A stretch of 64,000 nucleotides of DNA from Microbacterium sp. A20 (lineage in GTDB: Bacteria > Actinomycetota > Actinomycetes > Actinomycetales > Microbacteriaceae). Below the pieces are notes generated by a model. That model ran no database searches and was not told the DNA's origin. It saw only the letters and a list, made by a program, of their open reading frames with translations. The position numbers and the translations under genes are program-made. Positions 1-64,000 of this stretch are shown in pieces (the first letter of the stretch is position 1; each line of letters opens with the position of its first letter). The stretch is from positions 1 through 64,000 of the forward strand of contig NZ_SSDF01000043.1 of NCBI RefSeq assembly GCF_004794515.1, written 5' to 3'.

Positions 1-1698
1 CCCCACGGGCTGGACGTCCGGCGCGGCGGCCGCCCGCTCGCTCCACCTGTGGGTGGTGTCGCGCGACGCGGCCTCGGCGGCTGCGCGGCTGACGTCGTCG
101 AGCAGCGCCAGTGCATCGGCGCGCTCAAGACCCGAGAGGTACCCCGTGATGGGGCCCGGAACAGTGTGCACCTGCGCGCCGGAGACCCGCTGCATCCGAT
201 CGATCGGCCCCTGGCTGAGCGAGACGCCCTGCAGGCGCGCGAGCGGGAACACGGCGAGCTTGCGCCAGACGATCCCCCGACGCAGCACGAGGCCGAACTC
301 CTCCACCAGGTATCCGTGACGCTTCCATGAGAACGGACGCCGCCACCACGCACGCCGCGGCATCGAGCGATACGCGTCGCCTTCGACCGGTCCGACGACA
401 CCGTGCTCCCAGAGCGAGGGGATGCTCTCGACGGGCACATCGGGCAGCACCAGCGCGAGCACGCGCTCGACATCGGCGCGCTTGCCGACCGGCAGCACCA
501 CGTTGAACTGCTGCCCACTGCCGGAGGACTGCTGAGCCGCGCTCTTGCCGCTCATCCGGTTGATCTTGATCGTCCACCAGCCGAACGGGCGCCACAGCAG
601 CGACTGCGTCACCTCGACGGCGAAGATGCGCCCCGGCGGGAGCGTCTCGGTCACGGTGGTGAGGAGTCCGTAGGTGATGCGCACACCATCGGGGGTGGGG
701 GCGATCGAGTAGCGGAGCGACTTCGAGATCTGCGCCCAGGTGATGCCGACCACCGCGATCACGATCGGCACGCCCATGCCCAGACCCAGGCCGAGAAGCA
801 CGACTCCGCCGTCGGTATCGCCGTCGATCAGCAACCCGATCAGCGCACTGCCGAACGCGATCGCGAAGATCGCGCCGAAGAACACGAACCACAACAGGCC
901 CGAGATCAACTGCGATCCCACGAGTCGACCGGTCGGGATCTTGACGACGCTCTCGGGGACGACGTCGGCGAGGTCGACGCCCGCGAGGAGGTCGTTGACA
1001 CCGGCGTTCACGGATCCGACCAGCTGCGCGCGTGCGGATGCCGGCGCGGCCGTCGCAGGCGCACCCGCCGATCCGGGGTTCAGCGCGGCGTTGCGCGCCG
1101 CCCTGGCACCCGAGGCGAGGCGAAGGATGTCTGCACGCACGGACTCGGCGCGCGACGTCGCGAGGTACTCGAGTTCGACGTTCGCATCGTTTCCGGCTCC
1201 GACGACCTCCAGCTTCGCGAGTCCGATGATGCGCGCCGGGAACGGTCGGGTGAGGTTGACGCCCTGCACCCGATCGAGCGGAGCCCGGCGGTGCGAGCGG
1301 AAGATGATGCCCTTGCGAACCTCGACGTGGTCGCCCGTGATCCGGAACTGCTGGAATCGCCAGACGAACCAGAAGATCAGCACGAGCACGATCACCAGTC
1401 CCAGCACGCTCAGCAGCGCGACGAGGATCAGGTTGTTGGAGAGGACCCAGTCGACGGGGTCCCCGCCGGAGTAGTCGCCGTAGTTCACCTCATCCGGCGC
1501 GAAGAGGTCGACAGCCCACCCGATGAGGCGATCGCGCATGTTCGCGATCACGATGCCCGCGATGATGATCAACGCCAGTCCGCCCTTGAAGAGCGGGGTG
1601 AGGGGGTGCATGCGGTGCCACTCGCCGTTGGCGAGGGTCGTCGACGGGTCGCCGCCCGCCTGCGCGGGCGGAGACGGCGGGAGCTGCGGCTCGCTCAC
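1..1698 (-). CDS. Bacterial PH-domain membrane protein, YdbT-like (3' end beyond window)
   Basis: The reading frame runs without a stop from a GTG at 1698 to the window edge, so at least 566 residues are present and the C-terminus is missing. The GTG overlaps the stop of the upstream PH gene (GTGA), which indicates translational coupling and decides the start. The layout is a hydrophilic N-terminus, two transmembrane segments (about residues 36-54 and 90-114), a bacterial PH (bPH_2) domain, a second hydrophobic pair near 290-345, a second PH-like domain, and a third near the C-terminus beginning around the residues GYLVEEFGLVLRRGI. Three PH domains with paired membrane segments is the YdbT pattern. 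YdbS/YdbT pairs are membrane proteins linked in Bacillus to resistance against bacteriocins. A role in envelope maintenance here is inference. Confidence 0.85.
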   Translation of the reverse strand, partial: MSEPQLPPSPPAQAGGDPSTTLANGEWHRMHPLTPLFKGGLALIIIAGIVIANMRDRLIGWAVDLFAPDEVNYGDYSGGDPVDWVLSNNLILVALLSVLGLVIVLVLIFWFVWRFQQFRITGDHVEVRKGIIFRSHRRAPLDRVQGVNLTRPFPARIIGLAKLEVVGAGNDANVELEYLATSRAESVRADILRLASGARAARNAALNPGSAGAPATAAPASARAQLVGSVNAGVNDLLAGVDLADVVPESVVKIPTGRLVGSQLISGLLWFVFFGAIFAIAFGSALIGLLIDGDTDGGVVLLGLGLGMGVPIVIAVVGITWAQISKSLRYSIAPTPDGVRITYGLLTTVTETLPPGRIFAVEVTQSLLWRPFGWWTIKINRMSGKSAAQQSSGSGQQFNVVLPVGKRADVERVLALVLPDVPVESIPSLWEHGVVGPVEGDAYRSMPRRAWWRRPFSWKRHGYLVEEFGLVLRRGIVWRKLAVFPLARLQGVSLSQGPIDRMQRVSGAQVHTVPGPITGYLSGLERADALALLDDVSRAAAEAASRDTTHRWSERAAAAPDVQPVG

Positions 1699-2276
1699 AG
1701 GCCGGTCCGGCGGGTCTCGGCGACGTGGATGAGGGTGTCGCGCAGCGCCTCCGCCGCCTCCTGCGTGAGACCGGGGATCTGCACACCGGTGGTCGCGGCG
1801 GCCGTCACCATCTTGAGCTGTGCGATGCCGAAGCCGCGGTCGAGCGGGCCCTGGGTGATGTCCACCAGCTGCATGCGGCCGTAGGGCACCGCGATCATGC
1901 GCTGCCACAGGATCCCCTTGCGGAACACGATGTCGTCCGCGCGCAGCATGTAGCCGATCGCCTTCGCCTGCCGCGGAAGGATGATGAGCGCGATCACCGT
2001 GATGAGGAGGATGATGCCGGCGGGGATCCACACCCACTGCTGGTCCAGCACCAGGCTGAGCACGAGCGCCGCGGCGGCGACGATCACGATGAAGATCACG
2101 TTCTGCACGATCTGCGAGACCACGTAGCGCGGCGAGATCTGGTGCCACGCGCCGTCGAGCTCGAGCCGGGCCTCGTTCCGAGCCGTCCGCAGCTCGGAGT
2201 ACGTGCCCTGGTCGAGGGCGGCGAGGTCAGTGCCCTCCGCCGGGTTCAGGGGCGCGGTCTCTGGGTTCTGAGTCAT
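1695..2276 (-). CDS. Bacterial PH-domain membrane protein, YdbS-like
   Basis: A 193-residue protein with a cytoplasmic N-terminal stretch, two transmembrane helices (about residues 56-76 and 82-100), and one bPH_2 domain recognisable from GYMLRADDIVFRKGILWQ and VPYGRMQLVDITQGPLDR. It matches the short member of the YdbS/YdbT pair. The ATG at 2276 has a good Shine-Dalgarno (GAAGGA, 6 nt spacing) although it lies 50 nt inside the end of the upstream DUF3180 gene. Its stop overlaps the GTG of the downstream long PH gene. The two probably act together in the membrane; the ligand is unknown. Confidence 0.88.
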   Translation of the reverse strand: MTQNPETAPLNPAEGTDLAALDQGTYSELRTARNEARLELDGAWHQISPRYVVSQIVQNVIFIVIVAAAALVLSLVLDQQWVWIPAGIILLITVIALIILPRQAKAIGYMLRADDIVFRKGILWQRMIAVPYGRMQLVDITQGPLDRGFGIAQLKMVTAAATTGVQIPGLTQEAAEALRDTLIHVAETRRTGL

Positions 2277-2709
2277 CAGGATCCTTCGGCAGGGTGCAGA
2301 ACTGTTCGGCGACGAGCGCGGCGATCGTGAGGACGATCGCGCTGCCGATGAGGGCCAGCATGGCCACAGTCGACCCTACCTGTGGATCGACGGGCCGTGA
2401 GAGGAGGAATGCCAGCAGTCCCGCCCCGAAACCCGCCATGATGGCGCCGAGCAGGCTGGACGCGCGGGCGAGCGTCGCCGCTCTCAGTGCGCGGAACGGG
2501 TCGATGCGCACGCCCGAGCGCACACTGCGCCGCACCGGCCAGGCGACGCCCAGTGAGGCGGCCGCGATCAGCACGAGCAGCACCGGGAGGAGCAGCGAAG
2601 GCGTGAAGGTGACGCGCCCCGCCGCTGTCAGCAGATGATCCAGCAGGAAGCCGCCGCCGGCCGCGAGCAGGGCGAGGAGGAGCAGGAGCCCTGCAGAGGT
2701 GCGCCTCAT
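2227..2709 (-). CDS. DUF3180 family membrane protein
   Basis: A 160-residue protein with four predicted transmembrane helices (about residues 5-25, 37-58, 85-107 and 117-140) and a charged C-terminal tail. This size, topology and position directly after folK are typical of the actinobacterial DUF3180 family, whose function is unknown. The ATG at 2709 overlaps the folK stop (ATGA), so it is co-translated with the folate genes. The last 50 nt overlap the next PH-domain gene in another frame. Confidence 0.85.
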   Translation of the reverse strand: MRRTSAGLLLLLALLAAGGGFLLDHLLTAAGRVTFTPSLLLPVLLVLIAAASLGVAWPVRRSVRSGVRIDPFRALRAATLARASSLLGAIMAGFGAGLLAFLLSRPVDPQVGSTVAMLALIGSAIVLTIAALVAEQFCTLPKDPDDSEPRDRAPEPGGGH

Positions 2710-3245
2710 CCTTCGCCCTGGCTGCGCAGCTCGGCCGCGAGGTCGGCCACCCGCCCTCGTCCGAGAAGCTCCGCATCCGGGTCGACGTCGAGCCACGGGT
2801 CGAGCACGAACAGCCGCTCGGCGGCGCGCGGGTGCGGCAGCTGCAGACGCGGTTCGTCCGAGACGACGTCTCCGTAAGCGATGAGGTCGAGGTCGAGCGT
2901 GCGATCGCCCCACCGCTCCCGGCGCTCCCGACCGTTCTCGTCTTCGATGGCATGCAGCATCCCGAGGAGGATCTCCGGGGCGAGACGCGTGGTGACCAGT
3001 GCGACCGCGTTCACGTACCCCGGTGCCTCCGGATCCGGTCCGTCGAGGCGGAGGGCGACGGTCTCGAACAGTTCGGACAGACGCACGTCGCTCACCAACG
3101 GCAGGCGTGCGATCCGCTGCGCCGCCGCGCGGATCGTCTCTTGCCGATCGCCGAGATTCGCGCCGAGGGCGACGACGGCGACGGTCTCCGGGCGCGCCGG
3201 GCGGGCACCGGGCACCTTCGGCGCCTTCGCGAGGTCGCGGCTCAT
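2706..3245 (-). CDS. folK: 2-amino-4-hydroxy-6-hydroxymethyldihydropteridine diphosphokinase
   Basis: A 179-residue HPPK, which transfers pyrophosphate from ATP to 6-hydroxymethyl-7,8-dihydropterin in folate synthesis. The N-terminal ALGANLGDR and the catalytic segment ERWGDRTLDLDLIAYGD, with its metal-binding Asp pair, are both visible, followed by LPHPRAAERLFVLDPW. An extension of about 25 residues precedes the first strand. The ATG overlaps the folB stop by four bases and the gene's own stop overlaps the DUF3180 start, placing it inside a coupled folE-folP-folB-folK run. Confidence 0.96.
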   Translation of the reverse strand: MSRDLAKAPKVPGARPARPETVAVVALGANLGDRQETIRAAAQRIARLPLVSDVRLSELFETVALRLDGPDPEAPGYVNAVALVTTRLAPEILLGMLHAIEDENGRERRERWGDRTLDLDLIAYGDVVSDEPRLQLPHPRAAERLFVLDPWLDVDPDAELLGRGRVADLAAELRSQGEG

Positions 3246-3637
3246 ATCGTGATGTCCTCGAGCGCCTGCGGCGGGCGGCTGCGATTCACGGTGACCGCCA
3301 CATCGGCGAAGTTCAGCGGGATCGGCGCGTGCGGCTTGTGCACGGTCACCGTCACGTTCTGCACCCGCTCGTCCTCGAGAGCCACCGAGGCGATGCGCTC
3401 CGCGAGCGTCTCGATCAGGTTCACCGGCGCGCCCGCGACGACGGCCGCCACCTTCTCGGCGAGCTCGCCGTAGTGCACGGTGTCGGTCACGTCGTCGGAG
3501 GCCGCCGCCTGATCCAGCGACAGGCGCAGGCGAAGGTCGATCGTGAAGTCCTGGCCCTCTTCCCGCTCGTGCGTGTAGACGCCGTGGCGGCCGAAGACGG
3601 TCAGACCGGAGAGGACGATCTCATCGAGGAAATCCAT
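3242..3637 (-). CDS. folB: Dihydroneopterin aldolase
   Basis: A 131-residue enzyme that converts 7,8-dihydroneopterin to 6-hydroxymethyl-dihydropterin and glycolaldehyde. Family features seen are LTVFGRHGVYTHEREEGQDF (substrate-binding Glu and Tyr region), DTVHYGELAEKV, and the C-terminal VTVHKPHAPIPLNFADVAVTV with its catalytic Lys. The start is taken at the ATG at 3637, which gives the usual family length; a longer open frame upstream would add about 39 unconserved residues that reach back toward folP. Product and substrate chain directly with the adjacent folE and folK. Confidence 0.95.
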   Translation of the reverse strand: MDFLDEIVLSGLTVFGRHGVYTHEREEGQDFTIDLRLRLSLDQAAASDDVTDTVHYGELAEKVAAVVAGAPVNLIETLAERIASVALEDERVQNVTVTVHKPHAPIPLNFADVAVTVNRSRPPQALEDITI

Positions 3638-3681
3638 GCCTCTAGCGTACGGGGGACCCACCACATCGGCTGGGCGGGAGT

Positions 3682-4491
3682 TCAGCCGGCCCAGGCGTGC
3701 GCGATCGCGAGCGCGTCGCGGGTGCCGGCGACGTCGTGCACGCGCACGGCCCACACTCCGGCGCGGGCCGCCAGGGCGCTGGTGACGGCCGTCGCGAGAT
3801 CGCGGCGTGACTCGGAGACCTCGTCGTCCGCGCCGGCTTCCCGACGAAGTGCCTCCGCCAGGAAGCGCTTGCGTGAGGTGCCGATGAGCACGCGAGGCCC
3901 CAGGGCGACGATCTCGTCGAGTCCCCGCAGCACGTCCCAGTTCTGCGCGCCGGCTTTCGCGAATCCGATACCCGGGTCGAGAATCAGCCGAGACGGCGCG
4001 ATCCCGGATGCCGCGGCCTCGCCCATGCGCTCCTGCAGCTCCCCCGCCACCTCGCGCGCGACGCGACGGTACTCGGCCTTCGCATACATGTCGGCGGAGA
4101 ATCCGCGCCAGTGCCCGATCGCATAGTCGGCGCCGGACTCCGCGACGGCCGCCCGCATCTCGGGATCCGCGAGCCCTCCGGAGACGTCGTTCACGATCCG
4201 CGCGCCGGCCCGCACAGCTGCGGCGGCGGTCGCCGCGTTGAGCGTGTCGATGCTGACGGGCACGCCCGCCGACGCCAGCTGCTCGATCACCGGGATCACG
4301 CGCTGCTGTTCGATGTCGGCACCCACGCGTTCGGCGCCGGGCCTGGTCGACTCGCCGCCGACGTCGAGCACCGCAGCGCCTTCGGCCCGCAACCGCATGC
4401 CGTGGGCGACCGCCCGATCGACGTCGAGGTAACGGCCACCGTCGCTGAAGGAGTCGGGCGTGACGTTGACGATGCCCCAGATGCTGGTCAT
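3682..4491 (-). CDS. folP: Dihydropteroate synthase
   Basis: A 269-residue TIM-barrel enzyme joining hydroxymethyl-dihydropterin pyrophosphate to p-aminobenzoate; it is the sulfonamide target. Both family signatures are present: GIVNVTPDSFSDGG near the N-terminus and DVGGESTRPGA at about residues 42-52. DPGIGFAK and LIGTSRKRFL follow at normal spacing. The start codon overlaps the folE stop by one base (TGATG). Length is normal and no damage is seen. Confidence 0.96.
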   Translation of the reverse strand: MTSIWGIVNVTPDSFSDGGRYLDVDRAVAHGMRLRAEGAAVLDVGGESTRPGAERVGADIEQQRVIPVIEQLASAGVPVSIDTLNAATAAAAVRAGARIVNDVSGGLADPEMRAAVAESGADYAIGHWRGFSADMYAKAEYRRVAREVAGELQERMGEAAASGIAPSRLILDPGIGFAKAGAQNWDVLRGLDEIVALGPRVLIGTSRKRFLAEALRREAGADDEVSESRRDLATAVTSALAARAGVWAVRVHDVAGTRDALAIAHAWAG

Positions 4492-5096
4492 CAGCGCGCT
4501 GCTCCGGACCCCGCCGACGCGCCGATCAGCGTGATCAGCTCCGTCCTGGCGACGGGATCCGTGTACTCCCCGCGCGCCGCGATCGTGAGCGTCGACGCTT
4601 CGCTCTGGCGTCCGCCGCGCATCGTGACGCAGCCGTGCGAAGCGTCGAGCACGACGAGCACTCCCCGGGTGTCGAGGTGCTCCGCGATCGTGTCGGCGAT
4701 CTGCTCGCCGAGGCGCTCCTGCACCTGCGGACGGGCGGCGAGGATCTCGACCACGCGCACGAGCGCACCGAGACCGACGACCTGCTCACCCGGGAGGTAC
4801 GCGATGTGGGCGTGCCCTGCGAAGGGCAGTAGGTGGTGTTCGCAGACCGAACGGAAGCGGATGTCGCGCAGCAGCACGGCCCCCGAGGGCAGGGTGTCGG
4901 GTGCGGGTCCGCGGGAGACGCTGATGGTGCGTGCGAGCGCCTCGGCGGCATCCTCCCCGACGCCCGCGAAGAACTCGGAGTACAGCTCGGCCATGCGCGA
5001 CGGCGTCTGCTTCAGCCCCGGTCGATCAGGATCTTCGCCGATGGCCTCGAGCAGCTCGCGGGTGAGTCGCTCGACACGGTGCCTGTCGACGGTCAC
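4491..5096 (-). CDS. folE: GTP cyclohydrolase I
   Basis: A 201-residue enzyme converting GTP to 7,8-dihydroneopterin triphosphate, the first step of folate synthesis. The zinc and catalytic site is visible as SVCEHHLLPFAGHAHIAY (Cys and two His) and SHGCVTMRGG (second Cys). The GTG at 5096 is chosen as the start because it sits just after the ftsH stop and gives the usual length. The longer open frame beginning at 5246 would run into the ftsH C-terminus with Arg-rich, non-homologous sequence. Confidence 0.95.
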   Translation of the reverse strand: MTVDRHRVERLTRELLEAIGEDPDRPGLKQTPSRMAELYSEFFAGVGEDAAEALARTISVSRGPAPDTLPSGAVLLRDIRFRSVCEHHLLPFAGHAHIAYLPGEQVVGLGALVRVVEILAARPQVQERLGEQIADTIAEHLDTRGVLVVLDASHGCVTMRGGRQSEASTLTIAARGEYTDPVARTELITLIGASAGSGAAR

Positions 5097-5097
5097 G

Positions 5098-7098
<2,001 letters not shown>

Positions 7099-7169
7099 GA
7101 TCGGATCAGCGTATCGCGCGCGCCCTAGGGGGTCGCTGTACGTTCACCCACGGCGTAGCGTGCCGCGCG

Positions 7170-7721
7170 TCAGGAGTAGACGTGCGGGGCGAGCACTGCG
7201 ACGTCGCGCAGGTTGCGGTAGCGCTCGTCGTAGTCGAGGCCGTATCCGACCACGAAGTCGGTGGGGATGTCGAAGCCGACGTACTTGCAGTCGATGTGGA
7301 CCTTCGCGGCCTCGGGCTTGCGCAGGAGAGCGAGCACCTCGATCGACTCGGCGCCACGCGATCCGAAGTTCTCCAGCAGCCAGCTGAGGGTCAGACCCGA
7401 GTCGATGATGTCCTCGACGATCAGGACGTGCTTGCCGTTGAGATCGGTGTCGAGGTCTTTGCGGATCTGCACGACACCGCTCGACTTGGTGCTGGCGCCG
7501 TAGCTCGACACCGCCATCCAGTCCATCGGGGCGTGGAACGGCAGGGCCCGCGCGAAGTCGGCCATGACCATGACGGCCCCCTTGAGGACGCCGACGAGCA
7601 CGAGGTCCTTGCCCTCGTAGTCCTGGGCGACCTGCGTCGCCAGCTCATCGAGCTTGGCGAGGATCTCCTCCTCTGTGACGAGGATCTGAGCAAGGTCGTC
7701 CTGGATCTCCGCGGCGCGCAT
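7170..7721 (-). CDS. hpt: Hypoxanthine-guanine phosphoribosyltransferase
   Basis: A 183-residue purine-salvage enzyme making IMP or GMP from hypoxanthine or guanine and PRPP. The PRPP-binding loop VLIVEDIIDSGLTLSWLL and the flexible-loop region AVSSYGASTKSSGVV are present, as is LVGVLKGAVMVMADF. A -10 box TAAAAT on the minus strand (7733-7728) lies exactly 6 nt before the ATG with no Shine-Dalgarno, so the mRNA is probably leaderless. A TTGACC lies 21 nt further upstream. The tilS-hpt-ftsH neighbourhood is standard in actinobacteria. Confidence 0.96.
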   Translation of the reverse strand: MRAAEIQDDLAQILVTEEEILAKLDELATQVAQDYEGKDLVLVGVLKGAVMVMADFARALPFHAPMDWMAVSSYGASTKSSGVVQIRKDLDTDLNGKHVLIVEDIIDSGLTLSWLLENFGSRGAESIEVLALLRKPEAAKVHIDCKYVGFDIPTDFVVGYGLDYDERYRNLRDVAVLAPHVYS

Positions 7722-7845
7722 GGATCGATTTTAGGTGACGGAACCCTGTGCTCCGGTCAAGGTTCTCCTGATCTCCCCATCCCCACCGCATCCGCACTAC
7801 TGTGAGCGGTGATGTGGGCGGACGCCCCGGACGGAAGGATTCACC

Positions 7846-8448
7846 ATGGCTCTTGACGACATCCTCACGCAGGTTCCGATCGACGACATCGCCGAGAAGC
7901 TGGGGGTCTCGCGAGACGAGGCGAAGGTCGCTGTCGAGCAGGGCGGCGCCGTGCTGCTGGGCGGACTCGCGAAGAATGCGGAGACCGACGAAGGCTCCGC
8001 AGCCATCCAGAACGCGCTGAAGAAGCACGAGGGCAGGGCCGGCGCTTCGAAGGTCGACGACATCGATCAGGCCGACGGCGACAAGATCGTCTCGCACATC
8101 CTCGGCTCCAAGAAGACGGAGGTCACGAAGGAGCTCACCGAGTCGAAGGCGACTCCCGGCATCGACTTCGGCAAACTCCTCCCGATCCTCGCCCCGATCG
8201 TGATGGGCCTCATCGCGAACGCGACGAAGGACAAGACGGCGAAGGCGGATGCCGGAGCCGAGAGCTCGGGCGGCATCGGCGACGTCATCGGCGGGATCCT
8301 CGGCGGCGGCAACAGTGGCGGCTCAGCGGGCGGAGGCGGAATCGGCGACGTGATCGGCGGGATCCTCGGCGGCGGCAACAGCGGTGGCTCGGGCGGGGGC
8401 ATCGACCTCGGCGGCATCCTGGGCGGCCTCTTCGGCGGCAAGAAGTAA
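7846..8448 (+). CDS. DUF937 domain protein with Gly-rich repeat tail
   Basis: A 200-residue protein. Residues 1-110 match the DUF937 family (ALDDILTQVPIDDIAEKLG, EAKVAVEQGGAVLLGGLAKNA), a helical domain of unknown function. Residues 115-135 are hydrophobic (LLPILAPIVMGLIANATKDK). The tail holds two nearly identical 22-residue repeats built on GIGDVIGGILGGGNSGGS, encoded by a 66-bp tandem duplication at 8272-8400, and ends in LGGLFGGKK. The ATG has a clear AAGGA site. It is oriented opposite to its flanking genes hpt and tilS, so it is an insertion into an otherwise conserved block. Confidence 0.85.
   Translation: MALDDILTQVPIDDIAEKLGVSRDEAKVAVEQGGAVLLGGLAKNAETDEGSAAIQNALKKHEGRAGASKVDDIDQADGDKIVSHILGSKKTEVTKELTESKATPGIDFGKLLPILAPIVMGLIANATKDKTAKADAGAESSGGIGDVIGGILGGGNSGGSAGGGGIGDVIGGILGGGNSGGSGGGIDLGGILGGLFGGKK
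8272..8400 (+). repeat. 66-bp tandem duplication inside the DUF937 gene
   Basis: Two adjacent copies begin at 8272 and 8338 and differ at only a few, mainly synonymous, positions. Each encodes a 22-residue Gly-rich unit. The in-frame length means copy number could vary without breaking the gene. Confidence 0.85.
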
Positions 8449-8501
8449 GACGTCGCCCGACGCATCCGGTCGCGAGGCGAAGGCGCTGCGGCGGAGGGTC
8501 T

Positions 8502-9503
8502 TCAGCGGCCGGATGCGGTGAAGACGATGCGTCCGCCCTGGCGCACAGCCGAGCACCCGGGCAGATCGATCGGCCCCTGACCGCGCCAATCGGTGGCCAG
8601 CCGCGCGACCTCGACGGTCTGCGTCCTCGTGAGGCTCACCCCGAACTCGCTGTCGACGACGAGGCGGATGATGCGGTTGCGCAGTGCCGCGGGGTTGGCG
8701 GCGAGCGCCGCGACGCTCACCGAGATGCCCGCCTCCGCGTGCTCGACGATGTCCTCGATCGTCTCGTGGATCATCTCGTCGAAGGCCTCGGCGTCTTCCC
8801 GCAGCTGCTCCGCGGTTCGGGCGAGCGCCGTCGCGATGCCGGGACCGAGCTCAGCCTCGAGCACGGGGAGCACGCGCTCGCGCACCCGAACCCTGGCGAA
8901 ACGCTCGTCGAGATTGTGGGGGTCGTCCCACACCTCGAGATCGGATGCCGCGCAGAACGCCCGTGTGGTCTCGCGACGGACGCCGAGCAGCGGACGGACC
9001 CAGCGGAGCCCGTCGTCGTCCTCGCGCGAGGGTGCCATTCCCTGCAGGCTCGTGGCACCCGAGCCGCGCGCGAGTCCCAGGAGCACGGTCTCCGCCTGAT
9101 CATCGAGAGTATGTCCGAGCAGCACGGCGGCCGCTCCTTCCGCACGCGCGATACCGGCGAGCGCCGCGTAGCGGGCATCGCGAGCGGCGGCCTCGATGCC
9201 TGCGCCGGATGACCCGTCGACCTCGACGCGGGTCTGCAGCGCGCCGTCGACTCCGATGCCCTCTGCCGCGACCGCCGCCGCGCCGGCGATGAGGGACGAC
9301 CCCTCCTGCAGGTCGTGATCGACCGTCAGGCTGAGCACCCGGATCCCGCGGCCCCGTGCCTCGAACACCGTGGCGGCGGCGAGAGCCAGCGAGTCGGCGC
9401 CCCCGGAGAGGGCGACGATCACGGTCGACCCCTCGGGCAGGTCGGCGAGCGCTGTGCGCACGGCCAGGCGGATCTCGGCGATGGCGGGAGAGAGTGATGG
9501 CAC
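8502..9503 (-). CDS. tilS: tRNA(Ile)-lysidine synthetase
   Basis: A 333-residue N-type ATP pyrophosphatase that converts C34 of the CAU-anticodon tRNA-Ile to lysidine. The PP-loop motif VALSGGADSLALA lies at about residues 30-42, followed by LLGHTLDDQAETVLLGLARGSG with the conserved HTLDDQAET. It has the short actinobacterial architecture with a small C-terminal substrate domain. The start is GTG at 9503: a -10 box TAGCGT on the minus strand (9515-9510) lies 6 nt before it, so translation is probably leaderless. Confidence 0.95.
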   Translation of the reverse strand: MPSLSPAIAEIRLAVRTALADLPEGSTVIVALSGGADSLALAAATVFEARGRGIRVLSLTVDHDLQEGSSLIAGAAAVAAEGIGVDGALQTRVEVDGSSGAGIEAAARDARYAALAGIARAEGAAAVLLGHTLDDQAETVLLGLARGSGATSLQGMAPSREDDDGLRWVRPLLGVRRETTRAFCAASDLEVWDDPHNLDERFARVRVRERVLPVLEAELGPGIATALARTAEQLREDAEAFDEMIHETIEDIVEHAEAGISVSVAALAANPAALRNRIIRLVVDSEFGVSLTRTQTVEVARLATDWRGQGPIDLPGCSAVRQGGRIVFTASGR

Positions 9504-9581
9504 GGTTCCACGCTAGGGCACGCTCCGGATCCGCGCCCGCGCCCCGTGCGGCCGGCACGACGGCAGGTCTATCCTGACGCC

Positions 9582-10223
9582 GTGACCGATATCCCGCGCA
9601 CGCGGCCGTTCCGCACCGAGCGCTTCAAGGCGTTCGTCGACGCCGTGGTGGCGATCGCCATGACGCTGCTCATACTCCCCTTGATGGAGTCGGTGTCCGA
9701 AGGCGCATCCGGCCATATGAGCACGGCCGAGTTCTTGCACGAGCACTCCGGTCAGCTGCTGAGCTTCGGGCTGAGCTTCCTCCTGATCGCGACGTTCTGG
9801 ATGGGGCACCACCGCCAGTACCGCGACGTGGAATTCGTCACCGGTCCCCTGCTGTGGATCAACGTCGCGTGGATGGCGACGATCGTGTGGCTGCCGGTTC
9901 CGACCGCGATGATCGGGCAGATGGACACCGACCCGTTGCAGGCGGTGGTGTACATCGGCACGCTGATCATGACGCAGGTGACGACCCTCGCCGGATGGCT
10001 CTACCTGGCACGCCACCCCGAGCTCGGCACCGTGTCCAACGAGACCATCCGCCTGGGGGCGATCGGCGACATCGCCGCGATCATCCTGTTCGCCGCGGCG
10101 CTCGCGATCGCCGTCGCGGCTTCACCGAACGGATACGCGGGACTGTTCCTGCTGCTGCTGAGCGACCCGATGAGCCGCCTGCTGAATCGCCTCTTCCGAA
10201 AGCGCCGAGCGAGCCGCGGGTAG
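9582..10223 (+). CDS. TMEM175-like (DUF1211) potassium channel family membrane protein
   Basis: A 213-residue membrane protein with about six helices. The TMEM175 signature is clear at the N-terminus: RTERFKAFVDAVVAIAMTLL, the RxxxFxDAxxAIxxT pore-helix motif. In bacteria such proteins form tetrameric K+-conducting channels. The start is taken at GTG 9582: a -10 box TATCCT (9570-9575) is exactly 6 nt before it and there is no ribosome site, so a leaderless mRNA is likely. An ATG 36 nt earlier precedes the predicted transcription start. Confidence 0.85.
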   Translation: MTDIPRTRPFRTERFKAFVDAVVAIAMTLLILPLMESVSEGASGHMSTAEFLHEHSGQLLSFGLSFLLIATFWMGHHRQYRDVEFVTGPLLWINVAWMATIVWLPVPTAMIGQMDTDPLQAVVYIGTLIMTQVTTLAGWLYLARHPELGTVSNETIRLGAIGDIAAIILFAAALAIAVAASPNGYAGLFLLLLSDPMSRLLNRLFRKRRASRG

Positions 10224-10268
10224 GCTAGTCCGCGGCATCCAACCGAACTTTTCCTGAGGAGCACACGC

Positions 10269-10760
10269 ATGGGCGCACACGACGCCGTCATCGAGATCCC
10301 GCGCGGCAGCCGCGTGAAGTACGAGGTCGACCACGAGACCGGACGAGTGCACCTCGACCGCGTGCTCTACACGACCTTCGGCTACCCGGCCGACTACGGC
10401 TACTTCGACAACACGCTCGGCGAGGACGGCGACCCGCTCGACGTGCTCGTGCTGCTCGACCACGCCATCTACCCGGGCGTCGTCGTCGAGGTCCGTCCCG
10501 TGGCCGTGCTCAAGATGAGCGACGAGGCCGGCGGAGACGACAAGCTCGTCGCCGTCCTGTCGAAGGACCCGCGCTGGGCGCACATCCAGGACATCGACGA
10601 CGTGGCCGACTACACGAAGAAGGAGATCGAGCACTTCTTCGAGCACTACAAGGACCTCGAGCCCAACAAGTGGGTCAAGGTCGACGAGTGGGGTAACGCC
10701 GCCGAGGCGCAGCGCATCCTCGACGAGGCGATCGTCCGCTTCGGCGAACAGGGTCACTGA
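10269..10760 (+). CDS. ppa: Inorganic pyrophosphatase
   Basis: A 163-residue family I soluble pyrophosphatase that hydrolyses PPi to two phosphates. Seen are the family signature GEDGDPLDVLVL with its metal-binding Asp residues, PADYGYFDNTL, and DDKLVAVLSKDPRW. It has a good Shine-Dalgarno (TGAGGAG) and a -10 box TAGGCT at 10221-10226 that overlaps the stop codon of the preceding gene, giving a leader of roughly 35 nt. A strong terminator follows. Confidence 0.96.
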   Translation: MGAHDAVIEIPRGSRVKYEVDHETGRVHLDRVLYTTFGYPADYGYFDNTLGEDGDPLDVLVLLDHAIYPGVVVEVRPVAVLKMSDEAGGDDKLVAVLSKDPRWAHIQDIDDVADYTKKEIEHFFEHYKDLEPNKWVKVDEWGNAAEAQRILDEAIVRFGEQGH

Positions 10761-10781
10761 CCCGCTGCATCGCCAGACACG

Positions 10782-10820
10782 AAAGACCCCCGGTCCCGCA
10801 GAAGCGGTCCGGGGGTCTTT
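10782..10820 (+). terminator. Rho-independent terminator after ppa
   Basis: A perfect 12-bp stem (AAAGACCCCCGG / CCGGGGGTCTTT) with a 15-nt loop that can pair further, ending in a T run. It lies between ppa and the convergent M23 gene and, being symmetrical with A and T tracts on both sides, can serve both strands. Confidence 0.9.
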
Positions 10821-10844
10821 TCGTCAGAGGAGGTGAGCCTGAGA

Positions 10845-12212
10845 TCAGGCGGAGACACCTCGCCGGGCGAGGAACTGCACCGGGTTGACGGCGTTGCCGT
10901 TCTGGTAGACCTCGAAGTGCAGGTGGCAGCCGAACGAGCGACCCGTGTTGCCCGCGTACGCGATGACCTGACCGGAGCGGACCCACTGGCCGGACCTCAC
11001 CACGATGCCGCCGTTGCGGATGTGCGCATAGCCGGTGCCGATCCCGCCGCCGTGCTGGATGCGGATGTAGTTGCCGTAGCCGCCGTTGTAGCCCGCGTAA
11101 TCGACGGTGCCGGACTGTGCGGCGTAGATCGCGGCTCCGCAGCCGTTCGCGAAGTCGGTGCCGTAGTGGAAGCTCGAGGAGCAGCCCTGCGGACCGCACT
11201 GCTGCGAGCGGGGACCGTAGCCCGAGCTCTTGCCCCCACCGTGCGGACGGCACCACCCGCCGCTGCCCTGGGATCCACCGCCGCCACCGCCACCGCCACC
11301 GTTTCCGGCGGCGGCCGCTGCGGCCTCGCGGGCCTCGCGCTCCTTGCGCTTCTTCTCCTCGATGGCGACGCCGACCTTGTATGCCTCGACCGTCTTCGCC
11401 GTCGCGTCCTTGAGCGCCGCGAGCTGAGCCTGCATCGTGGCGAGATTCGCGGACTGCTCGTCGAGCGCGGCCTGAGCGGCGTCGGCGGCCTGCTGCGCCA
11501 CGACCATCTTCTCTTCGGCGATCTTCTGCAGCCGATCGCGCTCGTCGCGGGCGACCACTGCCTGGTCGCTCATCGACTGCGCGGAGTTCCGGGCGGCGAC
11601 CGCATCGTCGTACACCGACTGGTTGTACTCGAAGAGCTTGTCCATCGTGCCGAGCCGAGCGAGCAACTCGTCGGCGTTGTCGGCAGAACCGGTGAAGAGC
11701 AGCTCGAGGGAGGTGTCGTCACCGCCGTTGCGGTAGAGCTGCGCGGCGACCTGACCGGCCTTCTTCGCGGACTCGTCCGCCTTCGCCGACTGCTCGTCGG
11801 CCTTGGCCTGAAGCGAATCGGCCTCGGTGGCCGCAGCGAAGTACTTCTGCTGCGCCTCGTAGAACTCGTCGGCAGTGGCCTTCGCCACCGCCTGCGTCTC
11901 GGCGACCTTCTGGGTCAGCGACTGGATGAGCCCCTCGATGCGGGTGACCTCGGCGGCCTTGGCGGCTTCGCTGCTCTTCGCGCGCTGCACGTCGTCCCAG
12001 CTCGGATACGAAGCGGCATAGGCGGCAGAGACCCCGTTGGAGATGCCGAAGGCACTGAGTGCCACGACGCTGAGCACGCCGAGACCGAGTGCACCACGGC
12101 GGCTGAGGCCGTCTTTGCTGAACGCACGGCGTTCGGTCGGGCTGGGCGCGCAGCCGCAATCGTCTGAAGCCGCGGCGACCGCAGCGTCCAGAGTGTTCTG
12201 GTCGTCGTTCAC
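10845..12212 (-). CDS. Secreted M23 peptidase with N-terminal coiled coil, Tat-type signal
   Basis: A 455-residue cell-wall hydrolase of the LytM/M23 class. The N-terminus carries an acidic stretch with CGC, then a twin-arginine-like signal (LSRRGALGLGVLSVVALSAF) ending near VSAAYA. Residues about 75-270 form a long Ala/Lys/Glu-rich coiled coil, then a Gly-rich linker and the peptidase domain with the zinc ligands H-x3-D (FHYGTDF) and HxH (HLHFEVY), plus TGYAHIRNG. The GTG start has GGAAGGGG 4-5 nt upstream. The arrangement resembles EnvC/PcsB-type division-linked hydrolases; its activity on peptidoglycan cross-links is inferred from the family. Confidence 0.9.
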   Translation of the reverse strand: MNDDQNTLDAAVAAASDDCGCAPSPTERRAFSKDGLSRRGALGLGVLSVVALSAFGISNGVSAAYAASYPSWDDVQRAKSSEAAKAAEVTRIEGLIQSLTQKVAETQAVAKATADEFYEAQQKYFAAATEADSLQAKADEQSAKADESAKKAGQVAAQLYRNGGDDTSLELLFTGSADNADELLARLGTMDKLFEYNQSVYDDAVAARNSAQSMSDQAVVARDERDRLQKIAEEKMVVAQQAADAAQAALDEQSANLATMQAQLAALKDATAKTVEAYKVGVAIEEKKRKEREAREAAAAAAGNGGGGGGGGGSQGSGGWCRPHGGGKSSGYGPRSQQCGPQGCSSSFHYGTDFANGCGAAIYAAQSGTVDYAGYNGGYGNYIRIQHGGGIGTGYAHIRNGGIVVRSGQWVRSGQVIAYAGNTGRSFGCHLHFEVYQNGNAVNPVQFLARRGVSA

Positions 12213-12422
12213 ACGGCCCCTTCCGCCGGTTTCACAAATGCCACACTAACAACAACCTTCACATCAGCACCAGGTCGACCGCACGGTCGACGACGCACGC
12301 CGGACAGGTCCATCGTCCCCCCGAAACACGCCCGGGGGAAGCCGCCGCGCCCTCGATTCGCGATTTGCCCGAAACATCCCTTATGCTTGAGCGTCGGCAA
12401 GGAAGTCCCCCGGGACTGACTC

Positions 12423-12495
12423 GGCCCCATCGTTTAGCGGCCTAGGACGCCGCCCTTTCACGGCGGTAGCACGGGTTCGAATCCCGTTGGGGTCA
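12423..12495 (+). tRNA. tRNA-Glu (anticodon TTC)
   Basis: A 73-nt cloverleaf: acceptor GGCCCCA pairs with TGGGGTC plus discriminator A; anticodon stem CCGCC/GGCGG encloses loop CTTTCAC, giving anticodon TTC. The T-arm has GGTTCGAATCC. CCA is not encoded. Confidence 0.97.
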
Positions 12496-12524
12496 CACCT
12501 TCCGATACAATTGAAAACAAGTAT

Positions 12525-12598
12525 GGCCCTGTAGCGCAGTTGGTTAGCGTGCCGCCCTGTCACGGCGGAGGTCGCGGGTTCAAGTCCCGTCAGGGTCG
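12525..12598 (+). tRNA. tRNA-Asp (anticodon GTC)
   Basis: A 74-nt cloverleaf: acceptor GGCCCTG pairs with CAGGGTC plus discriminator G; anticodon stem CCGCC/GGCGG encloses loop CTGTCAC, giving GTC. It lies 29 nt after tRNA-Glu and is likely co-transcribed with it. Confidence 0.97.
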
Positions 12599-12667
12599 CT
12601 CCGTGCGATGAGCTCTTTCTTCGGAGAGGGCTCTTCGTCTAGGACGCGACAGGTTCGCCGGTCGCGC

Positions 12668-12740
12668 GGCTCTGTAGCTCAGTTGGTAGAGCGTTCGACT
12701 GAAAATCGAAAGGTCACCGGATCGATGCCGGTCGGAGCCA
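12668..12740 (+). tRNA. tRNA-Phe (anticodon GAA)
   Basis: A 73-nt cloverleaf: acceptor GGCTCTG pairs with CGGAGCC (one G-T) plus discriminator A; anticodon stem TTCGA/TCGAA encloses loop CTGAAAA, giving GAA. It is the third member of the Glu-Asp-Phe cluster. Confidence 0.97.
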
Positions 12741-12767
12741 CAAGGCTGATCATTACAATCAGCCCAG

Positions 12768-12804
12768 AAACCCTCGCCTAGCTTCTACATGGCGGGGGTT
12801 TTGC
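12768..12804 (+). terminator. Rho-independent terminator of the tRNA cluster
   Basis: Stem AAACCCTCGCC / GGCGGGGGTTT (one G-T pair) with a 12-nt loop, followed by TTGCTTT. It is placed 28 nt after tRNA-Phe. Confidence 0.85.
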
Positions 12805-12808
12805 TTTG

Positions 12809-12845
12809 CCCGGGAGAGAGCGGGATTCTCCGCTGCTCCCCCGGG
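12809..12845 (-). terminator. GC-rich hairpin downstream of the giant surface-protein gene
   Basis: CCCGGGAG pairs with the CTCCCCCGGG region, with an inner AGCGG/CCGCT stem. It begins about 10 nt past the stop codon at 12856. No U tract follows on the minus strand, so termination strength is uncertain. Confidence 0.5.
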
Positions 12846-12855
12846 CCACCAGACC

Positions 12856-15800
12856 TCATCGCATGAGACGACGCCTTCTGGCCGCGACCACCAGCAGCGC
12901 ACCGCCGCCGAGGATGCCGAGGCCCAGGAGCAGCGTGAGCCCGATCGCCCCCGGATCCGCGCCGGTGGTGGGAAGCGGTGCGACGAACGTGTTCGTGAAG
13001 ACGATTCCGACCGATCCCGCGCTGATCGTGACAGTGCCCGCCGCACCCGGCTGCTCCTGCCCGTCGACGGTCATCGTCGTCCTGGTCGCGTCTCCCTGAT
13101 CGGTTTCGCTGACCGTGCACGAGCTCCCGGCAGGCAGATCGTCGATCTCGACCGTGAGCCCGTCCGGACCTCCGATCTCGTACGCCGCATCGTGGACGAC
13201 GAGGCCGGGGTCGGGATGCGACGGGTCCACGAGAAGGCAGACCACCTCGACAGGGAACGTGCGCGTCACCGCGGAGGCCCCCGTGCCGTCGACGATCTTC
13301 GAGATGCGCAGGTCGCCCGCGCCGTACGAGTTCGTGATCGTCACGGAACTCTGGTCGGGCGCGCTCGTGTCGGGCAGCGGTGCGAGCGCGGTCGTGGTCC
13401 CCGCTGAGGCCTCGGCCTCCGTGCCGCCCTCGGTCACGACCATGGTGGTGGACTCCGCGCCCGCCGTATCCGTCTCCGTCACGGTGCACTCGGCGCCCTC
13501 GGGCAGCTCCGTCCAGGTGACCGTCTCGCCGTCGGCGATCGACTGCGTCATGGGTTCGAGCGCCTCCACCCGTTCCTGGTTCCACAGGCACGAGAGCGTC
13601 ACCTCGAACGGTCCATAGGTGATCGGATCGCCGTCCTGGTCCACGGCGCCACCGTCATCGACGGCCTTGGTCACGGACACCTGAGCGAAGTCGAACGTGT
13701 TGCGCACCCCCAGCCCCGGCTGCGGCTGGTCATCGACGCTCAGAGTTTCCGGGTCGGTCTCCACCGTGAACGTGTAGGCCTCTCCGTCCCCGGCGACGAC
13801 GTCTCCATCGGCGTCGAGGATCTCGGTCGTGCTCGCGCCCCCGTCGTCCACTTCGCTCAGACGGCATTCGGATCCCGAGGGCAGGGTCTCCCACAGCGCG
13901 GTCGGGGTGTCGGCGCTGACCACGCGCACGCCGCCACCCTCGAGGTCGACCACCTCGCCGTCCCTGACGCAGATCAGCCGCAACTCGTAGGCCGCGGTGC
14001 CGAACTTCTCGGCTCCATCGCCCGCGAACGACTTCGTCACCTCCAGCGAGCCGGTGAGGTACCAGTTCGTGGCGGTCACCGTGACCAGTCCACCGTCGGC
14101 AGGGACGATCCCGATGCCGGTCGCGGTGTCCTGCCCATCGTTCGGCTCGATCACGACGGCATCCGCACCGTTCAGGTCGTCCTCGACGACCGTGCACTCG
14201 GATCCGGCGACGACGTCGGTGATCGGCGAGGACCACCCGTTCTCGGCGTTCAGCTCGACCTGCGCCGACAGCACCACCTCGCCTTCGAACCGGCAGGTGA
14301 CCGTGAACGTGAAGGTCTCGTCGATGCCGAACTGTTCGGCGCCGCCGCCTTCGAACTCCTTCACCAGAAGGAGGGCGGTCGCGTCGTAGAGGTTGGTGTA
14401 GGTCACCGTGTTCACGACCGTGTCGGTGCCCGGCTGCAGTTCGGGGATCACCACCGTGCGCGTCGCCTGGTCGACCTGGGGCGCCAGCGCGCCGTCCGCT
14501 CCGATGACCTCGGCCTCGGTGACCGTGTCGTCCGCTCCACGATCATCCGTCTCGGTGACCGTGCACTCCGATCGCGCGGGGATGGGAGCGATCGTCTCGG
14601 TCTCACCGCCGTCGAGCAGGAAGGTCTCATCGACCACGGTCTCGCCCTGGAAGGTGCAGACGACGTCGAACTCGAAGTCGGTGGGCGTGAACGGGCTGTC
14701 CGATTCGACCACCTTGCCGACTTCGAGCGCGGCCCACTCGTAGGTGTTCTCGATCTCCAGGAGGAAGGTCTGGTCGGCATCCTCGATCGTGATCGACGCG
14801 GGATCGACGGTCGTCCCGGTCTGGCCGGCGTCTTCCTCCTCGACGGTGCAGACCGATCCGACGGGAATCCCGGAGACGACCGCGGGCGGGCCGCCGGGGG
14901 TGATCGTCACGACACCGTCGTCCGCCAGGGGCACATCGGCACCGAACCAGGTGCACGACACCGTTGCGGTGAAGGACGTGGGCACGGGGAACCCATCCGG
15001 CGCGTCGATCGCCTTCACGACGGACAGCGCGCCGTTCGCGAACTCGTTCGTCACCGTCACCTCGACGGGCGTCGTCCCCTCGCCGATCGTGACGGGTTGG
15101 TCGGGGCTGATCGTGACTCCGGTCGCGTGTCCCGCATCCGTCTCCGTGACCGTGCACGATGCTCCCGTGGGAAGCCCGCCGTAAAGAGCCGTGCCGGCGC
15201 CGGTGATCGTGCGCGTCGCGCCGCCGGGCACCGCCACGGGGACGGTCTGCCCATCGATCTCGCGCGTGCACGAGAGACTGACCTCGTAGTCGGTCTCGAG
15301 CGCCGGCGCCAGGCTCGCCGCCGGGTCTCCCTCGAGCGCCTTCCGCACCTCGAGTGCGCCGATCGTGAAAGTGTTCGTCACATCGGCTGCCACCGGCGCC
15401 GTGGGGTCATCGCCGACGACGACCGTCACCGTGCCGCTGGAGGAGTTCGCGCCGCCATCGGCCGTCTCGGTCACGATGCACTCCGCGCCGGTGGGCAGGT
15501 CGTCGACCAGCCACGTCGGGTCATCTCGAGTGAGCGTCGCAGAATCCTCGAACACCGGGTCGGGGCTGGCACCGTCGAGCGTGCACGTCATCTCGACGGT
15601 GAAGGGACCGTCGCCCCAGAGATCCGCCCCGGAGCCGGCGACGAACTTGGTGACTTCCACGGCGCCGGTCGCGAACGTGTTCTCCACCGTGAGAAGCGTC
15701 AGCGCCGTGGTCGAGCCGTCCTCGTACGGCAGGATCGCGAAGGAGGCTTCGGTTCCGGCGGTCGGGTCGCCCGCGATGCCGTCTTCGGTCACGACGATGT

Positions 15801-18800
15801 TCGTCTCCTCCGCACCGTCCGCGTCGGTCTCGGCGACCGTGCACTCGGCGCCCGCAGGCAGGCCCGAGAACACCTTCGTGTCGCCATCTTGAAGAGTGAA
15901 GGAACGGTCGGCTTCCGGGATCGCCTCTTGACCGAGGTACGCGCAACTGGCCTCGAACGCATAGCTGCGGTCGTAGACGATCGGCTCACCGTCCGCGGTC
16001 TCCGCCCCGCCGTTGTCGACGACCTTCGTCACCTCGAAGCCGCCCGCGGCGAATTCGTTGGAGATCAGGATGGATGCCTGTTCGGGGTCACCGGTGTACG
16101 CGTTCCAGACCGAGGGCTCCTCGCTCCAGTCGCGATCCGCGGTCACGCCGTCGACGGGGTCGATCTCCACCGTAACGCCCGGGATGACGGGATCTTCCAC
16201 CACCGTGCAGGTGGAGAACAGCGGAAGGTTCACCGGGCCCGTGACGCTGTTGTACTCGAGCACGGTGCCGTCGGCGTCGACCGACGGCCGGCTCGCGTCA
16301 CTCCCGTCCGCGCGCAACAGCGTCACGTCCTCGCCACCCGAAGTGCAGCTGACCAGAAGCGGGTAGCTGTCGGGCAACTGGATGTCGGCGGAGTAATCGG
16401 GAGCGGTGACGTCTTTCGACAGGAGCAGTTGCCCTGTCGCAGCTGCCACACCCACCTTCTGAGGCTCGACCACGAGGGACGGACGCTCGGGCTGGGTCAC
16501 GGTCGCGTTCGAGCGGGTCGCGGTCGCGAAGGAGTTGTAGGCGACGGGAAGCCCCGAGGGCACGGCCGAGGCCGCGGGAAGGACGAACGGCGTCTGGGTC
16601 TCGTACGTGAAGCGCAGGGTCTCGTTGGGCCGGAGACCCGGCGCCGGGGAGAGGGCGTCCGGATTGGCGTACTCGAGCATCAAGAGCATGCTGCGTGCGG
16701 CGGCGAGCACCGACGGGGCAGTGGTGCTGTCGGCCAGCTGCCAGTCGAAGTCGCATGCGGGATCAGGCGCGGCGTCCTCCGTGAACACCTTGATCGCATT
16801 GTCGTTGCACGACTGGCTCAGCTGGACGGGGGAGAGATAGATGCCGTACGTCGCGTATTCGCTGTCCTGAAGCTCCGCGAAGTTGGCTGCGAGGGAGCCC
16901 GAGAGCGTCACGTCGAATTGCGACCCCCGTCCCGACGGCACGATCACGCCCTGGTCCCCCACCGTCGGCAGCGTGTCGACGGCAGCCACCACCCTGGCAC
17001 TGGTGTTGCCGCTGTTGGTGAAGTCGATTCGCCACGTCGCCTCGCCACCCGGCCGCGTCACCGGGGCGCACGGGTAGGAGTAGAAGCCGTCGTCGACGAC
17101 GCCGGGGGTGCTCGGGTCGCACGCTGCGGCGTCTCCGTCGACGTTCAGCACGCCGAGGTCGTCGTCGGAGGTGGCCGGATCGCCGGCGAGCGCGCCCTTG
17201 ACGTATTTCTTGGCGGCGATCGTCGCGCTGGCCAGCGGCGTGATCTCGGTGTCGGCCGAACAGGTTTCGACGCCCGACTCGGGGGCCTTGGGTGTGAGGT
17301 CGGTTCCGTCCACCACGGTGGTGCCCGCGCAGGTCTCGAACAGTCGGTCCGAGGCCACCGTGACCTCGTTGCCGACCGTGGTGTCCGGCGTGACGTCGGA
17401 GCGGAAGAGCAGCGGCGCGTCGACCGTCAGGGTCCACCCTGCCTCGAAGACGAAGTCGTCGGGAGCGGTGATGGTGAGCACACCGGTGCTCTCATCGAGG
17501 TCCGCCGCGAACCCCGGGTCATCGGAAGGAGCACCCGACCCGCTCAGGGTGAAGACGTAGGCCGGCGGTGCGGGCTCGACGAGGAGGGAGCCCTCGTCAT
17601 CCGTCTCCACCTGATCCGTGATCTCGAAACCGGTCATGTCCCATTCGCCGGTGTTGGTGACCGTGATCCGATACGGGATGGTTCCGGAGGCGCTGATGAG
17701 AGACGAGGCGCCGCGCGTCTTCGTGACCTCGACCTCGTTCGGTCGGTGCAGCACGATCGTGGAGTCGGCGGCCTCGCCGGTCTGTGTGAAGGTCTGGTCA
17801 GGGCCGAACTGGGCGGTGCTCTCGGACTGCACGTCGTCGCTGATCACACCGAGTTCGGTCTCACCCGGGTTGGGCTGCAGGTCGGGACGGGTGGTCCCGA
17901 CGAGGACAGCGGGATCGCTGCGCAGGAACTCACGGCGATCCGTGGTCACCTCGAAGACGAGCTGCGGGTTGAACGGCCGCTCCCACTGCTGCACGACACC
18001 GTCGGCGTCGACCTGCCTGGCGCGGAACCGCACGCCCACGATCGTCTCCTCGTCCACCGACGCCGGCGGATCCAGCGTCACGCTCGAGGGCGACGGCGCG
18101 GACACCCAGTCGCCGGCGCGCCAGCAGTCGGAGTCGCCCGCGAGGGGCACCCCGTTGCAGGTGGCGACGAGTGTGCCGGCGGCGTCTGCGTACTCGATGT
18201 CACTGCCGTCGTCGTCATCGATCAGGACATCCATCGCGACCTCGTTGACGGGGGCCGGCACGTCGATCTCCGCGGCGACGAAATCCATCGCGTTCCAGAA
18301 CGTGGGCGTGGTGTCGGTCAGCGTGAAGGATGTCGTCCTCGCGGTGCCGTCCGGGCGCCCGCCGAGTTCGGTGACGTAGGTCGCGGACTCGTCTTCGTAG
18401 ACCGACGACGGAGTGATGGACTTCGTGGTCTCGATGGCGTAGCTGGCGTCGACGATGGCGAACTCATCGACGGCGTCGGCGATACCGGTCCCGCACTGGT
18501 TCTCAGCGCAGTCGTCGAGGACGGGGCTCTCCAGCTGCACGTGGGCGTCGTTGGCGATCGACTCGCCGGCGGGAGTCACGGTCACCGGCTGTCCGGGGTC
18601 GGAGCGCAGGGCGTCGCGCAGCTGCCAGGTGAGTGTCACGCGTCCCACGGCGCCCGTCGGGATCGACGGCGTCCCGTCGGAGGAACGGAAGGCGACCGAG
18701 ATGCCGGTGACGTCGGCGAGGGCTGCGGGGGCGAGCGCCAGGGCTTCGGCGTAGGTGTATCCGGTGGTCGCACCGCCGCGGGACAGCGTGACGACGGTCT

Positions 18801-21800
18801 CCTCCTCGGAGATGCCTGCCGGAAGTTCGATGGAATCGATGTCGTGCAGGTCGAGTGTGTCGAAAGCGGTGTCTGTGAGGGGCTGACCCGCTGTGGGATC
18901 GTCGATCACCATGCCCGAGACCCGGGCGGCCGAGATGTTGGTCGCGACCAGCGTCGCACTGATGAGCGGATAGTCGCCGGGATCCACGGCGGGGTCGACC
19001 GCGGGGAGTCCGAGCTGATCCTGATCGAAGGTCTTGGTGAGGGTGGCGTTGATCGGCTGGTCGACGATCAGGATCGTGTCGTCCGCCGTGTCCGTGCTGT
19101 CCACTCCGGTGTCGTCGTTGACGCCGTGCGCACTGGCGGTGTTGTCGACCAGGCCGGGCTGGCCGGTGTTGTACGCGTACGGGTGGAAGTTGCCGAGCAC
19201 AGGCTGTCCCGGTTCGCTGCGCAGCGTGTCCCGCACGCGGAAGTCGAGGTCGAGCGGCCGCCGGTCATAGGAAGAGCCCACCCCGGTGCCGTCGGCGCCC
19301 TCGGCGATCACGATGCGCACGGCGAGGGCGTCGACGCTCTGCTCGTCCGTGAGGCGATAGCCGCCGAATCCACCGTCGCACCCGCCAGCGCAGGCATCGG
19401 CGGTGATGTCCGTCCATCCGTCGCCCTCGAGGTACAGCGACACTTCGGAGATCACGTCATCGGCGATCAGCGGATCGGTGGCCGTCGTGATCGGATCGAT
19501 GCCGACGAGATCCCACGCGTCGTACACAGACGCCGCCGTGTCCGCGGGATCCTGAGTCTCGGAGACATCGGTCAACGTCATCGAGGTCAGCTCGAGCCCG
19601 TCGGTCGACCACAGCAGGCGCACCGTCCGTTCTTCCGCCGACAGCGCGGGGACGTCGTCCTCCAGCCACTGCTTGTCGAGGAAGTCCGGGCCGGGCCCGC
19701 CGCCGTCGATCGGCAGCACATCGATGTCGTCGGTCGCGGTGTCGGTCTTCTCGCCACCGGCGTCCGGGTTGTCCACGAGAGATTGCGCCGCGTTGTCGAA
19801 CGTGGTCTCCTCGTCGACCGGGTCGGTGAGCTCCACTCCGACATGCGCGGCGACGGTGAAGCCCGGCGGCAGGAGTGCAGGGCACCCTTCCGCGTCCATC
19901 GGGAGGTATTCGAATTGGATTCCGCCGACATCGTCCTGCAGATCGCTCGGGATCTGGTAGGACCACAGCGACTCCGGCCCCGGGACCTCGGTGGCTCCGG
20001 GGAAATCGGTCCATGGCCCATCGGTCTTCTGCCAGTACCGCACCGTGAGAGTGGTGCACTCGGGGATGTCGGTGTTCGAGATCTCGGTGGCGGTGAACGC
20101 ATTCCAGAACTCCGTCTCCACCTGGGGGAAGGGGGGATCGGAGATCACGAGTCTCTCCGACCCCGTCGTCGAGTCGGGGGTGACGTTGCCGGTCAGCGTC
20201 ACGTCGGCGTCCGTCCCGGGCGCCCCCCAGATCGTGTCGGGCGCGATCGACTTCGTCACCGAGGTGTCGAGGGTCAGCGGGGCGATGGAGAACGGCGCCT
20301 CCGCGTCATCCGTGCCGGTCTGCCCACCGGTGTTCTCCACGGCCGTATCGACGACGTTGGTGGCGGTGACGGCGTCGTCGGTCGGCAGCGCCGTCACCTC
20401 GATCGGGATGGTCGCATACGCGCCGGACACGATGCCGTCGGCGTCGGCCGAATAGACGACGGTGAATCCCTCGACGGTGCAGCCGTCATCCGGTGCGGGG
20501 AGGGTGTCGGCGGTCGTCGTCGAGTCCGTGCTGGCCGGGCAGTCGCTGTAGCTGTATGTGATCTCCGCCGCGGTCGCTGCCACGGGCCAGGCGACACCGT
20601 CGCCGAAGCCGTCGAAGGACAGGCCCTGCTCGGAGAACGTCGCGCTGCCCGCAGAGGGCTCCGTGATCGTGAGCGTCTGCACGTCCTGCGCGCCCACGGT
20701 CGCGGTGACGTCTGCCGTCGTGCTCTGACCGCTCACCAGGGTGTTGTCGTCGAAGGACTTCTCGATCGCCACGTCCGGCAACCGCTGCGCGATCGTGATG
20801 GCGGCGTCGGCGGTCACGGGATCGCTTGCGTCGTCGCCGCGCTCGACCGCGGAAGACGCGTCGTTCGTCACCACCACGTCGGTCCCGTCGGGGATCGTGG
20901 TCACGGTGTCGTTCGTCACGGTGTGGGTCACGACCTCGCCGGTCGCGCCCGGGGCGAACGTGCCGGTGAAGGTCACGCGAATGCCCTGGGCCTGCGAGAT
21001 GGGGACGGGTTCGGTCGTCGTCCATGCGCCATCGACGAAGTACTCGGTGACGGTGTCCGTCGTTCCCGGAGGAGCCGTGATGTCGTATCCCGTCACGTCG
21101 AGATAGCCGCCGAACGGTCCGGGCGGCGTCACCGGATCCTGCACGATGATCGTGTCGACGTTCTGGTTCGAGGCGTTGCCGGGAGTGACCGTCCAATCGA
21201 CAGGCTGACCCGGGAGCGCCGGCAGGGTGCTGGCAGGCGAGACTGCTTTGGCGATGCTCGGGACCAGCGTCGTCTCGACGTCGAGGACGATGTCGGCCGA
21301 TGCGGGAGTGGTCGGTGCGTTGTCACCGGTGGCGGTAGCCGTGTTGGTCACGGTCGCACCGTCCCACGTGCCGTCGGCGGCGGGGTCGACCTGGGCGTTG
21401 ACCGTGACCGTCATGCTGTATCCAGCCGGCCACACCACAGGATCGGCCGCCGGGTCGAGCCCGGGGGCGACGGTGAAACTGCCGCCGGCAGCGTCGACCT
21501 GGAGGTCGTACTCACCGGTCGGCTGTCCCGCGGGCGGATTGATCTGCACCGAGACCGGATTCGGGAATGCGGGATTGAAGATGAGCGGTTCCGGGAGATC
21601 GTCGCTCAGCTCGGTGTTGAAACAGCCCGGGTCGTTCGTGGAGGAGCAGTTGACCGTGATCTGGTAGGTCACCGGATCACCGGGACCGAACGGTCCTGTT
21701 TCGACGGCTGTCTTCTGCATCGAGAACGCAGCGACGGCGAACGCCGCAGGCGCCGCGCCCGCGAGTATCGAGGCAGCGGCCAGAGCGGCCACGGTGAACC

Positions 21801-21831
21801 CCGCGAAGAACCGTCGTCGTTGCCGTTCCAT
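12856..21831 (-). CDS. Giant LPXTG-anchored surface protein with DUF11-like and tandem DUF5979/CnaB-like repeats
   Basis: A 2,991-residue protein. The signal peptide (RQRRRFFAGFTVAALAAASI...) ends near AAFA. Residues about 40-1790 hold roughly nine DUF11/Ig-like modules beginning with motifs such as VTKS, IAKAV and IEKSF. Residues about 1795-2945 hold ten tandem repeats of about 115 residues. Each starts with a (V/L)xK strand, has two cysteines, contains a CTVTETD-type motif, and ends in a strand with Asn (VTNTF). Lys, Glu and Asn in those strands are the CnaB isopeptide triad pattern. The C-terminus is LPTTG, a hydrophobic helix and RRRR, a sortase sorting signal. The start at 21831 is chosen for its AGGGGGG ribosome site; ATG 21849 lies near the predicted transcription start. 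It is probably a wall-anchored stalk or adhesin; no binding domain is recognised and no sortase is in the window. Confidence 0.9.
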   Translation of the reverse strand: MERQRRRFFAGFTVAALAAASILAGAAPAAFAVAAFSMQKTAVETGPFGPGDPVTYQITVNCSSTNDPGCFNTELSDDLPEPLIFNPAFPNPVSVQINPPAGQPTGEYDLQVDAAGGSFTVAPGLDPAADPVVWPAGYSMTVTVNAQVDPAADGTWDGATVTNTATATGDNAPTTPASADIVLDVETTLVPSIAKAVSPASTLPALPGQPVDWTVTPGNASNQNVDTIIVQDPVTPPGPFGGYLDVTGYDITAPPGTTDTVTEYFVDGAWTTTEPVPISQAQGIRVTFTGTFAPGATGEVVTHTVTNDTVTTIPDGTDVVVTNDASSAVERGDDASDPVTADAAITIAQRLPDVAIEKSFDDNTLVSGQSTTADVTATVGAQDVQTLTITEPSAGSATFSEQGLSFDGFGDGVAWPVAATAAEITYSYSDCPASTDSTTTADTLPAPDDGCTVEGFTVVYSADADGIVSGAYATIPIEVTALPTDDAVTATNVVDTAVENTGGQTGTDDAEAPFSIAPLTLDTSVTKSIAPDTIWGAPGTDADVTLTGNVTPDSTTGSERLVISDPPFPQVETEFWNAFTATEISNTDIPECTTLTVRYWQKTDGPWTDFPGATEVPGPESLWSYQIPSDLQDDVGGIQFEYLPMDAEGCPALLPPGFTVAAHVGVELTDPVDEETTFDNAAQSLVDNPDAGGEKTDTATDDIDVLPIDGGGPGPDFLDKQWLEDDVPALSAEERTVRLLWSTDGLELTSMTLTDVSETQDPADTAASVYDAWDLVGIDPITTATDPLIADDVISEVSLYLEGDGWTDITADACAGGCDGGFGGYRLTDEQSVDALAVRIVIAEGADGTGVGSSYDRRPLDLDFRVRDTLRSEPGQPVLGNFHPYAYNTGQPGLVDNTASAHGVNDDTGVDSTDTADDTILIVDQPINATLTKTFDQDQLGLPAVDPAVDPGDYPLISATLVATNISAARVSGMVIDDPTAGQPLTDTAFDTLDLHDIDSIELPAGISEEETVVTLSRGGATTGYTYAEALALAPAALADVTGISVAFRSSDGTPSIPTGAVGRVTLTWQLRDALRSDPGQPVTVTPAGESIANDAHVQLESPVLDDCAENQCGTGIADAVDEFAIVDASYAIETTKSITPSSVYEDESATYVTELGGRPDGTARTTSFTLTDTTPTFWNAMDFVAAEIDVPAPVNEVAMDVLIDDDDGSDIEYADAAGTLVATCNGVPLAGDSDCWRAGDWVSAPSPSSVTLDPPASVDEETIVGVRFRARQVDADGVVQQWERPFNPQLVFEVTTDRREFLRSDPAVLVGTTRPDLQPNPGETELGVISDDVQSESTAQFGPDQTFTQTGEAADSTIVLHRPNEVEVTKTRGASSLISASGTIPYRITVTNTGEWDMTGFEITDQVETDDEGSLLVEPAPPAYVFTLSGSGAPSDDPGFAADLDESTGVLTITAPDDFVFEAGWTLTVDAPLLFRSDVTPDTTVGNEVTVASDRLFETCAGTTVVDGTDLTPKAPESGVETCSADTEITPLASATIAAKKYVKGALAGDPATSDDDLGVLNVDGDAAACDPSTPGVVDDGFYSYPCAPVTRPGGEATWRIDFTNSGNTSARVVAAVDTLPTVGDQGVIVPSGRGSQFDVTLSGSLAANFAELQDSEYATYGIYLSPVQLSQSCNDNAIKVFTEDAAPDPACDFDWQLADSTTAPSVLAAARSMLLMLEYANPDALSPAPGLRPNETLRFTYETQTPFVLPAASAVPSGLPVAYNSFATATRSNATVTQPERPSLVVEPQKVGVAAATGQLLLSKDVTAPDYSADIQLPDSYPLLVSCTSGGEDVTLLRADGSDASRPSVDADGTVLEYNSVTGPVNLPLFSTCTVVEDPVIPGVTVEIDPVDGVTADRDWSEEPSVWNAYTGDPEQASILISNEFAAGGFEVTKVVDNGGAETADGEPIVYDRSYAFEASCAYLGQEAIPEADRSFTLQDGDTKVFSGLPAGAECTVAETDADGAEETNIVVTEDGIAGDPTAGTEASFAILPYEDGSTTALTLLTVENTFATGAVEVTKFVAGSGADLWGDGPFTVEMTCTLDGASPDPVFEDSATLTRDDPTWLVDDLPTGAECIVTETADGGANSSSGTVTVVVGDDPTAPVAADVTNTFTIGALEVRKALEGDPAASLAPALETDYEVSLSCTREIDGQTVPVAVPGGATRTITGAGTALYGGLPTGASCTVTETDAGHATGVTISPDQPVTIGEGTTPVEVTVTNEFANGALSVVKAIDAPDGFPVPTSFTATVSCTWFGADVPLADDGVVTITPGGPPAVVSGIPVGSVCTVEEEDAGQTGTTVDPASITIEDADQTFLLEIENTYEWAALEVGKVVESDSPFTPTDFEFDVVCTFQGETVVDETFLLDGGETETIAPIPARSECTVTETDDRGADDTVTEAEVIGADGALAPQVDQATRTVVIPELQPGTDTVVNTVTYTNLYDATALLLVKEFEGGGAEQFGIDETFTFTVTCRFEGEVVLSAQVELNAENGWSSPITDVVAGSECTVVEDDLNGADAVVIEPNDGQDTATGIGIVPADGGLVTVTATNWYLTGSLEVTKSFAGDGAEKFGTAAYELRLICVRDGEVVDLEGGGVRVVSADTPTALWETLPSGSECRLSEVDDGGASTTEILDADGDVVAGDGEAYTFTVETDPETLSVDDQPQPGLGVRNTFDFAQVSVTKAVDDGGAVDQDGDPITYGPFEVTLSCLWNQERVEALEPMTQSIADGETVTWTELPEGAECTVTETDTAGAESTTMVVTEGGTEAEASAGTTTALAPLPDTSAPDQSSVTITNSYGAGDLRISKIVDGTGASAVTRTFPVEVVCLLVDPSHPDPGLVVHDAAYEIGGPDGLTVEIDDLPAGSSCTVSETDQGDATRTTMTVDGQEQPGAAGTVTISAGSVGIVFTNTFVAPLPTTGADPGAIGLTLLLGLGILGGGALLVVAARRRRLMR

Positions 21832-21864
21832 GGCGACCCCCCTGAGCATGCCCGAGATGCGGTC

Positions 21865-21893
21865 AGCATATGGGCATATCGCTCGAGGTTCCA
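21865..21893 (-). promoter_or_regulatory. Promoter of the giant surface-protein gene
   Basis: On the minus strand, -35 TGGAAC (21893-21888), a 17-bp spacer, and -10 TATGCT (21870-21865). Transcription would begin near 21858, leaving a leader of about 27 nt before the ATG at 21831. Confidence 0.6.
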
Positions 21894-21971
21894 GGGCTTC
21901 TCACCCTGCCTCTCACCCGTTCACCGGACCTGTCGTCCGCAGCCACGGTGGGGATCCGGCGTCGGACCGGG

Positions 21972-22817
21972 CTACAGCGCGTCGACGGCCTGGCGTGCGC
22001 GATCGGCGGCATCCGCCGCTGTCTCCGCACGCTTCGCGGCATCCGCACGCCGCTCTTTCGCAGGGGGCAGATCCTCCCCCACGCGAGCCGCCTCGGCGCG
22101 GGCGCGAGCGAGCTCGGCCTCGAGCTCCGACACCCGATCGGCGAGTTCCGTCGCCCTGTCCTGCAGATCCCGAAGCGCCGCGTCGCGTTTCTCGAGCTCA
22201 CGCTCGGCAGCCGTCTGTTCCTTCTCGGCTGTGGCGAGCAGTCGCTCCGCCTCGCGGCGCGCGCGCCGCGCCTGCAGCTCATCCGGTGGCCGCTGCGGCA
22301 CCGACTCCAGCTCCGAGATCTCGCCCGCCACGGCGTCCCGGATTTCGTCGGTCGACGCCGTCGGCTCGATCGTCCGAACCAATCGGCCGGAGGCGACAGC
22401 ACCCGCTGCCGCCGGATCGAAGAAGGCAGCGGAGATGCTGCCTTCGACTGCATCCCGCGTCGCAGGCGTTATCCGCTCCCCGCGGGAACCGGCCAGCTCG
22501 GCCGCCATCTCCGCAAGGCGTCTCGTGAGCGCACGGCGCTCCCTGCCGAGCTTCGCCAGCGCCGGCGCATCCAGGTCGTCCTGCGCTTCGCGGAGCTCTG
22601 CGGCCAGCTGCAGCGCCTCCCCCAGCTGCCCGGCGCGCTCTTGCGCGAACACGTTCACCACCCAGGCCGCGACCGACGGCTTTCGCAGCGCGAGGATCCT
22701 GGACGCGAGTTCACGATCGTCGACGCTCCCCGCGCGGGCCTTCCGCGACGCCACGAACGCCTCCGGCGGCCCGCTGTACAGCGTGGCGGCGATCTCCTCG
22801 AACGTCGGGTCGGCCAT
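21972..22817 (-). CDS. Conserved actinobacterial coiled-coil protein of unknown function
   Basis: A 281-residue protein with no signal peptide or membrane segment. The N-terminal 100 residues include FVASRKARAGSVDDRELASRILALRKPSVAAWVVNVFA, a motif I recognise from a widespread uncharacterised actinobacterial family. The C-terminal half (about 165-281) is a continuous Arg/Glu/Ala-rich coiled coil. A -10 box TATCGT (minus strand, 22829-22824) lies 6 nt before the ATG, so the transcript is probably leaderless. Function is unknown; the coiled coil suggests a scaffold or self-association role. Confidence 0.8.
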   Translation of the reverse strand: MADPTFEEIAATLYSGPPEAFVASRKARAGSVDDRELASRILALRKPSVAAWVVNVFAQERAGQLGEALQLAAELREAQDDLDAPALAKLGRERRALTRRLAEMAAELAGSRGERITPATRDAVEGSISAAFFDPAAAGAVASGRLVRTIEPTASTDEIRDAVAGEISELESVPQRPPDELQARRARREAERLLATAEKEQTAAERELEKRDAALRDLQDRATELADRVSELEAELARARAEAARVGEDLPPAKERRADAAKRAETAADAADRARQAVDAL

Positions 22818-22865
22818 GCGCCAACGATACGCCGGGCCTCCTCACGAGACACGGACTGCTCGCCG

Positions 22866-24191
22866 CTACTCGATGGCGAGGTGGTCCGCCCAGTCGGCGC
22901 TGACCAGGGTTCGTCCGCCGAATGCACCGTTCCCGAGGCCGGGATAGAGATAGAGCTGTCCCGACGCGGTGCGGGCGAGCAGGTCGGCGTGACCGTCGCC
23001 GTTGTAGTCGACCCCTCCGGTCAGGGCGGTGAACTCACCCCATCCGGTCCCGACCACCCGCATCGCGCGGAATCCCCCGGGCACTCCCGAATAGAACCGG
23101 AGCGCGCCGTCCACGTCAACCGCGATGATGTCCCCGCTGCCGTCGTTGTCGAAGTCGCCGCCGACGAGGAAATGGAACCCTTGCCATCCTCCGCCGAGGG
23201 GGATGTGCGATCCGCCGAAGGCACCGGTGCCGTTTCCCCGGTAGATGGTGAGCAGACCGGTTGCCGAGACCCCGAGCACGTCCTGCTTGCCGTCTCCGGT
23301 GTAGTCGGCGCCCGACGTCACGTGAAGAAGGCTGTACCAGAACTTGCCGATGCCAGCGGCCGGTGCGAATCCCCCTGCGCCGTTGCCCGCGTAGAACTCC
23401 AGCCCGCCGTCGGATCTGGTGACGAGGATGTCCGCCTTGCCGTCGTTGTTGAAGTCCGTATGGGTGAGGTGCCTGCGGGATCCGCCCCACCCGCCGAACA
23501 CGGTCTTCGCCGCCGAGAAGCCGCCGGAACCATTCCCCGCGCGTAGGCGCAGGTCGCCATTGCCTGCGATCGTCAGCAGATCGGCCTTCTTGTCGCCCGA
23601 GTAGTCGGCCGAAGCGACGCCCGGCGCCTGTCCAGAACCGAGTCCGGGGAAGTAGAGCGGGAGAACACCGCCGCGGGCCACGTTCGACAGGCAGGTGAAC
23701 CCGTTGTTGATCGCCGTGTACACCGCGCCGTTCAGCCGCACCTCGAAGTGCAGATGGTACGCCGGGGAGTTCCCGGTGTTGCCGACGACGCCGATCTGCT
23801 GCCCGCGGGACACCCGGGTGCCGGGGGCGTACTTGCCGGGCGAGGCCATGTGCGCATACCGCGTGACGTAACCGCCGGGATGCTCGACGTCGGTGTAGTT
23901 GCCGTAACCGCTGTTGGCTGTGCGGGACTTGATCACTCCGCCGTAAGAGGCCACGATCGGGGTGCCGCCCCCACCGCCGATGTCGATGCCGTCGTGCGCG
24001 CGGTAGTTTCCCCGACAGCCGTCGCCGACCTTCGACTGGATGTTGCCCGAGGACGGATACACCATCTGGTCGTTGACAGCTGCGGTCGCGGAGGTGCTTG
24101 CCGACAGGGAGGGAGCCACGGCTCCGATCACGACCGCGAGCACGGTGGCGATCCCGATGCGGGCGAGGCGCACACGGGACGGTCGCTTCAT
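22866..24191 (-). CDS. Secreted M23 peptidase fused to FG-GAP/VCBS repeats
   Basis: A 441-residue secreted protein. The signal peptide (about residues 1-35) is followed by an M23 domain with zinc ligands in HDGID (H-x3-D) and HLHFEV (HxH), plus VTRYAHM. After a short linker come five FG-GAP/VCBS-type repeats of about 45 residues, each with a Ca2+-binding Asp motif such as DYSGDKKADLL, DFNNDGKADIL, DYTGDGKQDVL, DFDNDGSGDII and DYNGDGHADLL. These form a beta-propeller that typically mediates surface or glycan binding. The probable job is peptidoglycan cleavage with wall- or polymer-targeting by the propeller; that division of labour is inferred. Confidence 0.88.
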   Translation of the reverse strand: MKRPSRVRLARIGIATVLAVVIGAVAPSLSASTSATAAVNDQMVYPSSGNIQSKVGDGCRGNYRAHDGIDIGGGGGTPIVASYGGVIKSRTANSGYGNYTDVEHPGGYVTRYAHMASPGKYAPGTRVSRGQQIGVVGNTGNSPAYHLHFEVRLNGAVYTAINNGFTCLSNVARGGVLPLYFPGLGSGQAPGVASADYSGDKKADLLTIAGNGDLRLRAGNGSGGFSAAKTVFGGWGGSRRHLTHTDFNNDGKADILVTRSDGGLEFYAGNGAGGFAPAAGIGKFWYSLLHVTSGADYTGDGKQDVLGVSATGLLTIYRGNGTGAFGGSHIPLGGGWQGFHFLVGGDFDNDGSGDIIAVDVDGALRFYSGVPGGFRAMRVVGTGWGEFTALTGGVDYNGDGHADLLARTASGQLYLYPGLGNGAFGGRTLVSADWADHLAIE

Positions 24192-24328
24192 CTCGAAGTT
24201 CTCTCTTGCTCGGCGGCCCCAGGGACGTGATGCCCTCCGTCGTCACCGTACCAGTGCTGCGGGATCCTTCCGCGAACGCCGCCGGGAAAGAGGCGGATCC
24301 GCGCCCTCGCACGGTGTAGCGTGCAGTC

Positions 24329-24631
24329 ATGGGAAGACTCAGGTATGACGGCACGTCGGAGCCGATCCTCATCGAGGACGAGACCCTCGCGCACCTGAAG
24401 ATCGTGATCGCGACCAAGCTCCGCCGCCAGGAGAGCTTCATGATGACGTGGCGGCCTTCGAGCGGAACCGACAAGCGGGCGACGGTGTGGATCCATCCCG
24501 CGATCCCCCTGCAGTTCGGGTTCGACGACGCCGAGCCGCCCGCCGTCGATGCCCGGCTGGTCGCCGAGATGATGAAGTCCCTTAACGCCTCCGGCGAACT
24601 GGTCCTGGACCACCTCATCGCTCCGATCTGA
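24329..24631 (+). CDS. Small conserved protein (DUF7882-like)
   Basis: A 100-residue soluble protein (MGRLRYDGTSEPILIEDETL). It resembles a family of about 100 residues common in Microbacteriaceae that I recall as DUF7882 and that is sometimes misnamed DNA ligase. The shared features are the MGxLxYDG start, DxxLAHLxxVIxxKLRR, and TxWIHPxIPLxFxF. No catalytic motif is seen. A -10 box TAGCGT (24317-24322) is 6 nt before the ATG, indicating a leaderless mRNA. Function is unknown. Confidence 0.8.
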   Translation: MGRLRYDGTSEPILIEDETLAHLKIVIATKLRRQESFMMTWRPSSGTDKRATVWIHPAIPLQFGFDDAEPPAVDARLVAEMMKSLNASGELVLDHLIAPI

Positions 24632-24829
24632 CGCCCGTCCTCAGAAACCGAGCACACAATATCCGGCCGTCGCAACTAGGCTGGGAGGCGCGCCTCGCCC
24701 TGCCGGACCTCCGCCGGGTCACGGTCGTGGCGTGAGCCCAGACGACCTCCTCCTCCGGTCGCACGATCCCGTCCATCGGGATGGAGCCGCAGCTCCGCCG
24801 TGTGGCCACGCCAGAAAGGCATGAACCTC

Positions 24830-26221
24830 ATGAGCGAATCCTCCGGAACCGCCGACCGCGACGGCGAGCGCTCGCCGGACTTCTTCGACCAGCTGATCGA
24901 GACCTCACCCCGTGACCAGCAGGGCGCGTTCACCGTCGGTTTCCGCGGCTACGACAAGGGCGAGGTCGACGCCGCACTCGCGACCCTTCGCAATCAGCTC
25001 AAGCAGGCGGCGGCCGACGTCGCCGAGGCGCAGGCTCGCGAAGAGGAGGCCGTCGAAGCGGTGCGCGAAGAGGAGCGCAAGGCCCGCGAAGCCCTCGAGA
25101 GCGAGTTGACGGCCGCGCAGGCAAAGGTGTCAGATGCCGAGCAGCAGGTCGCGACCCTCACGTCCGAGCTCGTCGATGCTCCTCAGGCCGACGGCGAGGA
25201 GGCGCCGTCGCGTCAGCAGTTCGAGGCGATCCTGCGGGTCGCCGAAGAGCAGGCGAACGTGCTCATCCAGAACGCAGCCGTTCAGGCTGACCGCCTGATG
25301 ACGTCCGCACGGGAAGAAGTGACCGCGCAGCGCGCCGAGGCGGAGGCGGACGCCGAGCGGATCACCGCCCAGGCGCAGCGCGACGCCGACCAGGTTCGCC
25401 TGAAGATGGACACCGAGTACACGGCGCACGAGGCTCGCATCGAGCGCGAAGCCGCCCACGCCGCCGAGAAGGTGAACCAGGCTGCCCAGGAGGCGACCGC
25501 GATCCGCACCGAGGCCGAGAAGGGCGCGGCCGCGCTGCGTTCCCTCGTCACCCGCGAGACCACCCAGCTGCGCGCCGATGCCGAGCGCGATGTCCGCGAC
25601 ATGAACGCCCGCGTGCTGGAGTTCGAAGAGACCCTCACCCGCCGCCAGGACGACGCGCAGCAGGAGTTCCTCGTGCTGCACAACCAGGCCGTGGCGCACG
25701 CCGAGCGGATCACGAATGACGCGAACGAGCAGGTCTCGGCGTCCCTCGAGCACGCTCAGCGCATCTCGGCTCGTGCCGAAGACTACGAGCGCCTGACCCG
25801 CTCGCAGGCGCAGGCGATCGAAGCCGAAGCCCAGGTGCGTGCCCGCGAGACCCTCGAGCGCGCTCGCGCGAAGGCGCAGAAGATCGTCGATTCGGTCACC
25901 GGTCACACCACGGCGGTGCTGCACGACGCGGAAGACCGCACCCGTCAGCTGCGGTGGCAGCAGCAGCAGCTGTCGAGCTTCATGGCCGAGGTCAAGGAAC
26001 TCATCCGCCCCGACGGCATCTTCTCCGACGACTCGCTGCCGGCGGAGTTCACCGGAGCGGACGCACCGGTCGCCCCGGCCCCCGCTGAGGCCGTCGCCGA
26101 CGAGACGCCGGAGGAGACCTTCCTCGGCGATGAGGTGCTCGAAGACGAACTCGATGACGACCGCCCGCTCGAGAAGATCACGATCGACGTGGTGGAGACC
26201 AAGAAGAAGTCCTCCAAGTAG
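24830..26221 (+). CDS. DivIVA-like coiled-coil protein
   Basis: A 463-residue acidic cytoplasmic protein. Residues about 20-50 (FTVGFRGYDKGEVDAALATL) match the DivIVA N-terminal membrane-curvature motif (FxxxxRGYdxxEVDxfL). The next 330 residues are almost continuous Ala/Glu/Arg coiled coil. The tail is Pro/Ala/Glu-rich and ends in Lys residues. ATG 24830 is chosen because AGAAAGG lies 10 nt upstream; two in-frame ATGs at 24800 and 24821 are poorer. A -10 box TAGGCT at 24677-24682 would give a leader of about 140 nt. It probably helps organise poles or the cell wall, as Wag31/SepIVA-type proteins do; this is inference from architecture. Confidence 0.8.
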   Translation: MSESSGTADRDGERSPDFFDQLIETSPRDQQGAFTVGFRGYDKGEVDAALATLRNQLKQAAADVAEAQAREEEAVEAVREEERKAREALESELTAAQAKVSDAEQQVATLTSELVDAPQADGEEAPSRQQFEAILRVAEEQANVLIQNAAVQADRLMTSAREEVTAQRAEAEADAERITAQAQRDADQVRLKMDTEYTAHEARIEREAAHAAEKVNQAAQEATAIRTEAEKGAAALRSLVTRETTQLRADAERDVRDMNARVLEFEETLTRRQDDAQQEFLVLHNQAVAHAERITNDANEQVSASLEHAQRISARAEDYERLTRSQAQAIEAEAQVRARETLERARAKAQKIVDSVTGHTTAVLHDAEDRTRQLRWQQQQLSSFMAEVKELIRPDGIFSDDSLPAEFTGADAPVAPAPAEAVADETPEETFLGDEVLEDELDDDRPLEKITIDVVETKKKSSK

Positions 26222-26228
26222 ACGCGCG

Positions 26229-26274
26229 AACGACAGAGGCGCGAGCAGGGATTCCTGCTCGCGCCTCTGTCGTT
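26229..26274. terminator. Bidirectional terminator hairpin
   Basis: A perfect 21-bp inverted repeat with a 4-nt GATT loop, lying between the convergent DivIVA-like gene and the desaturase gene. No clear T run follows on either side, but the stem is exceptionally stable. Confidence 0.85.
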
Positions 26275-26307
26275 CCCGGACTGATCGGGCCCGGTGATGC
26301 CTGTGGG

Positions 26308-27480
26308 CTACGGCCGACCGAACTGCGCCACTGCGGGGCAGTCGAAGGGGTCGGCGCCGGCGGAGAGTCCGACACGGTTCAGGTACTCGATCACGATCAT
26401 GTACGAGCGACCGAGGCTGGTCTCCGTGTACGGCACGTCGTTCGCTGCGCAGTAATCGCGCACGATCTCGCGCGCCTTCGCCAGGTGCGGCCGAGGCATG
26501 CTCGGGAAGAGGTGGTGCTCGACCTGGTAGTTGAGGCCGCCCATGAGCCAGGTCGTCCACCATCCGCCGCTGATGTTGCGAGAGGTGCGGACCTGCTTGG
26601 TGAAGAAGTCGAGACGAGCGCCCGGCTCGATGATCGGCATGCCCTTGTGGTTCGGAGCGAACGCGGCGCCCATGTAGACGCCGAACACCGCGAACTGCAC
26701 GCCCATGAAGGCGAACGCCATTCCGAGCGGAAGCATCATGAACACGGGCACGAGGATGAGGGCGAACCGCAGCGCGATGATGCTCAGCTCGGTCCAGCGT
26801 CCCTTGACGTTCTTCGTCGTCAGGAGATATCTCAGACCGAGGAAGTGGAGGTTCAATCCCTCGAGCGTGAGCAGCGGGAAGAAGAGCCAGCCCTGCTTGC
26901 GGGTGATGAGCTTGATGAGCCCCTTCGCCTTCGCGGCGTCTTCTTCGAGGAAGGAGATCGTGTCGACCTCGATATCGGGGTCCTTGCCGACCTGATTCGG
27001 GTTGCCGTGATGTTTGGTGTGCTTCGAGTCCCACCACGAGTAGCTCATGCCGATGCTGGCGATCACGATGCGGGCGAGCTTGAAGTTCGCCGGACCCGTG
27101 GTGAGGATCTGACGGTGCGCGGCCTCATGTCCGAGGAAGGCGATCTGCGTCAGGACGATGCCGAGGCCGGCGGCGATGAGCAGCTGGAACCAGCTGTCGC
27201 CGAGCAGGATGAAACCGGTGATGAGGCCGCCGAGGGCGACCGCGATGCCGGCGGCCACGAAGACGTAGAACCACTGCGTGCGGCCGAGGAGTCCTGTCTC
27301 CTTGACCACCTGCGAAACCTGCTTGTATGCCTTGGCCATGGGCGGGAAATCCGCGTTGCCGGAATACGTCTGACGAATCGGACCCAGCGTTGCCGCGGTC
27401 GGTTCGATCTGTGTGATGGAGATGATCTTCTCCTGACGATCGGAGCCCTTGAGCTGTGAAAGCCCAAGGCGATTGCCCAA
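26308..27480 (-). CDS. Membrane fatty-acid desaturase
   Basis: A 390-residue di-iron acyl desaturase of the front-end (linoleoyl/delta-6-like) type. All three histidine boxes are present: HEAAH, HTKHH and QVEHHLFPSMPRPH. Two hydrophobic blocks form four membrane spans (about residues 70-115 and 205-260). It would introduce a double bond in membrane fatty acids, often cold-induced in actinobacteria. The reading frame opens at a TTG (27480); the first ATG is at residue 48, inside conserved sequence, so TTG with the upstream AGG is the better reading, with moderate certainty. Confidence 0.9.
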   Translation of the reverse strand: MGNRLGLSQLKGSDRQEKIISITQIEPTAATLGPIRQTYSGNADFPPMAKAYKQVSQVVKETGLLGRTQWFYVFVAAGIAVALGGLITGFILLGDSWFQLLIAAGLGIVLTQIAFLGHEAAHRQILTTGPANFKLARIVIASIGMSYSWWDSKHTKHHGNPNQVGKDPDIEVDTISFLEEDAAKAKGLIKLITRKQGWLFFPLLTLEGLNLHFLGLRYLLTTKNVKGRWTELSIIALRFALILVPVFMMLPLGMAFAFMGVQFAVFGVYMGAAFAPNHKGMPIIEPGARLDFFTKQVRTSRNISGGWWTTWLMGGLNYQVEHHLFPSMPRPHLAKAREIVRDYCAANDVPYTETSLGRSYMIVIEYLNRVGLSAGADPFDCPAVAQFGRP

Positions 27481-27572
27481 CGCTTACCTCACAGTAGCCC
27501 CGGCCCCATGCGCCTACGGGAATACATCCGCACCCCTTGACGGACTGCTCCCGGTGTGCGTGAAGCCTCGTT

Positions 27573-27869
27573 TCAGGCGCGAGCGCGGCGCGTCATCCGA
27601 CGCCATGCCCGCGGAAGGATCGGGGCGAAGGCGGGCCCCGGCCCCGCGGGCTCGTGCGCCTCTTCGAGCGCGCGGAACGCGTCGTCGAGGGCGTCGAACG
27701 TGCCGAGCTCGGTGCCGTGGTTGTCGCGCACGAGGTGCGTGGCGCCGTCGAACTCGACGAACCCGGCGAATTCGCCGGCACGGGTCGCGACGTGCACGTC
27801 GGCGTCGGCCTGCTTCCAGGTCAACGGATCCGACGGAGGAAAGGTGGTCATACTCATGGTGATGCTCAT
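27573..27869 (-). CDS. Small hypothetical protein
   Basis: About 98 residues. The middle is conserved-looking (LTWKQADADVHVATRAG, FAGFVEFDGATHLVRDNHG), suggesting a small beta-rich domain; the C-terminus is basic (PRAWRRMTRRARA). It resembles short proteins I have seen in Microbacterium without assigned function. Three closely spaced in-frame ATGs (27869, 27857, 27851) could start it and none has a clear ribosome site, so the start is uncertain. Confidence 0.55.
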   Translation of the reverse strand: MSITMSMTTFPPSDPLTWKQADADVHVATRAGEFAGFVEFDGATHLVRDNHGTELGTFDALDDAFRALEEAHEPAGPGPAFAPILPRAWRRMTRRARA

Positions 27870-28060
27870 TGCTGTGTGGCGGACACGCATCGGCGCTCCG
27901 CAAGATGTGAGATCGAGGGCGGAATCCGCACGCATCGATGTGCGCGGTCCGTGATGGCCCTGATCAGTGGCGACGTGGCGGCCGAGAGGGGGCGAGCACA
28001 CACGTTGCATCATCAGCATAGCAGATCGGCTTCTCGGGCTCGAATCCCGCAGTGCCACCC

Positions 28061-29029
28061 TCAGTTCGCCGGCGGCTGCCCACCGCTTCCCGGTCCTCCC
28101 GCACCGCCTCCGGGTGCAGCGCCTGCGGTGGGTGCCGTCGTCGTGTCGACACCGATCGTCAGTGTGGCGGTGTATCCCGCCGAGACTCCCCCGCTGACCG
28201 TCGCGATCTGGAGGGCACCGGAGTCATCGCCGAACACGTTGTCGCTCGCGAGCGTGATCTGCCCGAGGTTCCGCGCGGATCCGTCGTACGCCGCCTCCGC
28301 GTACACGTCCGTGCAGGCCGTCTCCGGCAGCGCGAGCTGCGACGTGGCGATCGCGGTCGACGAATCGGTGATCGACGCCACATCCGGATAGATCTCGAAG
28401 TGGATGTGGGGCCAGCGGCCGGAGTAGCAGCCGGGGAAGACCGACGTGAACGACACGGTGCCGTCGGCGTCCGCCACCTGCACGCCTCGCAGATACGTGA
28501 CGTCTTCCAGGCCGGAGGAGTACATCGAGTACTCGCCCTGGGCGGTGCAGTGCCAGGCATAGACCGCGACTCCGGCGAAGGGCACGCCCCCGTTGGCCAG
28601 ATCGAGGATCTGCAGCTCGAAGGTGAGCGGCACCCCGTCCGCGGTCGCCGCGCCATCGATCGACGAGCGGATGTCCCGACGGACGATGCCCGAGTCCTCG
28701 AGTACGTCTGGACCGTTGGACCCGTCACCCGGATAGGGTCCGGCCGTCTCGTCGGGGATCTCCGCCACGCTCGCCGCGGCGTCGCTCCCGTCGGCGGACG
28801 CGGACGGCGTCGACGCGCTCGAGGAGCCACCCGAGGCCGTGGGCGCGCAGGCCGCGAGCACGACGGCCCCGAGGCCGATGCCGGCGAGACCGAGGACGCC
28901 CCGTCTGCTCATCAGCGTGCGGATGTCGAACGCGGCGCCCTGATCGACCACCTCCTCGTCGATGCGGTCGAGCAGGCGTCCCTCGTATGCAGGGCCGTCG
29001 GGGGTCTGGGTGGGTTCGGGAATGCGCAT
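28061..29029 (-). CDS. Tat-exported lipoprotein of the intradiol ring-cleavage dioxygenase family
   Basis: A 322-residue protein. Residues 1-37 are a cytoplasmic extension. Residues 38-62 form a twin-arginine lipoprotein signal (MSRRGVLGLAGIGLGAVVLAAC). A Ser/Ala linker and an intradiol dioxygenase beta-sandwich follow. The Fe(III) ligand pattern Tyr, Tyr, His, His is visible in VAVYAWHC and CYSGRWPHIHFEIY. A Gly/Pro-rich tail closes it. The ATG at 29029 has GAGGAG six nt upstream, which supports keeping the extension. Family members cleave catechols, but exported ones have poorly known substrates. Confidence 0.85.
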   Translation of the reverse strand: MRIPEPTQTPDGPAYEGRLLDRIDEEVVDQGAAFDIRTLMSRRGVLGLAGIGLGAVVLAACAPTASGGSSSASTPSASADGSDAAASVAEIPDETAGPYPGDGSNGPDVLEDSGIVRRDIRSSIDGAATADGVPLTFELQILDLANGGVPFAGVAVYAWHCTAQGEYSMYSSGLEDVTYLRGVQVADADGTVSFTSVFPGCYSGRWPHIHFEIYPDVASITDSSTAIATSQLALPETACTDVYAEAAYDGSARNLGQITLASDNVFGDDSGALQIATVSGGVSAGYTATLTIGVDTTTAPTAGAAPGGGAGGPGSGGQPPAN

Positions 29030-29052
29030 GATCGTGCTCCTCGCGAGTGGAC

Positions 29053-29071
29053 CGGTGGTGGTTGACCACCA
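29053..29071 (-). promoter_or_regulatory. Hairpin between the LtrA and dioxygenase genes
   Basis: The sequence GGTGGTTGACCACC forms a 6-bp hairpin in the 80-nt gap. It could act as a weak terminator after the LtrA gene or as an operator upstream of the dioxygenase gene. Function is not clear. Confidence 0.3.
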
Positions 29072-29108
29072 TGGTTCCCGAGCAGCTGATCAGGGGCCTT
29101 TGCTCGGC

Positions 29109-30293
29109 CTATGTGTTGATGATGTCCTCGCGCACCACCGGGGGCCGGAGCACCAGGACGACGACGATGCCGGCGAGGATCACGGCGGTCAGGGTCACGG
29201 GGATGGGGAGCACGGGATCCAGCAGCACCAGCAGTGCACCCAGCGGGACCACCGTGTTCACGACGCGGTCGGCGTTCTCGCGGATGGCTATCCACCAGAT
29301 GCCGATGAGGAAGATCGCGATGGGGATGGTGACCGTGAAGGAGGCGGCGACCGTGGACAGATGGCTGGCTCCCGTCAGGACGTCGATCTCGACTTCGATA
29401 CCGGCCGAGAAGGCCGCGGCGGCCGCGAACACGAAGTAGTGGCTGTAGCCGTAGCGTAGCGAGCGCCGGAAGGTCGTGATCGCACGGTGATGCGGCGGCC
29501 AGAAGTAGATCCACCAGAGCGACGCCGTCACCACGAGGGTGAGCACCGCGATCGCGATCAGCGGGCCGAGGGAGTCGACCTCGTCGAGCGCGTCGATGAT
29601 GGCGTTGGCCGACGCCAGCAGACTCTCACCGAGAACGATCAGCGTGAACAGCCCGTATCGCTCTGTGATGTGGTGCGGGTGCCACGGGGTCTGTCGGCGG
29701 TGCTCCGCGAACACCGGGACACCGATCTCGATGAGCGCGAACACGACGAAGGCGACCAGCTGCAGAGGGCCGCTCGGAATGAGCAGGAACAGGATCCACA
29801 GCACCTGCACCGCAGCGATCCCGAAGGCGTACCGTCGTGTCGCCGAACGCAGCGGCCCTGCCGAGCGCGAGGCACGCAACCACTGCGCCACCATCGCGAC
29901 ACGCATCACGACGTAACCGAGGACCGGGACGGTGAAGTCCCCGTCCTCGAAGGCACGGGGAACACCGGCCGCGAGCACCAGGACACCTCCCATCTGCACG
30001 AACGTCGTGACGCGGTAGAGCCAGTCATCGGTGTCGAACGAGGTGGCGAACCAGGTGAAGTTCATCCACGCCCACCAGATCGCGAAGAACACCATCGCGT
30101 AGGAGGTGATGCCGTGCACGAAGTCCGCGTGGCCGAGCGCGTGATGCAGCTCTGCGGAGGCGATGCTCACCGCGACCACGAAGACCAGGTCGAAGAACAG
30201 CTCGAGGGTGCTCGCGGTGCGATGCGGCTGCGAGGGATCGCGAGGCGACATCGTGCGGAGCTGGAAGCGCGAGGCGACGGAATCGGCGGTCAC
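29109..30293 (-). CDS. Low-temperature-requirement A (LtrA) family membrane protein
   Basis: A 394-residue polytopic protein with about ten to twelve membrane helices. The LtrA signature LELFFDLVFVVAVSIASAEL lies near residue 30, and SITERYGLFTLIVLGESLLA-type residues (HHITERYGLFTLIVLGESLL) near 215. LtrA was named for a Listeria cold-growth phenotype; its molecular function is unknown. The start is a GTG at 30293: -10 TATTCT (minus strand, 30306-30301) is 7 nt before it, which suggests a leaderless mRNA. Confidence 0.9.
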   Translation of the reverse strand: MTADSVASRFQLRTMSPRDPSQPHRTASTLELFFDLVFVVAVSIASAELHHALGHADFVHGITSYAMVFFAIWWAWMNFTWFATSFDTDDWLYRVTTFVQMGGVLVLAAGVPRAFEDGDFTVPVLGYVVMRVAMVAQWLRASRSAGPLRSATRRYAFGIAAVQVLWILFLLIPSGPLQLVAFVVFALIEIGVPVFAEHRRQTPWHPHHITERYGLFTLIVLGESLLASANAIIDALDEVDSLGPLIAIAVLTLVVTASLWWIYFWPPHHRAITTFRRSLRYGYSHYFVFAAAAAFSAGIEVEIDVLTGASHLSTVAASFTVTIPIAIFLIGIWWIAIRENADRVVNTVVPLGALLVLLDPVLPIPVTLTAVILAGIVVVLVLRPPVVREDIINT

Positions 30294-30359
30294 CCGCCAC
30301 AGAATAGCGCTCGCGCGGCACCCGTTCGGAAGCCGAGTTCATCCATTCGTAAGAAATAC

Positions 30360-30389
30360 TTCCGATTCATAGGGAGCTTCCGCTACAGT
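30360..30389 (+). promoter_or_regulatory. Putative promoter of the polysaccharide locus
   Basis: A -35-like TTCCGA (30360-30365), an 18-bp spacer, and -10 TACAGT (30384-30389). The surrounding 30300-30400 is AT-richer than the genes and has a loose direct repeat around AAGAAA. Transcription would start near 30396. Confidence 0.5.
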
Positions 30390-30395
30390 AAGAAA

Positions 30396-30601
30396 GTCTG
30401 CAGTGCCTGCTGTCAGCGATCACCGTGTGGGACGGTGAGAACGCACTCCGTGATGTGGGAATCACGGGGAGTTTCAGCAGGACCCGAGGGGTCGGGACGC
30501 AGACGATGCCGTGAACGTGGGGTTCATGGTCTGGGGAAACTGGGGAAACACATGTCGCACTGGGGTTTTTTGCGTACATTCACGGCTCAAGGGGCCTCGG
30601 C
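30396..30601 (+). promoter_or_regulatory. Long structured leader with four G-loop hairpins
   Basis: The region from the predicted transcription start to the sugar-transferase ATG contains four successive hairpins. H1 30420-30438: 6-bp stem, loop TGTGGGA. H2 30446-30469: 9-bp stem, loop GTGGGA. H3 30483-30496: 5-bp stem, loop GGGG. H4 30508-30530: 9-bp stem with two G-T pairs, loop GTGGG. Then come two tandem TGGGGAAAC units (30532-30549) that can act as ribosome site for a leader peptide. Stem sequences are unrelated, loops nearly identical. This stretch (30294-30601) holds no other gene apart from that peptide. The element type is not one I recognise. Confidence 0.65.
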
Positions 30602-30605
30602 ATGA
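30552..30605 (+). CDS. Predicted 17-residue leader peptide coupled to the sugar transferase
   Basis: An ATG at 30552 opens a frame reading MSHWGFLRTFTAQGASA and ends in a TGA at 30603-30605 that overlaps the ATG of the sugar-transferase gene (ATGA). The second TGGGGAAAC unit places GGGGA about 7 nt before this ATG. Such an overlap usually couples translation. No codon run typical of an attenuator is seen (one Trp, one His). Whether it is translated is inference. Confidence 0.45.
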   Translation: MSHWGFLRTFTAQGASA

Positions 30606-32128
30606 CTTCCGTCGAGGATGCTCTGAGCATCACTCGTACGGCCTTCGTGCCGGTCGCGGCTCCGCGAGCCACCAAGTCGGTGACGCGCACGGTGGTCACA
30701 CCGCGCGCTTCGGCGACTCTGGAACGGCGCCGTCAGTGGGAGCGTCGCTATCGGATGCGGTTGCGGATCACGGATGCGGCCGTCATCCTGTTCGCGCTCG
30801 GTCTGACGGCAGCGATCCAGCTGGTCACCGGTGTCTCCGGGGCAGAGGTCCTGCGCGACGGCATTCCGCTCGCCGCGCTGTGGTACCTCATGCTCAGCGC
30901 GATGCACACGCGGGACGCCGCGTTGTTCCGCGCCAGCGCCACCGAGTACCGCGGCGTCGTGCACGCCACCGGACTCGCATTCGGGATCATCGCCATCGTG
31001 GCGGTCCTGCTCGCATGGAAGTCGATGCAACTGACGCTGCTGCTGGGGCTGCCCGTCGGTGTGCTGACGCTTCTGGTGACCAGGTGGCTGTGGCGCCACT
31101 GGCTGCAGACGCAGCGCTCCCAGGGGAGGTTCGCCTCCCGCACCCTCGTCGTCGGCAACAGGGACGACGTGGAGTATGTGGTCCGGACGCTGCACCCGAT
31201 CGGCGCATCCGGGTACCAGGTGGTCGGCGCGACGCTGCTCGACGGCAACGCGCGCGACATCGTGATCGACGACACGCGGTTCCCGGTTCTGGGGAACGTG
31301 AACTCCGTGTCGTCGATCGCCGCCGAAGTCGGCGCAGACACGATCATCGTGGCGAGCCGACCCGAGGGTGAGCCGGAGTTCGTGAAGCAGTTGAGCTGGC
31401 AGCTCGAAGGGACCGCTGCCGAGCTCGTGCTCTCCAGCCGCCTCACCGATGTCGCGGGTCCGCGCATCTCTTTCGCACCGGTCGAAGGCCTGCCGCTGAT
31501 CCAGGTGCAGATTCCGACATACGAAGGTGGCCAGCACCTGCTCAAGCGGGCACTGGACGTCGCCGTCGCCACGCTGGCGCTGATCCCGATCGGTCTGCTC
31601 GCCCCCGTGCTCGCGCTGCTGATCAAGCTGGACTCGCCGGGTCCGGTCTTCTTCTTCCAGGAGCGGGTCGGCCGTGATGGTCGCCGGTTCAAGATGGTCA
31701 AGTTCCGCTCCATGAAGACCGACGCCGAGCAGCAGCTCGCCGCGCTCAAGGCGCAGAACGAGGGCGCCGGCCTCCTCTTCAAGATGAAGGACGACCCGCG
31801 CGTCACCCGCATCGGTCGCGTGCTGCGCAAGCTCTCGCTCGACGAGCTGCCGCAGTTCTGGAACGTGCTCGTGGGCGACATGAGCGTCGTCGGGCCCCGT
31901 CCGCCGCTGCCCAGCGAGGTCACCGCCTACGACGGCACGGTTTTCCGCCGCCTCTACATCAAGCCGGGGATCACCGGTCTGTGGCAGGTCTCGGGCCGCA
32001 GCGACCTCTCGTGGGACGAGAGCGTGCGCCTCGACCTGCGTTACGTGGAGAACTGGTCCGTGATGAATGACCTGCAGATCATGTGGCGAACTGCCAAGGT
32101 CATGGTGCAGCCCAGCGGGGCATACTGA
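30602..32128 (+). CDS. Polyprenyl glycosylphosphotransferase (initiating sugar transferase)
   Basis: A 508-residue WbaP/CpsE-type enzyme that transfers a sugar-1-phosphate to undecaprenyl phosphate, the first step of repeat-unit assembly. After a cytoplasmic tail come four membrane helices (about residues 55-175), a central nucleotide-binding CoA-binding-like domain (RTLVVGNRDDVEYVVRTLHP), a fifth hydrophobic segment (residues about 325-345) and the catalytic domain with FFFQERVGRDGRRFKMVKFR, KLSLDELPQFWNVL, VGPRPPLPSEV and KPGITGLWQVSGRS. AAGGGG lies 9 nt before the ATG. It heads a + strand run with two glycosyltransferases spaced 4 nt and overlapping by 4 nt. Confidence 0.95.
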   Translation: MTSVEDALSITRTAFVPVAAPRATKSVTRTVVTPRASATLERRRQWERRYRMRLRITDAAVILFALGLTAAIQLVTGVSGAEVLRDGIPLAALWYLMLSAMHTRDAALFRASATEYRGVVHATGLAFGIIAIVAVLLAWKSMQLTLLLGLPVGVLTLLVTRWLWRHWLQTQRSQGRFASRTLVVGNRDDVEYVVRTLHPIGASGYQVVGATLLDGNARDIVIDDTRFPVLGNVNSVSSIAAEVGADTIIVASRPEGEPEFVKQLSWQLEGTAAELVLSSRLTDVAGPRISFAPVEGLPLIQVQIPTYEGGQHLLKRALDVAVATLALIPIGLLAPVLALLIKLDSPGPVFFFQERVGRDGRRFKMVKFRSMKTDAEQQLAALKAQNEGAGLLFKMKDDPRVTRIGRVLRKLSLDELPQFWNVLVGDMSVVGPRPPLPSEVTAYDGTVFRRLYIKPGITGLWQVSGRSDLSWDESVRLDLRYVENWSVMNDLQIMWRTAKVMVQPSGAY

Positions 32129-32132
32129 TCGG

Positions 32133-33329
32133 ATGAGCAATTCGAAACGCCTCACCATCGCGATGGTGGGGACCCGAGGAGTGCCTGCGGCGTACGGCGG
32201 CTTCGAGACGGCGGTTGAGGAAGTCGGCCGCCGTCTCGCGGATCGCGGTCACGACGTCGTCGTCTACACGCGCGGATCGGAGCATCGGGAGAAGGAGTAC
32301 CTCGGCATGAAGGTCGTGCACCTTCCCGCCGTCCCGGTGAAACAGATCGAGACGCTCAGTCACACCGGGCTCTCGGCACTTCACCTGTGCTTTCGGCGGC
32401 GCCCGGACGCGACCTTCGTGTTCAACGCCGCCAACTCCCCCTTCCTCCCGCTGCTCCGTCTGCGCCGGGCCCCCGTCGCCCTGCACATGGACGGCCTCGA
32501 ATGGCGCCGTTCGAAGTGGGGCCCGCGCGGCAGGGCCTACTACCGGTGGGCCGAGCAGTTCGGCGTCCGGACCGCCGACGCCCTGATCGCGGACGCACCG
32601 GGAATCGCGGACTACTACCGCCATCAGTTCGACGTCCCGACGGAGATGATCCGCTACGGCGCCCCGATCCTCGAGGAGCTGCCGGAACGCGGCGTCGCTG
32701 AGATGGGGCTCACCTCGGGCGGCTACCACCTCGTCGTGGCCCGGTTCGAGCCCGAGAACCACGTACTCGAGATCGTCGAGGGCTACCGCGACAGCGACGC
32801 GAAGCTCCCGCTCGTCGTCGTCGGGTCGGCGCCGTACAGCGCCGGGTACACCCAGGAGATCCAGCGCGTTGCCGAGGGCGACGAACGGATCAGACTCGTC
32901 GGCGGCGTGTACGACCAGGAGCTGCTCGATGCCCTCTATGCGAACGCGATGACGTACCTGCACGGTCATTCCGTCGGTGGCACGAACCCTTCGCTCCTGC
33001 GCGCCATGGGTGCTGGAACAGCGGTGATCGGCTTCGATGTGCCCTTCAACCGCGAAGTGCTCGACGGCAACGGATGGTTCTTCACCGATGCCGCCGACGT
33101 CGCCGCTCAGGTTCTCGCCGCGGAGGCCGACCCGGACCTGACCGCCTCACGAGGGAAGATCGTGCAGGAGATCGCGCGCACCCGGTTCCGTTGGGACGAT
33201 GTCGCGGATGAGTACGAGGCCCTCGCACACAGGCTCGCGGAGGGATCGAGCATCCATCGATCGGCGCGACGAGCGCGGCGGCGCACCACCGACTGGTCCC
33301 CCGCTCCTGCCGATCCGGCAACGCGATGA
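32133..33329 (+). CDS. DUF1972-type glycosyltransferase (rhamnosyltransferase-like)
   Basis: A 398-residue GT-B enzyme. The N-terminal GTRGVPAAYGGFETAVEEVGRRLADRGHDV is the DUF1972 signature, found in enzymes such as pneumococcal Cps2T/WchF that add rhamnose to the first lipid-linked sugar. The C-terminal donor-binding half includes HGHSVGGTNPSLLRAMGAG. It lies 4 nt after the initiating transferase, consistent with second-sugar addition. Rhamnose as donor is inferred from the family and from the dTDP-rhamnose genes at 54-57 kb. Confidence 0.88.
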   Translation: MSNSKRLTIAMVGTRGVPAAYGGFETAVEEVGRRLADRGHDVVVYTRGSEHREKEYLGMKVVHLPAVPVKQIETLSHTGLSALHLCFRRRPDATFVFNAANSPFLPLLRLRRAPVALHMDGLEWRRSKWGPRGRAYYRWAEQFGVRTADALIADAPGIADYYRHQFDVPTEMIRYGAPILEELPERGVAEMGLTSGGYHLVVARFEPENHVLEIVEGYRDSDAKLPLVVVGSAPYSAGYTQEIQRVAEGDERIRLVGGVYDQELLDALYANAMTYLHGHSVGGTNPSLLRAMGAGTAVIGFDVPFNREVLDGNGWFFTDAADVAAQVLAAEADPDLTASRGKIVQEIARTRFRWDDVADEYEALAHRLAEGSSIHRSARRARRRTTDWSPAPADPATR

Positions 33330-34462
33330 GCGGCGGCGGAAAAGGGCGCACGGTCCTTCTCGTGCACCCCGGCGCGGAGATGTTCGGTTCGGACCGGATG
33401 CTGCTCGAGAGCGCGATCGGCCTGGTCCAAGCGGGCGCCCGGGTCGTGGTCGCACTGCCGAGTTCGGGCCTGCTCGTCCCGGAGCTCCGCGCGGCCGGTG
33501 CCGAGGTGGTCATCATCCCGATGCTCGTCCTGCGAAAGGTCCTGCTGACCCCGCGCGGGCTGCCCCGCCTCTTCCGCGACACCTTCCGCGGCCTCGGTGC
33601 CGCGTGGCGGCTGATCGGGCGGATTCGGCCCGACGCCGTGTACGTCTCGACGATCATCATCCCCCAGTGGCCGCTGATCGCCCGGCTGCGCCGCACCCGC
33701 TCGGTGAGTCACGTACATGAAGCCGAGGCGTCCGGAAACAGGCTCGTGAACGGCATCCTCTACTCACCGCATCTCGCCTCTGAGCGCACGATCGTGAACA
33801 GCCGGTTCAGCCTCGACACGATCCGCGCCGCGTTGCCGATCCTCGCGCGACGTGCGCACGTGGTCTACAACGGCGTCGCCTCTCCTCCGCATCCGATCTC
33901 GCCCCGTCCGCGCATCGAACGCGCGCTTCGCGTGCTCTACATCGGCCGGCTGTCGCCGCGAAAGGGGCCCGACCTCGTCATCGAGGCCGCCTCAGCGCTG
34001 CACACCGCGGGACGGGCCGTCGACGTCACCCTTCTCGGCGCGGTCTTCGAAGGGTACGAGTGGTTCGAGCGTGACCTTCGAGAACAGGCCACAGCGGCGG
34101 GCGTGCCCGTCGACTTCGCCGGGTTCCATTCCGAGATCTGGCCGTTCCTCGCCGAAGCGGATGTCCTCGTCGTCCCCTCACGCGTCGACGAGCCGTTCGG
34201 GAACACGGCCGTCGAGGGCATCCTCGCTCTCCGGCCCGTGATCGCGAGCGACAGCAGCGGACTCCGAGAGGCAGCAGGTGGATACGCCACCGCCCAGCTG
34301 GTCACCGCCGGCGACGCAGAGTCGATCGCCACCGCGCTGACCGACATCCATGCGCGCTGGAACGAGATGGTCTCCACCGTCGCCGACAGCCGCGCCGAGG
34401 CGCTCCGCCGCCACGCCCCCGATGTGTACCGCTCGAGCATCACCGCTCACGTCCTGCGTTGA
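33326..34462 (+). CDS. Family 4 glycosyltransferase
   Basis: A 378-residue GT4 enzyme. The N-terminal LLVHPGAEMFGSDRMLLESAIGL, the donor-site start RVLYIGRLSPRKGPDLVIEA, and the E-x7-E region VDEPFGNTAVEGILALRPVIAS are typical. The ATG overlaps the stop of the preceding transferase (ATGA), so it is co-translated. The donor sugar is not predictable from sequence. Confidence 0.9.
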   Translation: MSGGGKGRTVLLVHPGAEMFGSDRMLLESAIGLVQAGARVVVALPSSGLLVPELRAAGAEVVIIPMLVLRKVLLTPRGLPRLFRDTFRGLGAAWRLIGRIRPDAVYVSTIIIPQWPLIARLRRTRSVSHVHEAEASGNRLVNGILYSPHLASERTIVNSRFSLDTIRAALPILARRAHVVYNGVASPPHPISPRPRIERALRVLYIGRLSPRKGPDLVIEAASALHTAGRAVDVTLLGAVFEGYEWFERDLREQATAAGVPVDFAGFHSEIWPFLAEADVLVVPSRVDEPFGNTAVEGILALRPVIASDSSGLREAAGGYATAQLVTAGDAESIATALTDIHARWNEMVSTVADSRAEALRRHAPDVYRSSITAHVLR

Positions 34463-34489
34463 GCCCGGCCGCCGCACGCGGACGCCCGT

Positions 34490-35824
34490 CTACGCGACGT
34501 CGTCGCTCGGCTGCGGCACCGACTCCTGACTGCCGGCCGTGAGCCGCGTCTTGTGACGCACGATGTAGATCGAGAACGGGATCAGCTGGCACACCAGCAA
34601 CGCGAACGCCACGCCGATCAGGGGTCCGGCGATGCCGAGCACGGGGGTGAGGACGAACGAGAGGCCGATGCCCACGGCCGCCATGCTCAGCGTGGGGATC
34701 ACCTGGAAGCGGATGCCGGGCTTGTCCATGATGAACATCCCCAGCGGGTACACGGCCGCGGTCATCATGATCATGAGGCCGAAGGCGAAGATGGTGCTCG
34801 GACGCACTGTCAGCTCACCCTGTGTGATGAAGCCGAAGAGCCACGGCCCGACCAGCCAGACCACGAACGTCGCGACCGCGATGGCGGTGGCGAACAGCGC
34901 GGAGAGCAGGAACGGACCGCGCTGGAGACCGCCGTCGTGGCGCTTGCGGGCGAAATGCGGCCAGAGTGCCAGACCACCGGCCATCACCAGCCCGTTGAGA
35001 GCGAAGAAGACCTGTCCGGCCACTCCGTACTCGGCGACGTCCGTCGGCCCTCCGAGCTGAGCGATCACGTAGCGCTGAGAACCCACGGCGATCGGATACG
35101 TCACCATCTGCGCCAGCATCGGCCAGCCGACATCCATCACGCGCACGCCGGGGAAGCGCCGCGGACGCAGGACCATTCGGGCAGCCGCCGGGATGAGGGG
35201 TGAGGTCGTGCGTGCCGTGATCAGGATGCCCAGCACCGAGACGAGGAAGGACGCCGCGAAGGATGCGATCGCGACGAACGAGTGCAGGTTCTCTCCGCCC
35301 AGGGTGAGGATCAACCACACGCCCACCATCGTCAGCGGCGAGATCAATCCCTGGAGGAGGATCACGACGTGATTGCGTCGCTGGCCCAGCATGATGCGCG
35401 CCCAGACACCGAGCGGAATCCCGAGGCAGAAGATCGTCACGCAGTAGAACGCCGCGAGTGACGCCCCCGGGCGTCCGCCGGCCTCTCCGAAGACGACCTC
35501 CCACGCGCCGGTGAGCACGAGGACGGTGTTGATCGCCATCGCACTCGCCGCGAAGAGGAGCAGGACCCGGCCGACGGAGGTGAGCTGATACCTCAGCTTC
35601 TCGTCCGTGCGCACATCGTCGCTCGTCGCGACGGCGTTGACCAGGACCGCCCCGCTGCCGAGGTCGGTGAACGTCAGCAGCGAGGGGATCGTGATCAGCA
35701 AGGTGTAGAGGGCGAAGCTGTCGACGCCCGCGCCGCCGATGATCATGCGCGTCGTGAGAACGCCACAGACAAGCGCGATGACCATCGTCAGCGCGCGGGC
35801 GCCGACAGCGAGAAGTGAACCCAT
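34490..35824 (-). CDS. Oligosaccharide flippase (Wzx-like, MOP superfamily)
   Basis: A 444-residue membrane protein with about twelve helices, starting MGSLLAVGARALTMVIALVCGVLTTRMI, the usual N-terminus of Wzx-type lipid-linked oligosaccharide flippases. It would move undecaprenyl-linked repeats across the membrane. ATG 35824 is chosen over the longer open frame at 35896, which would lie inside the upstream gene. It begins 10 nt after the beta-helix gene's stop, so these two are likely co-transcribed. Confidence 0.9.
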   Translation of the reverse strand: MGSLLAVGARALTMVIALVCGVLTTRMIIGGAGVDSFALYTLLITIPSLLTFTDLGSGAVLVNAVATSDDVRTDEKLRYQLTSVGRVLLLFAASAMAINTVLVLTGAWEVVFGEAGGRPGASLAAFYCVTIFCLGIPLGVWARIMLGQRRNHVVILLQGLISPLTMVGVWLILTLGGENLHSFVAIASFAASFLVSVLGILITARTTSPLIPAAARMVLRPRRFPGVRVMDVGWPMLAQMVTYPIAVGSQRYVIAQLGGPTDVAEYGVAGQVFFALNGLVMAGGLALWPHFARKRHDGGLQRGPFLLSALFATAIAVATFVVWLVGPWLFGFITQGELTVRPSTIFAFGLMIMMTAAVYPLGMFIMDKPGIRFQVIPTLSMAAVGIGLSFVLTPVLGIAGPLIGVAFALLVCQLIPFSIYIVRHKTRLTAGSQESVPQPSDDVA

Positions 35825-35834
35825 ACCTACATCG

Positions 35835-38465
35835 TCACCGCTGCTGGGCCCCCAGTGTCGCGCTGTTGGCGGGGAGTCGCGATACCGAGGCCACATCCGC
35901 CGGTACGGGCACCGCCCCCGATGCCTGACCCGGCGTCCGGGGGGTCAGCAGCGCGTACCCGGAACCGACGATGCTCGGGCCTTCGATGAACTGCGACCGA
36001 CGATCGTGCCCGGTCGCTGCGGTGAAGGCCGCGAGCGTATCGGTGACCGCCGGGTCCCTCGACACCGCGCCCCGGGACCATGCCGAGAACCATCGCGGAG
36101 TGCCCGGCGCTGCACGGTGGTAGAGGTTGCCGTCGATACTCGACACCATCTGCGCACCGGTGAACACCAGCGAGAAGTCCTGCACGCACACGAGACAGTT
36201 GCCGGCGCTCTCCGCCATGACATTGTTCGACACCACGGTGTTCCGAACGATCCAGGGCGCCAGCGGCGCGTACCGCGTGCGGGGGTCGTGCCCCGCGGCG
36301 TTCGGGTCGGACGCGCGGCGCGAGTCCTGCCCGATGCTGATGTTGCGGTTCGCGTTCCCGACGAACGTGTTGTTCCAGATCTTCACATTGCCGGAGTTGA
36401 GCACGAAGAGGCCGAAGTCTCCGTTCCGGGCGATGATGTTGTCGGCGACCACCGCACGTTCGGACAGTTCGACCATCAGGCCGTGACCGGTGTTGCCGAT
36501 CACGTCGTTACCGGTGAAGGCGATGTCGAGGACCGACTCGTCGAACCACGGTCCGCGCCCCTTGTTCCCGGTGAACGCGCTGTCCGTCACGGTCACCTTC
36601 TGCGTTCGCGTGACCTTGAATGCACCCGACACCGGAGAGTGGTTGAAGCCCTCCGAGTTGTTGCCGGTGGAGAGCATCTGCGTCACCTTGAGCCCGTCGG
36701 CCTGGGAGGCGCCGCCACCCAGCAGTCCGTTGCCGATCAACGACACCCGGGTCAGGGTGGTGCGCGGAGACCACGAGTAGAAGCCGGTCGTGGAGTTGTC
36801 GCGGATCGTCACATCCGTGAGCGACACGTCGGCAGCCGCCGCGATCACCGTGCCCATCTCGGGAACGGAGGTGGCGTATCGACGGACACCGATCCCCCGG
36901 ATCTCCGACCCGACCGAACGGATCGAGAGGGCCTGCGAGAGTACGCCCGCCTCGACCGTCTTACCCGTGGGGTTCGTGCCGATCACGAGTCGCTTCGCCG
37001 CGTCATCGACGTAGAACGTCCCCGCCTTCACCTGCGCTGCGGTGGCGACCTCGCTCAGCTGCACGCCTGCCACCCAGACCTGGTCCGGATGAGCGGCCAT
37101 GGGACGCGCCGGGTCGATGAAGCGCCAGTCGGCCTGGGTGTAGTCGGGGGCACCCTTGACGTAGGTCGGGCTGGAGTCGAGCTTGGTCGTCCAGCCGTCG
37201 ACCACCCAGGTGCTTCCTGATGCCTTCCACCCGGTGACCGACTTCGCCCCGTCGAGCCAGACCGCCTCGTTCGACGCCGGCTGGATGGTGACCTTCTTCT
37301 GCGGCGGGATCACGACCTGCTCGTGATAGGTGCCCCCACGCAGAACAATGGTGCCGCCGTTCGGGACCAGACGCAGCGCGGCGCCGATCGTCTTGACCGG
37401 TGAGTTCTTGGTGCCGGCAGCGCCGTCCGATCCCGAGGGCGCGGCATAGATCGCCGTCGCCGGAGCCTCGTAGGAGAGGGAGCCGGGGACTCGTGCGCCC
37501 GGTTCGCCACGCACGCCTGCCGGCGTGGCCGGTGCCGGTGCCGGAGCAGGGACCGGAGCGGGAGCCGGAGCGGGAGCCGGAGCGGGGGCCGGAGCGGGGG
37601 CCGGGGCAGGCGTCGGTTTCGGGGTCGGGGTCGGCGCAGGAGCCGGAGCAGCGACGGCGGTGGCGCGGATGTCATCGATACCGACGGGCACCGCCGACTT
37701 CGCCCCGGAAGAGGTATAGAGCGCGAAGGCGTAGCCACCGGGCTTCTGGATGCGGGTGGAGGAGGCATCCGTGTGCGACACCTGCCACGCCGTCGGCTCC
37801 GCGGTACCGGAGACCCACGCCTTCGCCGAGAGGGCGACCGGGTTGGTACCGGTCACGCGAAGCGCCACGTCGAGCGAGGTTCCACTCTTCACGGTCAACG
37901 GCAGGCGGCGCTCAGCGAGGTTCTGCACTCCGGTGAGGTCGGTGAGTCGCACGACGGACACGTAGGCCGAGCCATCAGGATGGACGCGCACCCGCACCGC
38001 GTACGAATCCTTGCCGGAGACGCGGACCGCCTGGGCCAGATAGAGCGGCCCGCCGACGGGGAGCTTCGGGATGGAGAGCGAGAATCGGCTGTCGACGTCG
38101 GCAGCAGAGACGCCGGCGACGCTCGCACGGGCGGTGATCCCCGGCTTGCGGCTGGCGAGCAGCGCCACATCTCCCGTGACGCTGGAGGAGCCTTCGACGA
38201 CGCGCCACGCGCCGACGGCCGACGAACCCCATCCGGCACCGACGGTGCGGTCCATGTTGTCGTCGATGACGGGAGCCGGAGCCGCCGCTGCAGGGCGCGC
38301 CGCTGCCGGGGAGACGTCTGCCGAAGCGGACGCCGGCACCGACGTCAGCGCGGCGGTGACCCCCAGCACGGCGGCGAGAGCACCCGCGACCGCCCGCCGG
38401 GGGCGCTGTCGGAGCCGAGAGGAGGTCCCCCGAGAAGGGGGGAGCACAAGGAACGGAAAGGACAT
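35835..38465 (-). CDS. Secreted right-handed beta-helix protein with N-terminal beta-sandwich module
   Basis: A protein of about 876 residues. The signal peptide (RRAVAGALAAVLGVTAALT...) ends near ASAS. Residues about 60-270 are a beta-sandwich starting DNMDRTVGAGWGSSAVGAW, also found twice in the PKD protein at 41-46 kb. An Ala-Pro linker of about 45 residues follows, then a parallel beta-helix (from YAAPSGSDGAAGTKNSPVKT) with repeated short Asn/Gly turns such as NNTFVG and NVIGNTGHG. Such folds are typical of polysaccharide lyases, epimerases or glycan-binding proteins. ATG 38465 is used, giving a normal signal peptide. Action on the locus polymer is inference. Confidence 0.85.
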   Translation of the reverse strand: MSFPFLVLPPSRGTSSRLRQRPRRAVAGALAAVLGVTAALTSVPASASADVSPAAARPAAAAPAPVIDDNMDRTVGAGWGSSAVGAWRVVEGSSSVTGDVALLASRKPGITARASVAGVSAADVDSRFSLSIPKLPVGGPLYLAQAVRVSGKDSYAVRVRVHPDGSAYVSVVRLTDLTGVQNLAERRLPLTVKSGTSLDVALRVTGTNPVALSAKAWVSGTAEPTAWQVSHTDASSTRIQKPGGYAFALYTSSGAKSAVPVGIDDIRATAVAAPAPAPTPTPKPTPAPAPAPAPAPAPAPAPAPVPAPAPAPATPAGVRGEPGARVPGSLSYEAPATAIYAAPSGSDGAAGTKNSPVKTIGAALRLVPNGGTIVLRGGTYHEQVVIPPQKKVTIQPASNEAVWLDGAKSVTGWKASGSTWVVDGWTTKLDSSPTYVKGAPDYTQADWRFIDPARPMAAHPDQVWVAGVQLSEVATAAQVKAGTFYVDDAAKRLVIGTNPTGKTVEAGVLSQALSIRSVGSEIRGIGVRRYATSVPEMGTVIAAAADVSLTDVTIRDNSTTGFYSWSPRTTLTRVSLIGNGLLGGGASQADGLKVTQMLSTGNNSEGFNHSPVSGAFKVTRTQKVTVTDSAFTGNKGRGPWFDESVLDIAFTGNDVIGNTGHGLMVELSERAVVADNIIARNGDFGLFVLNSGNVKIWNNTFVGNANRNISIGQDSRRASDPNAAGHDPRTRYAPLAPWIVRNTVVSNNVMAESAGNCLVCVQDFSLVFTGAQMVSSIDGNLYHRAAPGTPRWFSAWSRGAVSRDPAVTDTLAAFTAATGHDRRSQFIEGPSIVGSGYALLTPRTPGQASGAVPVPADVASVSRLPANSATLGAQQR
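37536..37650 (-). repeat. Ala-Pro microrepeat
   Basis: An imperfect 6/12-bp repeat of the type GCCGGAGCGGGA, encoding alternating Ala-Pro in the linker between beta-sandwich and beta-helix. Such tracts can change length by slippage in frame. Confidence 0.8.
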
Positions 38466-38650
38466 GATGTCACCGTTTTCTGGGGCAGGTTCTACGATCA
38501 ACCAGCACCTCGCCGCTGTTTACACCCCGGCGGTGAAGTGCGAGTCCCCCTCGCAACTCATGAAGAGTAACCGGCTCGGGAGGCAAAGACAAACGGACCG
38601 CGCCTTCCGACCGATATACACGCCATGATGGCGTGGACCGTGCTCCGCGG

Positions 38651-40003
38651 TCAATCGCTGTAGTACTCGCTGCGATGCCGATCGGGGCGAGCCCTGTTCA
38701 GCACCGTCCCGAGGATGCGGGCACCGCCGGATTCCAGCGACTTGATGCTCTTCGTCAGCGCAGCACGGCGGGTCTTGGTCGCATCGACGACGAGGATGAC
38801 GCCGTCGGTCTGCGTGGCGAAGAGGTTCGCGTCCGCGACGCTCAGCGTCGGTGGCGAATCGATCACGACATAGTCGTACTCCGCCGCGGCGAAATCGAGC
38901 AGCTGCGCCATGCGCGACGACGTGAGCAGCTCGGCGGGATTGGGCGGCACCGTGCCGGCGGGGAGGATGTCCAGAGTGCTGTCGGCGACGCTGTGCTTGG
39001 CCACCTCGAACTCGACCTCGTCCAGCAGAACACTCGTGAGACCGATCGAGCCGTCGATGCCGGCGTGCTCGTGCGCTCGTGGACGGCGCATGTCGGCGTC
39101 GATCAGCAGCACGGAGTTGCGGAGGCCCGCGAGCGTCATGGCCAGGTTCACCGATACCGTCGACTTGCCCTCGGCCGGCATGCCAGAGGTGACCAGGAGC
39201 ACCTTCACGCGCGACGACACGTTCGCGTAGGCGAGCGCGGAGCGGATGCGGCGGAACTCCTCCGACGTGTGTCCGAGCGGCTCCTGCGCCACGGCGATGC
39301 CGCGCGTCGCCAGCAGCGCGGACTTCGAGACGACGCCCAGCACGGGGTCGCCCCCTGCCTGCGTGAGCGTCTCCTCGTTGCGCACTCGGGTGTCGAGCAC
39401 CCCGATCAGGATGGCGACGGCCAGACCGAGCACCCCGCCGAGAAAGCCGCCGAGAAGGGCATCACGAGGCTTGCTCGGTGTGAACTGGAACTCCGGCACC
39501 ACCGCGTCATCGATGACCTGGGCTGTGATCGTGGACTCGCCCTGCGGATCCTTGGGAGCCACGTCTTTGACGGCGACGATCAGCTGGTCTGCGACGGCGT
39601 TCGCCAGATCGGCCGAAGCTTCCGCGTCGTCCGCGATTCCGGTCACCCGGAGCGTGACCGTGCTCTGCGGGATCGAGACTTCGATGTCGCGGGCCAGGGC
39701 GCGCGGAGTGGTGTCGAGGTCGAGCTCTTCGATGACGGGCTCGAGCACCCGCGAGCTGGTGGCGAGCTGAGCGAAGGACAGCATCTGGCTCTGCGTGTAC
39801 ACCGACCCCTGGTTGAGATCGGAGGCACTGGTTCCCTGATTGAGAGCGAAGTACAGAGAGGTCGTCGCCTGGAAGAGCGGCGTCTGCAGGGACGCATATC
39901 CGTACGACCCCGCTGCGCCGAGAACAGCGGTCAGCACGATCAGCCACCAGAACTTGCGCAGCGAACTCGCGATGACGCGCAGACTGACCCGGCTCTCGCC
40001 CAT
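38651..40003 (-). CDS. Wzz-type chain-length regulator fused to BY-family tyrosine kinase
   Basis: A 450-residue protein. It has an N-terminal Wzz domain with TM1 (about residues 19-37), an extracytoplasmic domain, and TM2 (about 178-200), fused to a cytoplasmic P-loop kinase. Seen are Walker A MPAEGKST, Walker A' LLIDADMRRP and Walker B YVVIDSPP. The C-terminal tail RSEYYSD carries only two adjacent Tyr for autophosphorylation, fewer than in Wzc. It controls polymer length and export with Wzy. ATG 40003 is used; it has -10 TAGAAT (minus strand, 40035-40030) and a short leader with TGGGGAA/GGGGGAA. The phosphatase partner is likely the gene at 47083. Confidence 0.93.
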   Translation of the reverse strand: MGESRVSLRVIASSLRKFWWLIVLTAVLGAAGSYGYASLQTPLFQATTSLYFALNQGTSASDLNQGSVYTQSQMLSFAQLATSSRVLEPVIEELDLDTTPRALARDIEVSIPQSTVTLRVTGIADDAEASADLANAVADQLIVAVKDVAPKDPQGESTITAQVIDDAVVPEFQFTPSKPRDALLGGFLGGVLGLAVAILIGVLDTRVRNEETLTQAGGDPVLGVVSKSALLATRGIAVAQEPLGHTSEEFRRIRSALAYANVSSRVKVLLVTSGMPAEGKSTVSVNLAMTLAGLRNSVLLIDADMRRPRAHEHAGIDGSIGLTSVLLDEVEFEVAKHSVADSTLDILPAGTVPPNPAELLTSSRMAQLLDFAAAEYDYVVIDSPPTLSVADANLFATQTDGVILVVDATKTRRAALTKSIKSLESGGARILGTVLNRARPDRHRSEYYSD

Positions 40004-40035
40004 GGTTCCCCATTCCCCCTGAGATTTCGATTCTA
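40004..40035 (-). promoter_or_regulatory. Promoter and short G-rich leader of the Wzz/kinase gene
   Basis: -10 TAGAAT (40035-40030) is followed by a leader of about 20 nt with AGGGGGAA then TGGGGAACC directly before the ATG. It carries the TGGGGA word shared by other leaders in the locus but forms no hairpin that I can see. Confidence 0.5.
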
Positions 40036-40058
40036 GATGAGTCAACGTTTCGCCAGCC

Positions 40059-41369
40059 TCACGATTGTGGATGCGACGGCCGGGCACTGCTCGGCAGTCG
40101 CATCCCCTCCGAGGCACCGATGTCGACGCCCGCGACTTCCTCGTCTGTCCCCCCGAGCCTGGCCGCGTCTCTGGCCCAGGTGATGGCGAGACCGACGCAG
40201 AACCAGAGGAACATGCTGTACTGCGTGATGAGGGCCACGACCACCAGGCTCGGGAGCTGCCCGACGACCGCGAGCGCGGCCGGGCTTCGCGTCGAACGCC
40301 TCAGCGCCGTCCACGCAGCGCAGACGACCGCGGCCATGATGAGGAAGGTCGGCACGTACCCGTACCGGAGCAGGGTGAGGACGAGCGCGTTGTCGACGGA
40401 TCGGGCGAAGTAGCCGAGGTAGTAGTCGCCCGAGACGAGGGAATGCCAGTCGCCCGGGTTGCCGAAGACCTGCACCTGTTCGAGGAGCACGAGCAGATCG
40501 GTCCGATAGTCCGCGCTCCCGCCCGCCTCTTCCCCGGCTGCTCCGAAGACGGTGTCGATGATGGGGATGACGATGGCCGTTCCGATCGCGCCGGCCACGG
40601 CGACCGTCACCCGGAAGCGGGTGGAGACGCCGACGATCAGGAACGTGGACAGGACGAGCGTGAGCACGAGCGTGAGCAGACCCACGCGGCTGAAGGTGAG
40701 GACCGTCGCCACCGCGATGATCACCACCCCGCTGATCTTCGGGAGGAGTCGCCACCGGGTCGCGACGACGAAGGCCGACGACATCGCCAGGGCCGCGCCG
40801 AGCGCGATCGAGTGTCCGAATGCTCCTTCCGCTCTCAGCACTCCCCCGCGTTCCTGCAACGGGCTCCAGGTGTCGTAGACGACCCCGGACCCCGGGATGA
40901 GCACGAACGGGTTGAACGATGTGAAGAACTCCACGACGGCGAGCGCCGCGGCGATGACGGCGACGACAGCGATCGTCGAGGTCACCCACGCGGTTCCGAC
41001 CCGGGCGAGCACCACCCGGCCCCAGATGTACGGGATGACCCATTCGAGCAGTGCGGCGACGAGAGAAGCGAGGTCCACCGAGCCGAAGGCGTACAGGCCG
41101 ACGATGACGACGATGAACACCGCGACCCAGGCGTCGGCCGCCCGCAACGGCACGATCGACCAGTTGACGACGATCAGCAGCGCCGTGAGGAGAGTGATCG
41201 CGGCCCAGTAGAAGCTGATGTTCACCCCCACCCAGAGGGGGACGAAGAAGAGCACGCACGCCCAGACGGCGAACGCCGCTCGGGGCATCATCCGGAGAAC
41301 CAGGACGACGAGGGCCAGTGCGGCGAGACCTCCGACTGCGAGGAGCACGATCGGAACAGCAGTGGCCAT
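40059..41369 (-). CDS. Wzy-like / O-antigen ligase-like polymerase
   Basis: A 436-residue protein with about 11-12 membrane helices. A large loop near residues 285-335 (GSADYRTDLLVLLEQVQVFGNPG...) holds Arg and Asp residues typical of the O-antigen ligase/polymerase domain. It would join lipid-linked repeats outside the membrane. -10 TAGGAT (minus strand, 41383-41378) is 8 nt before the ATG, so the leader is near zero, unlike the hairpin-bearing leaders around it. Confidence 0.85.
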   Translation of the reverse strand: MATAVPIVLLAVGGLAALALVVLVLRMMPRAAFAVWACVLFFVPLWVGVNISFYWAAITLLTALLIVVNWSIVPLRAADAWVAVFIVVIVGLYAFGSVDLASLVAALLEWVIPYIWGRVVLARVGTAWVTSTIAVVAVIAAALAVVEFFTSFNPFVLIPGSGVVYDTWSPLQERGGVLRAEGAFGHSIALGAALAMSSAFVVATRWRLLPKISGVVIIAVATVLTFSRVGLLTLVLTLVLSTFLIVGVSTRFRVTVAVAGAIGTAIVIPIIDTVFGAAGEEAGGSADYRTDLLVLLEQVQVFGNPGDWHSLVSGDYYLGYFARSVDNALVLTLLRYGYVPTFLIMAAVVCAAWTALRRSTRSPAALAVVGQLPSLVVVALITQYSMFLWFCVGLAITWARDAARLGGTDEEVAGVDIGASEGMRLPSSARPSHPQS

Positions 41370-41490
41370 GCGTCAGGATCCTACTCGGGGGTGGTTGCGC
41401 TCAACGAATCTCATGAGCCTCCCCTCCCGCCGGCTGCGGCATGATCAATGTGTAACACGTCAGCGGGCAACGGCGAGTGAGGCACGCCCT

Positions 41491-41519
41491 CGGACGCCGG
41501 CTCGGGATGCCGGCGTCCG
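41491..41519 (-). terminator. Hairpin terminator after the PKD/LamG gene
   Basis: A perfect 10-bp stem (CGGACGCCGG / CCGGCGTCCG) with a 9-nt loop, 33 nt beyond the stop of the gene at 41552. No U tract is present. Confidence 0.65.
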
Positions 41520-41551
41520 GGAACGCACCTCACATGCGTCGCCTGATGCTG

Positions 41552-44500
41552 CTACGGGGCGGTCACCCGGAACGAGTCGAAGGAGACGCCGAGTGCCGCC
41601 GTCGCGTTCCCCGAGCGATTGCCGCTCAGTCCGACCGGCCCGGCCGCCTGCAACGGCGTCGCATCCGTGGTGTTGAGCTGCCAGTTGGCCGGCTCTGTGC
41701 CGCCCGTCGCCCAGATCTTCGCCGAGATCGCCGTCGGCGATGTGCCGGTGACGGAGACCTTCAGCGTGTACGAGGTGTTCGCCGAGAAGGCGAGCCCCGC
41801 CACGGGCTGCGCCAGCAGCACGGTGCCTTCGCGATGGGCCACGAGCCAGATCGTCCCGTCAGGACGGAGCCACGCACGCACCAGATACTTGCCTGCGGCC
41901 GACTGACGCGCGATGACACCCACGTAGGCGCCGCCGGTCGCCGGTGCCTGATCGACACGGAACTGCGTCTGGAGCACGGCGTCGGTGATGGACGTGGTGT
42001 TCAGCGTGGCGTGCCGCGTGTCCCCGGCGATCAGGGCCATCTTTCCCTGTCCGTCGGCGACGGTGGCCGCCGCCTGCGAGCCACCGGCGATCGACCAGGC
42101 ACCCCCGACAGCTGCGCTGCCCCACCCGGGACCGGAGGTCCGGTCGAACTCGTCACCGGCCAGCGGGGCGGGCTCGGGCTCGGGTTCCGGGTCCGGGTCG
42201 ACGGGAGCCGCGGCGACCGTGACCTGCTTGGTGGCGGTGTGCGTCGCCCCCTTGTTGTCGGTCACCGTGAGCGTCACCGTGTAGGTACCGGCTGCGGTGT
42301 AGGTGCGAGAGCTGGTCGCTCCCGACCCCGTCGTCCCGTCGCCGAAGTTCCAGGCGTAGGAGGCGATGGTGCCGTCCGAGTCGGTCGAGGCGTTGCCGTC
42401 GACGTTGACCGTCAGTGCCGCCGCGGTGGCGGAGAAGGCAGCCGTCGGCGCCACGTTGGTGGGCTCGGGTTCGGGCTCGGGCTCCGGCGCTGGGGCCCCG
42501 AGGTTCTTCAGCGTGAAGTTGTCGAAGCTCGCGAGGTTGCTCCCGGTGCCCGTACCGGAACGGTACGAGTACACCGTCGGCGCTCCGGCGACCTGCAGGG
42601 CCGCGGTCGCGTCGGTCGTCGACAGCTGCCAGCCGGCGGGTTCTGCGGCACCTCCCGCCCACAGCTTGGCGCGGATGGTCGTGGTCGACGAACCGGTCGT
42701 CTCCATCGCCAGGTTGAACGTGCTGCCGGCGGTCCAGGTGAGCCCCGCGACCGCAGTGCTGGCGATCGCCGTGCCGTTGCGCTGGATCACGAGCCACGTG
42801 GCCCCGTCAGCGCGATGCCACGCGAGAGCGCGATAGCCGTTCGAACCGGAGCGCCGCGCGCCGAGCCCCTCGTAGGCGACCCCTGTCGACGGCCCGGCGG
42901 ACAGCGTGTAGCTGATGCGCGCCGAGGTGTCGAGGAGAGACGTCCCCTGCAGGAGCATCTCGCGCGTCTCGCCCGGGGCGAGAGTGATCTTGCCCACTCC
43001 GTCGGCGACGGAGGTGACAGCAGCGGAACCGCTCATCGGCGCCCAGGTGCCACCCGCATCGGCTGCTCCCCAGCCGCTCGAGACCACACGGCCGAAGGAA
43101 TCGGACGCCGCGAACACCTGAGCCTGCGTCGTGACGGTCTTGGTGACGCTCGCCGTCCCGCCGAGGCTGTCGGTGACCGTCAGAGTGATGTCGTGCGCGC
43201 CCGCCTGGCTGTAGGTGTGGCCGGCGGTGGCTCCCGATCCGGCGGGAGTGCCGTCACCCCAGTTCCAGGAATAGGAGAGTGTGGCTCCGTCGGAGGCACT
43301 CGACCCCGCGGCGGAGACGTTCACCGTCATACCCGAAGCCGTCGACGTGAACGTCGCAACAGGGTCGGCGTGAGTGGTGACGGCCTGACGCGTGGTCGAC
43401 GCGGTGCCGCCACGGTTGTCGGTGACGGTCAGGGTCACCGTGCGCGTGCCCGCCGTGGCGTACACATGGCTGGCGACCTGACCGCTCGATGTGGTCCCGT
43501 CGCCCCAGTTCCATGCGTACGAGGCGATGGTGCCGTCGGAATCCGTGGATGCGGAGGCATCCGCCGAGACCGACAATCCCGTGCCGGTGACCTCGAAGGA
43601 CGCCGTCGGCAGCACGTTCGCCGCCTGGACCACGACCTGCTTCTCCGTCGTCGCGGCCAGCCCGTTGCTGTCCGTGACCGTGAGCTTCGCCGTGTAGGTT
43701 CCGGAGGCCGAGTACGTGTGCGACGCCGTCGCCCCGGAGGCCGTCGGAGACTCGTCACCGAAGTCCCACTTGTAGCCGGTGATCGTAGCCGAGCCGGCCG
43801 GAGCGGAAGCGCTCGCGTCGAAGGCCACATCGAGGTCCGTCGCGGTCGCCGTGAAGGAGGCGGTCGGGGCCTCGAAGCCCTTGCCGACGCCGTAGTGCGT
43901 CTGCACCTGAGCGGCGGTCAGTGCGTACGGGTAGACCGCGACCTCGTCGAGCGCTCCCTTGAAGTACTTGGAGCTCGGCGCCGAGGGCCAGCTGGTCAGG
44001 TTGTCCCCGCCGATGCGCCAGTACCCGAGGTAGTTCTCCGCGGTGGTGGCGGAGGCGTCGGATGCGACGAGCGTGCCGTCGATGAACAGCTTCATCCCGG
44101 CTGCGCTCTGCGTCGCCACAGCATGGTGCCAGTCGTTGTCGTTCAGCGCCGTGCTGTTCTGGATCGTCCGCGTGTTCCCGTCATAGGCGCCGAAGACGAG
44201 CCGACCGTTGTTGGTCATGTAGAGGTGACGGTCGTAGCTGGTGGAGTCCCCCGATGCTGCGCTCCCGTAGCCGAGCAGCTTTCCGCCGTTGGTGGTGTTG
44301 GTCTTGAACCACACCTCGGTCGAGAACTCGGCCGAAGCGGCTGCCCTGTTCGTGGTCGCGACCCGCCCTGACGACGTGCCGGTGAAGGTCGATGCTCCCG
44401 TCGCGGTGTTCTCGACACCGGACGTGGACGTCGTGACACCCGAACCGAAGACCGGCGTGTTCGTTCCCGCCCAGTCCTGTGCGGCATTGCCCAGCGGGTA

Positions 44501-46255
44501 GTAGAGCTGCGGGGCGTCGGCGGTGACCGCATCGACGTATTCGGAGGCGGCTCCTGCCGTCACCGCCACGCTCACGGCCTGGCTGCTCACCGCGTTCCCG
44601 TTGCCGTCCCTCGCGACGACGGTGTACTCCTGTTGCGTTCCCGGGGGCGCCGTCTTGTCTTCGAGGCTGATCGTGGGACGGTTCCACCAGGTGCCGTCGG
44701 CGATCGTCGTGGCGACCGGCGTCGCGGTACCCGTGCGGCGCAGCTCATACGTGAGCTTCAGGTCGTCACGATCCCAGTTGGCCGGGATCGCGACGCGCAC
44801 GCGCCCGGGGATGAAGGACTGCGCCGTGGCGGTCCAGTTCGCTCCGGACACCCGAGGGCCGTCCTTCGCTCCGGCCGGCGGCGTCGTGGAGAAGCGCACG
44901 AGGCCCTCGAAGCGTCCGTTGTTCACGGACCGGAACTCTCCGCCGATGGAGATCATGTTGCCGGCTCCGGTGATGGAGAGGCCGGCCTGTCCCATGCCCG
45001 TCGTGACACCGACAGCCCAGTCCGGCGTCCAGGCGTACGCGGACGGCGCCGGAGTACCGGCCCAGTTCTTGTAGGTGCTTCCCGCCGCGGGCTGATTGCC
45101 CAGGGTTCCGCGGGCGTCCGCCGTGTACGCCTCGGAGTAGCGGTGCGTGCGCGGGTTCTGCTCCGGGTGCATGCCCTGCGTGCTGCAGGCGTGGGTGTGG
45201 CTCGTCGTGTAGACGACCTTGCCGGTGGAGTACACGCCGTAGTGGTCGCCGAGGCAGTCCGAGATCCAGCGCACCTGGCCGGTCCCGGCCTCAGCCGCGA
45301 ACGTGCCTTCGAGGTTGCCCACGTCGGCGCTGGCGTAGACCCAGCCGGTCCCGAAGACGGCGGTGGAGTCGGCGGCGAGCCCGAAGATGCCGGCCTTGCC
45401 CGAGCTCGCGCCCGTGTTCGAGCCGTTCTTGACGGTCTGCGGCAGCGCCCAGGAGGTGTCGACGGCACCGGACGACTTGTCGAGGGCAACGGCGCCGCGC
45501 ATCGTCAGATCGCCGTTGACCTGCGAGAAGCGGCCGGCCGCGATGACGTTCTGGCCTGCGGGGTCCATGACCATCGCATCGACCTGGAGGTCGGTCTGCG
45601 GTGCCCAGCCCAGCAGCGCGCCGTTGGCGGCGTTGAACGCCGCGAGGTTCTTGCGCGCCGTGCCGTTACCCTGCGTGAACAGGCCTCCGACGTAGACACT
45701 GGACCCGGACGTGGCCATGGCATAGACACCGCTGCCGCCGATCGACGGGTTGAACCCGGGCACCAGCTGGCCGGTCACCGCGTCCAGAGCCGCGAAGTTC
45801 CAGCGCGCCTGCCCGTTCACCGAGTTGAACGAACCGCCGATGTAGATGCGGCTGCCGTCGGGCGAGGCCGCGACCGCCTTGATCACACCGTTGACCTGCG
45901 GAGCGAACGACAGCAGCTGTCCCGTGTTGATGTCGTAGGCGAGCACGTTGGACCGCGCGGTCAGGCTCGTCCCCGGCACCGCCAGCGGCGCACGCGCATT
46001 GTCGAACTTGCCCACCGCGTACACGGTCGACCCGATCACGGTCTGCGACCAGACGTAGCCGTTGTCGATCTGCACCGTCGGAATCGGATCCGACGTCACG
46101 ACGTTCTCGTCGCGCTGCAGAAGCGGCGGCGGCGACACGTCTGCGGCCGAAGCCGACTGCGCCCCCAGCGTCGTCATCCCCGCGACCAGCAACGCTGCTG
46201 TCACGACGGAGGCCAGCGCTCCCAGCGCCCGCCTCGTGGTTGTTGTGTTCCCCAT
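41552..46255 (-). CDS. Giant secreted protein: beta-propeller, LamG, four PKD domains, two beta-sandwich modules
   Basis: A 1,567-residue protein. In order: signal peptide to about residue 37 (ASA); repeat-type beta-propeller (about 45-470; repeats such as VAASPDGSRIYIGGSFNSVN); a fibronectin-like segment; a concanavalin/LamG domain (about 575-760, ending RIGGDN...KGALDEVAVYP); three PKD domains with WDFGDE or WNWGDG cores (about 765-1020); beta-sandwich A (SDSFGRVVSSGWGAADAGG); a Glu-Pro linker; a fourth PKD (WNFGDG); a second Glu-Pro linker; and beta-sandwich B (DEFDRTSGPGWGSAAVGG). No membrane anchor or sorting signal is seen. All modules are carbohydrate- or protein-binding types, so a matrix scaffold for the exported polymer is likely. 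ATG GGG at 46255 follows a GGGGAG site. Confidence 0.88.
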   Translation of the reverse strand: MGNTTTTRRALGALASVVTAALLVAGMTTLGAQSASAADVSPPPLLQRDENVVTSDPIPTVQIDNGYVWSQTVIGSTVYAVGKFDNARAPLAVPGTSLTARSNVLAYDINTGQLLSFAPQVNGVIKAVAASPDGSRIYIGGSFNSVNGQARWNFAALDAVTGQLVPGFNPSIGGSGVYAMATSGSSVYVGGLFTQGNGTARKNLAAFNAANGALLGWAPQTDLQVDAMVMDPAGQNVIAAGRFSQVNGDLTMRGAVALDKSSGAVDTSWALPQTVKNGSNTGASSGKAGIFGLAADSTAVFGTGWVYASADVGNLEGTFAAEAGTGQVRWISDCLGDHYGVYSTGKVVYTTSHTHACSTQGMHPEQNPRTHRYSEAYTADARGTLGNQPAAGSTYKNWAGTPAPSAYAWTPDWAVGVTTGMGQAGLSITGAGNMISIGGEFRSVNNGRFEGLVRFSTTPPAGAKDGPRVSGANWTATAQSFIPGRVRVAIPANWDRDDLKLTYELRRTGTATPVATTIADGTWWNRPTISLEDKTAPPGTQQEYTVVARDGNGNAVSSQAVSVAVTAGAASEYVDAVTADAPQLYYPLGNAAQDWAGTNTPVFGSGVTTSTSGVENTATGASTFTGTSSGRVATTNRAAASAEFSTEVWFKTNTTNGGKLLGYGSAASGDSTSYDRHLYMTNNGRLVFGAYDGNTRTIQNSTALNDNDWHHAVATQSAAGMKLFIDGTLVASDASATTAENYLGYWRIGGDNLTSWPSAPSSKYFKGALDEVAVYPYALTAAQVQTHYGVGKGFEAPTASFTATATDLDVAFDASASAPAGSATITGYKWDFGDESPTASGATASHTYSASGTYTAKLTVTDSNGLAATTEKQVVVQAANVLPTASFEVTGTGLSVSADASASTDSDGTIASYAWNWGDGTTSSGQVASHVYATAGTRTVTLTVTDNRGGTASTTRQAVTTHADPVATFTSTASGMTVNVSAAGSSASDGATLSYSWNWGDGTPAGSGATAGHTYSQAGAHDITLTVTDSLGGTASVTKTVTTQAQVFAASDSFGRVVSSGWGAADAGGTWAPMSGSAAVTSVADGVGKITLAPGETREMLLQGTSLLDTSARISYTLSAGPSTGVAYEGLGARRSGSNGYRALAWHRADGATWLVIQRNGTAIASTAVAGLTWTAGSTFNLAMETTGSSTTTIRAKLWAGGAAEPAGWQLSTTDATAALQVAGAPTVYSYRSGTGTGSNLASFDNFTLKNLGAPAPEPEPEPEPTNVAPTAAFSATAAALTVNVDGNASTDSDGTIASYAWNFGDGTTGSGATSSRTYTAAGTYTVTLTVTDNKGATHTATKQVTVAAAPVDPDPEPEPEPAPLAGDEFDRTSGPGWGSAAVGGAWSIAGGSQAAATVADGQGKMALIAGDTRHATLNTTSITDAVLQTQFRVDQAPATGGAYVGVIARQSAAGKYLVRAWLRPDGTIWLVAHREGTVLLAQPVAGLAFSANTSYTLKVSVTGTSPTAISAKIWATGGTEPANWQLNTTDATPLQAAGPVGLSGNRSGNATAALGVSFDSFRVTAP

Positions 46256-46275
46256 TAGTGACTCCCCAGCCGCAG
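46256..46275 (-). promoter_or_regulatory. G-loop hairpin before the giant PKD protein gene
   Basis: On the minus strand GGCT-GGGG-AGTC (46271-46260) is a 4-bp stem with a GGGG loop, 4 nt before the ATG, so the ribosome site is in the loop. The start codon itself continues into TGGGGAAC. Confidence 0.45.
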
Positions 46276-46352
46276 AACGTGTTGTGAATGTGTGAGATTA
46301 CGAAAGTGCTTGTAAAGGATGATTCGAGAATGTGTGCGCCGGAGCGCGTTCG

Positions 46353-46961
46353 TCAGGGCAGCGTGCCGGCGAACGTCGCCACCGGCTCTCCCGCGGCGTA
46401 GTTGACGCTGATCTTGACCGAGCGTCCCTTTGTCGGATCGAGCATGAAGACATAGGTGCCGGTGGCCTCGCCCCCCGCAGCCAGCTCACCCGTCAGCGGC
46501 TCGTTCGGCCCCGCCGTGGTGGCCACTCCGATGTCGCCGTCGTCCGTCGTCAGGCTGACGACGGCGGAATCGACGCTCTGCGCCCGGTCCGAGTCGTTGG
46601 TCACGGAGACATCGACGACGACGGCCGGACCGGCGTACTCGCCCGGCGTCTCGGGTTCGACGGTGATGGTCGACACCTCGTCGACGGTGACGACCATGTC
46701 TGTGGACAGGGTGATCGGCTCGTCGAGCGCGCCGCTCTCCTCCGTCAGCGCCGGAGCCTCGGTGGGCCCTGCGGCCTCGTCGTCAGCGGGCGGCGTCCAG
46801 TCGGTGGTGCTGGTGCCCTCGGGCGTCGGCGTCTCGGAGGCCTCGGGGGCTGCGGTGCAGCCTGCCGTCACGAGCGCGAGCGCCACCAGAGGCGCGATGA
46901 ACACCGCGCGTCTCGAGCGCGAAGAGCCGTCCCCAGAACGGCATGATGAAACATTGAACAC
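46353..46961 (-). CDS. Secreted lipoprotein with DUF4352-like domain
   Basis: A 202-residue protein. A basic N-terminus, a hydrophobic stretch and the lipobox VTAGC (Cys at about residue 37) give a lipoprotein signal. A Thr/Pro/Glu-rich linker is followed by an Ig-like domain (VVVDVSVTNDSDRAQSVDSAVVSLTTDDG) that resembles DUF4352. The start is GTG 46961, set by GGGGAG 6 nt upstream; a longer frame to 47021 would put the leader hairpin in coding sequence. It precedes the giant PKD gene in the same direction. It is probably a surface binding or chaperone-like lipoprotein. Confidence 0.75.
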   Translation of the reverse strand: MFNVSSCRSGDGSSRSRRAVFIAPLVALALVTAGCTAAPEASETPTPEGTSTTDWTPPADDEAAGPTEAPALTEESGALDEPITLSTDMVVTVDEVSTITVEPETPGEYAGPAVVVDVSVTNDSDRAQSVDSAVVSLTTDDGDIGVATTAGPNEPLTGELAAGGEATGTYVFMLDPTKGRSVKISVNYAAGEPVATFAGTLP

Positions 46962-47051
46962 TGCAGCTCCCCAGAACCCAGATTCCCCATCCCGAAGCCC
47001 CCTCGGCTTCGGTCCCCTCAACCACGCAGAACGCGGCGTCGGCTAATCGTA
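46962..47051 (-). promoter_or_regulatory. Promoter and hairpin leader of the lipoprotein gene
   Basis: -10 TACGAT (minus strand, 47051-47046), then a perfect 8-bp hairpin CCGAAGCC/GGCTTCGG (47012-46992) with loop GAGGG, then TGGGGAAT (46989) and TGGGGAG (46973) spaced exactly 16 nt, the same spacing as in the leader at 58830/58846. Confidence 0.55.
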
Positions 47052-47082
47052 GTGCGGGAATCGCGAAACCACAAGAGCCGAC

Positions 47083-47700
47083 TCAGGACGCGTGTCTGCG
47101 GTGCCCGCCCAGCTGAGCCACGACACTCGCCGTCGCCGCTTCCACTTCGGCGACCGTCTCCCGGTGACCGCGGCCGCCGTGGCGATCCGCGATGCTGCTC
47201 GGATCCGCCGCGCCCCTGCTCCCGAAGAGCCGCCGGACCCGGCTTCCGACGCCGTCCGAGACGGCGAGCGGCACCGATCGCGAGCGGGCGCGATCCAGGT
47301 ATGCGACGTACTCCGCCACCCGGTCGGCCGCGGAAGACGAGAAACCCGTTCCCAGGTGCGCCGCCTCCTTGATCGTGAACATCCAGTCGCGCGAGCGTGG
47401 AGCGAGCCGCACGAGCTCTCCTCGGATGTCCCGCGACGCCGCGAGGACGAGGGTGGACTGCTCGATCAGCTCCACGGTGACCGGTCGTGCTCGATGAGCC
47501 TCCACCTGCGCCGCCCAGCCCTCGTCGTCATGAAGCGAGGACACCAGCGTGCAGATCGCGTCGCCCTCATTCGCCCGGACGCCCGCACTGCTGACCGAGA
47601 TGGAGGAATCCGGCCCCAGCCCTCGTCTCAGCGCGAGTTCTGCCAACGGTGACCGGCAGACGTTCGCGGCGCAGACCACCAGGATCTTCTCCCCGGTCAT
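47083..47700 (-). CDS. Low-molecular-weight protein tyrosine phosphatase
   Basis: A 205-residue LMW-PTP. The P-loop VCAANVCRSPLAE fits C-x5-R-S near residue 9. It is longer than the usual 150-160 residues, with an added C-terminal stretch of about 40 residues. The catalytic Asp loop is not the canonical DP: the nearest candidate region is around residues 150-165, so the general acid is unclear. The ATG overlaps the stop of the CDP-alcohol gene (ATGA). In polysaccharide loci this enzyme dephosphorylates the BY-kinase, here probably the gene at 38651. Confidence 0.88.
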   Translation of the reverse strand: MTGEKILVVCAANVCRSPLAELALRRGLGPDSSISVSSAGVRANEGDAICTLVSSLHDDEGWAAQVEAHRARPVTVELIEQSTLVLAASRDIRGELVRLAPRSRDWMFTIKEAAHLGTGFSSSAADRVAEYVAYLDRARSRSVPLAVSDGVGSRVRRLFGSRGAADPSSIADRHGGRGHRETVAEVEAATASVVAQLGGHRRHAS

Positions 47701-48416
47701 GCGTCGGCACCGAGCCTTCCGATCTCGCGGAACCACTTGACCGCGGCGAGCGCGAGGAACAGGGTCGCCGCGGCGCAGAGCAGGCCGTATCCGATGAGGA
47801 ACGCCGACGTCCAGCCCCAGAGCACGAAGACGAGGCAGACCAGACCGAAATCGGTCGGCAGCAGGATGAGCGATCGAACGAGCGTGCCGCCGCCGCGTTC
47901 GTGGGTCGACGCCACCGCGTGCTTGCCCTTGAGGAGGTCGTTGAGGAGCATGCCGGAGAACGTCGTGGACGCGACGATGCTGAACACGATCGGGATCAGC
48001 AGCAGCAGCGGGGTGTCGGGCAGCACGCGATAGAGACCGATCAGCACCGCCAGATGGAGCGACGCGATCTTCAGCGTGTCGATGAAGTGATCGAGCCACT
48101 CGCCCTGCGGGCTGCCTCCGCCCCGGAGTCGTGCGACCTGCCCGTCGGCGGAATCCCACGCGTAGCCGAGGACGAGGAGCAGCGCGATCAGCAGGCCCAT
48201 CGGCACGTTCACCGGCCCGAAGGCGATGAGGCCGATGGCCACGAACGAGTGCACCGCGCTGATGATCGAGACCTGGTTCGGGGTGAGACCGATCCGGTAC
48301 GCGACGGCGGCGAGGACTCTTCCGATCCGACGATTCACGTATACGGAGTACGCGGGCGCGCCGCGAGCGTGCCCCTTCTGCGCACGCGCGAGACGGTGGT
48401 AAGCGTCTACGACCAT
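47697..48416 (-). CDS. CDP-alcohol phosphatidyltransferase family membrane protein
   Basis: A 239-residue protein with about six membrane helices. The family motif is present: DSADGQVARLRGGGSPQGEW followed by LDHFID, the D-x2-D-G-x2-A-R-x8-G-x3-D-x3-D pattern that binds metal and CDP-alcohol. Family members transfer a phospho-alcohol from a CDP derivative to a hydroxyl acceptor. Here it lies between a glycosyltransferase (10-bp overlap) and the phosphatase, so it may decorate the polymer or its lipid carrier rather than make housekeeping phospholipid; this is inference. Confidence 0.87.
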   Translation of the reverse strand: MVVDAYHRLARAQKGHARGAPAYSVYVNRRIGRVLAAVAYRIGLTPNQVSIISAVHSFVAIGLIAFGPVNVPMGLLIALLLVLGYAWDSADGQVARLRGGGSPQGEWLDHFIDTLKIASLHLAVLIGLYRVLPDTPLLLLIPIVFSIVASTTFSGMLLNDLLKGKHAVASTHERGGGTLVRSLILLPTDFGLVCLVFVLWGWTSAFLIGYGLLCAAATLFLALAAVKWFREIGRLGADA

Positions 48417-49360
48417 TTCCTGCCCTTCTGGTCTGCCCCCTGCGTACGAGCGATCCGCCGCGCCTCGCGAACTCCACGGAAGTAAGCACGGATCGGTGCG
48501 GCCGACTGGATCAGCTGCCGACGTCCTCCGCGGAGGATCACCTCTCGGGCCGTCCGCGGGATCGAGCGACGCCAGCGCCGCACGTCCGCCTCGTCGAGGT
48601 GACGCACGGCGAAGAGCATCCGATTGCGGATGTTGTAGTAGTAATAGGTCTCGGATTTGGCTCGCGACAGCTCCGGCCCGGAGCGCTGCGTCCCGCCCTC
48701 GTCGTGCACGGCGCTCGCCTCCTCGACGAGCGCCAGCGAGCCACCCGCCGACACCACCTTCCTCGAGAAGTCGACGTCCTCCCAGTACAGGAAGTAGTCG
48801 TCATCGAAGCCGCCGGCGAGCTCCCAGACCTCGCGCGTGATCCACAGGCAGGCCCCGCTCAGCCAGGGCTCGAACGGTCGACCATCCCCGACGACGCGCC
48901 GGCGTCGAGCGCGCATGGTGCCGTCGTCGAGCAGCAGGTCGATGCCGTCGAACCAGGTCCGTCCTTCGGAGTCCGAGATGCGCGGGGACGCGAGAGTCGT
49001 GCGTGCGTTCGCCGTGGTGGAGGCGAGCAGCCGCAGCGACTCCTGGTCGATGTGCGCATCCGGATTGATGACGAGGACATCGGTCGCCCCTTCGGCGAGC
49101 GCGCGGGTCACGCCGATGTTGACGCCTCCGCCGAAGCCTGAGTTGGTGTCGGGCGAGATCAGCAGCCAGTCGTTCTCGGCGGCGACCTCCTCGGCGGCAC
49201 GGCGCTCGTCGGCGCTCGACCAGTTGTCGACCACAATGACCGAGACGTCCGGATCGATCGCTCGCGCCTCGCGCGCGACGACCACCAGGTTGCGTCGCAG
49301 CAGCGCCGCCGAGGCATAGTTCACGACGACGACGGCGAAGCGCCCGTGGACGAACGACAC
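48407..49360 (-). CDS. Family 2 glycosyltransferase (rhamnosyltransferase-like)
   Basis: A 317-residue GT-A enzyme starting VSFVHGRFAVVVVNYASAALLRRNL. It shows VIVVDNWSSADE, NSGFGGGVNIGVTRA, VLVINPDAH (DXD-like) and FDDDYFLYWEDVDFSRKV, the order seen in WbbL-like rhamnosyltransferases. The start is GTG 49360, chosen for the near-perfect GGAGG ribosome site 5 nt upstream; the open frame extends to 49396 but those codons lie in the structured leader. Rhamnose donor use is inferred. Confidence 0.88.
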   Translation of the reverse strand: MSFVHGRFAVVVVNYASAALLRRNLVVVAREARAIDPDVSVIVVDNWSSADERRAAEEVAAENDWLLISPDTNSGFGGGVNIGVTRALAEGATDVLVINPDAHIDQESLRLLASTTANARTTLASPRISDSEGRTWFDGIDLLLDDGTMRARRRRVVGDGRPFEPWLSGACLWITREVWELAGGFDDDYFLYWEDVDFSRKVVSAGGSLALVEEASAVHDEGGTQRSGPELSRAKSETYYYYNIRNRMLFAVRHLDEADVRRWRRSIPRTAREVILRGGRRQLIQSAAPIRAYFRGVREARRIARTQGADQKGRKWS

Positions 49361-49458
49361 GTGATCCTCCCCCCGGATCCGCATCACGGATCGCATCGGG
49401 TCGCCGGTCGAATTCCCCAGAGTCGCGACCGGCGTCGACTCCCAGGAGAACGACTATA
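49361..49458 (-). promoter_or_regulatory. Promoter and leader with two alternative stems
   Basis: -10 TATAGT (minus strand, 49458-49453). The leader carries CTGGGAGTC, then a perfect 9-bp stem CGCCGGTCG/CGACCGGCG (49434-49426 with 49410-49402) whose 15-nt loop contains CTCTGGGGAATT. A second 6-bp stem GAGTCG/CGACTC is also possible, using part of that loop. The two stems interleave, so either an alternative fold or a pseudoknot is possible. Confidence 0.55.
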
Positions 49459-49499
49459 CGCGAGAGGGCCACGCGGTGAAGGAAATCCGAGGTTCGCGG

Positions 49500-49573
49500 T
49501 ACGATGAGCCGGCGTCGCAGTCAGGCGCGCGACTGCCATGGGGATGGCACGACTGCCATGGGGGATGGTGCGG
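49500..49573 (+). promoter_or_regulatory. Promoter and tandem GGGG-loop hairpins
   Basis: -10 TACGAT (49500-49505). Then an almost exact 20-bp direct repeat (49530-49547 and 49550-49568). Each copy is a hairpin: TGCCAT-GGGG-ATGGCA (49534-49549) and TGCCAT-GGGGG-ATGGTG (49554-49570). The region just after the -10 box resembles that of the lipoprotein leader at 47046 (TACGATnAGCCG). Confidence 0.6.
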
Positions 49574-51565
49574 ATGACCAGGGGACGGGAATCGAGCGAC
49601 ATGATCGCGGTGACGATCGGCATACCCACTTATCGACGGCCGGAGCTGCTCGAGGCTCTGCTCCTCGCGCTCCCGCCGCGCATCGCGGAATGCGGGGAGC
49701 TCGGGGTCGAGATCGATGTGCTGGTCGTCGACAACGACGCCGCCGGCTCCGCTCGAGAGGTCGCGGAGCGCGCAGGTCTGCCGGTGCGATACGTCATCGA
49801 ACCGACCCCCGGCATCGCCGCGGCCCGCAACCGGATCCTGGACGAATGCGAGGCGCGCGATCTGGTCGCCTTCATCGACGACGACGAGATCCCGCGGGAG
49901 CACTGGCTCTCCTCCCTCCTCACGGTCTGGCGCGAGCACGGTGCCGATGCGGTGATGGGGCGCGTGATCTCGATCTTCGACGAGGACGTGGACCCGTGGC
50001 TGCTCACCTCCGGAACCTTTCGTCGGCCCACGCGGGAGACCGGCACCGTGCTCGAGGTCGCGGCGGCGGGGAACCTCCTGCTCGACCTCCGCTGCATCCG
50101 TCGACTCGGCCTCCGCTTCGATCAGTCGCTCGGGCTCGGCGGCGGCGAGGACACCCTCTTCTCTCGGCAGCTGGTGCGACGAGGCGGCCTGATCGTGTGG
50201 TGCAACGAGTCCGAGACCGAGGACCCCGTCGTCGCCGCGAGACTCAGCAGATCCTGGGCCGCGCAGCGCGCGTTCAGCTCGGCGAACGCGAACACGCGGA
50301 TCGAGCTGCAGCTGACCGAGGGCGCGCTGCGTCGAGGCGCACTGCGCGTACGCGCATTCCTGGGCGGTGTTGTCCGCATCGTTGCCGGCGTCCTTCGCCG
50401 GGCGTTCGGCGCCGTCACCTCGAACATCGACCATCACGCCAGAGGCACCCGCATCGCGCACCGCGGCCGCGGGATGGTCGCAGCCGCCTTCGGCCGCCGC
50501 TATGACGAGTACAGCCGCCCATCGGAGGACGACACGACCATGACCGACCCCGCATCGACCATCCGCGTGATGCAGTCGCTCGGAGCGCCGCGCCCGACGA
50601 CGAACCCGTACAACAAGATGCTCGACGAGGCGCTGGGTTCCACCGAGGGGCTCGTGCACCTGCGCTTCTCCTGGAAGACCGCCCTCTTCGGCCGCTACGA
50701 CGCCTTCCACTGGCACTGGCCCGAGGCCAAGCTGCACGGCTCGAGCTGGTGGAAGTCGACTGGGAAGTACCTCCTCACGACGGCGCTCGTCGCCCGGCAC
50801 CGCCTGTCACGGCGCATCGCGGTGGTGCGCACCGTGCACAACATCGAGCTCCCCGACGACAACGCACCGCGACTGTGGCTGCTGCGCTTCATCGACCGCC
50901 ACACGGATTACCGGATCCTCATCAACGAGACGACGCCGCTGCCTCCGGGGACACCGCACAGTCTGATCCTGCACGGCCACTACCGCGACTGGTATGCGAA
51001 ATTCCCTTCCGCCGAGCGCGTGCCCGGACGACTCGGATCCTTCGGCGGGGTCCGCCGCTACAAGGGCCTGGAAGGGTTCATCGACGCGTACGCGGAGGCC
51101 GTCGAGACCGAGCCGACACTGAGCCTGAAGATCGGGGGACGCCCGTCCACCCCCGAGCTCGGGGACGACCTGCGCGCCCGGACCGCGGGCCTTCCGGGTG
51201 TCGAGCTGCACCTCGACTTCCTGAGCGATGCCGAGCTCGTCCAACTCGCGACCTCGTCCGAGCTCATCGTGCTGGCCTACCGCTTCATGCACAACTCCGG
51301 CAGCGTCCTCGCCGCCTTGTCGATGGCACGTCCGGTGCTGGTGCCGCGCAACGAGGCGAACGAGGCGCTCGCGCGCGAGGTCGGTCCGGAATGGGTGCTC
51401 ATGTACGACGGCGACCTGGACGCCTCGACGGTCGTCGAGGCGTGGCATGCCGTGTCGACGCTGACGGGCTCGCCCGACCTGTCGCGCCGCGAGTGGGCCG
51501 ATGCCGGCCGCGCGCACCGTGACGCGTTCCGCGAGGCCGTCGTCCACAAACGACGGCGCGACTGA
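49574..51565 (+). CDS. Fused GT2 - GT4-like bifunctional glycosyltransferase
   Basis: A protein of 663 residues from ATG 49574 (ATGs at 49601 and 49538 also possible). The N-terminal half is a GT-A family 2 domain: VTIGIPTYRRPELLEAL, VLVVDNDAAGS, GIAAARNRILDEC, VAFIDDDEIPR, GGGEDTLFSRQLV. After about residue 320 a second GT-B-like domain begins (VMQSLGAPRPTTNPYNKML), with VRTVHNIELPDD, GSFGGVRRYKGLEGFIDAY and VLAYRFMHNSGSVLAALSMARPVLVP. An internal ATG (50540) has GGAGGA 11 nt upstream, so the second half might also be made alone. It starts a + strand run with the adenylate-forming gene. Confidence 0.82.
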   Translation: MTRGRESSDMIAVTIGIPTYRRPELLEALLLALPPRIAECGELGVEIDVLVVDNDAAGSAREVAERAGLPVRYVIEPTPGIAAARNRILDECEARDLVAFIDDDEIPREHWLSSLLTVWREHGADAVMGRVISIFDEDVDPWLLTSGTFRRPTRETGTVLEVAAAGNLLLDLRCIRRLGLRFDQSLGLGGGEDTLFSRQLVRRGGLIVWCNESETEDPVVAARLSRSWAAQRAFSSANANTRIELQLTEGALRRGALRVRAFLGGVVRIVAGVLRRAFGAVTSNIDHHARGTRIAHRGRGMVAAAFGRRYDEYSRPSEDDTTMTDPASTIRVMQSLGAPRPTTNPYNKMLDEALGSTEGLVHLRFSWKTALFGRYDAFHWHWPEAKLHGSSWWKSTGKYLLTTALVARHRLSRRIAVVRTVHNIELPDDNAPRLWLLRFIDRHTDYRILINETTPLPPGTPHSLILHGHYRDWYAKFPSAERVPGRLGSFGGVRRYKGLEGFIDAYAEAVETEPTLSLKIGGRPSTPELGDDLRARTAGLPGVELHLDFLSDAELVQLATSSELIVLAYRFMHNSGSVLAALSMARPVLVPRNEANEALAREVGPEWVLMYDGDLDASTVVEAWHAVSTLTGSPDLSRREWADAGRAHRDAFREAVVHKRRRD

Positions 51566-51610
51566 GCCGGATCCGACGAGCGCTTCCTTCGACGACGAGA
51601 GGCTGTATTG

Positions 51611-52951
51611 ATGTCCACACCGATGAGACGCGCGTTCTTCCGCGCGAAAGCAGCGACCGTGCGCGCGAAAGCGGGTTCGTTCCACCGCGAGCTCCTGGCG
51701 AACGAGCGCCTCTCGCCGGACGAGTTCGCTCAGATGCAGAACGGGCTCGCACGCGACATCGCGGCGTTCGCCATGAAGTCCTCGCCGTTCTACGGCCGGC
51801 ACTACGGCGAGCTCGGCATCCGCCCGAACTCCCTGATCGATCCGGAGGCGTGGGCGGCGCTGCCGATCCTCGATCGCGCCACGGTGAAACAGCACGCGGC
51901 GGAGTTCCGCACCGCCGAGGCGACGGACGCCAACGCTCGTCCGGCGCTGACCGGGGGGAGCACCGGGGAACCGCTGGCCACGTTCCACGACGCCCGGGTG
52001 CCGTCGCTCGCGCTGAGCTGGCGGATGTACTCCTGGTGGGGAGTGGAGCCGTCCGACGACCTCGCCCGTGTGGGTCGCTGGAACTTTGGCCGCCTGGCGA
52101 CCCTCAAGAACGACGTGGCCTGGTGGCCGACCAAGCAGGTCTATCTCGACGCCGGTCTCATCTCGGCGCAGACCATGGAGACGTTCCATCGCCAGCTCAC
52201 GGCGACCCGACCGCGCCTGATCGAGGGCTACGTGGGAGCGATGCTGGAGTTCGCCGACTTCCTGGAACGCCGAAAGCTGACCGTCCCCGCACCGACGGCG
52301 ATCGCGACGACGGCTGCGCCGCTCACGGCATCCGTCCGCGCTCGTCTCGAGTCCGTCTTCGGCGCGCCCGTCTACGACGAGTACCGCGGTTCCGAGTTCG
52401 GGTGGATCGCCGGCGAATGCGGCCACCGCGACGGGCTCCACGTGTTCGCGGATGTCCGACGTGTCGAGGTGGTGGATGAAGACGGCGCTCCCGCGGCCCC
52501 GGGCCAGCTGGGCGACCTCGTCATCACAGATCTCCGCAATCGCGTGTTCCCCATGATCCGGTATCGCACGGGCGACAAGGGCATCCTCCGAGAGGAACCC
52601 TGCCGCTGCGGCCGCGCCCTTCCGCTCATGGAGCAGCCGCAGGGTCGGACGACGGACCTGATCCGTCTGCCCAGCGGGACCGTGCTCGCGCATCGCCTCA
52701 TGGGGATGTTCGCCGCGCACCCGGAAGCAGTCCGGCTCTTCCAGATCCATCAGCTCTCCGACTACTCGATCATCATCCGCGTCGTCGTCGGCGACGGTGC
52801 GCAGGCGCGGGATCAGATCGAGAGCGCGGTCACCTCGCTGCGCGAGCGGATCGCGAACGAGGTGCCGGTGACCGTCGAGTACGTCGACGCGCTGCCCTAC
52901 ACGGGCGGCAAGACGAAGTACGTCATCAGCGACGTGCCGACCACGACGTGA
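51611..52951 (+). CDS. CapK/PaaK-like adenylate-forming enzyme
   Basis: A 446-residue protein of the ANL superfamily, CapK/PaaK branch. The ATP-binding loop TGGSTGEP lies near residue 118. YDEYRGSEFG, DLVITDL and YRTGDKG follow at expected spacing, and the C-terminus has YTGGKTKYVI with the catalytic Lys. CapK-like proteins occur in capsule loci and are thought to activate a carboxylate for attachment to the polymer, though the reaction is unproven. No acyl or peptidyl carrier protein is visible nearby. Confidence 0.85.
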   Translation: MSTPMRRAFFRAKAATVRAKAGSFHRELLANERLSPDEFAQMQNGLARDIAAFAMKSSPFYGRHYGELGIRPNSLIDPEAWAALPILDRATVKQHAAEFRTAEATDANARPALTGGSTGEPLATFHDARVPSLALSWRMYSWWGVEPSDDLARVGRWNFGRLATLKNDVAWWPTKQVYLDAGLISAQTMETFHRQLTATRPRLIEGYVGAMLEFADFLERRKLTVPAPTAIATTAAPLTASVRARLESVFGAPVYDEYRGSEFGWIAGECGHRDGLHVFADVRRVEVVDEDGAPAAPGQLGDLVITDLRNRVFPMIRYRTGDKGILREEPCRCGRALPLMEQPQGRTTDLIRLPSGTVLAHRLMGMFAAHPEAVRLFQIHQLSDYSIIIRVVVGDGAQARDQIESAVTSLRERIANEVPVTVEYVDALPYTGGKTKYVISDVPTTT

Positions 52952-52956
52952 CTCCG

Positions 52957-52994
52957 GCGGCGGTCGCGCCCGGGTCTCGGTGCGTGACCGCCGC
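52957..52994. terminator. Hairpin between convergent genes
   Basis: A 9-bp perfect stem GCGGCGGTC/GACCGCCGC with a 20-nt loop, between the adenylate-forming gene and the convergent glycosyltransferase. No T tract. Confidence 0.5.
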
Positions 52995-52996
52995 TG

Positions 52997-54019
52997 TCAT
53001 GCCCGGGACAGCAGCCCCTGCACGAGCGCCGCGACCATGATCTGCGTCGTGAAGTTGCGCTCCACCTCGATCCGTCCGTTCCGCCCGAGCTCGGCCGCAC
53101 GTTCCGGGTCGTCGAGCAGCCGCAGCACGGCGCCCGCGAGTGCCTCCGCGTCCCCGGGCGGCACGAGGTGTCCGGTCCGCCCCTCGCTCACGTACTGCGC
53201 CATGCCGGGCGTATCGGAGACGACGACCGGACGGGCTGTCGCGAGTGCTTCCAGAGCCACCGTCATGCCCGAGGCGTGCAGGTTCGGTCTGGTCGGGACG
53301 ACGATGACGCTGGCGGTCGCATAGAGATCTCGGAGCTCCGCATGCGGCATGTGCCGGACCACCCGCACCCCCTTGGGCGGCACGAGGTCTGAAGCGGTCT
53401 GCACCACGACCTCCGTGTCCGGTCGCGCAGCCAGCACCCGCGCGAGCGCCGCGTAGAGCGTCACCGGATCGCGGTCACGATCGTTGCCGACGCTGACGAT
53501 CCGCGGCTGCGTCGGAGAAGGGCGTGCGCCGAAGAATTCGCTGTCGATGCCGAACGGGATCGCGAACACCCGCGGACCACGGGTCCCCAGCAGGTCCCGG
53601 AGCGGGTCGACCTGTGCTTCGCTGAGCACCCACGCGGACTCCGCACCGCTCAGCATCGAGAGCAGGCGCGGCGGTGTGGACCCGGCCCGCGCCATGTCTG
53701 TGAGCCAGATCACGCCGGTGGCGAATCGCGCGCGGGGACGCAGGACCTGCAGGCGATAGGCGGTGTTCTCGTCCCAGGACACCGCCAGCCCCTCGACAGG
53801 GCGGGGCCCGATGCCCAGCCGCGCTCGCACACGAGGAACTCGACCGGGCGGCGGGAGATCGATCACCTTCACGGCCGCATGATCACGCAGCGCGTCCAGT
53901 CCGTACGGCCACACGCTCGGCACCTCGCCCCTGGCATGGCTCTGCGCCCAGGCCGGCGCCGACTGTTCGGCGCGATGAGCCCAGGTGAGAGACAGCGAGG
54001 CCCCATCCTCGGATTCCAC
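52997..54019 (-). CDS. Family 4 glycosyltransferase
   Basis: A 340-residue GT-B enzyme. The donor half shows RIVSVGNDRDRDPVTLYAAL, VRHMPHAELRDLYATASVIVVPT and ASGMTVALEALATARPVVVSD (E-x7-E region). The N-terminal half is short and variable. The start is set at GTG 54019: a -10-like CATAGT (minus strand, 54031-54026) lies 6 nt before it, the spacing of other leaderless genes here. A TTG at 54055 would add 12 residues and lacks a ribosome site. Confidence 0.83.
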   Translation of the reverse strand: MESEDGASLSLTWAHRAEQSAPAWAQSHARGEVPSVWPYGLDALRDHAAVKVIDLPPPGRVPRVRARLGIGPRPVEGLAVSWDENTAYRLQVLRPRARFATGVIWLTDMARAGSTPPRLLSMLSGAESAWVLSEAQVDPLRDLLGTRGPRVFAIPFGIDSEFFGARPSPTQPRIVSVGNDRDRDPVTLYAALARVLAARPDTEVVVQTASDLVPPKGVRVVRHMPHAELRDLYATASVIVVPTRPNLHASGMTVALEALATARPVVVSDTPGMAQYVSEGRTGHLVPPGDAEALAGAVLRLLDDPERAAELGRNGRIEVERNFTTQIMVAALVQGLLSRA

Positions 54020-54136
54020 GAGCCAACTATGGACCCCCGGCTCGATTCCTGACAAGGGTCGATTTCCGCAGGGCAGCTGCTCGGCTCAGCCCGCGGCCGT
54101 CACAGCATCCGCCCACCATGCGGCGATGCGACCCGC

Positions 54137-56102
<1,966 letters not shown>

Positions 56103-56103
<1 letters not shown>

Positions 56104-57518
56104 TGACGGAGTTCGGCAAGGCGCTCACGGTCACCGAGACGCCGATCCCCGGCCTGCTCGTCGTGGACCTGCCCGTGCACGGGGATTCTCGCGGATGGTT
56201 CAAGGAGAACTGGCAGCGCGAGAAGATGGTCGCCGCCGGGCTCCCGGACTTCGGTCCGGTGCAGAACAACATCTCCTTCAACGATGCGGTCGGCACCACG
56301 CGCGGCATCCATGCGGAGCCCTGGGACAAGTGGGTCTCGGTCGCGACCGGGAAGATCTTCGGCGCCTGGGTCGATCTTCGCGCGGGCGACACGTTCGGCA
56401 CGGTCTTCACGACGGAGATCGACCCGTCGCGCGCGATCCTGGTGCCCCGCGGCGTCGGCAACTCGTATCAGACCCTCGAGGCGGACACCGCCTACACCTA
56501 CCTCGTCAACGACCACTGGTCGCCCGACGCCGAGTACTCGTTCCTGAACCTCGCGGACGAGACCGCGGCGATCGCGTGGCCGATCCCGCTCGCCGACGTC
56601 GAGGTCTCGGCCAAGGACCTCGCGCACCCGCGCCTCGCCGACGTGACGCCGATCGGACCGAAGAAGATCCTCGTCCTCGGCGGCGCCGGCCAGCTCGGAC
56701 TCGCGCTGCGCGCAGCTCTCGGTGACGCCGAGCACGTGGAGTACACGACGCGGGAGACGCTCGATCTGCGGGCCGACGACCTGGCCACGGCGCGACGCTG
56801 GCGCGACTACCGCGCGATCATCAACGCCGCCGCCTACACCGCGGTCGATCTCGCCGAGACCGACGACGGACGCGGCGACGCCTGGTCGTCGAACGTCACC
56901 GGCGTGACCGCATTGGCGCGCATCGCCACCGAGAACGGCATCACCCTCGTGCACGTCTCCAGCGACTACGTGTTCGACGGCACGAAGTCGAGCGCGTACA
57001 CCGAGACCGACCCGGTGCGACCGCTCGGGGTCTACGGGCAGACGAAGGCGGCCGGCGACGCGGTCGCCGCCACGGTTCCGCGGCACTACATCGTCCGCAC
57101 ATCGTGGGTCATCGGCGAGGGGCGCAACTTCGTGCGCACGATGGCATCGCTCGCCGAGCGGGGCATCTCTCCTCGGGTCGTCGGCGACCAGATCGGGCGC
57201 CTGACCTTCACCGAAGATCTGGCCTCGGCGATCCTGCACCTGCTGTCGACCGCTGCGCCCTCCGGCGTCTACAACGTGACCGGTGCGGGAGAGCCGCGGT
57301 CGTGGGCCGACATCGCGCGCGCCGTGTACCGCCTGACCGGGCACGACCCGTCCGCCGTGACGGACGTGACCACGACGGAGTACTTCGCCGATCAGACGGG
57401 CCCCATCGCCCCGCGCCCGCTCAACAGCGTGCTGGACCTCGACCGCATCCAGGCGACGGGATGGACGCCGCGGGACGCGGACGCCGCCCTCGAGGCGTAC
57501 CTCGCCGCGAGCAGCTAG
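56103..57518 (+). CDS. rmlCD: Fused dTDP-4-dehydrorhamnose 3,5-epimerase / reductase
   Basis: A 471-residue fusion. Residues 1-185 are an RmlC cupin epimerase (DSRGWFKENWQREKM, FNDAVGTTRGIHAEPWDKWVSV, RGVGNSYQTLE). Residues about 190-471 are an RmlD reductase (KKILVLGGAGQLGLALRAAL, SSDYVFDGTKSSAYTETD, YGQTKAAGD). Together they turn dTDP-4-keto-6-deoxyglucose into dTDP-L-rhamnose. ATG 56103 overlaps the rmlB stop by one base (TGATG). The last bases overlap the convergent DPM1-GtrA gene. Confidence 0.95.
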
Positions 57519-58693
57519 AGCTCACCCGGCTTCATCGCCTCGGCATCGATCGCGCGGATGACCCGCAGGGCGGCCGTATCCGTCGGCGGCTCGGCCCCCG
57601 CGGCATCGCCCTTGCGCCGCCGCTGCGGCGCGTAGACGACGAGCGAGTGGAACAGGAACCGGGCGAAGAACGCGACGATCAGCGAGAGCGCCGTCGCGAG
57701 CACGCTCGAGATGTGCCAGGACTCGACCATGAGCGCCATCACCGGGATCCGCAGCGCGGCCTCGACGTTGTTGAACGCGAAGGAGCTGGCGAAGCGGATG
57801 CCGAGGGCGCGGGCATCCGTGCGCATGTCGGCGAACACGAACCGCTCCTGCAGCAGGAAGTTGCCGATTATCGTGACCTCGGCCCCGATGATGGCCGCCC
57901 AGACGTACGGCACACCCGCGGCGGTGAGCGCCCACATGATGCCGAGGTTCGCGGCCGCGCCGATCACGCCGATGAGCGCGAACAGCGACATCTTCCCGAA
58001 GCGCAGGCGGGCGAGGTGCGCGATGAAGGTCGCCCCCTGGCGCAGACTCGCCTTGGACGTGCCGTGCCGGCGCTCGCCGAACTCCATCGGCACCTCGGCG
58101 ATGCGCAGATCATTGCGCGCGAGGATCTCGAGGAGGATCTTGAAGCCCTGCGGCTGGAGCGCCGACAGGTCGAGCTGACGGCGGTCGACGAGGAAGAAGC
58201 CGGTCATCGGGTCGGTGCTGCGCGCGAGGCGGATGGGGAACATCGCCCTGGTCAGCCACGTCGCCACGCGGGAGACACCGAAGCGCACGGCCGTGCCGAG
58301 CCCGCTCGTGTCGCCTCCGCCGATGTAGCGGGACGCGGCGACGAGGTCGGTGTCACCCTGCGCGAACCGCTCCAGCAGGATGGGAAGGAGCTCGGGCGGA
58401 TGCTGCAGATCGCCGTCCATGACGATGCAGACATCCGATGCCGCGGCCTCGAGTCCGACGGCTACGGCCCCGCCGAGTCCGCCTCTGTTGTCGGTGCGGT
58501 GGATGACCCGCACGGGAATCGGGGCGTCGACCGCGACCCGTTCGACCTCGGCGGCGGTGTCGTCGGTGCTGTCGTCGACGAACAGCACCTCGGCGTCCCA
58601 TCCGGCGAGCGCGGCGGCGGTGCGGGCGACGAGTTCCGCGACGTTCTCACGTTCGTTGAACGTCGGCACGATGACCGTGACCGGTGTCCCCAC
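57515..58693 (-). CDS. Polyprenol-phosphate glycosyltransferase fused to GtrA
   Basis: A 392-residue fusion. Residues 1-240 are a GT2 dolichol-phosphate-mannose-synthase-like domain (VIVPTFNERENVAEL, LFVDDSTDDT, VIHRTDNRGGLGGAV, IVMDGDLQHPPE). Residues about 245-370 are a GtrA-type four-helix membrane domain (FALIGVIGAAANLGIMWAL). It would load a sugar on polyprenyl phosphate and help flip it for extracytoplasmic glycosylation. Start GTG 58693 is preferred because AGGGGG lies 6 nt upstream; ATG 58735 lacks a site. It converges on rmlCD with a 4-bp overlap. Confidence 0.88.
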   Translation of the reverse strand: MGTPVTVIVPTFNERENVAELVARTAAALAGWDAEVLFVDDSTDDTAAEVERVAVDAPIPVRVIHRTDNRGGLGGAVAVGLEAAASDVCIVMDGDLQHPPELLPILLERFAQGDTDLVAASRYIGGGDTSGLGTAVRFGVSRVATWLTRAMFPIRLARSTDPMTGFFLVDRRQLDLSALQPQGFKILLEILARNDLRIAEVPMEFGERRHGTSKASLRQGATFIAHLARLRFGKMSLFALIGVIGAAANLGIMWALTAAGVPYVWAAIIGAEVTIIGNFLLQERFVFADMRTDARALGIRFASSFAFNNVEAALRIPVMALMVESWHISSVLATALSLIVAFFARFLFHSLVVYAPQRRRKGDAAGAEPPTDTAALRVIRAIDAEAMKPGEL

Positions 58694-58775
58694 GTCAGCC
58701 CCCTGTTCCGCGCACGCACCGCGTGCGGCCTCCATCGTTCCATGGGTTGCTGTGGGGAACGAAACCCAGATCTGC

Positions 58776-58855
58776 TAGACTGTCGAACTGCGGCTGTGGG
58801 AGTCGCGAAGCGGATGGGGATCCGTTTACTGGGGAATTACTGATCTGGGGAGATC
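58776..58855 (+). promoter_or_regulatory. Promoter and leader with three G-loop hairpins
   Basis: -10 TAGACT (58776-58781). H1 58789-58807: 7-bp stem TGCGGCT/AGTCGCG, loop GTGGG. H2 58808-58827: 8-bp stem AAGCGGAT/ATCCGTTT, loop GGGG. An unpaired TGGGGAATT (58830) follows. H3 58841-58856: TGATCT-GGGG-AGATCA, which takes in the A of the ATG and holds the only ribosome-site-like GGGGAG in its loop and stem. Folding of H3 would hinder initiation. Confidence 0.65.
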
Positions 58856-59311
58856 ATGGGGACGCGTATCGGCTACGCCGTTGGTGCTTTCGACCTGTTT
58901 CACGTCGGGCATCTGAATCTACTTCGTCACGCCAAGCAGCACTGCGACATTCTGATCGCAGGCGTCGTCAGCGACGAGATGCTGCGTCAGGTGAAGGGCA
59001 TCGAGCCCGTCATCCCGACCGCGGAGCGTGCGGAGATCGTGAAGCACATCTCGTTCGTCGACGACGTCTACGTCGAGACGACGCCGTCGAAGATGGACTC
59101 GTGGCGCGACGTGCAGTTCACGCACTTCTTCAAGGGCGATGACTGGCGCGGAACCGACAAGGGGCTGCGCCTGGAGAGCGAGTTCGCCGAGGTCGGGGTC
59201 GAGGTCGTCTACTTCCCGTACACGGCGCACACGTCGAGCTCGTCGCTGCGCCGCGCGCTCGACGCGATCACCGCCGGCGCGAGCGCGCCCGCCCTCGCCG
59301 CAAGTCGCTGA
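58856..59311 (+). CDS. Cytidylyltransferase-like protein (GCT/TagD family)
   Basis: A 151-residue nucleotidyltransferase. It has YAVGAFDLFHVGHLNLLRHA with the HxGH motif, a central KGIEPVIPTAERAEIVKHI, and the C-terminal TSSSSLRRAL matching the RTxGISTT-like site loosely. Relatives make CDP-glycerol or CDP-ribitol (or ADP sugars). Paired with the CDP-alcohol transferase at 47697, a CDP-alditol route is plausible. The exact substrate cannot be told from sequence. Confidence 0.83.
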   Translation: MGTRIGYAVGAFDLFHVGHLNLLRHAKQHCDILIAGVVSDEMLRQVKGIEPVIPTAERAEIVKHISFVDDVYVETTPSKMDSWRDVQFTHFFKGDDWRGTDKGLRLESEFAEVGVEVVYFPYTAHTSSSSLRRALDAITAGASAPALAASR

Positions 59312-59316
59312 CACCC

Positions 59317-59334
59317 GGGGCACATCCCCGGATC
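59317..59334. terminator. Short GC hairpin between convergent genes
   Basis: CCGGGG/CCCCGG stem with a 5-nt CACAT loop in the 25-nt gap between the cytidylyltransferase-like gene and the SIP-domain gene. No T run, so weak. Confidence 0.4.
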
Positions 59335-59336
59335 GC

Positions 59337-59729
59337 TCAGTTCGCGACGCCGAGCAGGCTGCGCGCCATCCGCGCGACGTGCGGCGGCGTGTGCGGCCCG
59401 AGCCAGACCGTCCACTGCGACGGCGGCTCGGAGCAGGTCCACTCGACGCACCAGGAATGCACGGCATTGGCCAGCCGCTCGCCACGTGTGTGCGCACGGA
59501 TGCCGTCACCGCGCACCAGCCAGCGCACCGACACCCCCTCGGGCACGTCGATGTGACGGAACTGGATACGCGCCGCGGCTTCGAGGAGGATCACGCCCTG
59601 CGCGTCCCACGGCAGCCGCGCCGCGATGCTCGCGATGAGGCCGGCATCGGCCGCGTCGCCGGCGATGAGCACGGCACCTTCGATGTCGTCCCAGTCGGGA
59701 TCCTGCAGGTGCTCGCATGCGCTGCTCAT
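59337..59729 (-). CDS. Stand-alone siderophore-interacting-protein (SIP) domain protein
   Basis: A 130-residue protein resembling the C-terminal NAD(P)H-binding half of siderophore-interacting ferric reductases: VLIAGDAADAGLIASIAARL, GVILLEAAARIQFR and VRWLVRGDG. The FAD-binding N-terminal half is absent. -10 TATACT (minus strand, 59742-59737) is 7 nt before the ATG and a 16-bp palindrome abuts it. It probably takes part in iron metabolism; activity without the FAD domain is unclear. Confidence 0.75.
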   Translation of the reverse strand: MSSACEHLQDPDWDDIEGAVLIAGDAADAGLIASIAARLPWDAQGVILLEAAARIQFRHIDVPEGVSVRWLVRGDGIRAHTRGERLANAVHSWCVEWTCSEPPSQWTVWLGPHTPPHVARMARSLLGVAN

Positions 59730-59743
59730 GGCTTCGAGTATAG

Positions 59744-59759
59744 GTAAGGGTACCCTTAC
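59744..59759. promoter_or_regulatory. Iron-type operator palindrome (DtxR/IdeR-like)
   Basis: A perfect 16-bp palindrome GTAAGGGTACCCTTAC directly upstream of and next to the -10 box of the SIP-domain gene. Its AGGTAAG half-sites resemble the actinobacterial iron box. Position fits repression by a DtxR/IdeR regulator; the regulator is not in the window. Confidence 0.6.
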
Positions 59760-59800
59760 TCACAAGGGATGGTCCGTGATCGGCGCGGCTCTAGCGGTCG

Positions 59801-59826
59801 GCAAAGGCGCTCGTCAACGCCTTTGC
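59801..59826. promoter_or_regulatory. 9-bp hairpin upstream of the lipoprotein gene
   Basis: GCAAAGGCG/CGCCTTTGC perfect stem with an 8-nt loop, about 45 nt before the lipoprotein start. It may be a terminator-like or operator element. Confidence 0.4.
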
Positions 59827-59872
59827 ACGACGATGCCGCGCAGAGCACCCTCGGAGTGTGGACAGATCTGAG

Positions 59873-60358
59873 ATGCCGCACCGACGGCGCATTCGACGCC
59901 CCGTGTCTTTCCTCGCCGGGGTCGCCGTCGTCGCGCTGCTCTCCGGGTGCGGGCTCACCGTTCCCACCGACCCCGACGGCACCCTGGACTCCGTGACGGG
60001 CGGAGTGCTCCGCGTCGGCACGTCCCCGGATGGCGAGCTGGTGGAGGTGAGCGGCGACAGCCCCTCCGGCGCGATCGTCGACCTCGTGGATCGCTTCGCC
60101 GACAGCATCGACGCCGAGACCGACTGGACCGTCGCGTCCGAGGAGACGCTGGTGAAAGAGCTCGAGGCGGGAGAGCTCGACCTCATCGCCGGCGGCATCA
60201 CCCCCGACACCCCCTGGGTCGACAAGGCCGGCGTCACGCGAGGCTATCGCGGGATCGAGGGCGCCGAGGGTCGCGAACTCGTGATGCTGGTGCCGCTCGG
60301 CGAGAACGCCTTCCTGTCGACCCTGGAGACCTTCCTCGACGAGGAGGTCGGCGGATGA
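59873..60358 (+). CDS. Short lipoprotein with partial substrate-binding-protein fold
   Basis: A 161-residue protein with a basic N-terminus, hydrophobic stretch and lipobox LLSGC (Cys at about residue 24). GVLRVGTSPDGELVEVSG and SGAIVDLVDRFADSI, then EETLVKELEAGELDLIAGGI, match the first lobe of a family 3 periplasmic binding protein; the second lobe is largely missing (family members are about 250-300 residues). ATG 59873 is used; GTG 59858 is also possible. The stop overlaps the CDF transporter start (ATGA). Either a domain-reduced sensor/chaperone for the transporter or a decayed binding protein. Confidence 0.7.
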   Translation: MPHRRRIRRPVSFLAGVAVVALLSGCGLTVPTDPDGTLDSVTGGVLRVGTSPDGELVEVSGDSPSGAIVDLVDRFADSIDAETDWTVASEETLVKELEAGELDLIAGGITPDTPWVDKAGVTRGYRGIEGAEGRELVMLVPLGENAFLSTLETFLDEEVGG

Positions 60359-61332
60359 CCGAGACCCGGCAGTTCGGCCGCACCACCCTGCCCGCCGAGC
60401 AGGCGCGCGCGATTCGTCGCGCGGTCAAGTGGGAGATCTTCACGATCGTCTACACCTCCATCACGATCGCCGTGATCGCCCTCGTGGTCGGTGAGTCGCA
60501 AGCCATGCGGACAGCCTGGATCGAGGACATGCTCTCCCTGATCCCGCAGTTCGCCTTTCTGACGGCGCTGATCTTCGTGCGCCGCCGCCCCACGAAGAAG
60601 CACCCATACGGTCTGCACCGGGCGATGGGCGTCGGGCATCTCGTCGCCGGAGTGGCGCTGCTCGCCGTGGGCCTGAACCTCGCCGTCGAGGCCGTGACCG
60701 GCCTGATCGCGGCCGAGCATCCCACGATCGGCACCGTGCAGCTGTTCGGGCAGACGATCTGGCTCGGATGGCTCATGGTGAGCGTCATGGTGGTCGTGAT
60801 CATCGGGCCCGTGTTCTTCTACGGCCCCGCGAAGTCCAAGCTCGCTCCCGTGCTGCACAACAAGCTGCTGTACGCCGACGCGGACATGGCGAAGGCGGAC
60901 TGGCAGACCACGGTGGCGTCGGTCGTCGGCGTGCTCGGCATCGGCGTCGGCGCGTGGTGGCTGGACGGCGCGGCAGCCCTGTTCATCTCCCTCGGCATCA
61001 TCTGGGACGGCTTCCGCAACACCAGGACGGCCGTGGTGGACCTCATGGATCAGCGCGCCCGCACCTACGACAGCAAGCACCCGCATCCGCTCGCCGCCGA
61101 CATCGTGTCGTACCTGCGGAGTCGGCCCTGGGTCGCGCAGGCCGGCGTCCGGATGCGCGATCAGGGTCAGGTCTTCCACATCGAGGCGTTCGTCGTGCCC
61201 CATCGGCGAAAGGTGCCACTGGACGACCTCACCGCCGCTGCGGAGGGGATCGCCGACATCGACTGGAAGATGCAGGACGTGGTCGTGATCCCCGTGGAGC
61301 ATCTGCCCGAAGAAGTGGACAGGGGTCGATGA
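60355..61332 (+). CDS. Cation diffusion facilitator family transporter
   Basis: A 325-residue membrane protein with about five or six helices and a C-terminal cytoplasmic domain. KKHPYGLHRAMGVGHLVAG and KLLYADADMAKADWQTTVASVVGV correspond to the CDF metal-site helices; the C-terminal part (VAQAGVRMRDQGQVFHIEAFVVPH) fits the CDF ferredoxin-like dimer domain. It would export divalent metal such as Zn2+ or Mn2+ in exchange for protons. GAGGAGG precedes the ATG, which overlaps the lipoprotein stop. Confidence 0.85.
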   Translation: MTETRQFGRTTLPAEQARAIRRAVKWEIFTIVYTSITIAVIALVVGESQAMRTAWIEDMLSLIPQFAFLTALIFVRRRPTKKHPYGLHRAMGVGHLVAGVALLAVGLNLAVEAVTGLIAAEHPTIGTVQLFGQTIWLGWLMVSVMVVVIIGPVFFYGPAKSKLAPVLHNKLLYADADMAKADWQTTVASVVGVLGIGVGAWWLDGAAALFISLGIIWDGFRNTRTAVVDLMDQRARTYDSKHPHPLAADIVSYLRSRPWVAQAGVRMRDQGQVFHIEAFVVPHRRKVPLDDLTAAAEGIADIDWKMQDVVVIPVEHLPEEVDRGR

Positions 61333-62225
61333 GTCACCCGGGCCCGGATCAGGAGGACGCGCTCTTCCCGGGCTTCGCCACGACGTCGATCACGACGGAC
61401 GCCGCGGAGATCTTCGTGCGGCACGGGGGCTCCGGCCCGCCGGTGGTGCTGCTGCACGGGCATCCGCGAACCTCGGCCACCTGGCATCGCGTCGCCCCGC
61501 TGCTCGTGGATCGCGGCTTCCATGTCATCTGCCCGGACCTTCGCGGCTACGGCCGATCCCGCGGACCGGCACCCACCGCCGATCACACCGCGCATTCCAA
61601 GCGGGCCGTCGCCACGGACATCGTCGAGGTCGCGCGACAGCTCGGCCATGACCACTTCCACCTCGCCGGGCATGACAGGGGAAGCTACGTCGCTCTGCGT
61701 CTCGCCCTGGATCACCCGCAGGTCGTGGACCGCCTCGCCGTCATGGACTGCATCCCGATCAGCGAACACCTCCGACGTGTGGACGCGACGTTCGCGATGA
61801 GCTGGTGGCACTGGTTCTTCTTCGCCCAACCGGACATCCCGGAACACGTGATCGGCGCCGACCCCGGCGCCTGGTATTCACCCAAGGCCGACCCGGCGAC
61901 CATGGGAGAGGCGAACCATGCCGAACTCATGACGGCGGTGCAGGACCCGCGAGTCGTCCGCGCGATGCTCGAGGACTACCGCGCCGGCCTCACCGTCGAC
62001 CGCGACCACGAGGAAGCCGACCGCACCGCCGGTCGCCGCGTCCAGGCATCGACCCTCGTGCTGTGGTCGAAGCGAGACGACCTCGAAGCCCTCTACGGCG
62101 ACCCGCTCCAGATCTGGAGCGACTGGGCCACGGAACCCGTCGGCTTCGCCATCGACAGCGGACATCACATGGCGGAGGAGGCTGCTCCGGCCGTCGCTGC
62201 AGCGCTCGGACGATTCTTCGGCTGA
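61329..62225 (+). CDS. Alpha/beta hydrolase, haloacetate-dehalogenase-like
   Basis: A 298-residue alpha/beta hydrolase. Seen are the oxyanion segment LLHGHPRTSATWH, the nucleophile elbow AGHDRGSYVALR with Asp as nucleophile, the halide-binding-like MSWWHWFFFAQPDIPEHVIGADP, and the catalytic His in IDSGHHMAEEAP-like sequence. This set matches fluoroacetate dehalogenases and their relatives, but epoxide hydrolases share the Asp. The start overlaps the CDF stop by 4 nt. Confidence 0.82.
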   Translation: MSHPGPDQEDALFPGFATTSITTDAAEIFVRHGGSGPPVVLLHGHPRTSATWHRVAPLLVDRGFHVICPDLRGYGRSRGPAPTADHTAHSKRAVATDIVEVARQLGHDHFHLAGHDRGSYVALRLALDHPQVVDRLAVMDCIPISEHLRRVDATFAMSWWHWFFFAQPDIPEHVIGADPGAWYSPKADPATMGEANHAELMTAVQDPRVVRAMLEDYRAGLTVDRDHEEADRTAGRRVQASTLVLWSKRDDLEALYGDPLQIWSDWATEPVGFAIDSGHHMAEEAAPAVAAALGRFFG

Positions 62226-62293
62226 GCCCCCCCCTCGCGAGACCCCGGCCCGCTCTCAGCGCCACCCCATCCCGGCGGCCGTAGGCTGGAAGC

Positions 62294-62557
62294 ATGACTT
62301 CTGCTGCCTCCGACACCATCACGATGTTCGGCGCCGACTGGTGCCGCGACTGCATCCGCACCAAGAAGCAGCTCGATGCGCTCGGTGTCGAGTACACCTA
62401 CATCGACCTCGTCGCCGAGCCCGCCGCCGCGGACCTCGCGAAGGAGATCTCCGGTCGCACGAACATCCCGGTCGTCGTGTACCCCGACGCCTCGCACCAC
62501 GTCGAGCCGTCGAACGCCGACGTCGAGTCGAAGCTGCGCGAGCTCGCACTGATCTGA
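62294..62557 (+). CDS. Mycoredoxin/glutaredoxin-like protein
   Basis: An 87-residue thioredoxin-fold protein with active site ADWCRDC near residues 13-19 (C-x2-C), the cis-Pro in TNIPVVVYPD, and no signal peptide. It is close to mycoredoxin-1-type proteins, which reduce mycothiol-mixed disulfides in actinobacteria. -10 TAGGCT (62282-62287) lies 6 nt before the ATG, so leaderless initiation is likely (GGAAG is also present in the gap). Confidence 0.88.
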   Translation: MTSAASDTITMFGADWCRDCIRTKKQLDALGVEYTYIDLVAEPAAADLAKEISGRTNIPVVVYPDASHHVEPSNADVESKLRELALI

Positions 62558-62588
62558 GCGCCCCTCATCGCGCCGCTACACTGGCGCG

Positions 62589-63983
62589 ATGAGCACTGAG
62601 GCTCGGCCCGAACGAGCATCCGTCCGCCTCTCCCCGCGCACGATCGTGCTGTACGCGATCGGGTCGCTGGGGACCGGCGGCTACGCCACCCTGCCCGGGC
62701 TGGTGCTGACGTACTTCCTCACCGACAACCTCGGTGTCGCCGCGCTGGCGGCCGGACTCATCGTCACCGCCGCGAAGATCTGGGACGTCCTGATCGACCC
62801 TCTGATCGGCGCGGCTTCCGACCGTCAGCTCGCCCGCACCGGATCCCGTCGGGGCTTCATGGTGACCGGCGCTCTGGCCCTCCCCCTGTTCTTCGCGCTC
62901 ACGTTCGCCGTGCCGCCGTCCTGGGGCCCGGTCGCCGGGGCGATCAGCGTGCTGCTTGCCTTCCTTGCGACCGCGACGGCGTTCAGCCTCTTCCAGGTGC
63001 CGTACGTGGCTCTGCCCGCCGAGCTGACCGGCGACTACGACGAGCGCACCCGTCTGCTCGGCTGGCGCGTGGTCGTGCTCACTGCGGCGATCCTGCTGTT
63101 CGGTGCCGGCGGCCCCGCGCTGCGCAATGCCGGCGACGACCCCGTCATGGGGTACCTCCTGATGGGCATCGCCTCGGGCATCGTGATCGGGATCGGAATG
63201 CTGATCGCCGCCCGGACGGCGTCCATCGCCGCGCGGCGCACCGAAGCGGCACCGGCCGCCGCGATCGCCGGCTCGACGTGGCGCGATCAGTACATGTCGG
63301 GTTTCCGGGCGTTGCGCCGCAGCCAGCCGTTCCGCGCCCTGCTGGGCACGTTCGTGCTGCAGGCGCTCGCCACGGGGACGATGCTCGCCGGCGCGCAGTA
63401 CGTCGCGACGTGGGTGCTGCGCAGCGAGGACGCCGTGACGTTCGTGTTCGTCGCCCTCGTCGGACCCGCGCTCCTCGCGACACCGGCCTGGACCGTCATC
63501 GCGAGGCGCGTCGGCAAGGAGCGGGCGTTCGCGATGGCCAGCATCCTGTTCACCGCCGCCGCGGCGACCCTCGTGTTCGCGGTCTGGGCGCCCGGCGCTT
63601 GGATCTACGCCTCGGTCGCGGTCGCCGGCATCGCCTACGCCGGGCTCCAGTCGCTGCCCATGGCGATGCTGCCCGACGTGATCTCCCACGACGAGCGCAC
63701 CACCGGGCCGGGACAGGCCGGCACGTTCACCGGCATCTGGACCGCGGGCGAGACCGTCGGCTTCGCACTCGGCGCCACCGTGGTGTCGCTGACGCTCGCC
63801 GCGACCGGCTATATCTCGACCGTCGCGGGCACCACGGTCGAGCAGCCGGAGGCCGCGATCACGGGCATCGTGCTCAGCTTCAGCATCCTGCCCGCCGTGC
63901 TGATGGCTGCGAGCCTGCTGACGCTCCGGCGCTACCGCCTGCGTCGCGCCGACATCGAGGCCGTCGGAACCTCCGACGCCTAA
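62589..63983 (+). CDS. MFS transporter, GPH (glycoside-pentoside-hexuronide) type
   Basis: A 464-residue membrane protein with twelve predicted helices. GTGGYATLPGLVLTYFLTD and KIWDVLIDPLIGAASDR, with the conserved Asp pair, fit the GPH sugar:cation symporter family. Later halves include DVISHDERTTGPGQAGTFTGIW. It probably imports a glycoside with Na+ or H+. -10 TACACT (62577-62582) is 6 nt before the ATG, again leaderless. Confidence 0.88.
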   Translation: MSTEARPERASVRLSPRTIVLYAIGSLGTGGYATLPGLVLTYFLTDNLGVAALAAGLIVTAAKIWDVLIDPLIGAASDRQLARTGSRRGFMVTGALALPLFFALTFAVPPSWGPVAGAISVLLAFLATATAFSLFQVPYVALPAELTGDYDERTRLLGWRVVVLTAAILLFGAGGPALRNAGDDPVMGYLLMGIASGIVIGIGMLIAARTASIAARRTEAAPAAAIAGSTWRDQYMSGFRALRRSQPFRALLGTFVLQALATGTMLAGAQYVATWVLRSEDAVTFVFVALVGPALLATPAWTVIARRVGKERAFAMASILFTAAAATLVFAVWAPGAWIYASVAVAGIAYAGLQSLPMAMLPDVISHDERTTGPGQAGTFTGIWTAGETVGFALGATVVSLTLAATGYISTVAGTTVEQPEAAITGIVLSFSILPAVLMAASLLTLRRYRLRRADIEAVGTSDA

Positions 63984-64000
63984 GCTGGGATCCCGTCCGA

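What the first reader, a model, noticed from the sequence alone, without database searches (positions are those of the whole stretch)
30420..58858. Recurrent hairpins with GGGG / GUGGG loops in the 5' leaders of the polysaccharide locus
At least thirteen small hairpins sit in the leaders of seven transcription units: sugar transferase (30420-30530, four), PKD protein (46260-46271), lipoprotein (46992-47012), GT2 (49402-49434, larger loop), GT2-GT4 fusion (49534-49570, two), rmlA (54150-54189, two) and the cytidylyltransferase-like gene (58789-58856, three). The stems have unrelated sequences but stay complementary (for example AAGCGGAT/ATCCGTTT, TGCCAT/ATGGCA, CCCGA/TCGGG), while the loops are GGGG or GUGGG(A), often closed by U-A. 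Variable paired stems with a constant loop are what selection on RNA structure leaves. Each lies downstream of a plausible -10 box. The pattern recalls CsrA/RsmE-type regulation, in which a protein reads a G-rich loop, but the loop is not the classic one and most actinobacteria lack CsrA. I know of no named element like it. An unknown RNA-binding protein or sRNA target common to the locus is inferred.
Basis: partly seen in the sequence, partly recalled or inferred. Interest (0 to 1): 0.85.

Follow-up and report, generated by a model that had tools for sequence, protein, structure and literature searches.

The report
G-loop RNA hairpins before polysaccharide genes
In the bacterium Microbacterium, genes for surface sugars carry conserved RNA hairpins that all show the same run of G's, and the same hairpins recur in free-standing DNA stretches beside sensor genes, which points to an undiscovered RNA-based switch for polysaccharide production.

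Summary
In 41 relatives' sugar-transferase leaders the hairpins persist while their stems change in compensation (32-row alignment: 93.5% of cells paired, 18 pairs changed on both sides, no shuffle of 500 as high). G-U wobbles outnumber A-C 82 to 19, so the sense RNA is selected. In 1.56 Mb of this genome GGGG/GTGGG hairpins form 7 clusters; 150 matched loop sets average 1.0 and none reaches 7.

New here: four stand-alone intergenic elements with these loops; one lies between a histidine kinase and a response regulator in 10 genomes. The transferase has a short upstream ORF overlapping its start in 42 of 42 leaders.

Most likely: a Csr/Rsm-like switch in which an unidentified factor binds G loops at ribosome sites and decoy RNAs titrate it. 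Classic CsrA is not the general reader: 0 of 201 hairpins have ANGGA and 14 near-complete genomes with hairpins lack csrA. No 6C RNA, NusG paralogue, RRM protein or Rfam family was found. Reader, transcription, decoy role and direction of control are inferred, not shown.

The parts
30384..30389 (+). -10-like TACAGT, conserved position (CTANAGT) in aligned leaders
   Evidence: by eye
30396..30504 (+). outer stem GTCTGC (30396-30401) with GCAGAC (30499-30504), enclosing second stem CCTGCTG (30406-30412) with CAGCAGG (30475-30481)
   Evidence: fold, pair counts 97.8% and 83-90% of cells paired
30420..30438 (+). hairpin 1, loop GTGGG
30446..30469 (+). hairpin 2, loop GTGGGA (GTGGG in many relatives)
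30483..30496 (+). hairpin 3, loop GGGG, core nearly invariant
30508..30530 (+). hairpin 4, loop GTGGG, strongest covariation
30531..30546 (+). two CTGGGGA motifs before the upstream ORF; likely Shine-Dalgarno
   Evidence: role inferred
30552..30605 (+). 17-codon upstream ORF MSHWGFLRTFTAQGASA, stop overlaps the transferase start (ATGA)
   Evidence: ORF and overlap in 42 of 42 leaders
30602..32128 (+). sugar transferase (Bac_transf)
46260..46271 (-). 4-bp GGGG-loop hairpin just before the PKD-protein start
   Evidence: kept in 4 of 4 relatives at 83% identity or more with an intact start
46992..47012 (-). 7-bp hairpin, loop CGAGGGG, before the lipoprotein gene
   Evidence: 7 of 7 pairs in 4 of 4 relatives with changed bases
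49402..49434 (-). 9-bp hairpin with 15-nt loop holding CTGGGGA, GT2 leader
49534..49549 (+). GGGG-loop hairpin, GT2-GT4 leader
   Evidence: 4 of 4 relatives with aligned start
49554..49570 (+). second, GGGGG-loop hairpin, GT2-GT4 leader; own genome only
54150..54189 (+). two hairpins (GTGGG; AGGGGATG loop) before rmlA (start 54236)
   Evidence: (4 of 4 relatives)
58789..58807 (+). hairpin, loop GTGGG, cytidylyltransferase leader
58808..58827 (+). hairpin, loop GGGG
58841..58856 (+). hairpin, loop GGGG = likely Shine-Dalgarno; stem ends at the A of the start codon (58856)
58856..59311 (+). cytidylyltransferase-like gene

Best explanation
The hairpins are binding sites for one trans-acting factor that reads a GGGG or GUGGG loop on a stem of any sequence. 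In mRNA leaders the G motif nearest the start serves as, or abuts, the Shine-Dalgarno, and upstream copies raise local binding. For the sugar transferase the controlled start is that of a short upstream ORF whose stop overlaps the gene's start, so the gene follows by translational coupling. Binding most likely represses translation. Stand-alone multi-hairpin RNAs, two of them beside two-component regulators, act as decoys that take the factor away and release polysaccharide synthesis. It works like Csr/Rsm with a reader other than CsrA. Shown: RNA structure, conservation, clustering, stand-alone elements, upstream ORF. Inferred: the common factor, that it is a protein, transcription of the stand-alone elements, decoy role, sign of control.
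For: Covariation and sense-strand wobble; clusters beyond control loops. Cytidylyltransferase leaders of 25 of 30 homologues read have at least one hairpin of 5 bp or more. Transferase leaders of G079 (L248, 49% identical protein) and G080 (L287, 53%) differ in sequence but again have several such hairpins and an upstream ORF with ATGA overlap. Stand-alone elements: C81, conserved in 10 genomes between kinase and response regulator; C28 array after a LuxR-type regulator, also in G060; L229 and L295; G064 L247. Other targets: surface protein beside DUF4012 and LytR-CpsA-Psr genes (L293) and GT2 plus polysialyltransferase-like operon (L306).
Against: No reader was found. No transcription data. 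The C81 element is confined to 10 of 99 genus genomes, all of them the model's own sources, and the C28 array to 2, while hairpin leaders are wider, so decoys must differ elsewhere or be missing. In five of 30 cytidylyltransferase leaders no hairpin of 5 bp or more was seen. 17 of 18 non-hairpin transferase loci were read (Leucobacter, Cryobacterium, one Microbacterium, the last with a 4-bp GGGG hairpin) and have no cluster. PKD homologue L282 has no such hairpin.
Confidence: 0.5

Rival explanations
1. One reading: a regulatory RNA with C-rich loops (as in 6C RNA) pairs with the G loops and blocks ribosomes; the stand-alone elements are sponges for it.
For: GGGG/GUGGG are complementary to CCCC/CCCAC; C-rich small RNAs are known in actinobacteria (recalled).
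Against: RF01066 not found in the own genome (one of 14 control genomes rang, C. glutamicum). A scan of the 40% sample for C-rich loops in non-coding DNA gave mostly terminator-like stems and no candidate (inconclusive, 60% unseen). Tight 4-nt loops pair poorly in kissing complexes (recalled).
Confidence: 0.15
2. CsrA is the reader, through the GGA present in part of the loops.
For: csrA is in this genome, after flhA, about 1.3 kb from the kinase beside the C81 element; 109 of 201 hairpins have GGA in loop plus closing pair.
Against: 0 of 201 have ANGGA and 92 have no GGA. csrA was found in 23 of 99 genus genomes; of 25 genomes with hairpin-bearing cytidylyltransferase leaders 14, all at least 96% complete, lack it, and three of these (G005, G066, G083) keep the C81 element.
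Confidence: 0.07
3. Transcription-level control: a NusG paralogue of the RfaH/LoaP kind binds the hairpins and allows read-through of long polysaccharide operons.
For: Such factors act on polysaccharide operons, LoaP through an RNA hairpin (recalled).
Against: Only one NusG-domain protein in this genome; stand-alone copies and Shine-Dalgarno-overlapping copies are not expected.
Confidence: 0.05
4. No dedicated reader: the G tracts act in cis, as weak ribosome sites displayed in loops or by joining into a G-quadruplex.
For: Leaders hold four or more G tracts and the last is the likely Shine-Dalgarno.
Against: Does not explain stand-alone elements with the same loops beside regulators; G tracts inside closed loops are poor quadruplex partners (inference).
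Confidence: 0.13

Closest known systems
Csr/Rsm system (CsrA/RsmA with CsrB/RsmZ-type decoy RNAs)
   Same: Repeated hairpins with a G-rich loop in mRNA leaders, one at the Shine-Dalgarno, and multi-hairpin stand-alone elements near two-component genes; polysaccharide targets (PMC7652899, passages; two-component link partly recalled).
   Different: Loop is GGGG/GUGGG, not ANGGA; stems are often longer than the four or fewer pairs typical of CsrA SELEX hairpins; occurs in genomes without csrA.
ANTAR-target RNAs
   Same: Paired stem-loops in actinobacterial leaders, often over the ribosome site (PMC8164766, passages).
   Different: ANTAR loops are hexanucleotides with A1 and G4; here 4-6 nt, with A at the closing position in 42 of 201; copy number one to eight. 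ANTAR proteins were not searched.
6C RNA and similar C-rich small RNAs
   Same: Complementary loops, so a possible partner.
   Different: Not found.
RfaH/LoaP (NusG paralogues)
   Same: Act on leaders of polysaccharide operons (recalled).
   Different: No NusG paralogue found.

Membership tests
Csr/Rsm (CsrA-dependent) | ANGGA in the hairpin loop | tested here: not met
   0 of 201 hairpins; GGA in 109 of 201
Csr/Rsm (CsrA-dependent) | csrA present wherever the sites are | tested here: not met
   absent in 14 of 25 genomes with hairpin leaders
Csr/Rsm (CsrA-dependent) | site overlapping the Shine-Dalgarno | tested here: met
   cytidylyltransferase 58841-58856 and homologues, by sequence
Csr/Rsm (CsrA-dependent) | multi-site decoy RNAs | tested here: inconclusive
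   C81, C28, L229, L295 elements found; transcription unknown
ANTAR-target RNA | two hexaloops with A1 and G4 | tested here: not met
   5' base U 114, C 45, A 42 of 201; loops of 4-6 nt
ANTAR-target RNA | ANTAR protein in the genome | not tested
   no search made
RfaH/LoaP antitermination | a second NusG-domain protein | tested here: not met
   one match in the own genome
6C RNA as partner | RF01066 match | tested here: not met
any Rfam family | match above gathering score over the elements | tested here: not met
   window: tRNAs only; eight loci: tRNAs and one ALIL match elsewhere

The most novel reading that the evidence does not exclude
Microbacterium runs a post-transcriptional network analogous to Csr/Rsm but built on a new RNA-binding protein that recognises GGGG/GUGGG loops, with decoy RNAs under two-component control switching surface polysaccharide and surface protein production, in part through a coupled leader ORF.
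Probability: 0.42. Interest if true: 0.92.

Novelty: new variant of a known kind. Interest (0 to 1): 0.8.

Why it matters
Decoy-RNA switches of this type rest on CsrA, which 76 of the 99 Microbacterium genomes searched lack. A conserved multi-target G-loop element with matching stand-alone elements would be an independent solution to the same problem. It gives a concrete bait of about 110 nt to fish out an unknown RNA-binding factor and a direct test of how these bacteria control their envelope polysaccharide.

Tried and rejected
Rejected or empty: CsrA as general reader, 6C RNA (22), NusG paralogue, RRM protein (none found, 102), Rfam families, ANTAR by the loop rule. Plain sequence motifs are not enriched. 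The single-hairpin model R1 scored 150 of 1415 candidates in the own genome and gave 7 hits: two window hairpins, the C28 array, and four others without a second hairpin nearby. R2 was built (36) but never used. R3, built from the 10 C81 elements, found those 10 strongly and 9 weak hits in 99 genomes; of the weak, L247 and L248 hold hairpin arrays, the other seven not convincing. The C-rich loop scan gave no candidate. Cluster L227 5288-5354 is taken as chance inside a gene (73; reading frame by eye). The LuxR-regulator search (49) showed the C28 array only beside the own and the G060 copy among the 30 loci read.

Dropped or selected rows: A5 used 31 of 41 loci plus the window; ten closely related ones were left out. 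A3 and A4 consist of hairpins already chosen for pairing, so the counts are not used. Locus L060 was not read. One search left out L132 (overlap) and L134 (other genome). Errors mended: rmlA and GT2-GT4 queries were out of frame, redone in 114 and 115.

Full report
What was tested. The finding lists small hairpins with GGGG or GUGGG loops in leaders of a polysaccharide locus. The window lies in a genome of the Microbacterium oxydans group (G000:C39, 3.94 Mb; group judged from 92-97% identical transferases). The named hairpins are present. The four of the transferase leader and the three of the cytidylyltransferase leader are the strongest; those of PKD, lipoprotein and GT2 are weaker in pairing or loop size.

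Chance. Hairpins abound in 68% G+C DNA, so loops were compared with each other. GTGGG is the most over-represented pentaloop of the window. For clusters (two or more stems of at least 5 bp within 100 nt, one strand) the first 0.96 Mb of the genome has 5, against a mean of 0.56 in 300 frequency-matched loop sets, maximum 3. The 1.56 Mb sample has 7 against 1.0, maximum 5 of 150 sets; 6 are outside genes against 0.19, maximum 2. The total number of such hairpins is not raised (109 against 151), and the plain motifs are not enriched. What stands out is clustering outside genes.

Conservation. A protein scan found 59 transferase loci. In 41 of them (40 Microbacterium, one recorded as a Microbacteriaceae bacterium) and the window, the leader has four hairpins in 23, three in 18 and two in 1 of the 42. 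Of the 18 other loci 17 were read and have no cluster. A MAFFT alignment of 32 leaders made without structure, scored with the fold of the window RNA, has 93.5% of cells paired, 18 pairs changed on both sides and a covariation score of 0.199 against 0.116 in shuffles, none of 500 as high; slid controls give 32-44% paired. Relatedness alone can exceed shuffles, and the structure came from one of the rows, so the wobble count matters: G-U 82, A-C 19, as expected for sense RNA and not for a DNA palindrome. Two enclosing stems belong to the structure. The cytidylyltransferase has a match in 47 of 99 genus genomes; 30 loci were read and 25 have at least one hairpin of 5 bp or more, with unrelated stems in distant species.

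Independent leaders. The transferases of G079 (L248, 49% identical) and G080 (L287, 53%) have leaders of different sequence, again with several GGGG-loop hairpins. In 627 kb around the loci of 12 relatives all 22 clusters lie in transferase or cytidylyltransferase leaders. These regions were chosen because they hold those genes, and some are the same records as earlier loci (equal contig lengths), so this is a check on false positives more than fresh evidence. Of the window's other leaders, rmlA is kept in 4 of 4 relatives, the first GT2-GT4 hairpin in 4 of 4 with an aligned start, PKD in 4 of 4 close relatives (two of three distant homologues have a different GGGG hairpin, one has none), the lipoprotein stem in 4 of 4 with changed bases.

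Upstream ORF. In 42 of 42 leaders a short ORF (17 codons in 40, 16 and 19 in the others) follows the CTGGGGA repeats and ends in an ATGA overlap with the transferase start. G080, G079 and the distant Microbacterium L044 show the same overlap with unrelated peptides of 15, 33 and 12 residues. A GGGGA motif is the likely Shine-Dalgarno, so control would pass to the gene by coupling (inference).

Stand-alone elements. A one-hairpin model led to an intergenic array of about 300 nt after a LuxR-type response regulator in C28. It has at least four such hairpins. G060 has it at 81% identity over 291 of 401 bases up to its contig end, with a 2-nt gap, so a reading frame is not what is kept. A second element in C81 lies between a histidine kinase and a response regulator with a Trans_reg_C domain, on the opposite strand to both. 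It is present in 10 of the 30 kinase loci read, those with the closest kinases (72-100% identity); the model made from these 10 found no further strong match in 99 genomes. Its last stem changes in compensation. Two more intergenic examples are L229 1746-1794 and L295 13508-13542, and G064 has another. None is known to be transcribed.

Further targets. The same function-blind scan found pairs before a surface-protein gene with an LPXTG-like end (by eye; no Pfam match) beside DUF4012 and LytR-CpsA-Psr genes (L293), and some 140 nt upstream of a GT2 domain followed by a polysialyltransferase-like gene (L306; true start not known).

Reader. CsrA is encoded here, after flhA, but in only 23 of 99 genus genomes. 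Of the 25 genomes with hairpin-bearing cytidylyltransferase leaders 14, all at least 96% complete, lack it, and three of these keep the C81 element. No hairpin of 201 has ANGGA, the loop bound by RsmE, although 109 have GGA (PMC7652899, passages). A NusG paralogue, RRM protein and 6C RNA were not found; ANTAR loops differ. A C-rich partner RNA was not seen in 40% of the genome and stays possible.

Mechanism. The simplest account is a factor that reads the G loop, sits at the ribosome site of polysaccharide and envelope mRNAs with help from upstream copies, and is titrated by stand-alone RNAs beside two-component genes. That is how Csr/Rsm works, without its protein. Structure and conservation are shown; factor, transcription, decoy role and sign are inferred.

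Literature. Seven searches of the open PMC library, for Microbacterium or actinobacterial small RNAs, CsrA, GGGG loops, sponges and exopolysaccharide, listed no description of such an element. Only listings were seen, plus passages of two papers. Most subscription papers are outside that library.

Noticed in passing
window 12423-12741: tRNA-Glu, tRNA-Asp, tRNA-Phe cluster.
   Followed up: no
L287:17177-17293: Rfam ALIL pseudoknot match (54.7 bits, cut-off 50) about 1.1 kb before the G080 transferase leader.
   Followed up: no
L096 about 1363-1393, minus strand: A 31-nt G+C-rich stem at the end of the C28 array matches about 90% to one place in each of some 30 Microbacterium genomes (query 348-378); perhaps a common terminator.
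   Followed up: no
L304, plus strand near 7107: Strong terminator-like stem with a CCCC-containing loop.
   Followed up: no
L135:7886-10656 and L090:1501-1752 (G000:C81): csrA at the end of the flagellar flhA gene lies about 1.3 kb from the kinase gene beside the C81 element.
   Followed up: partly
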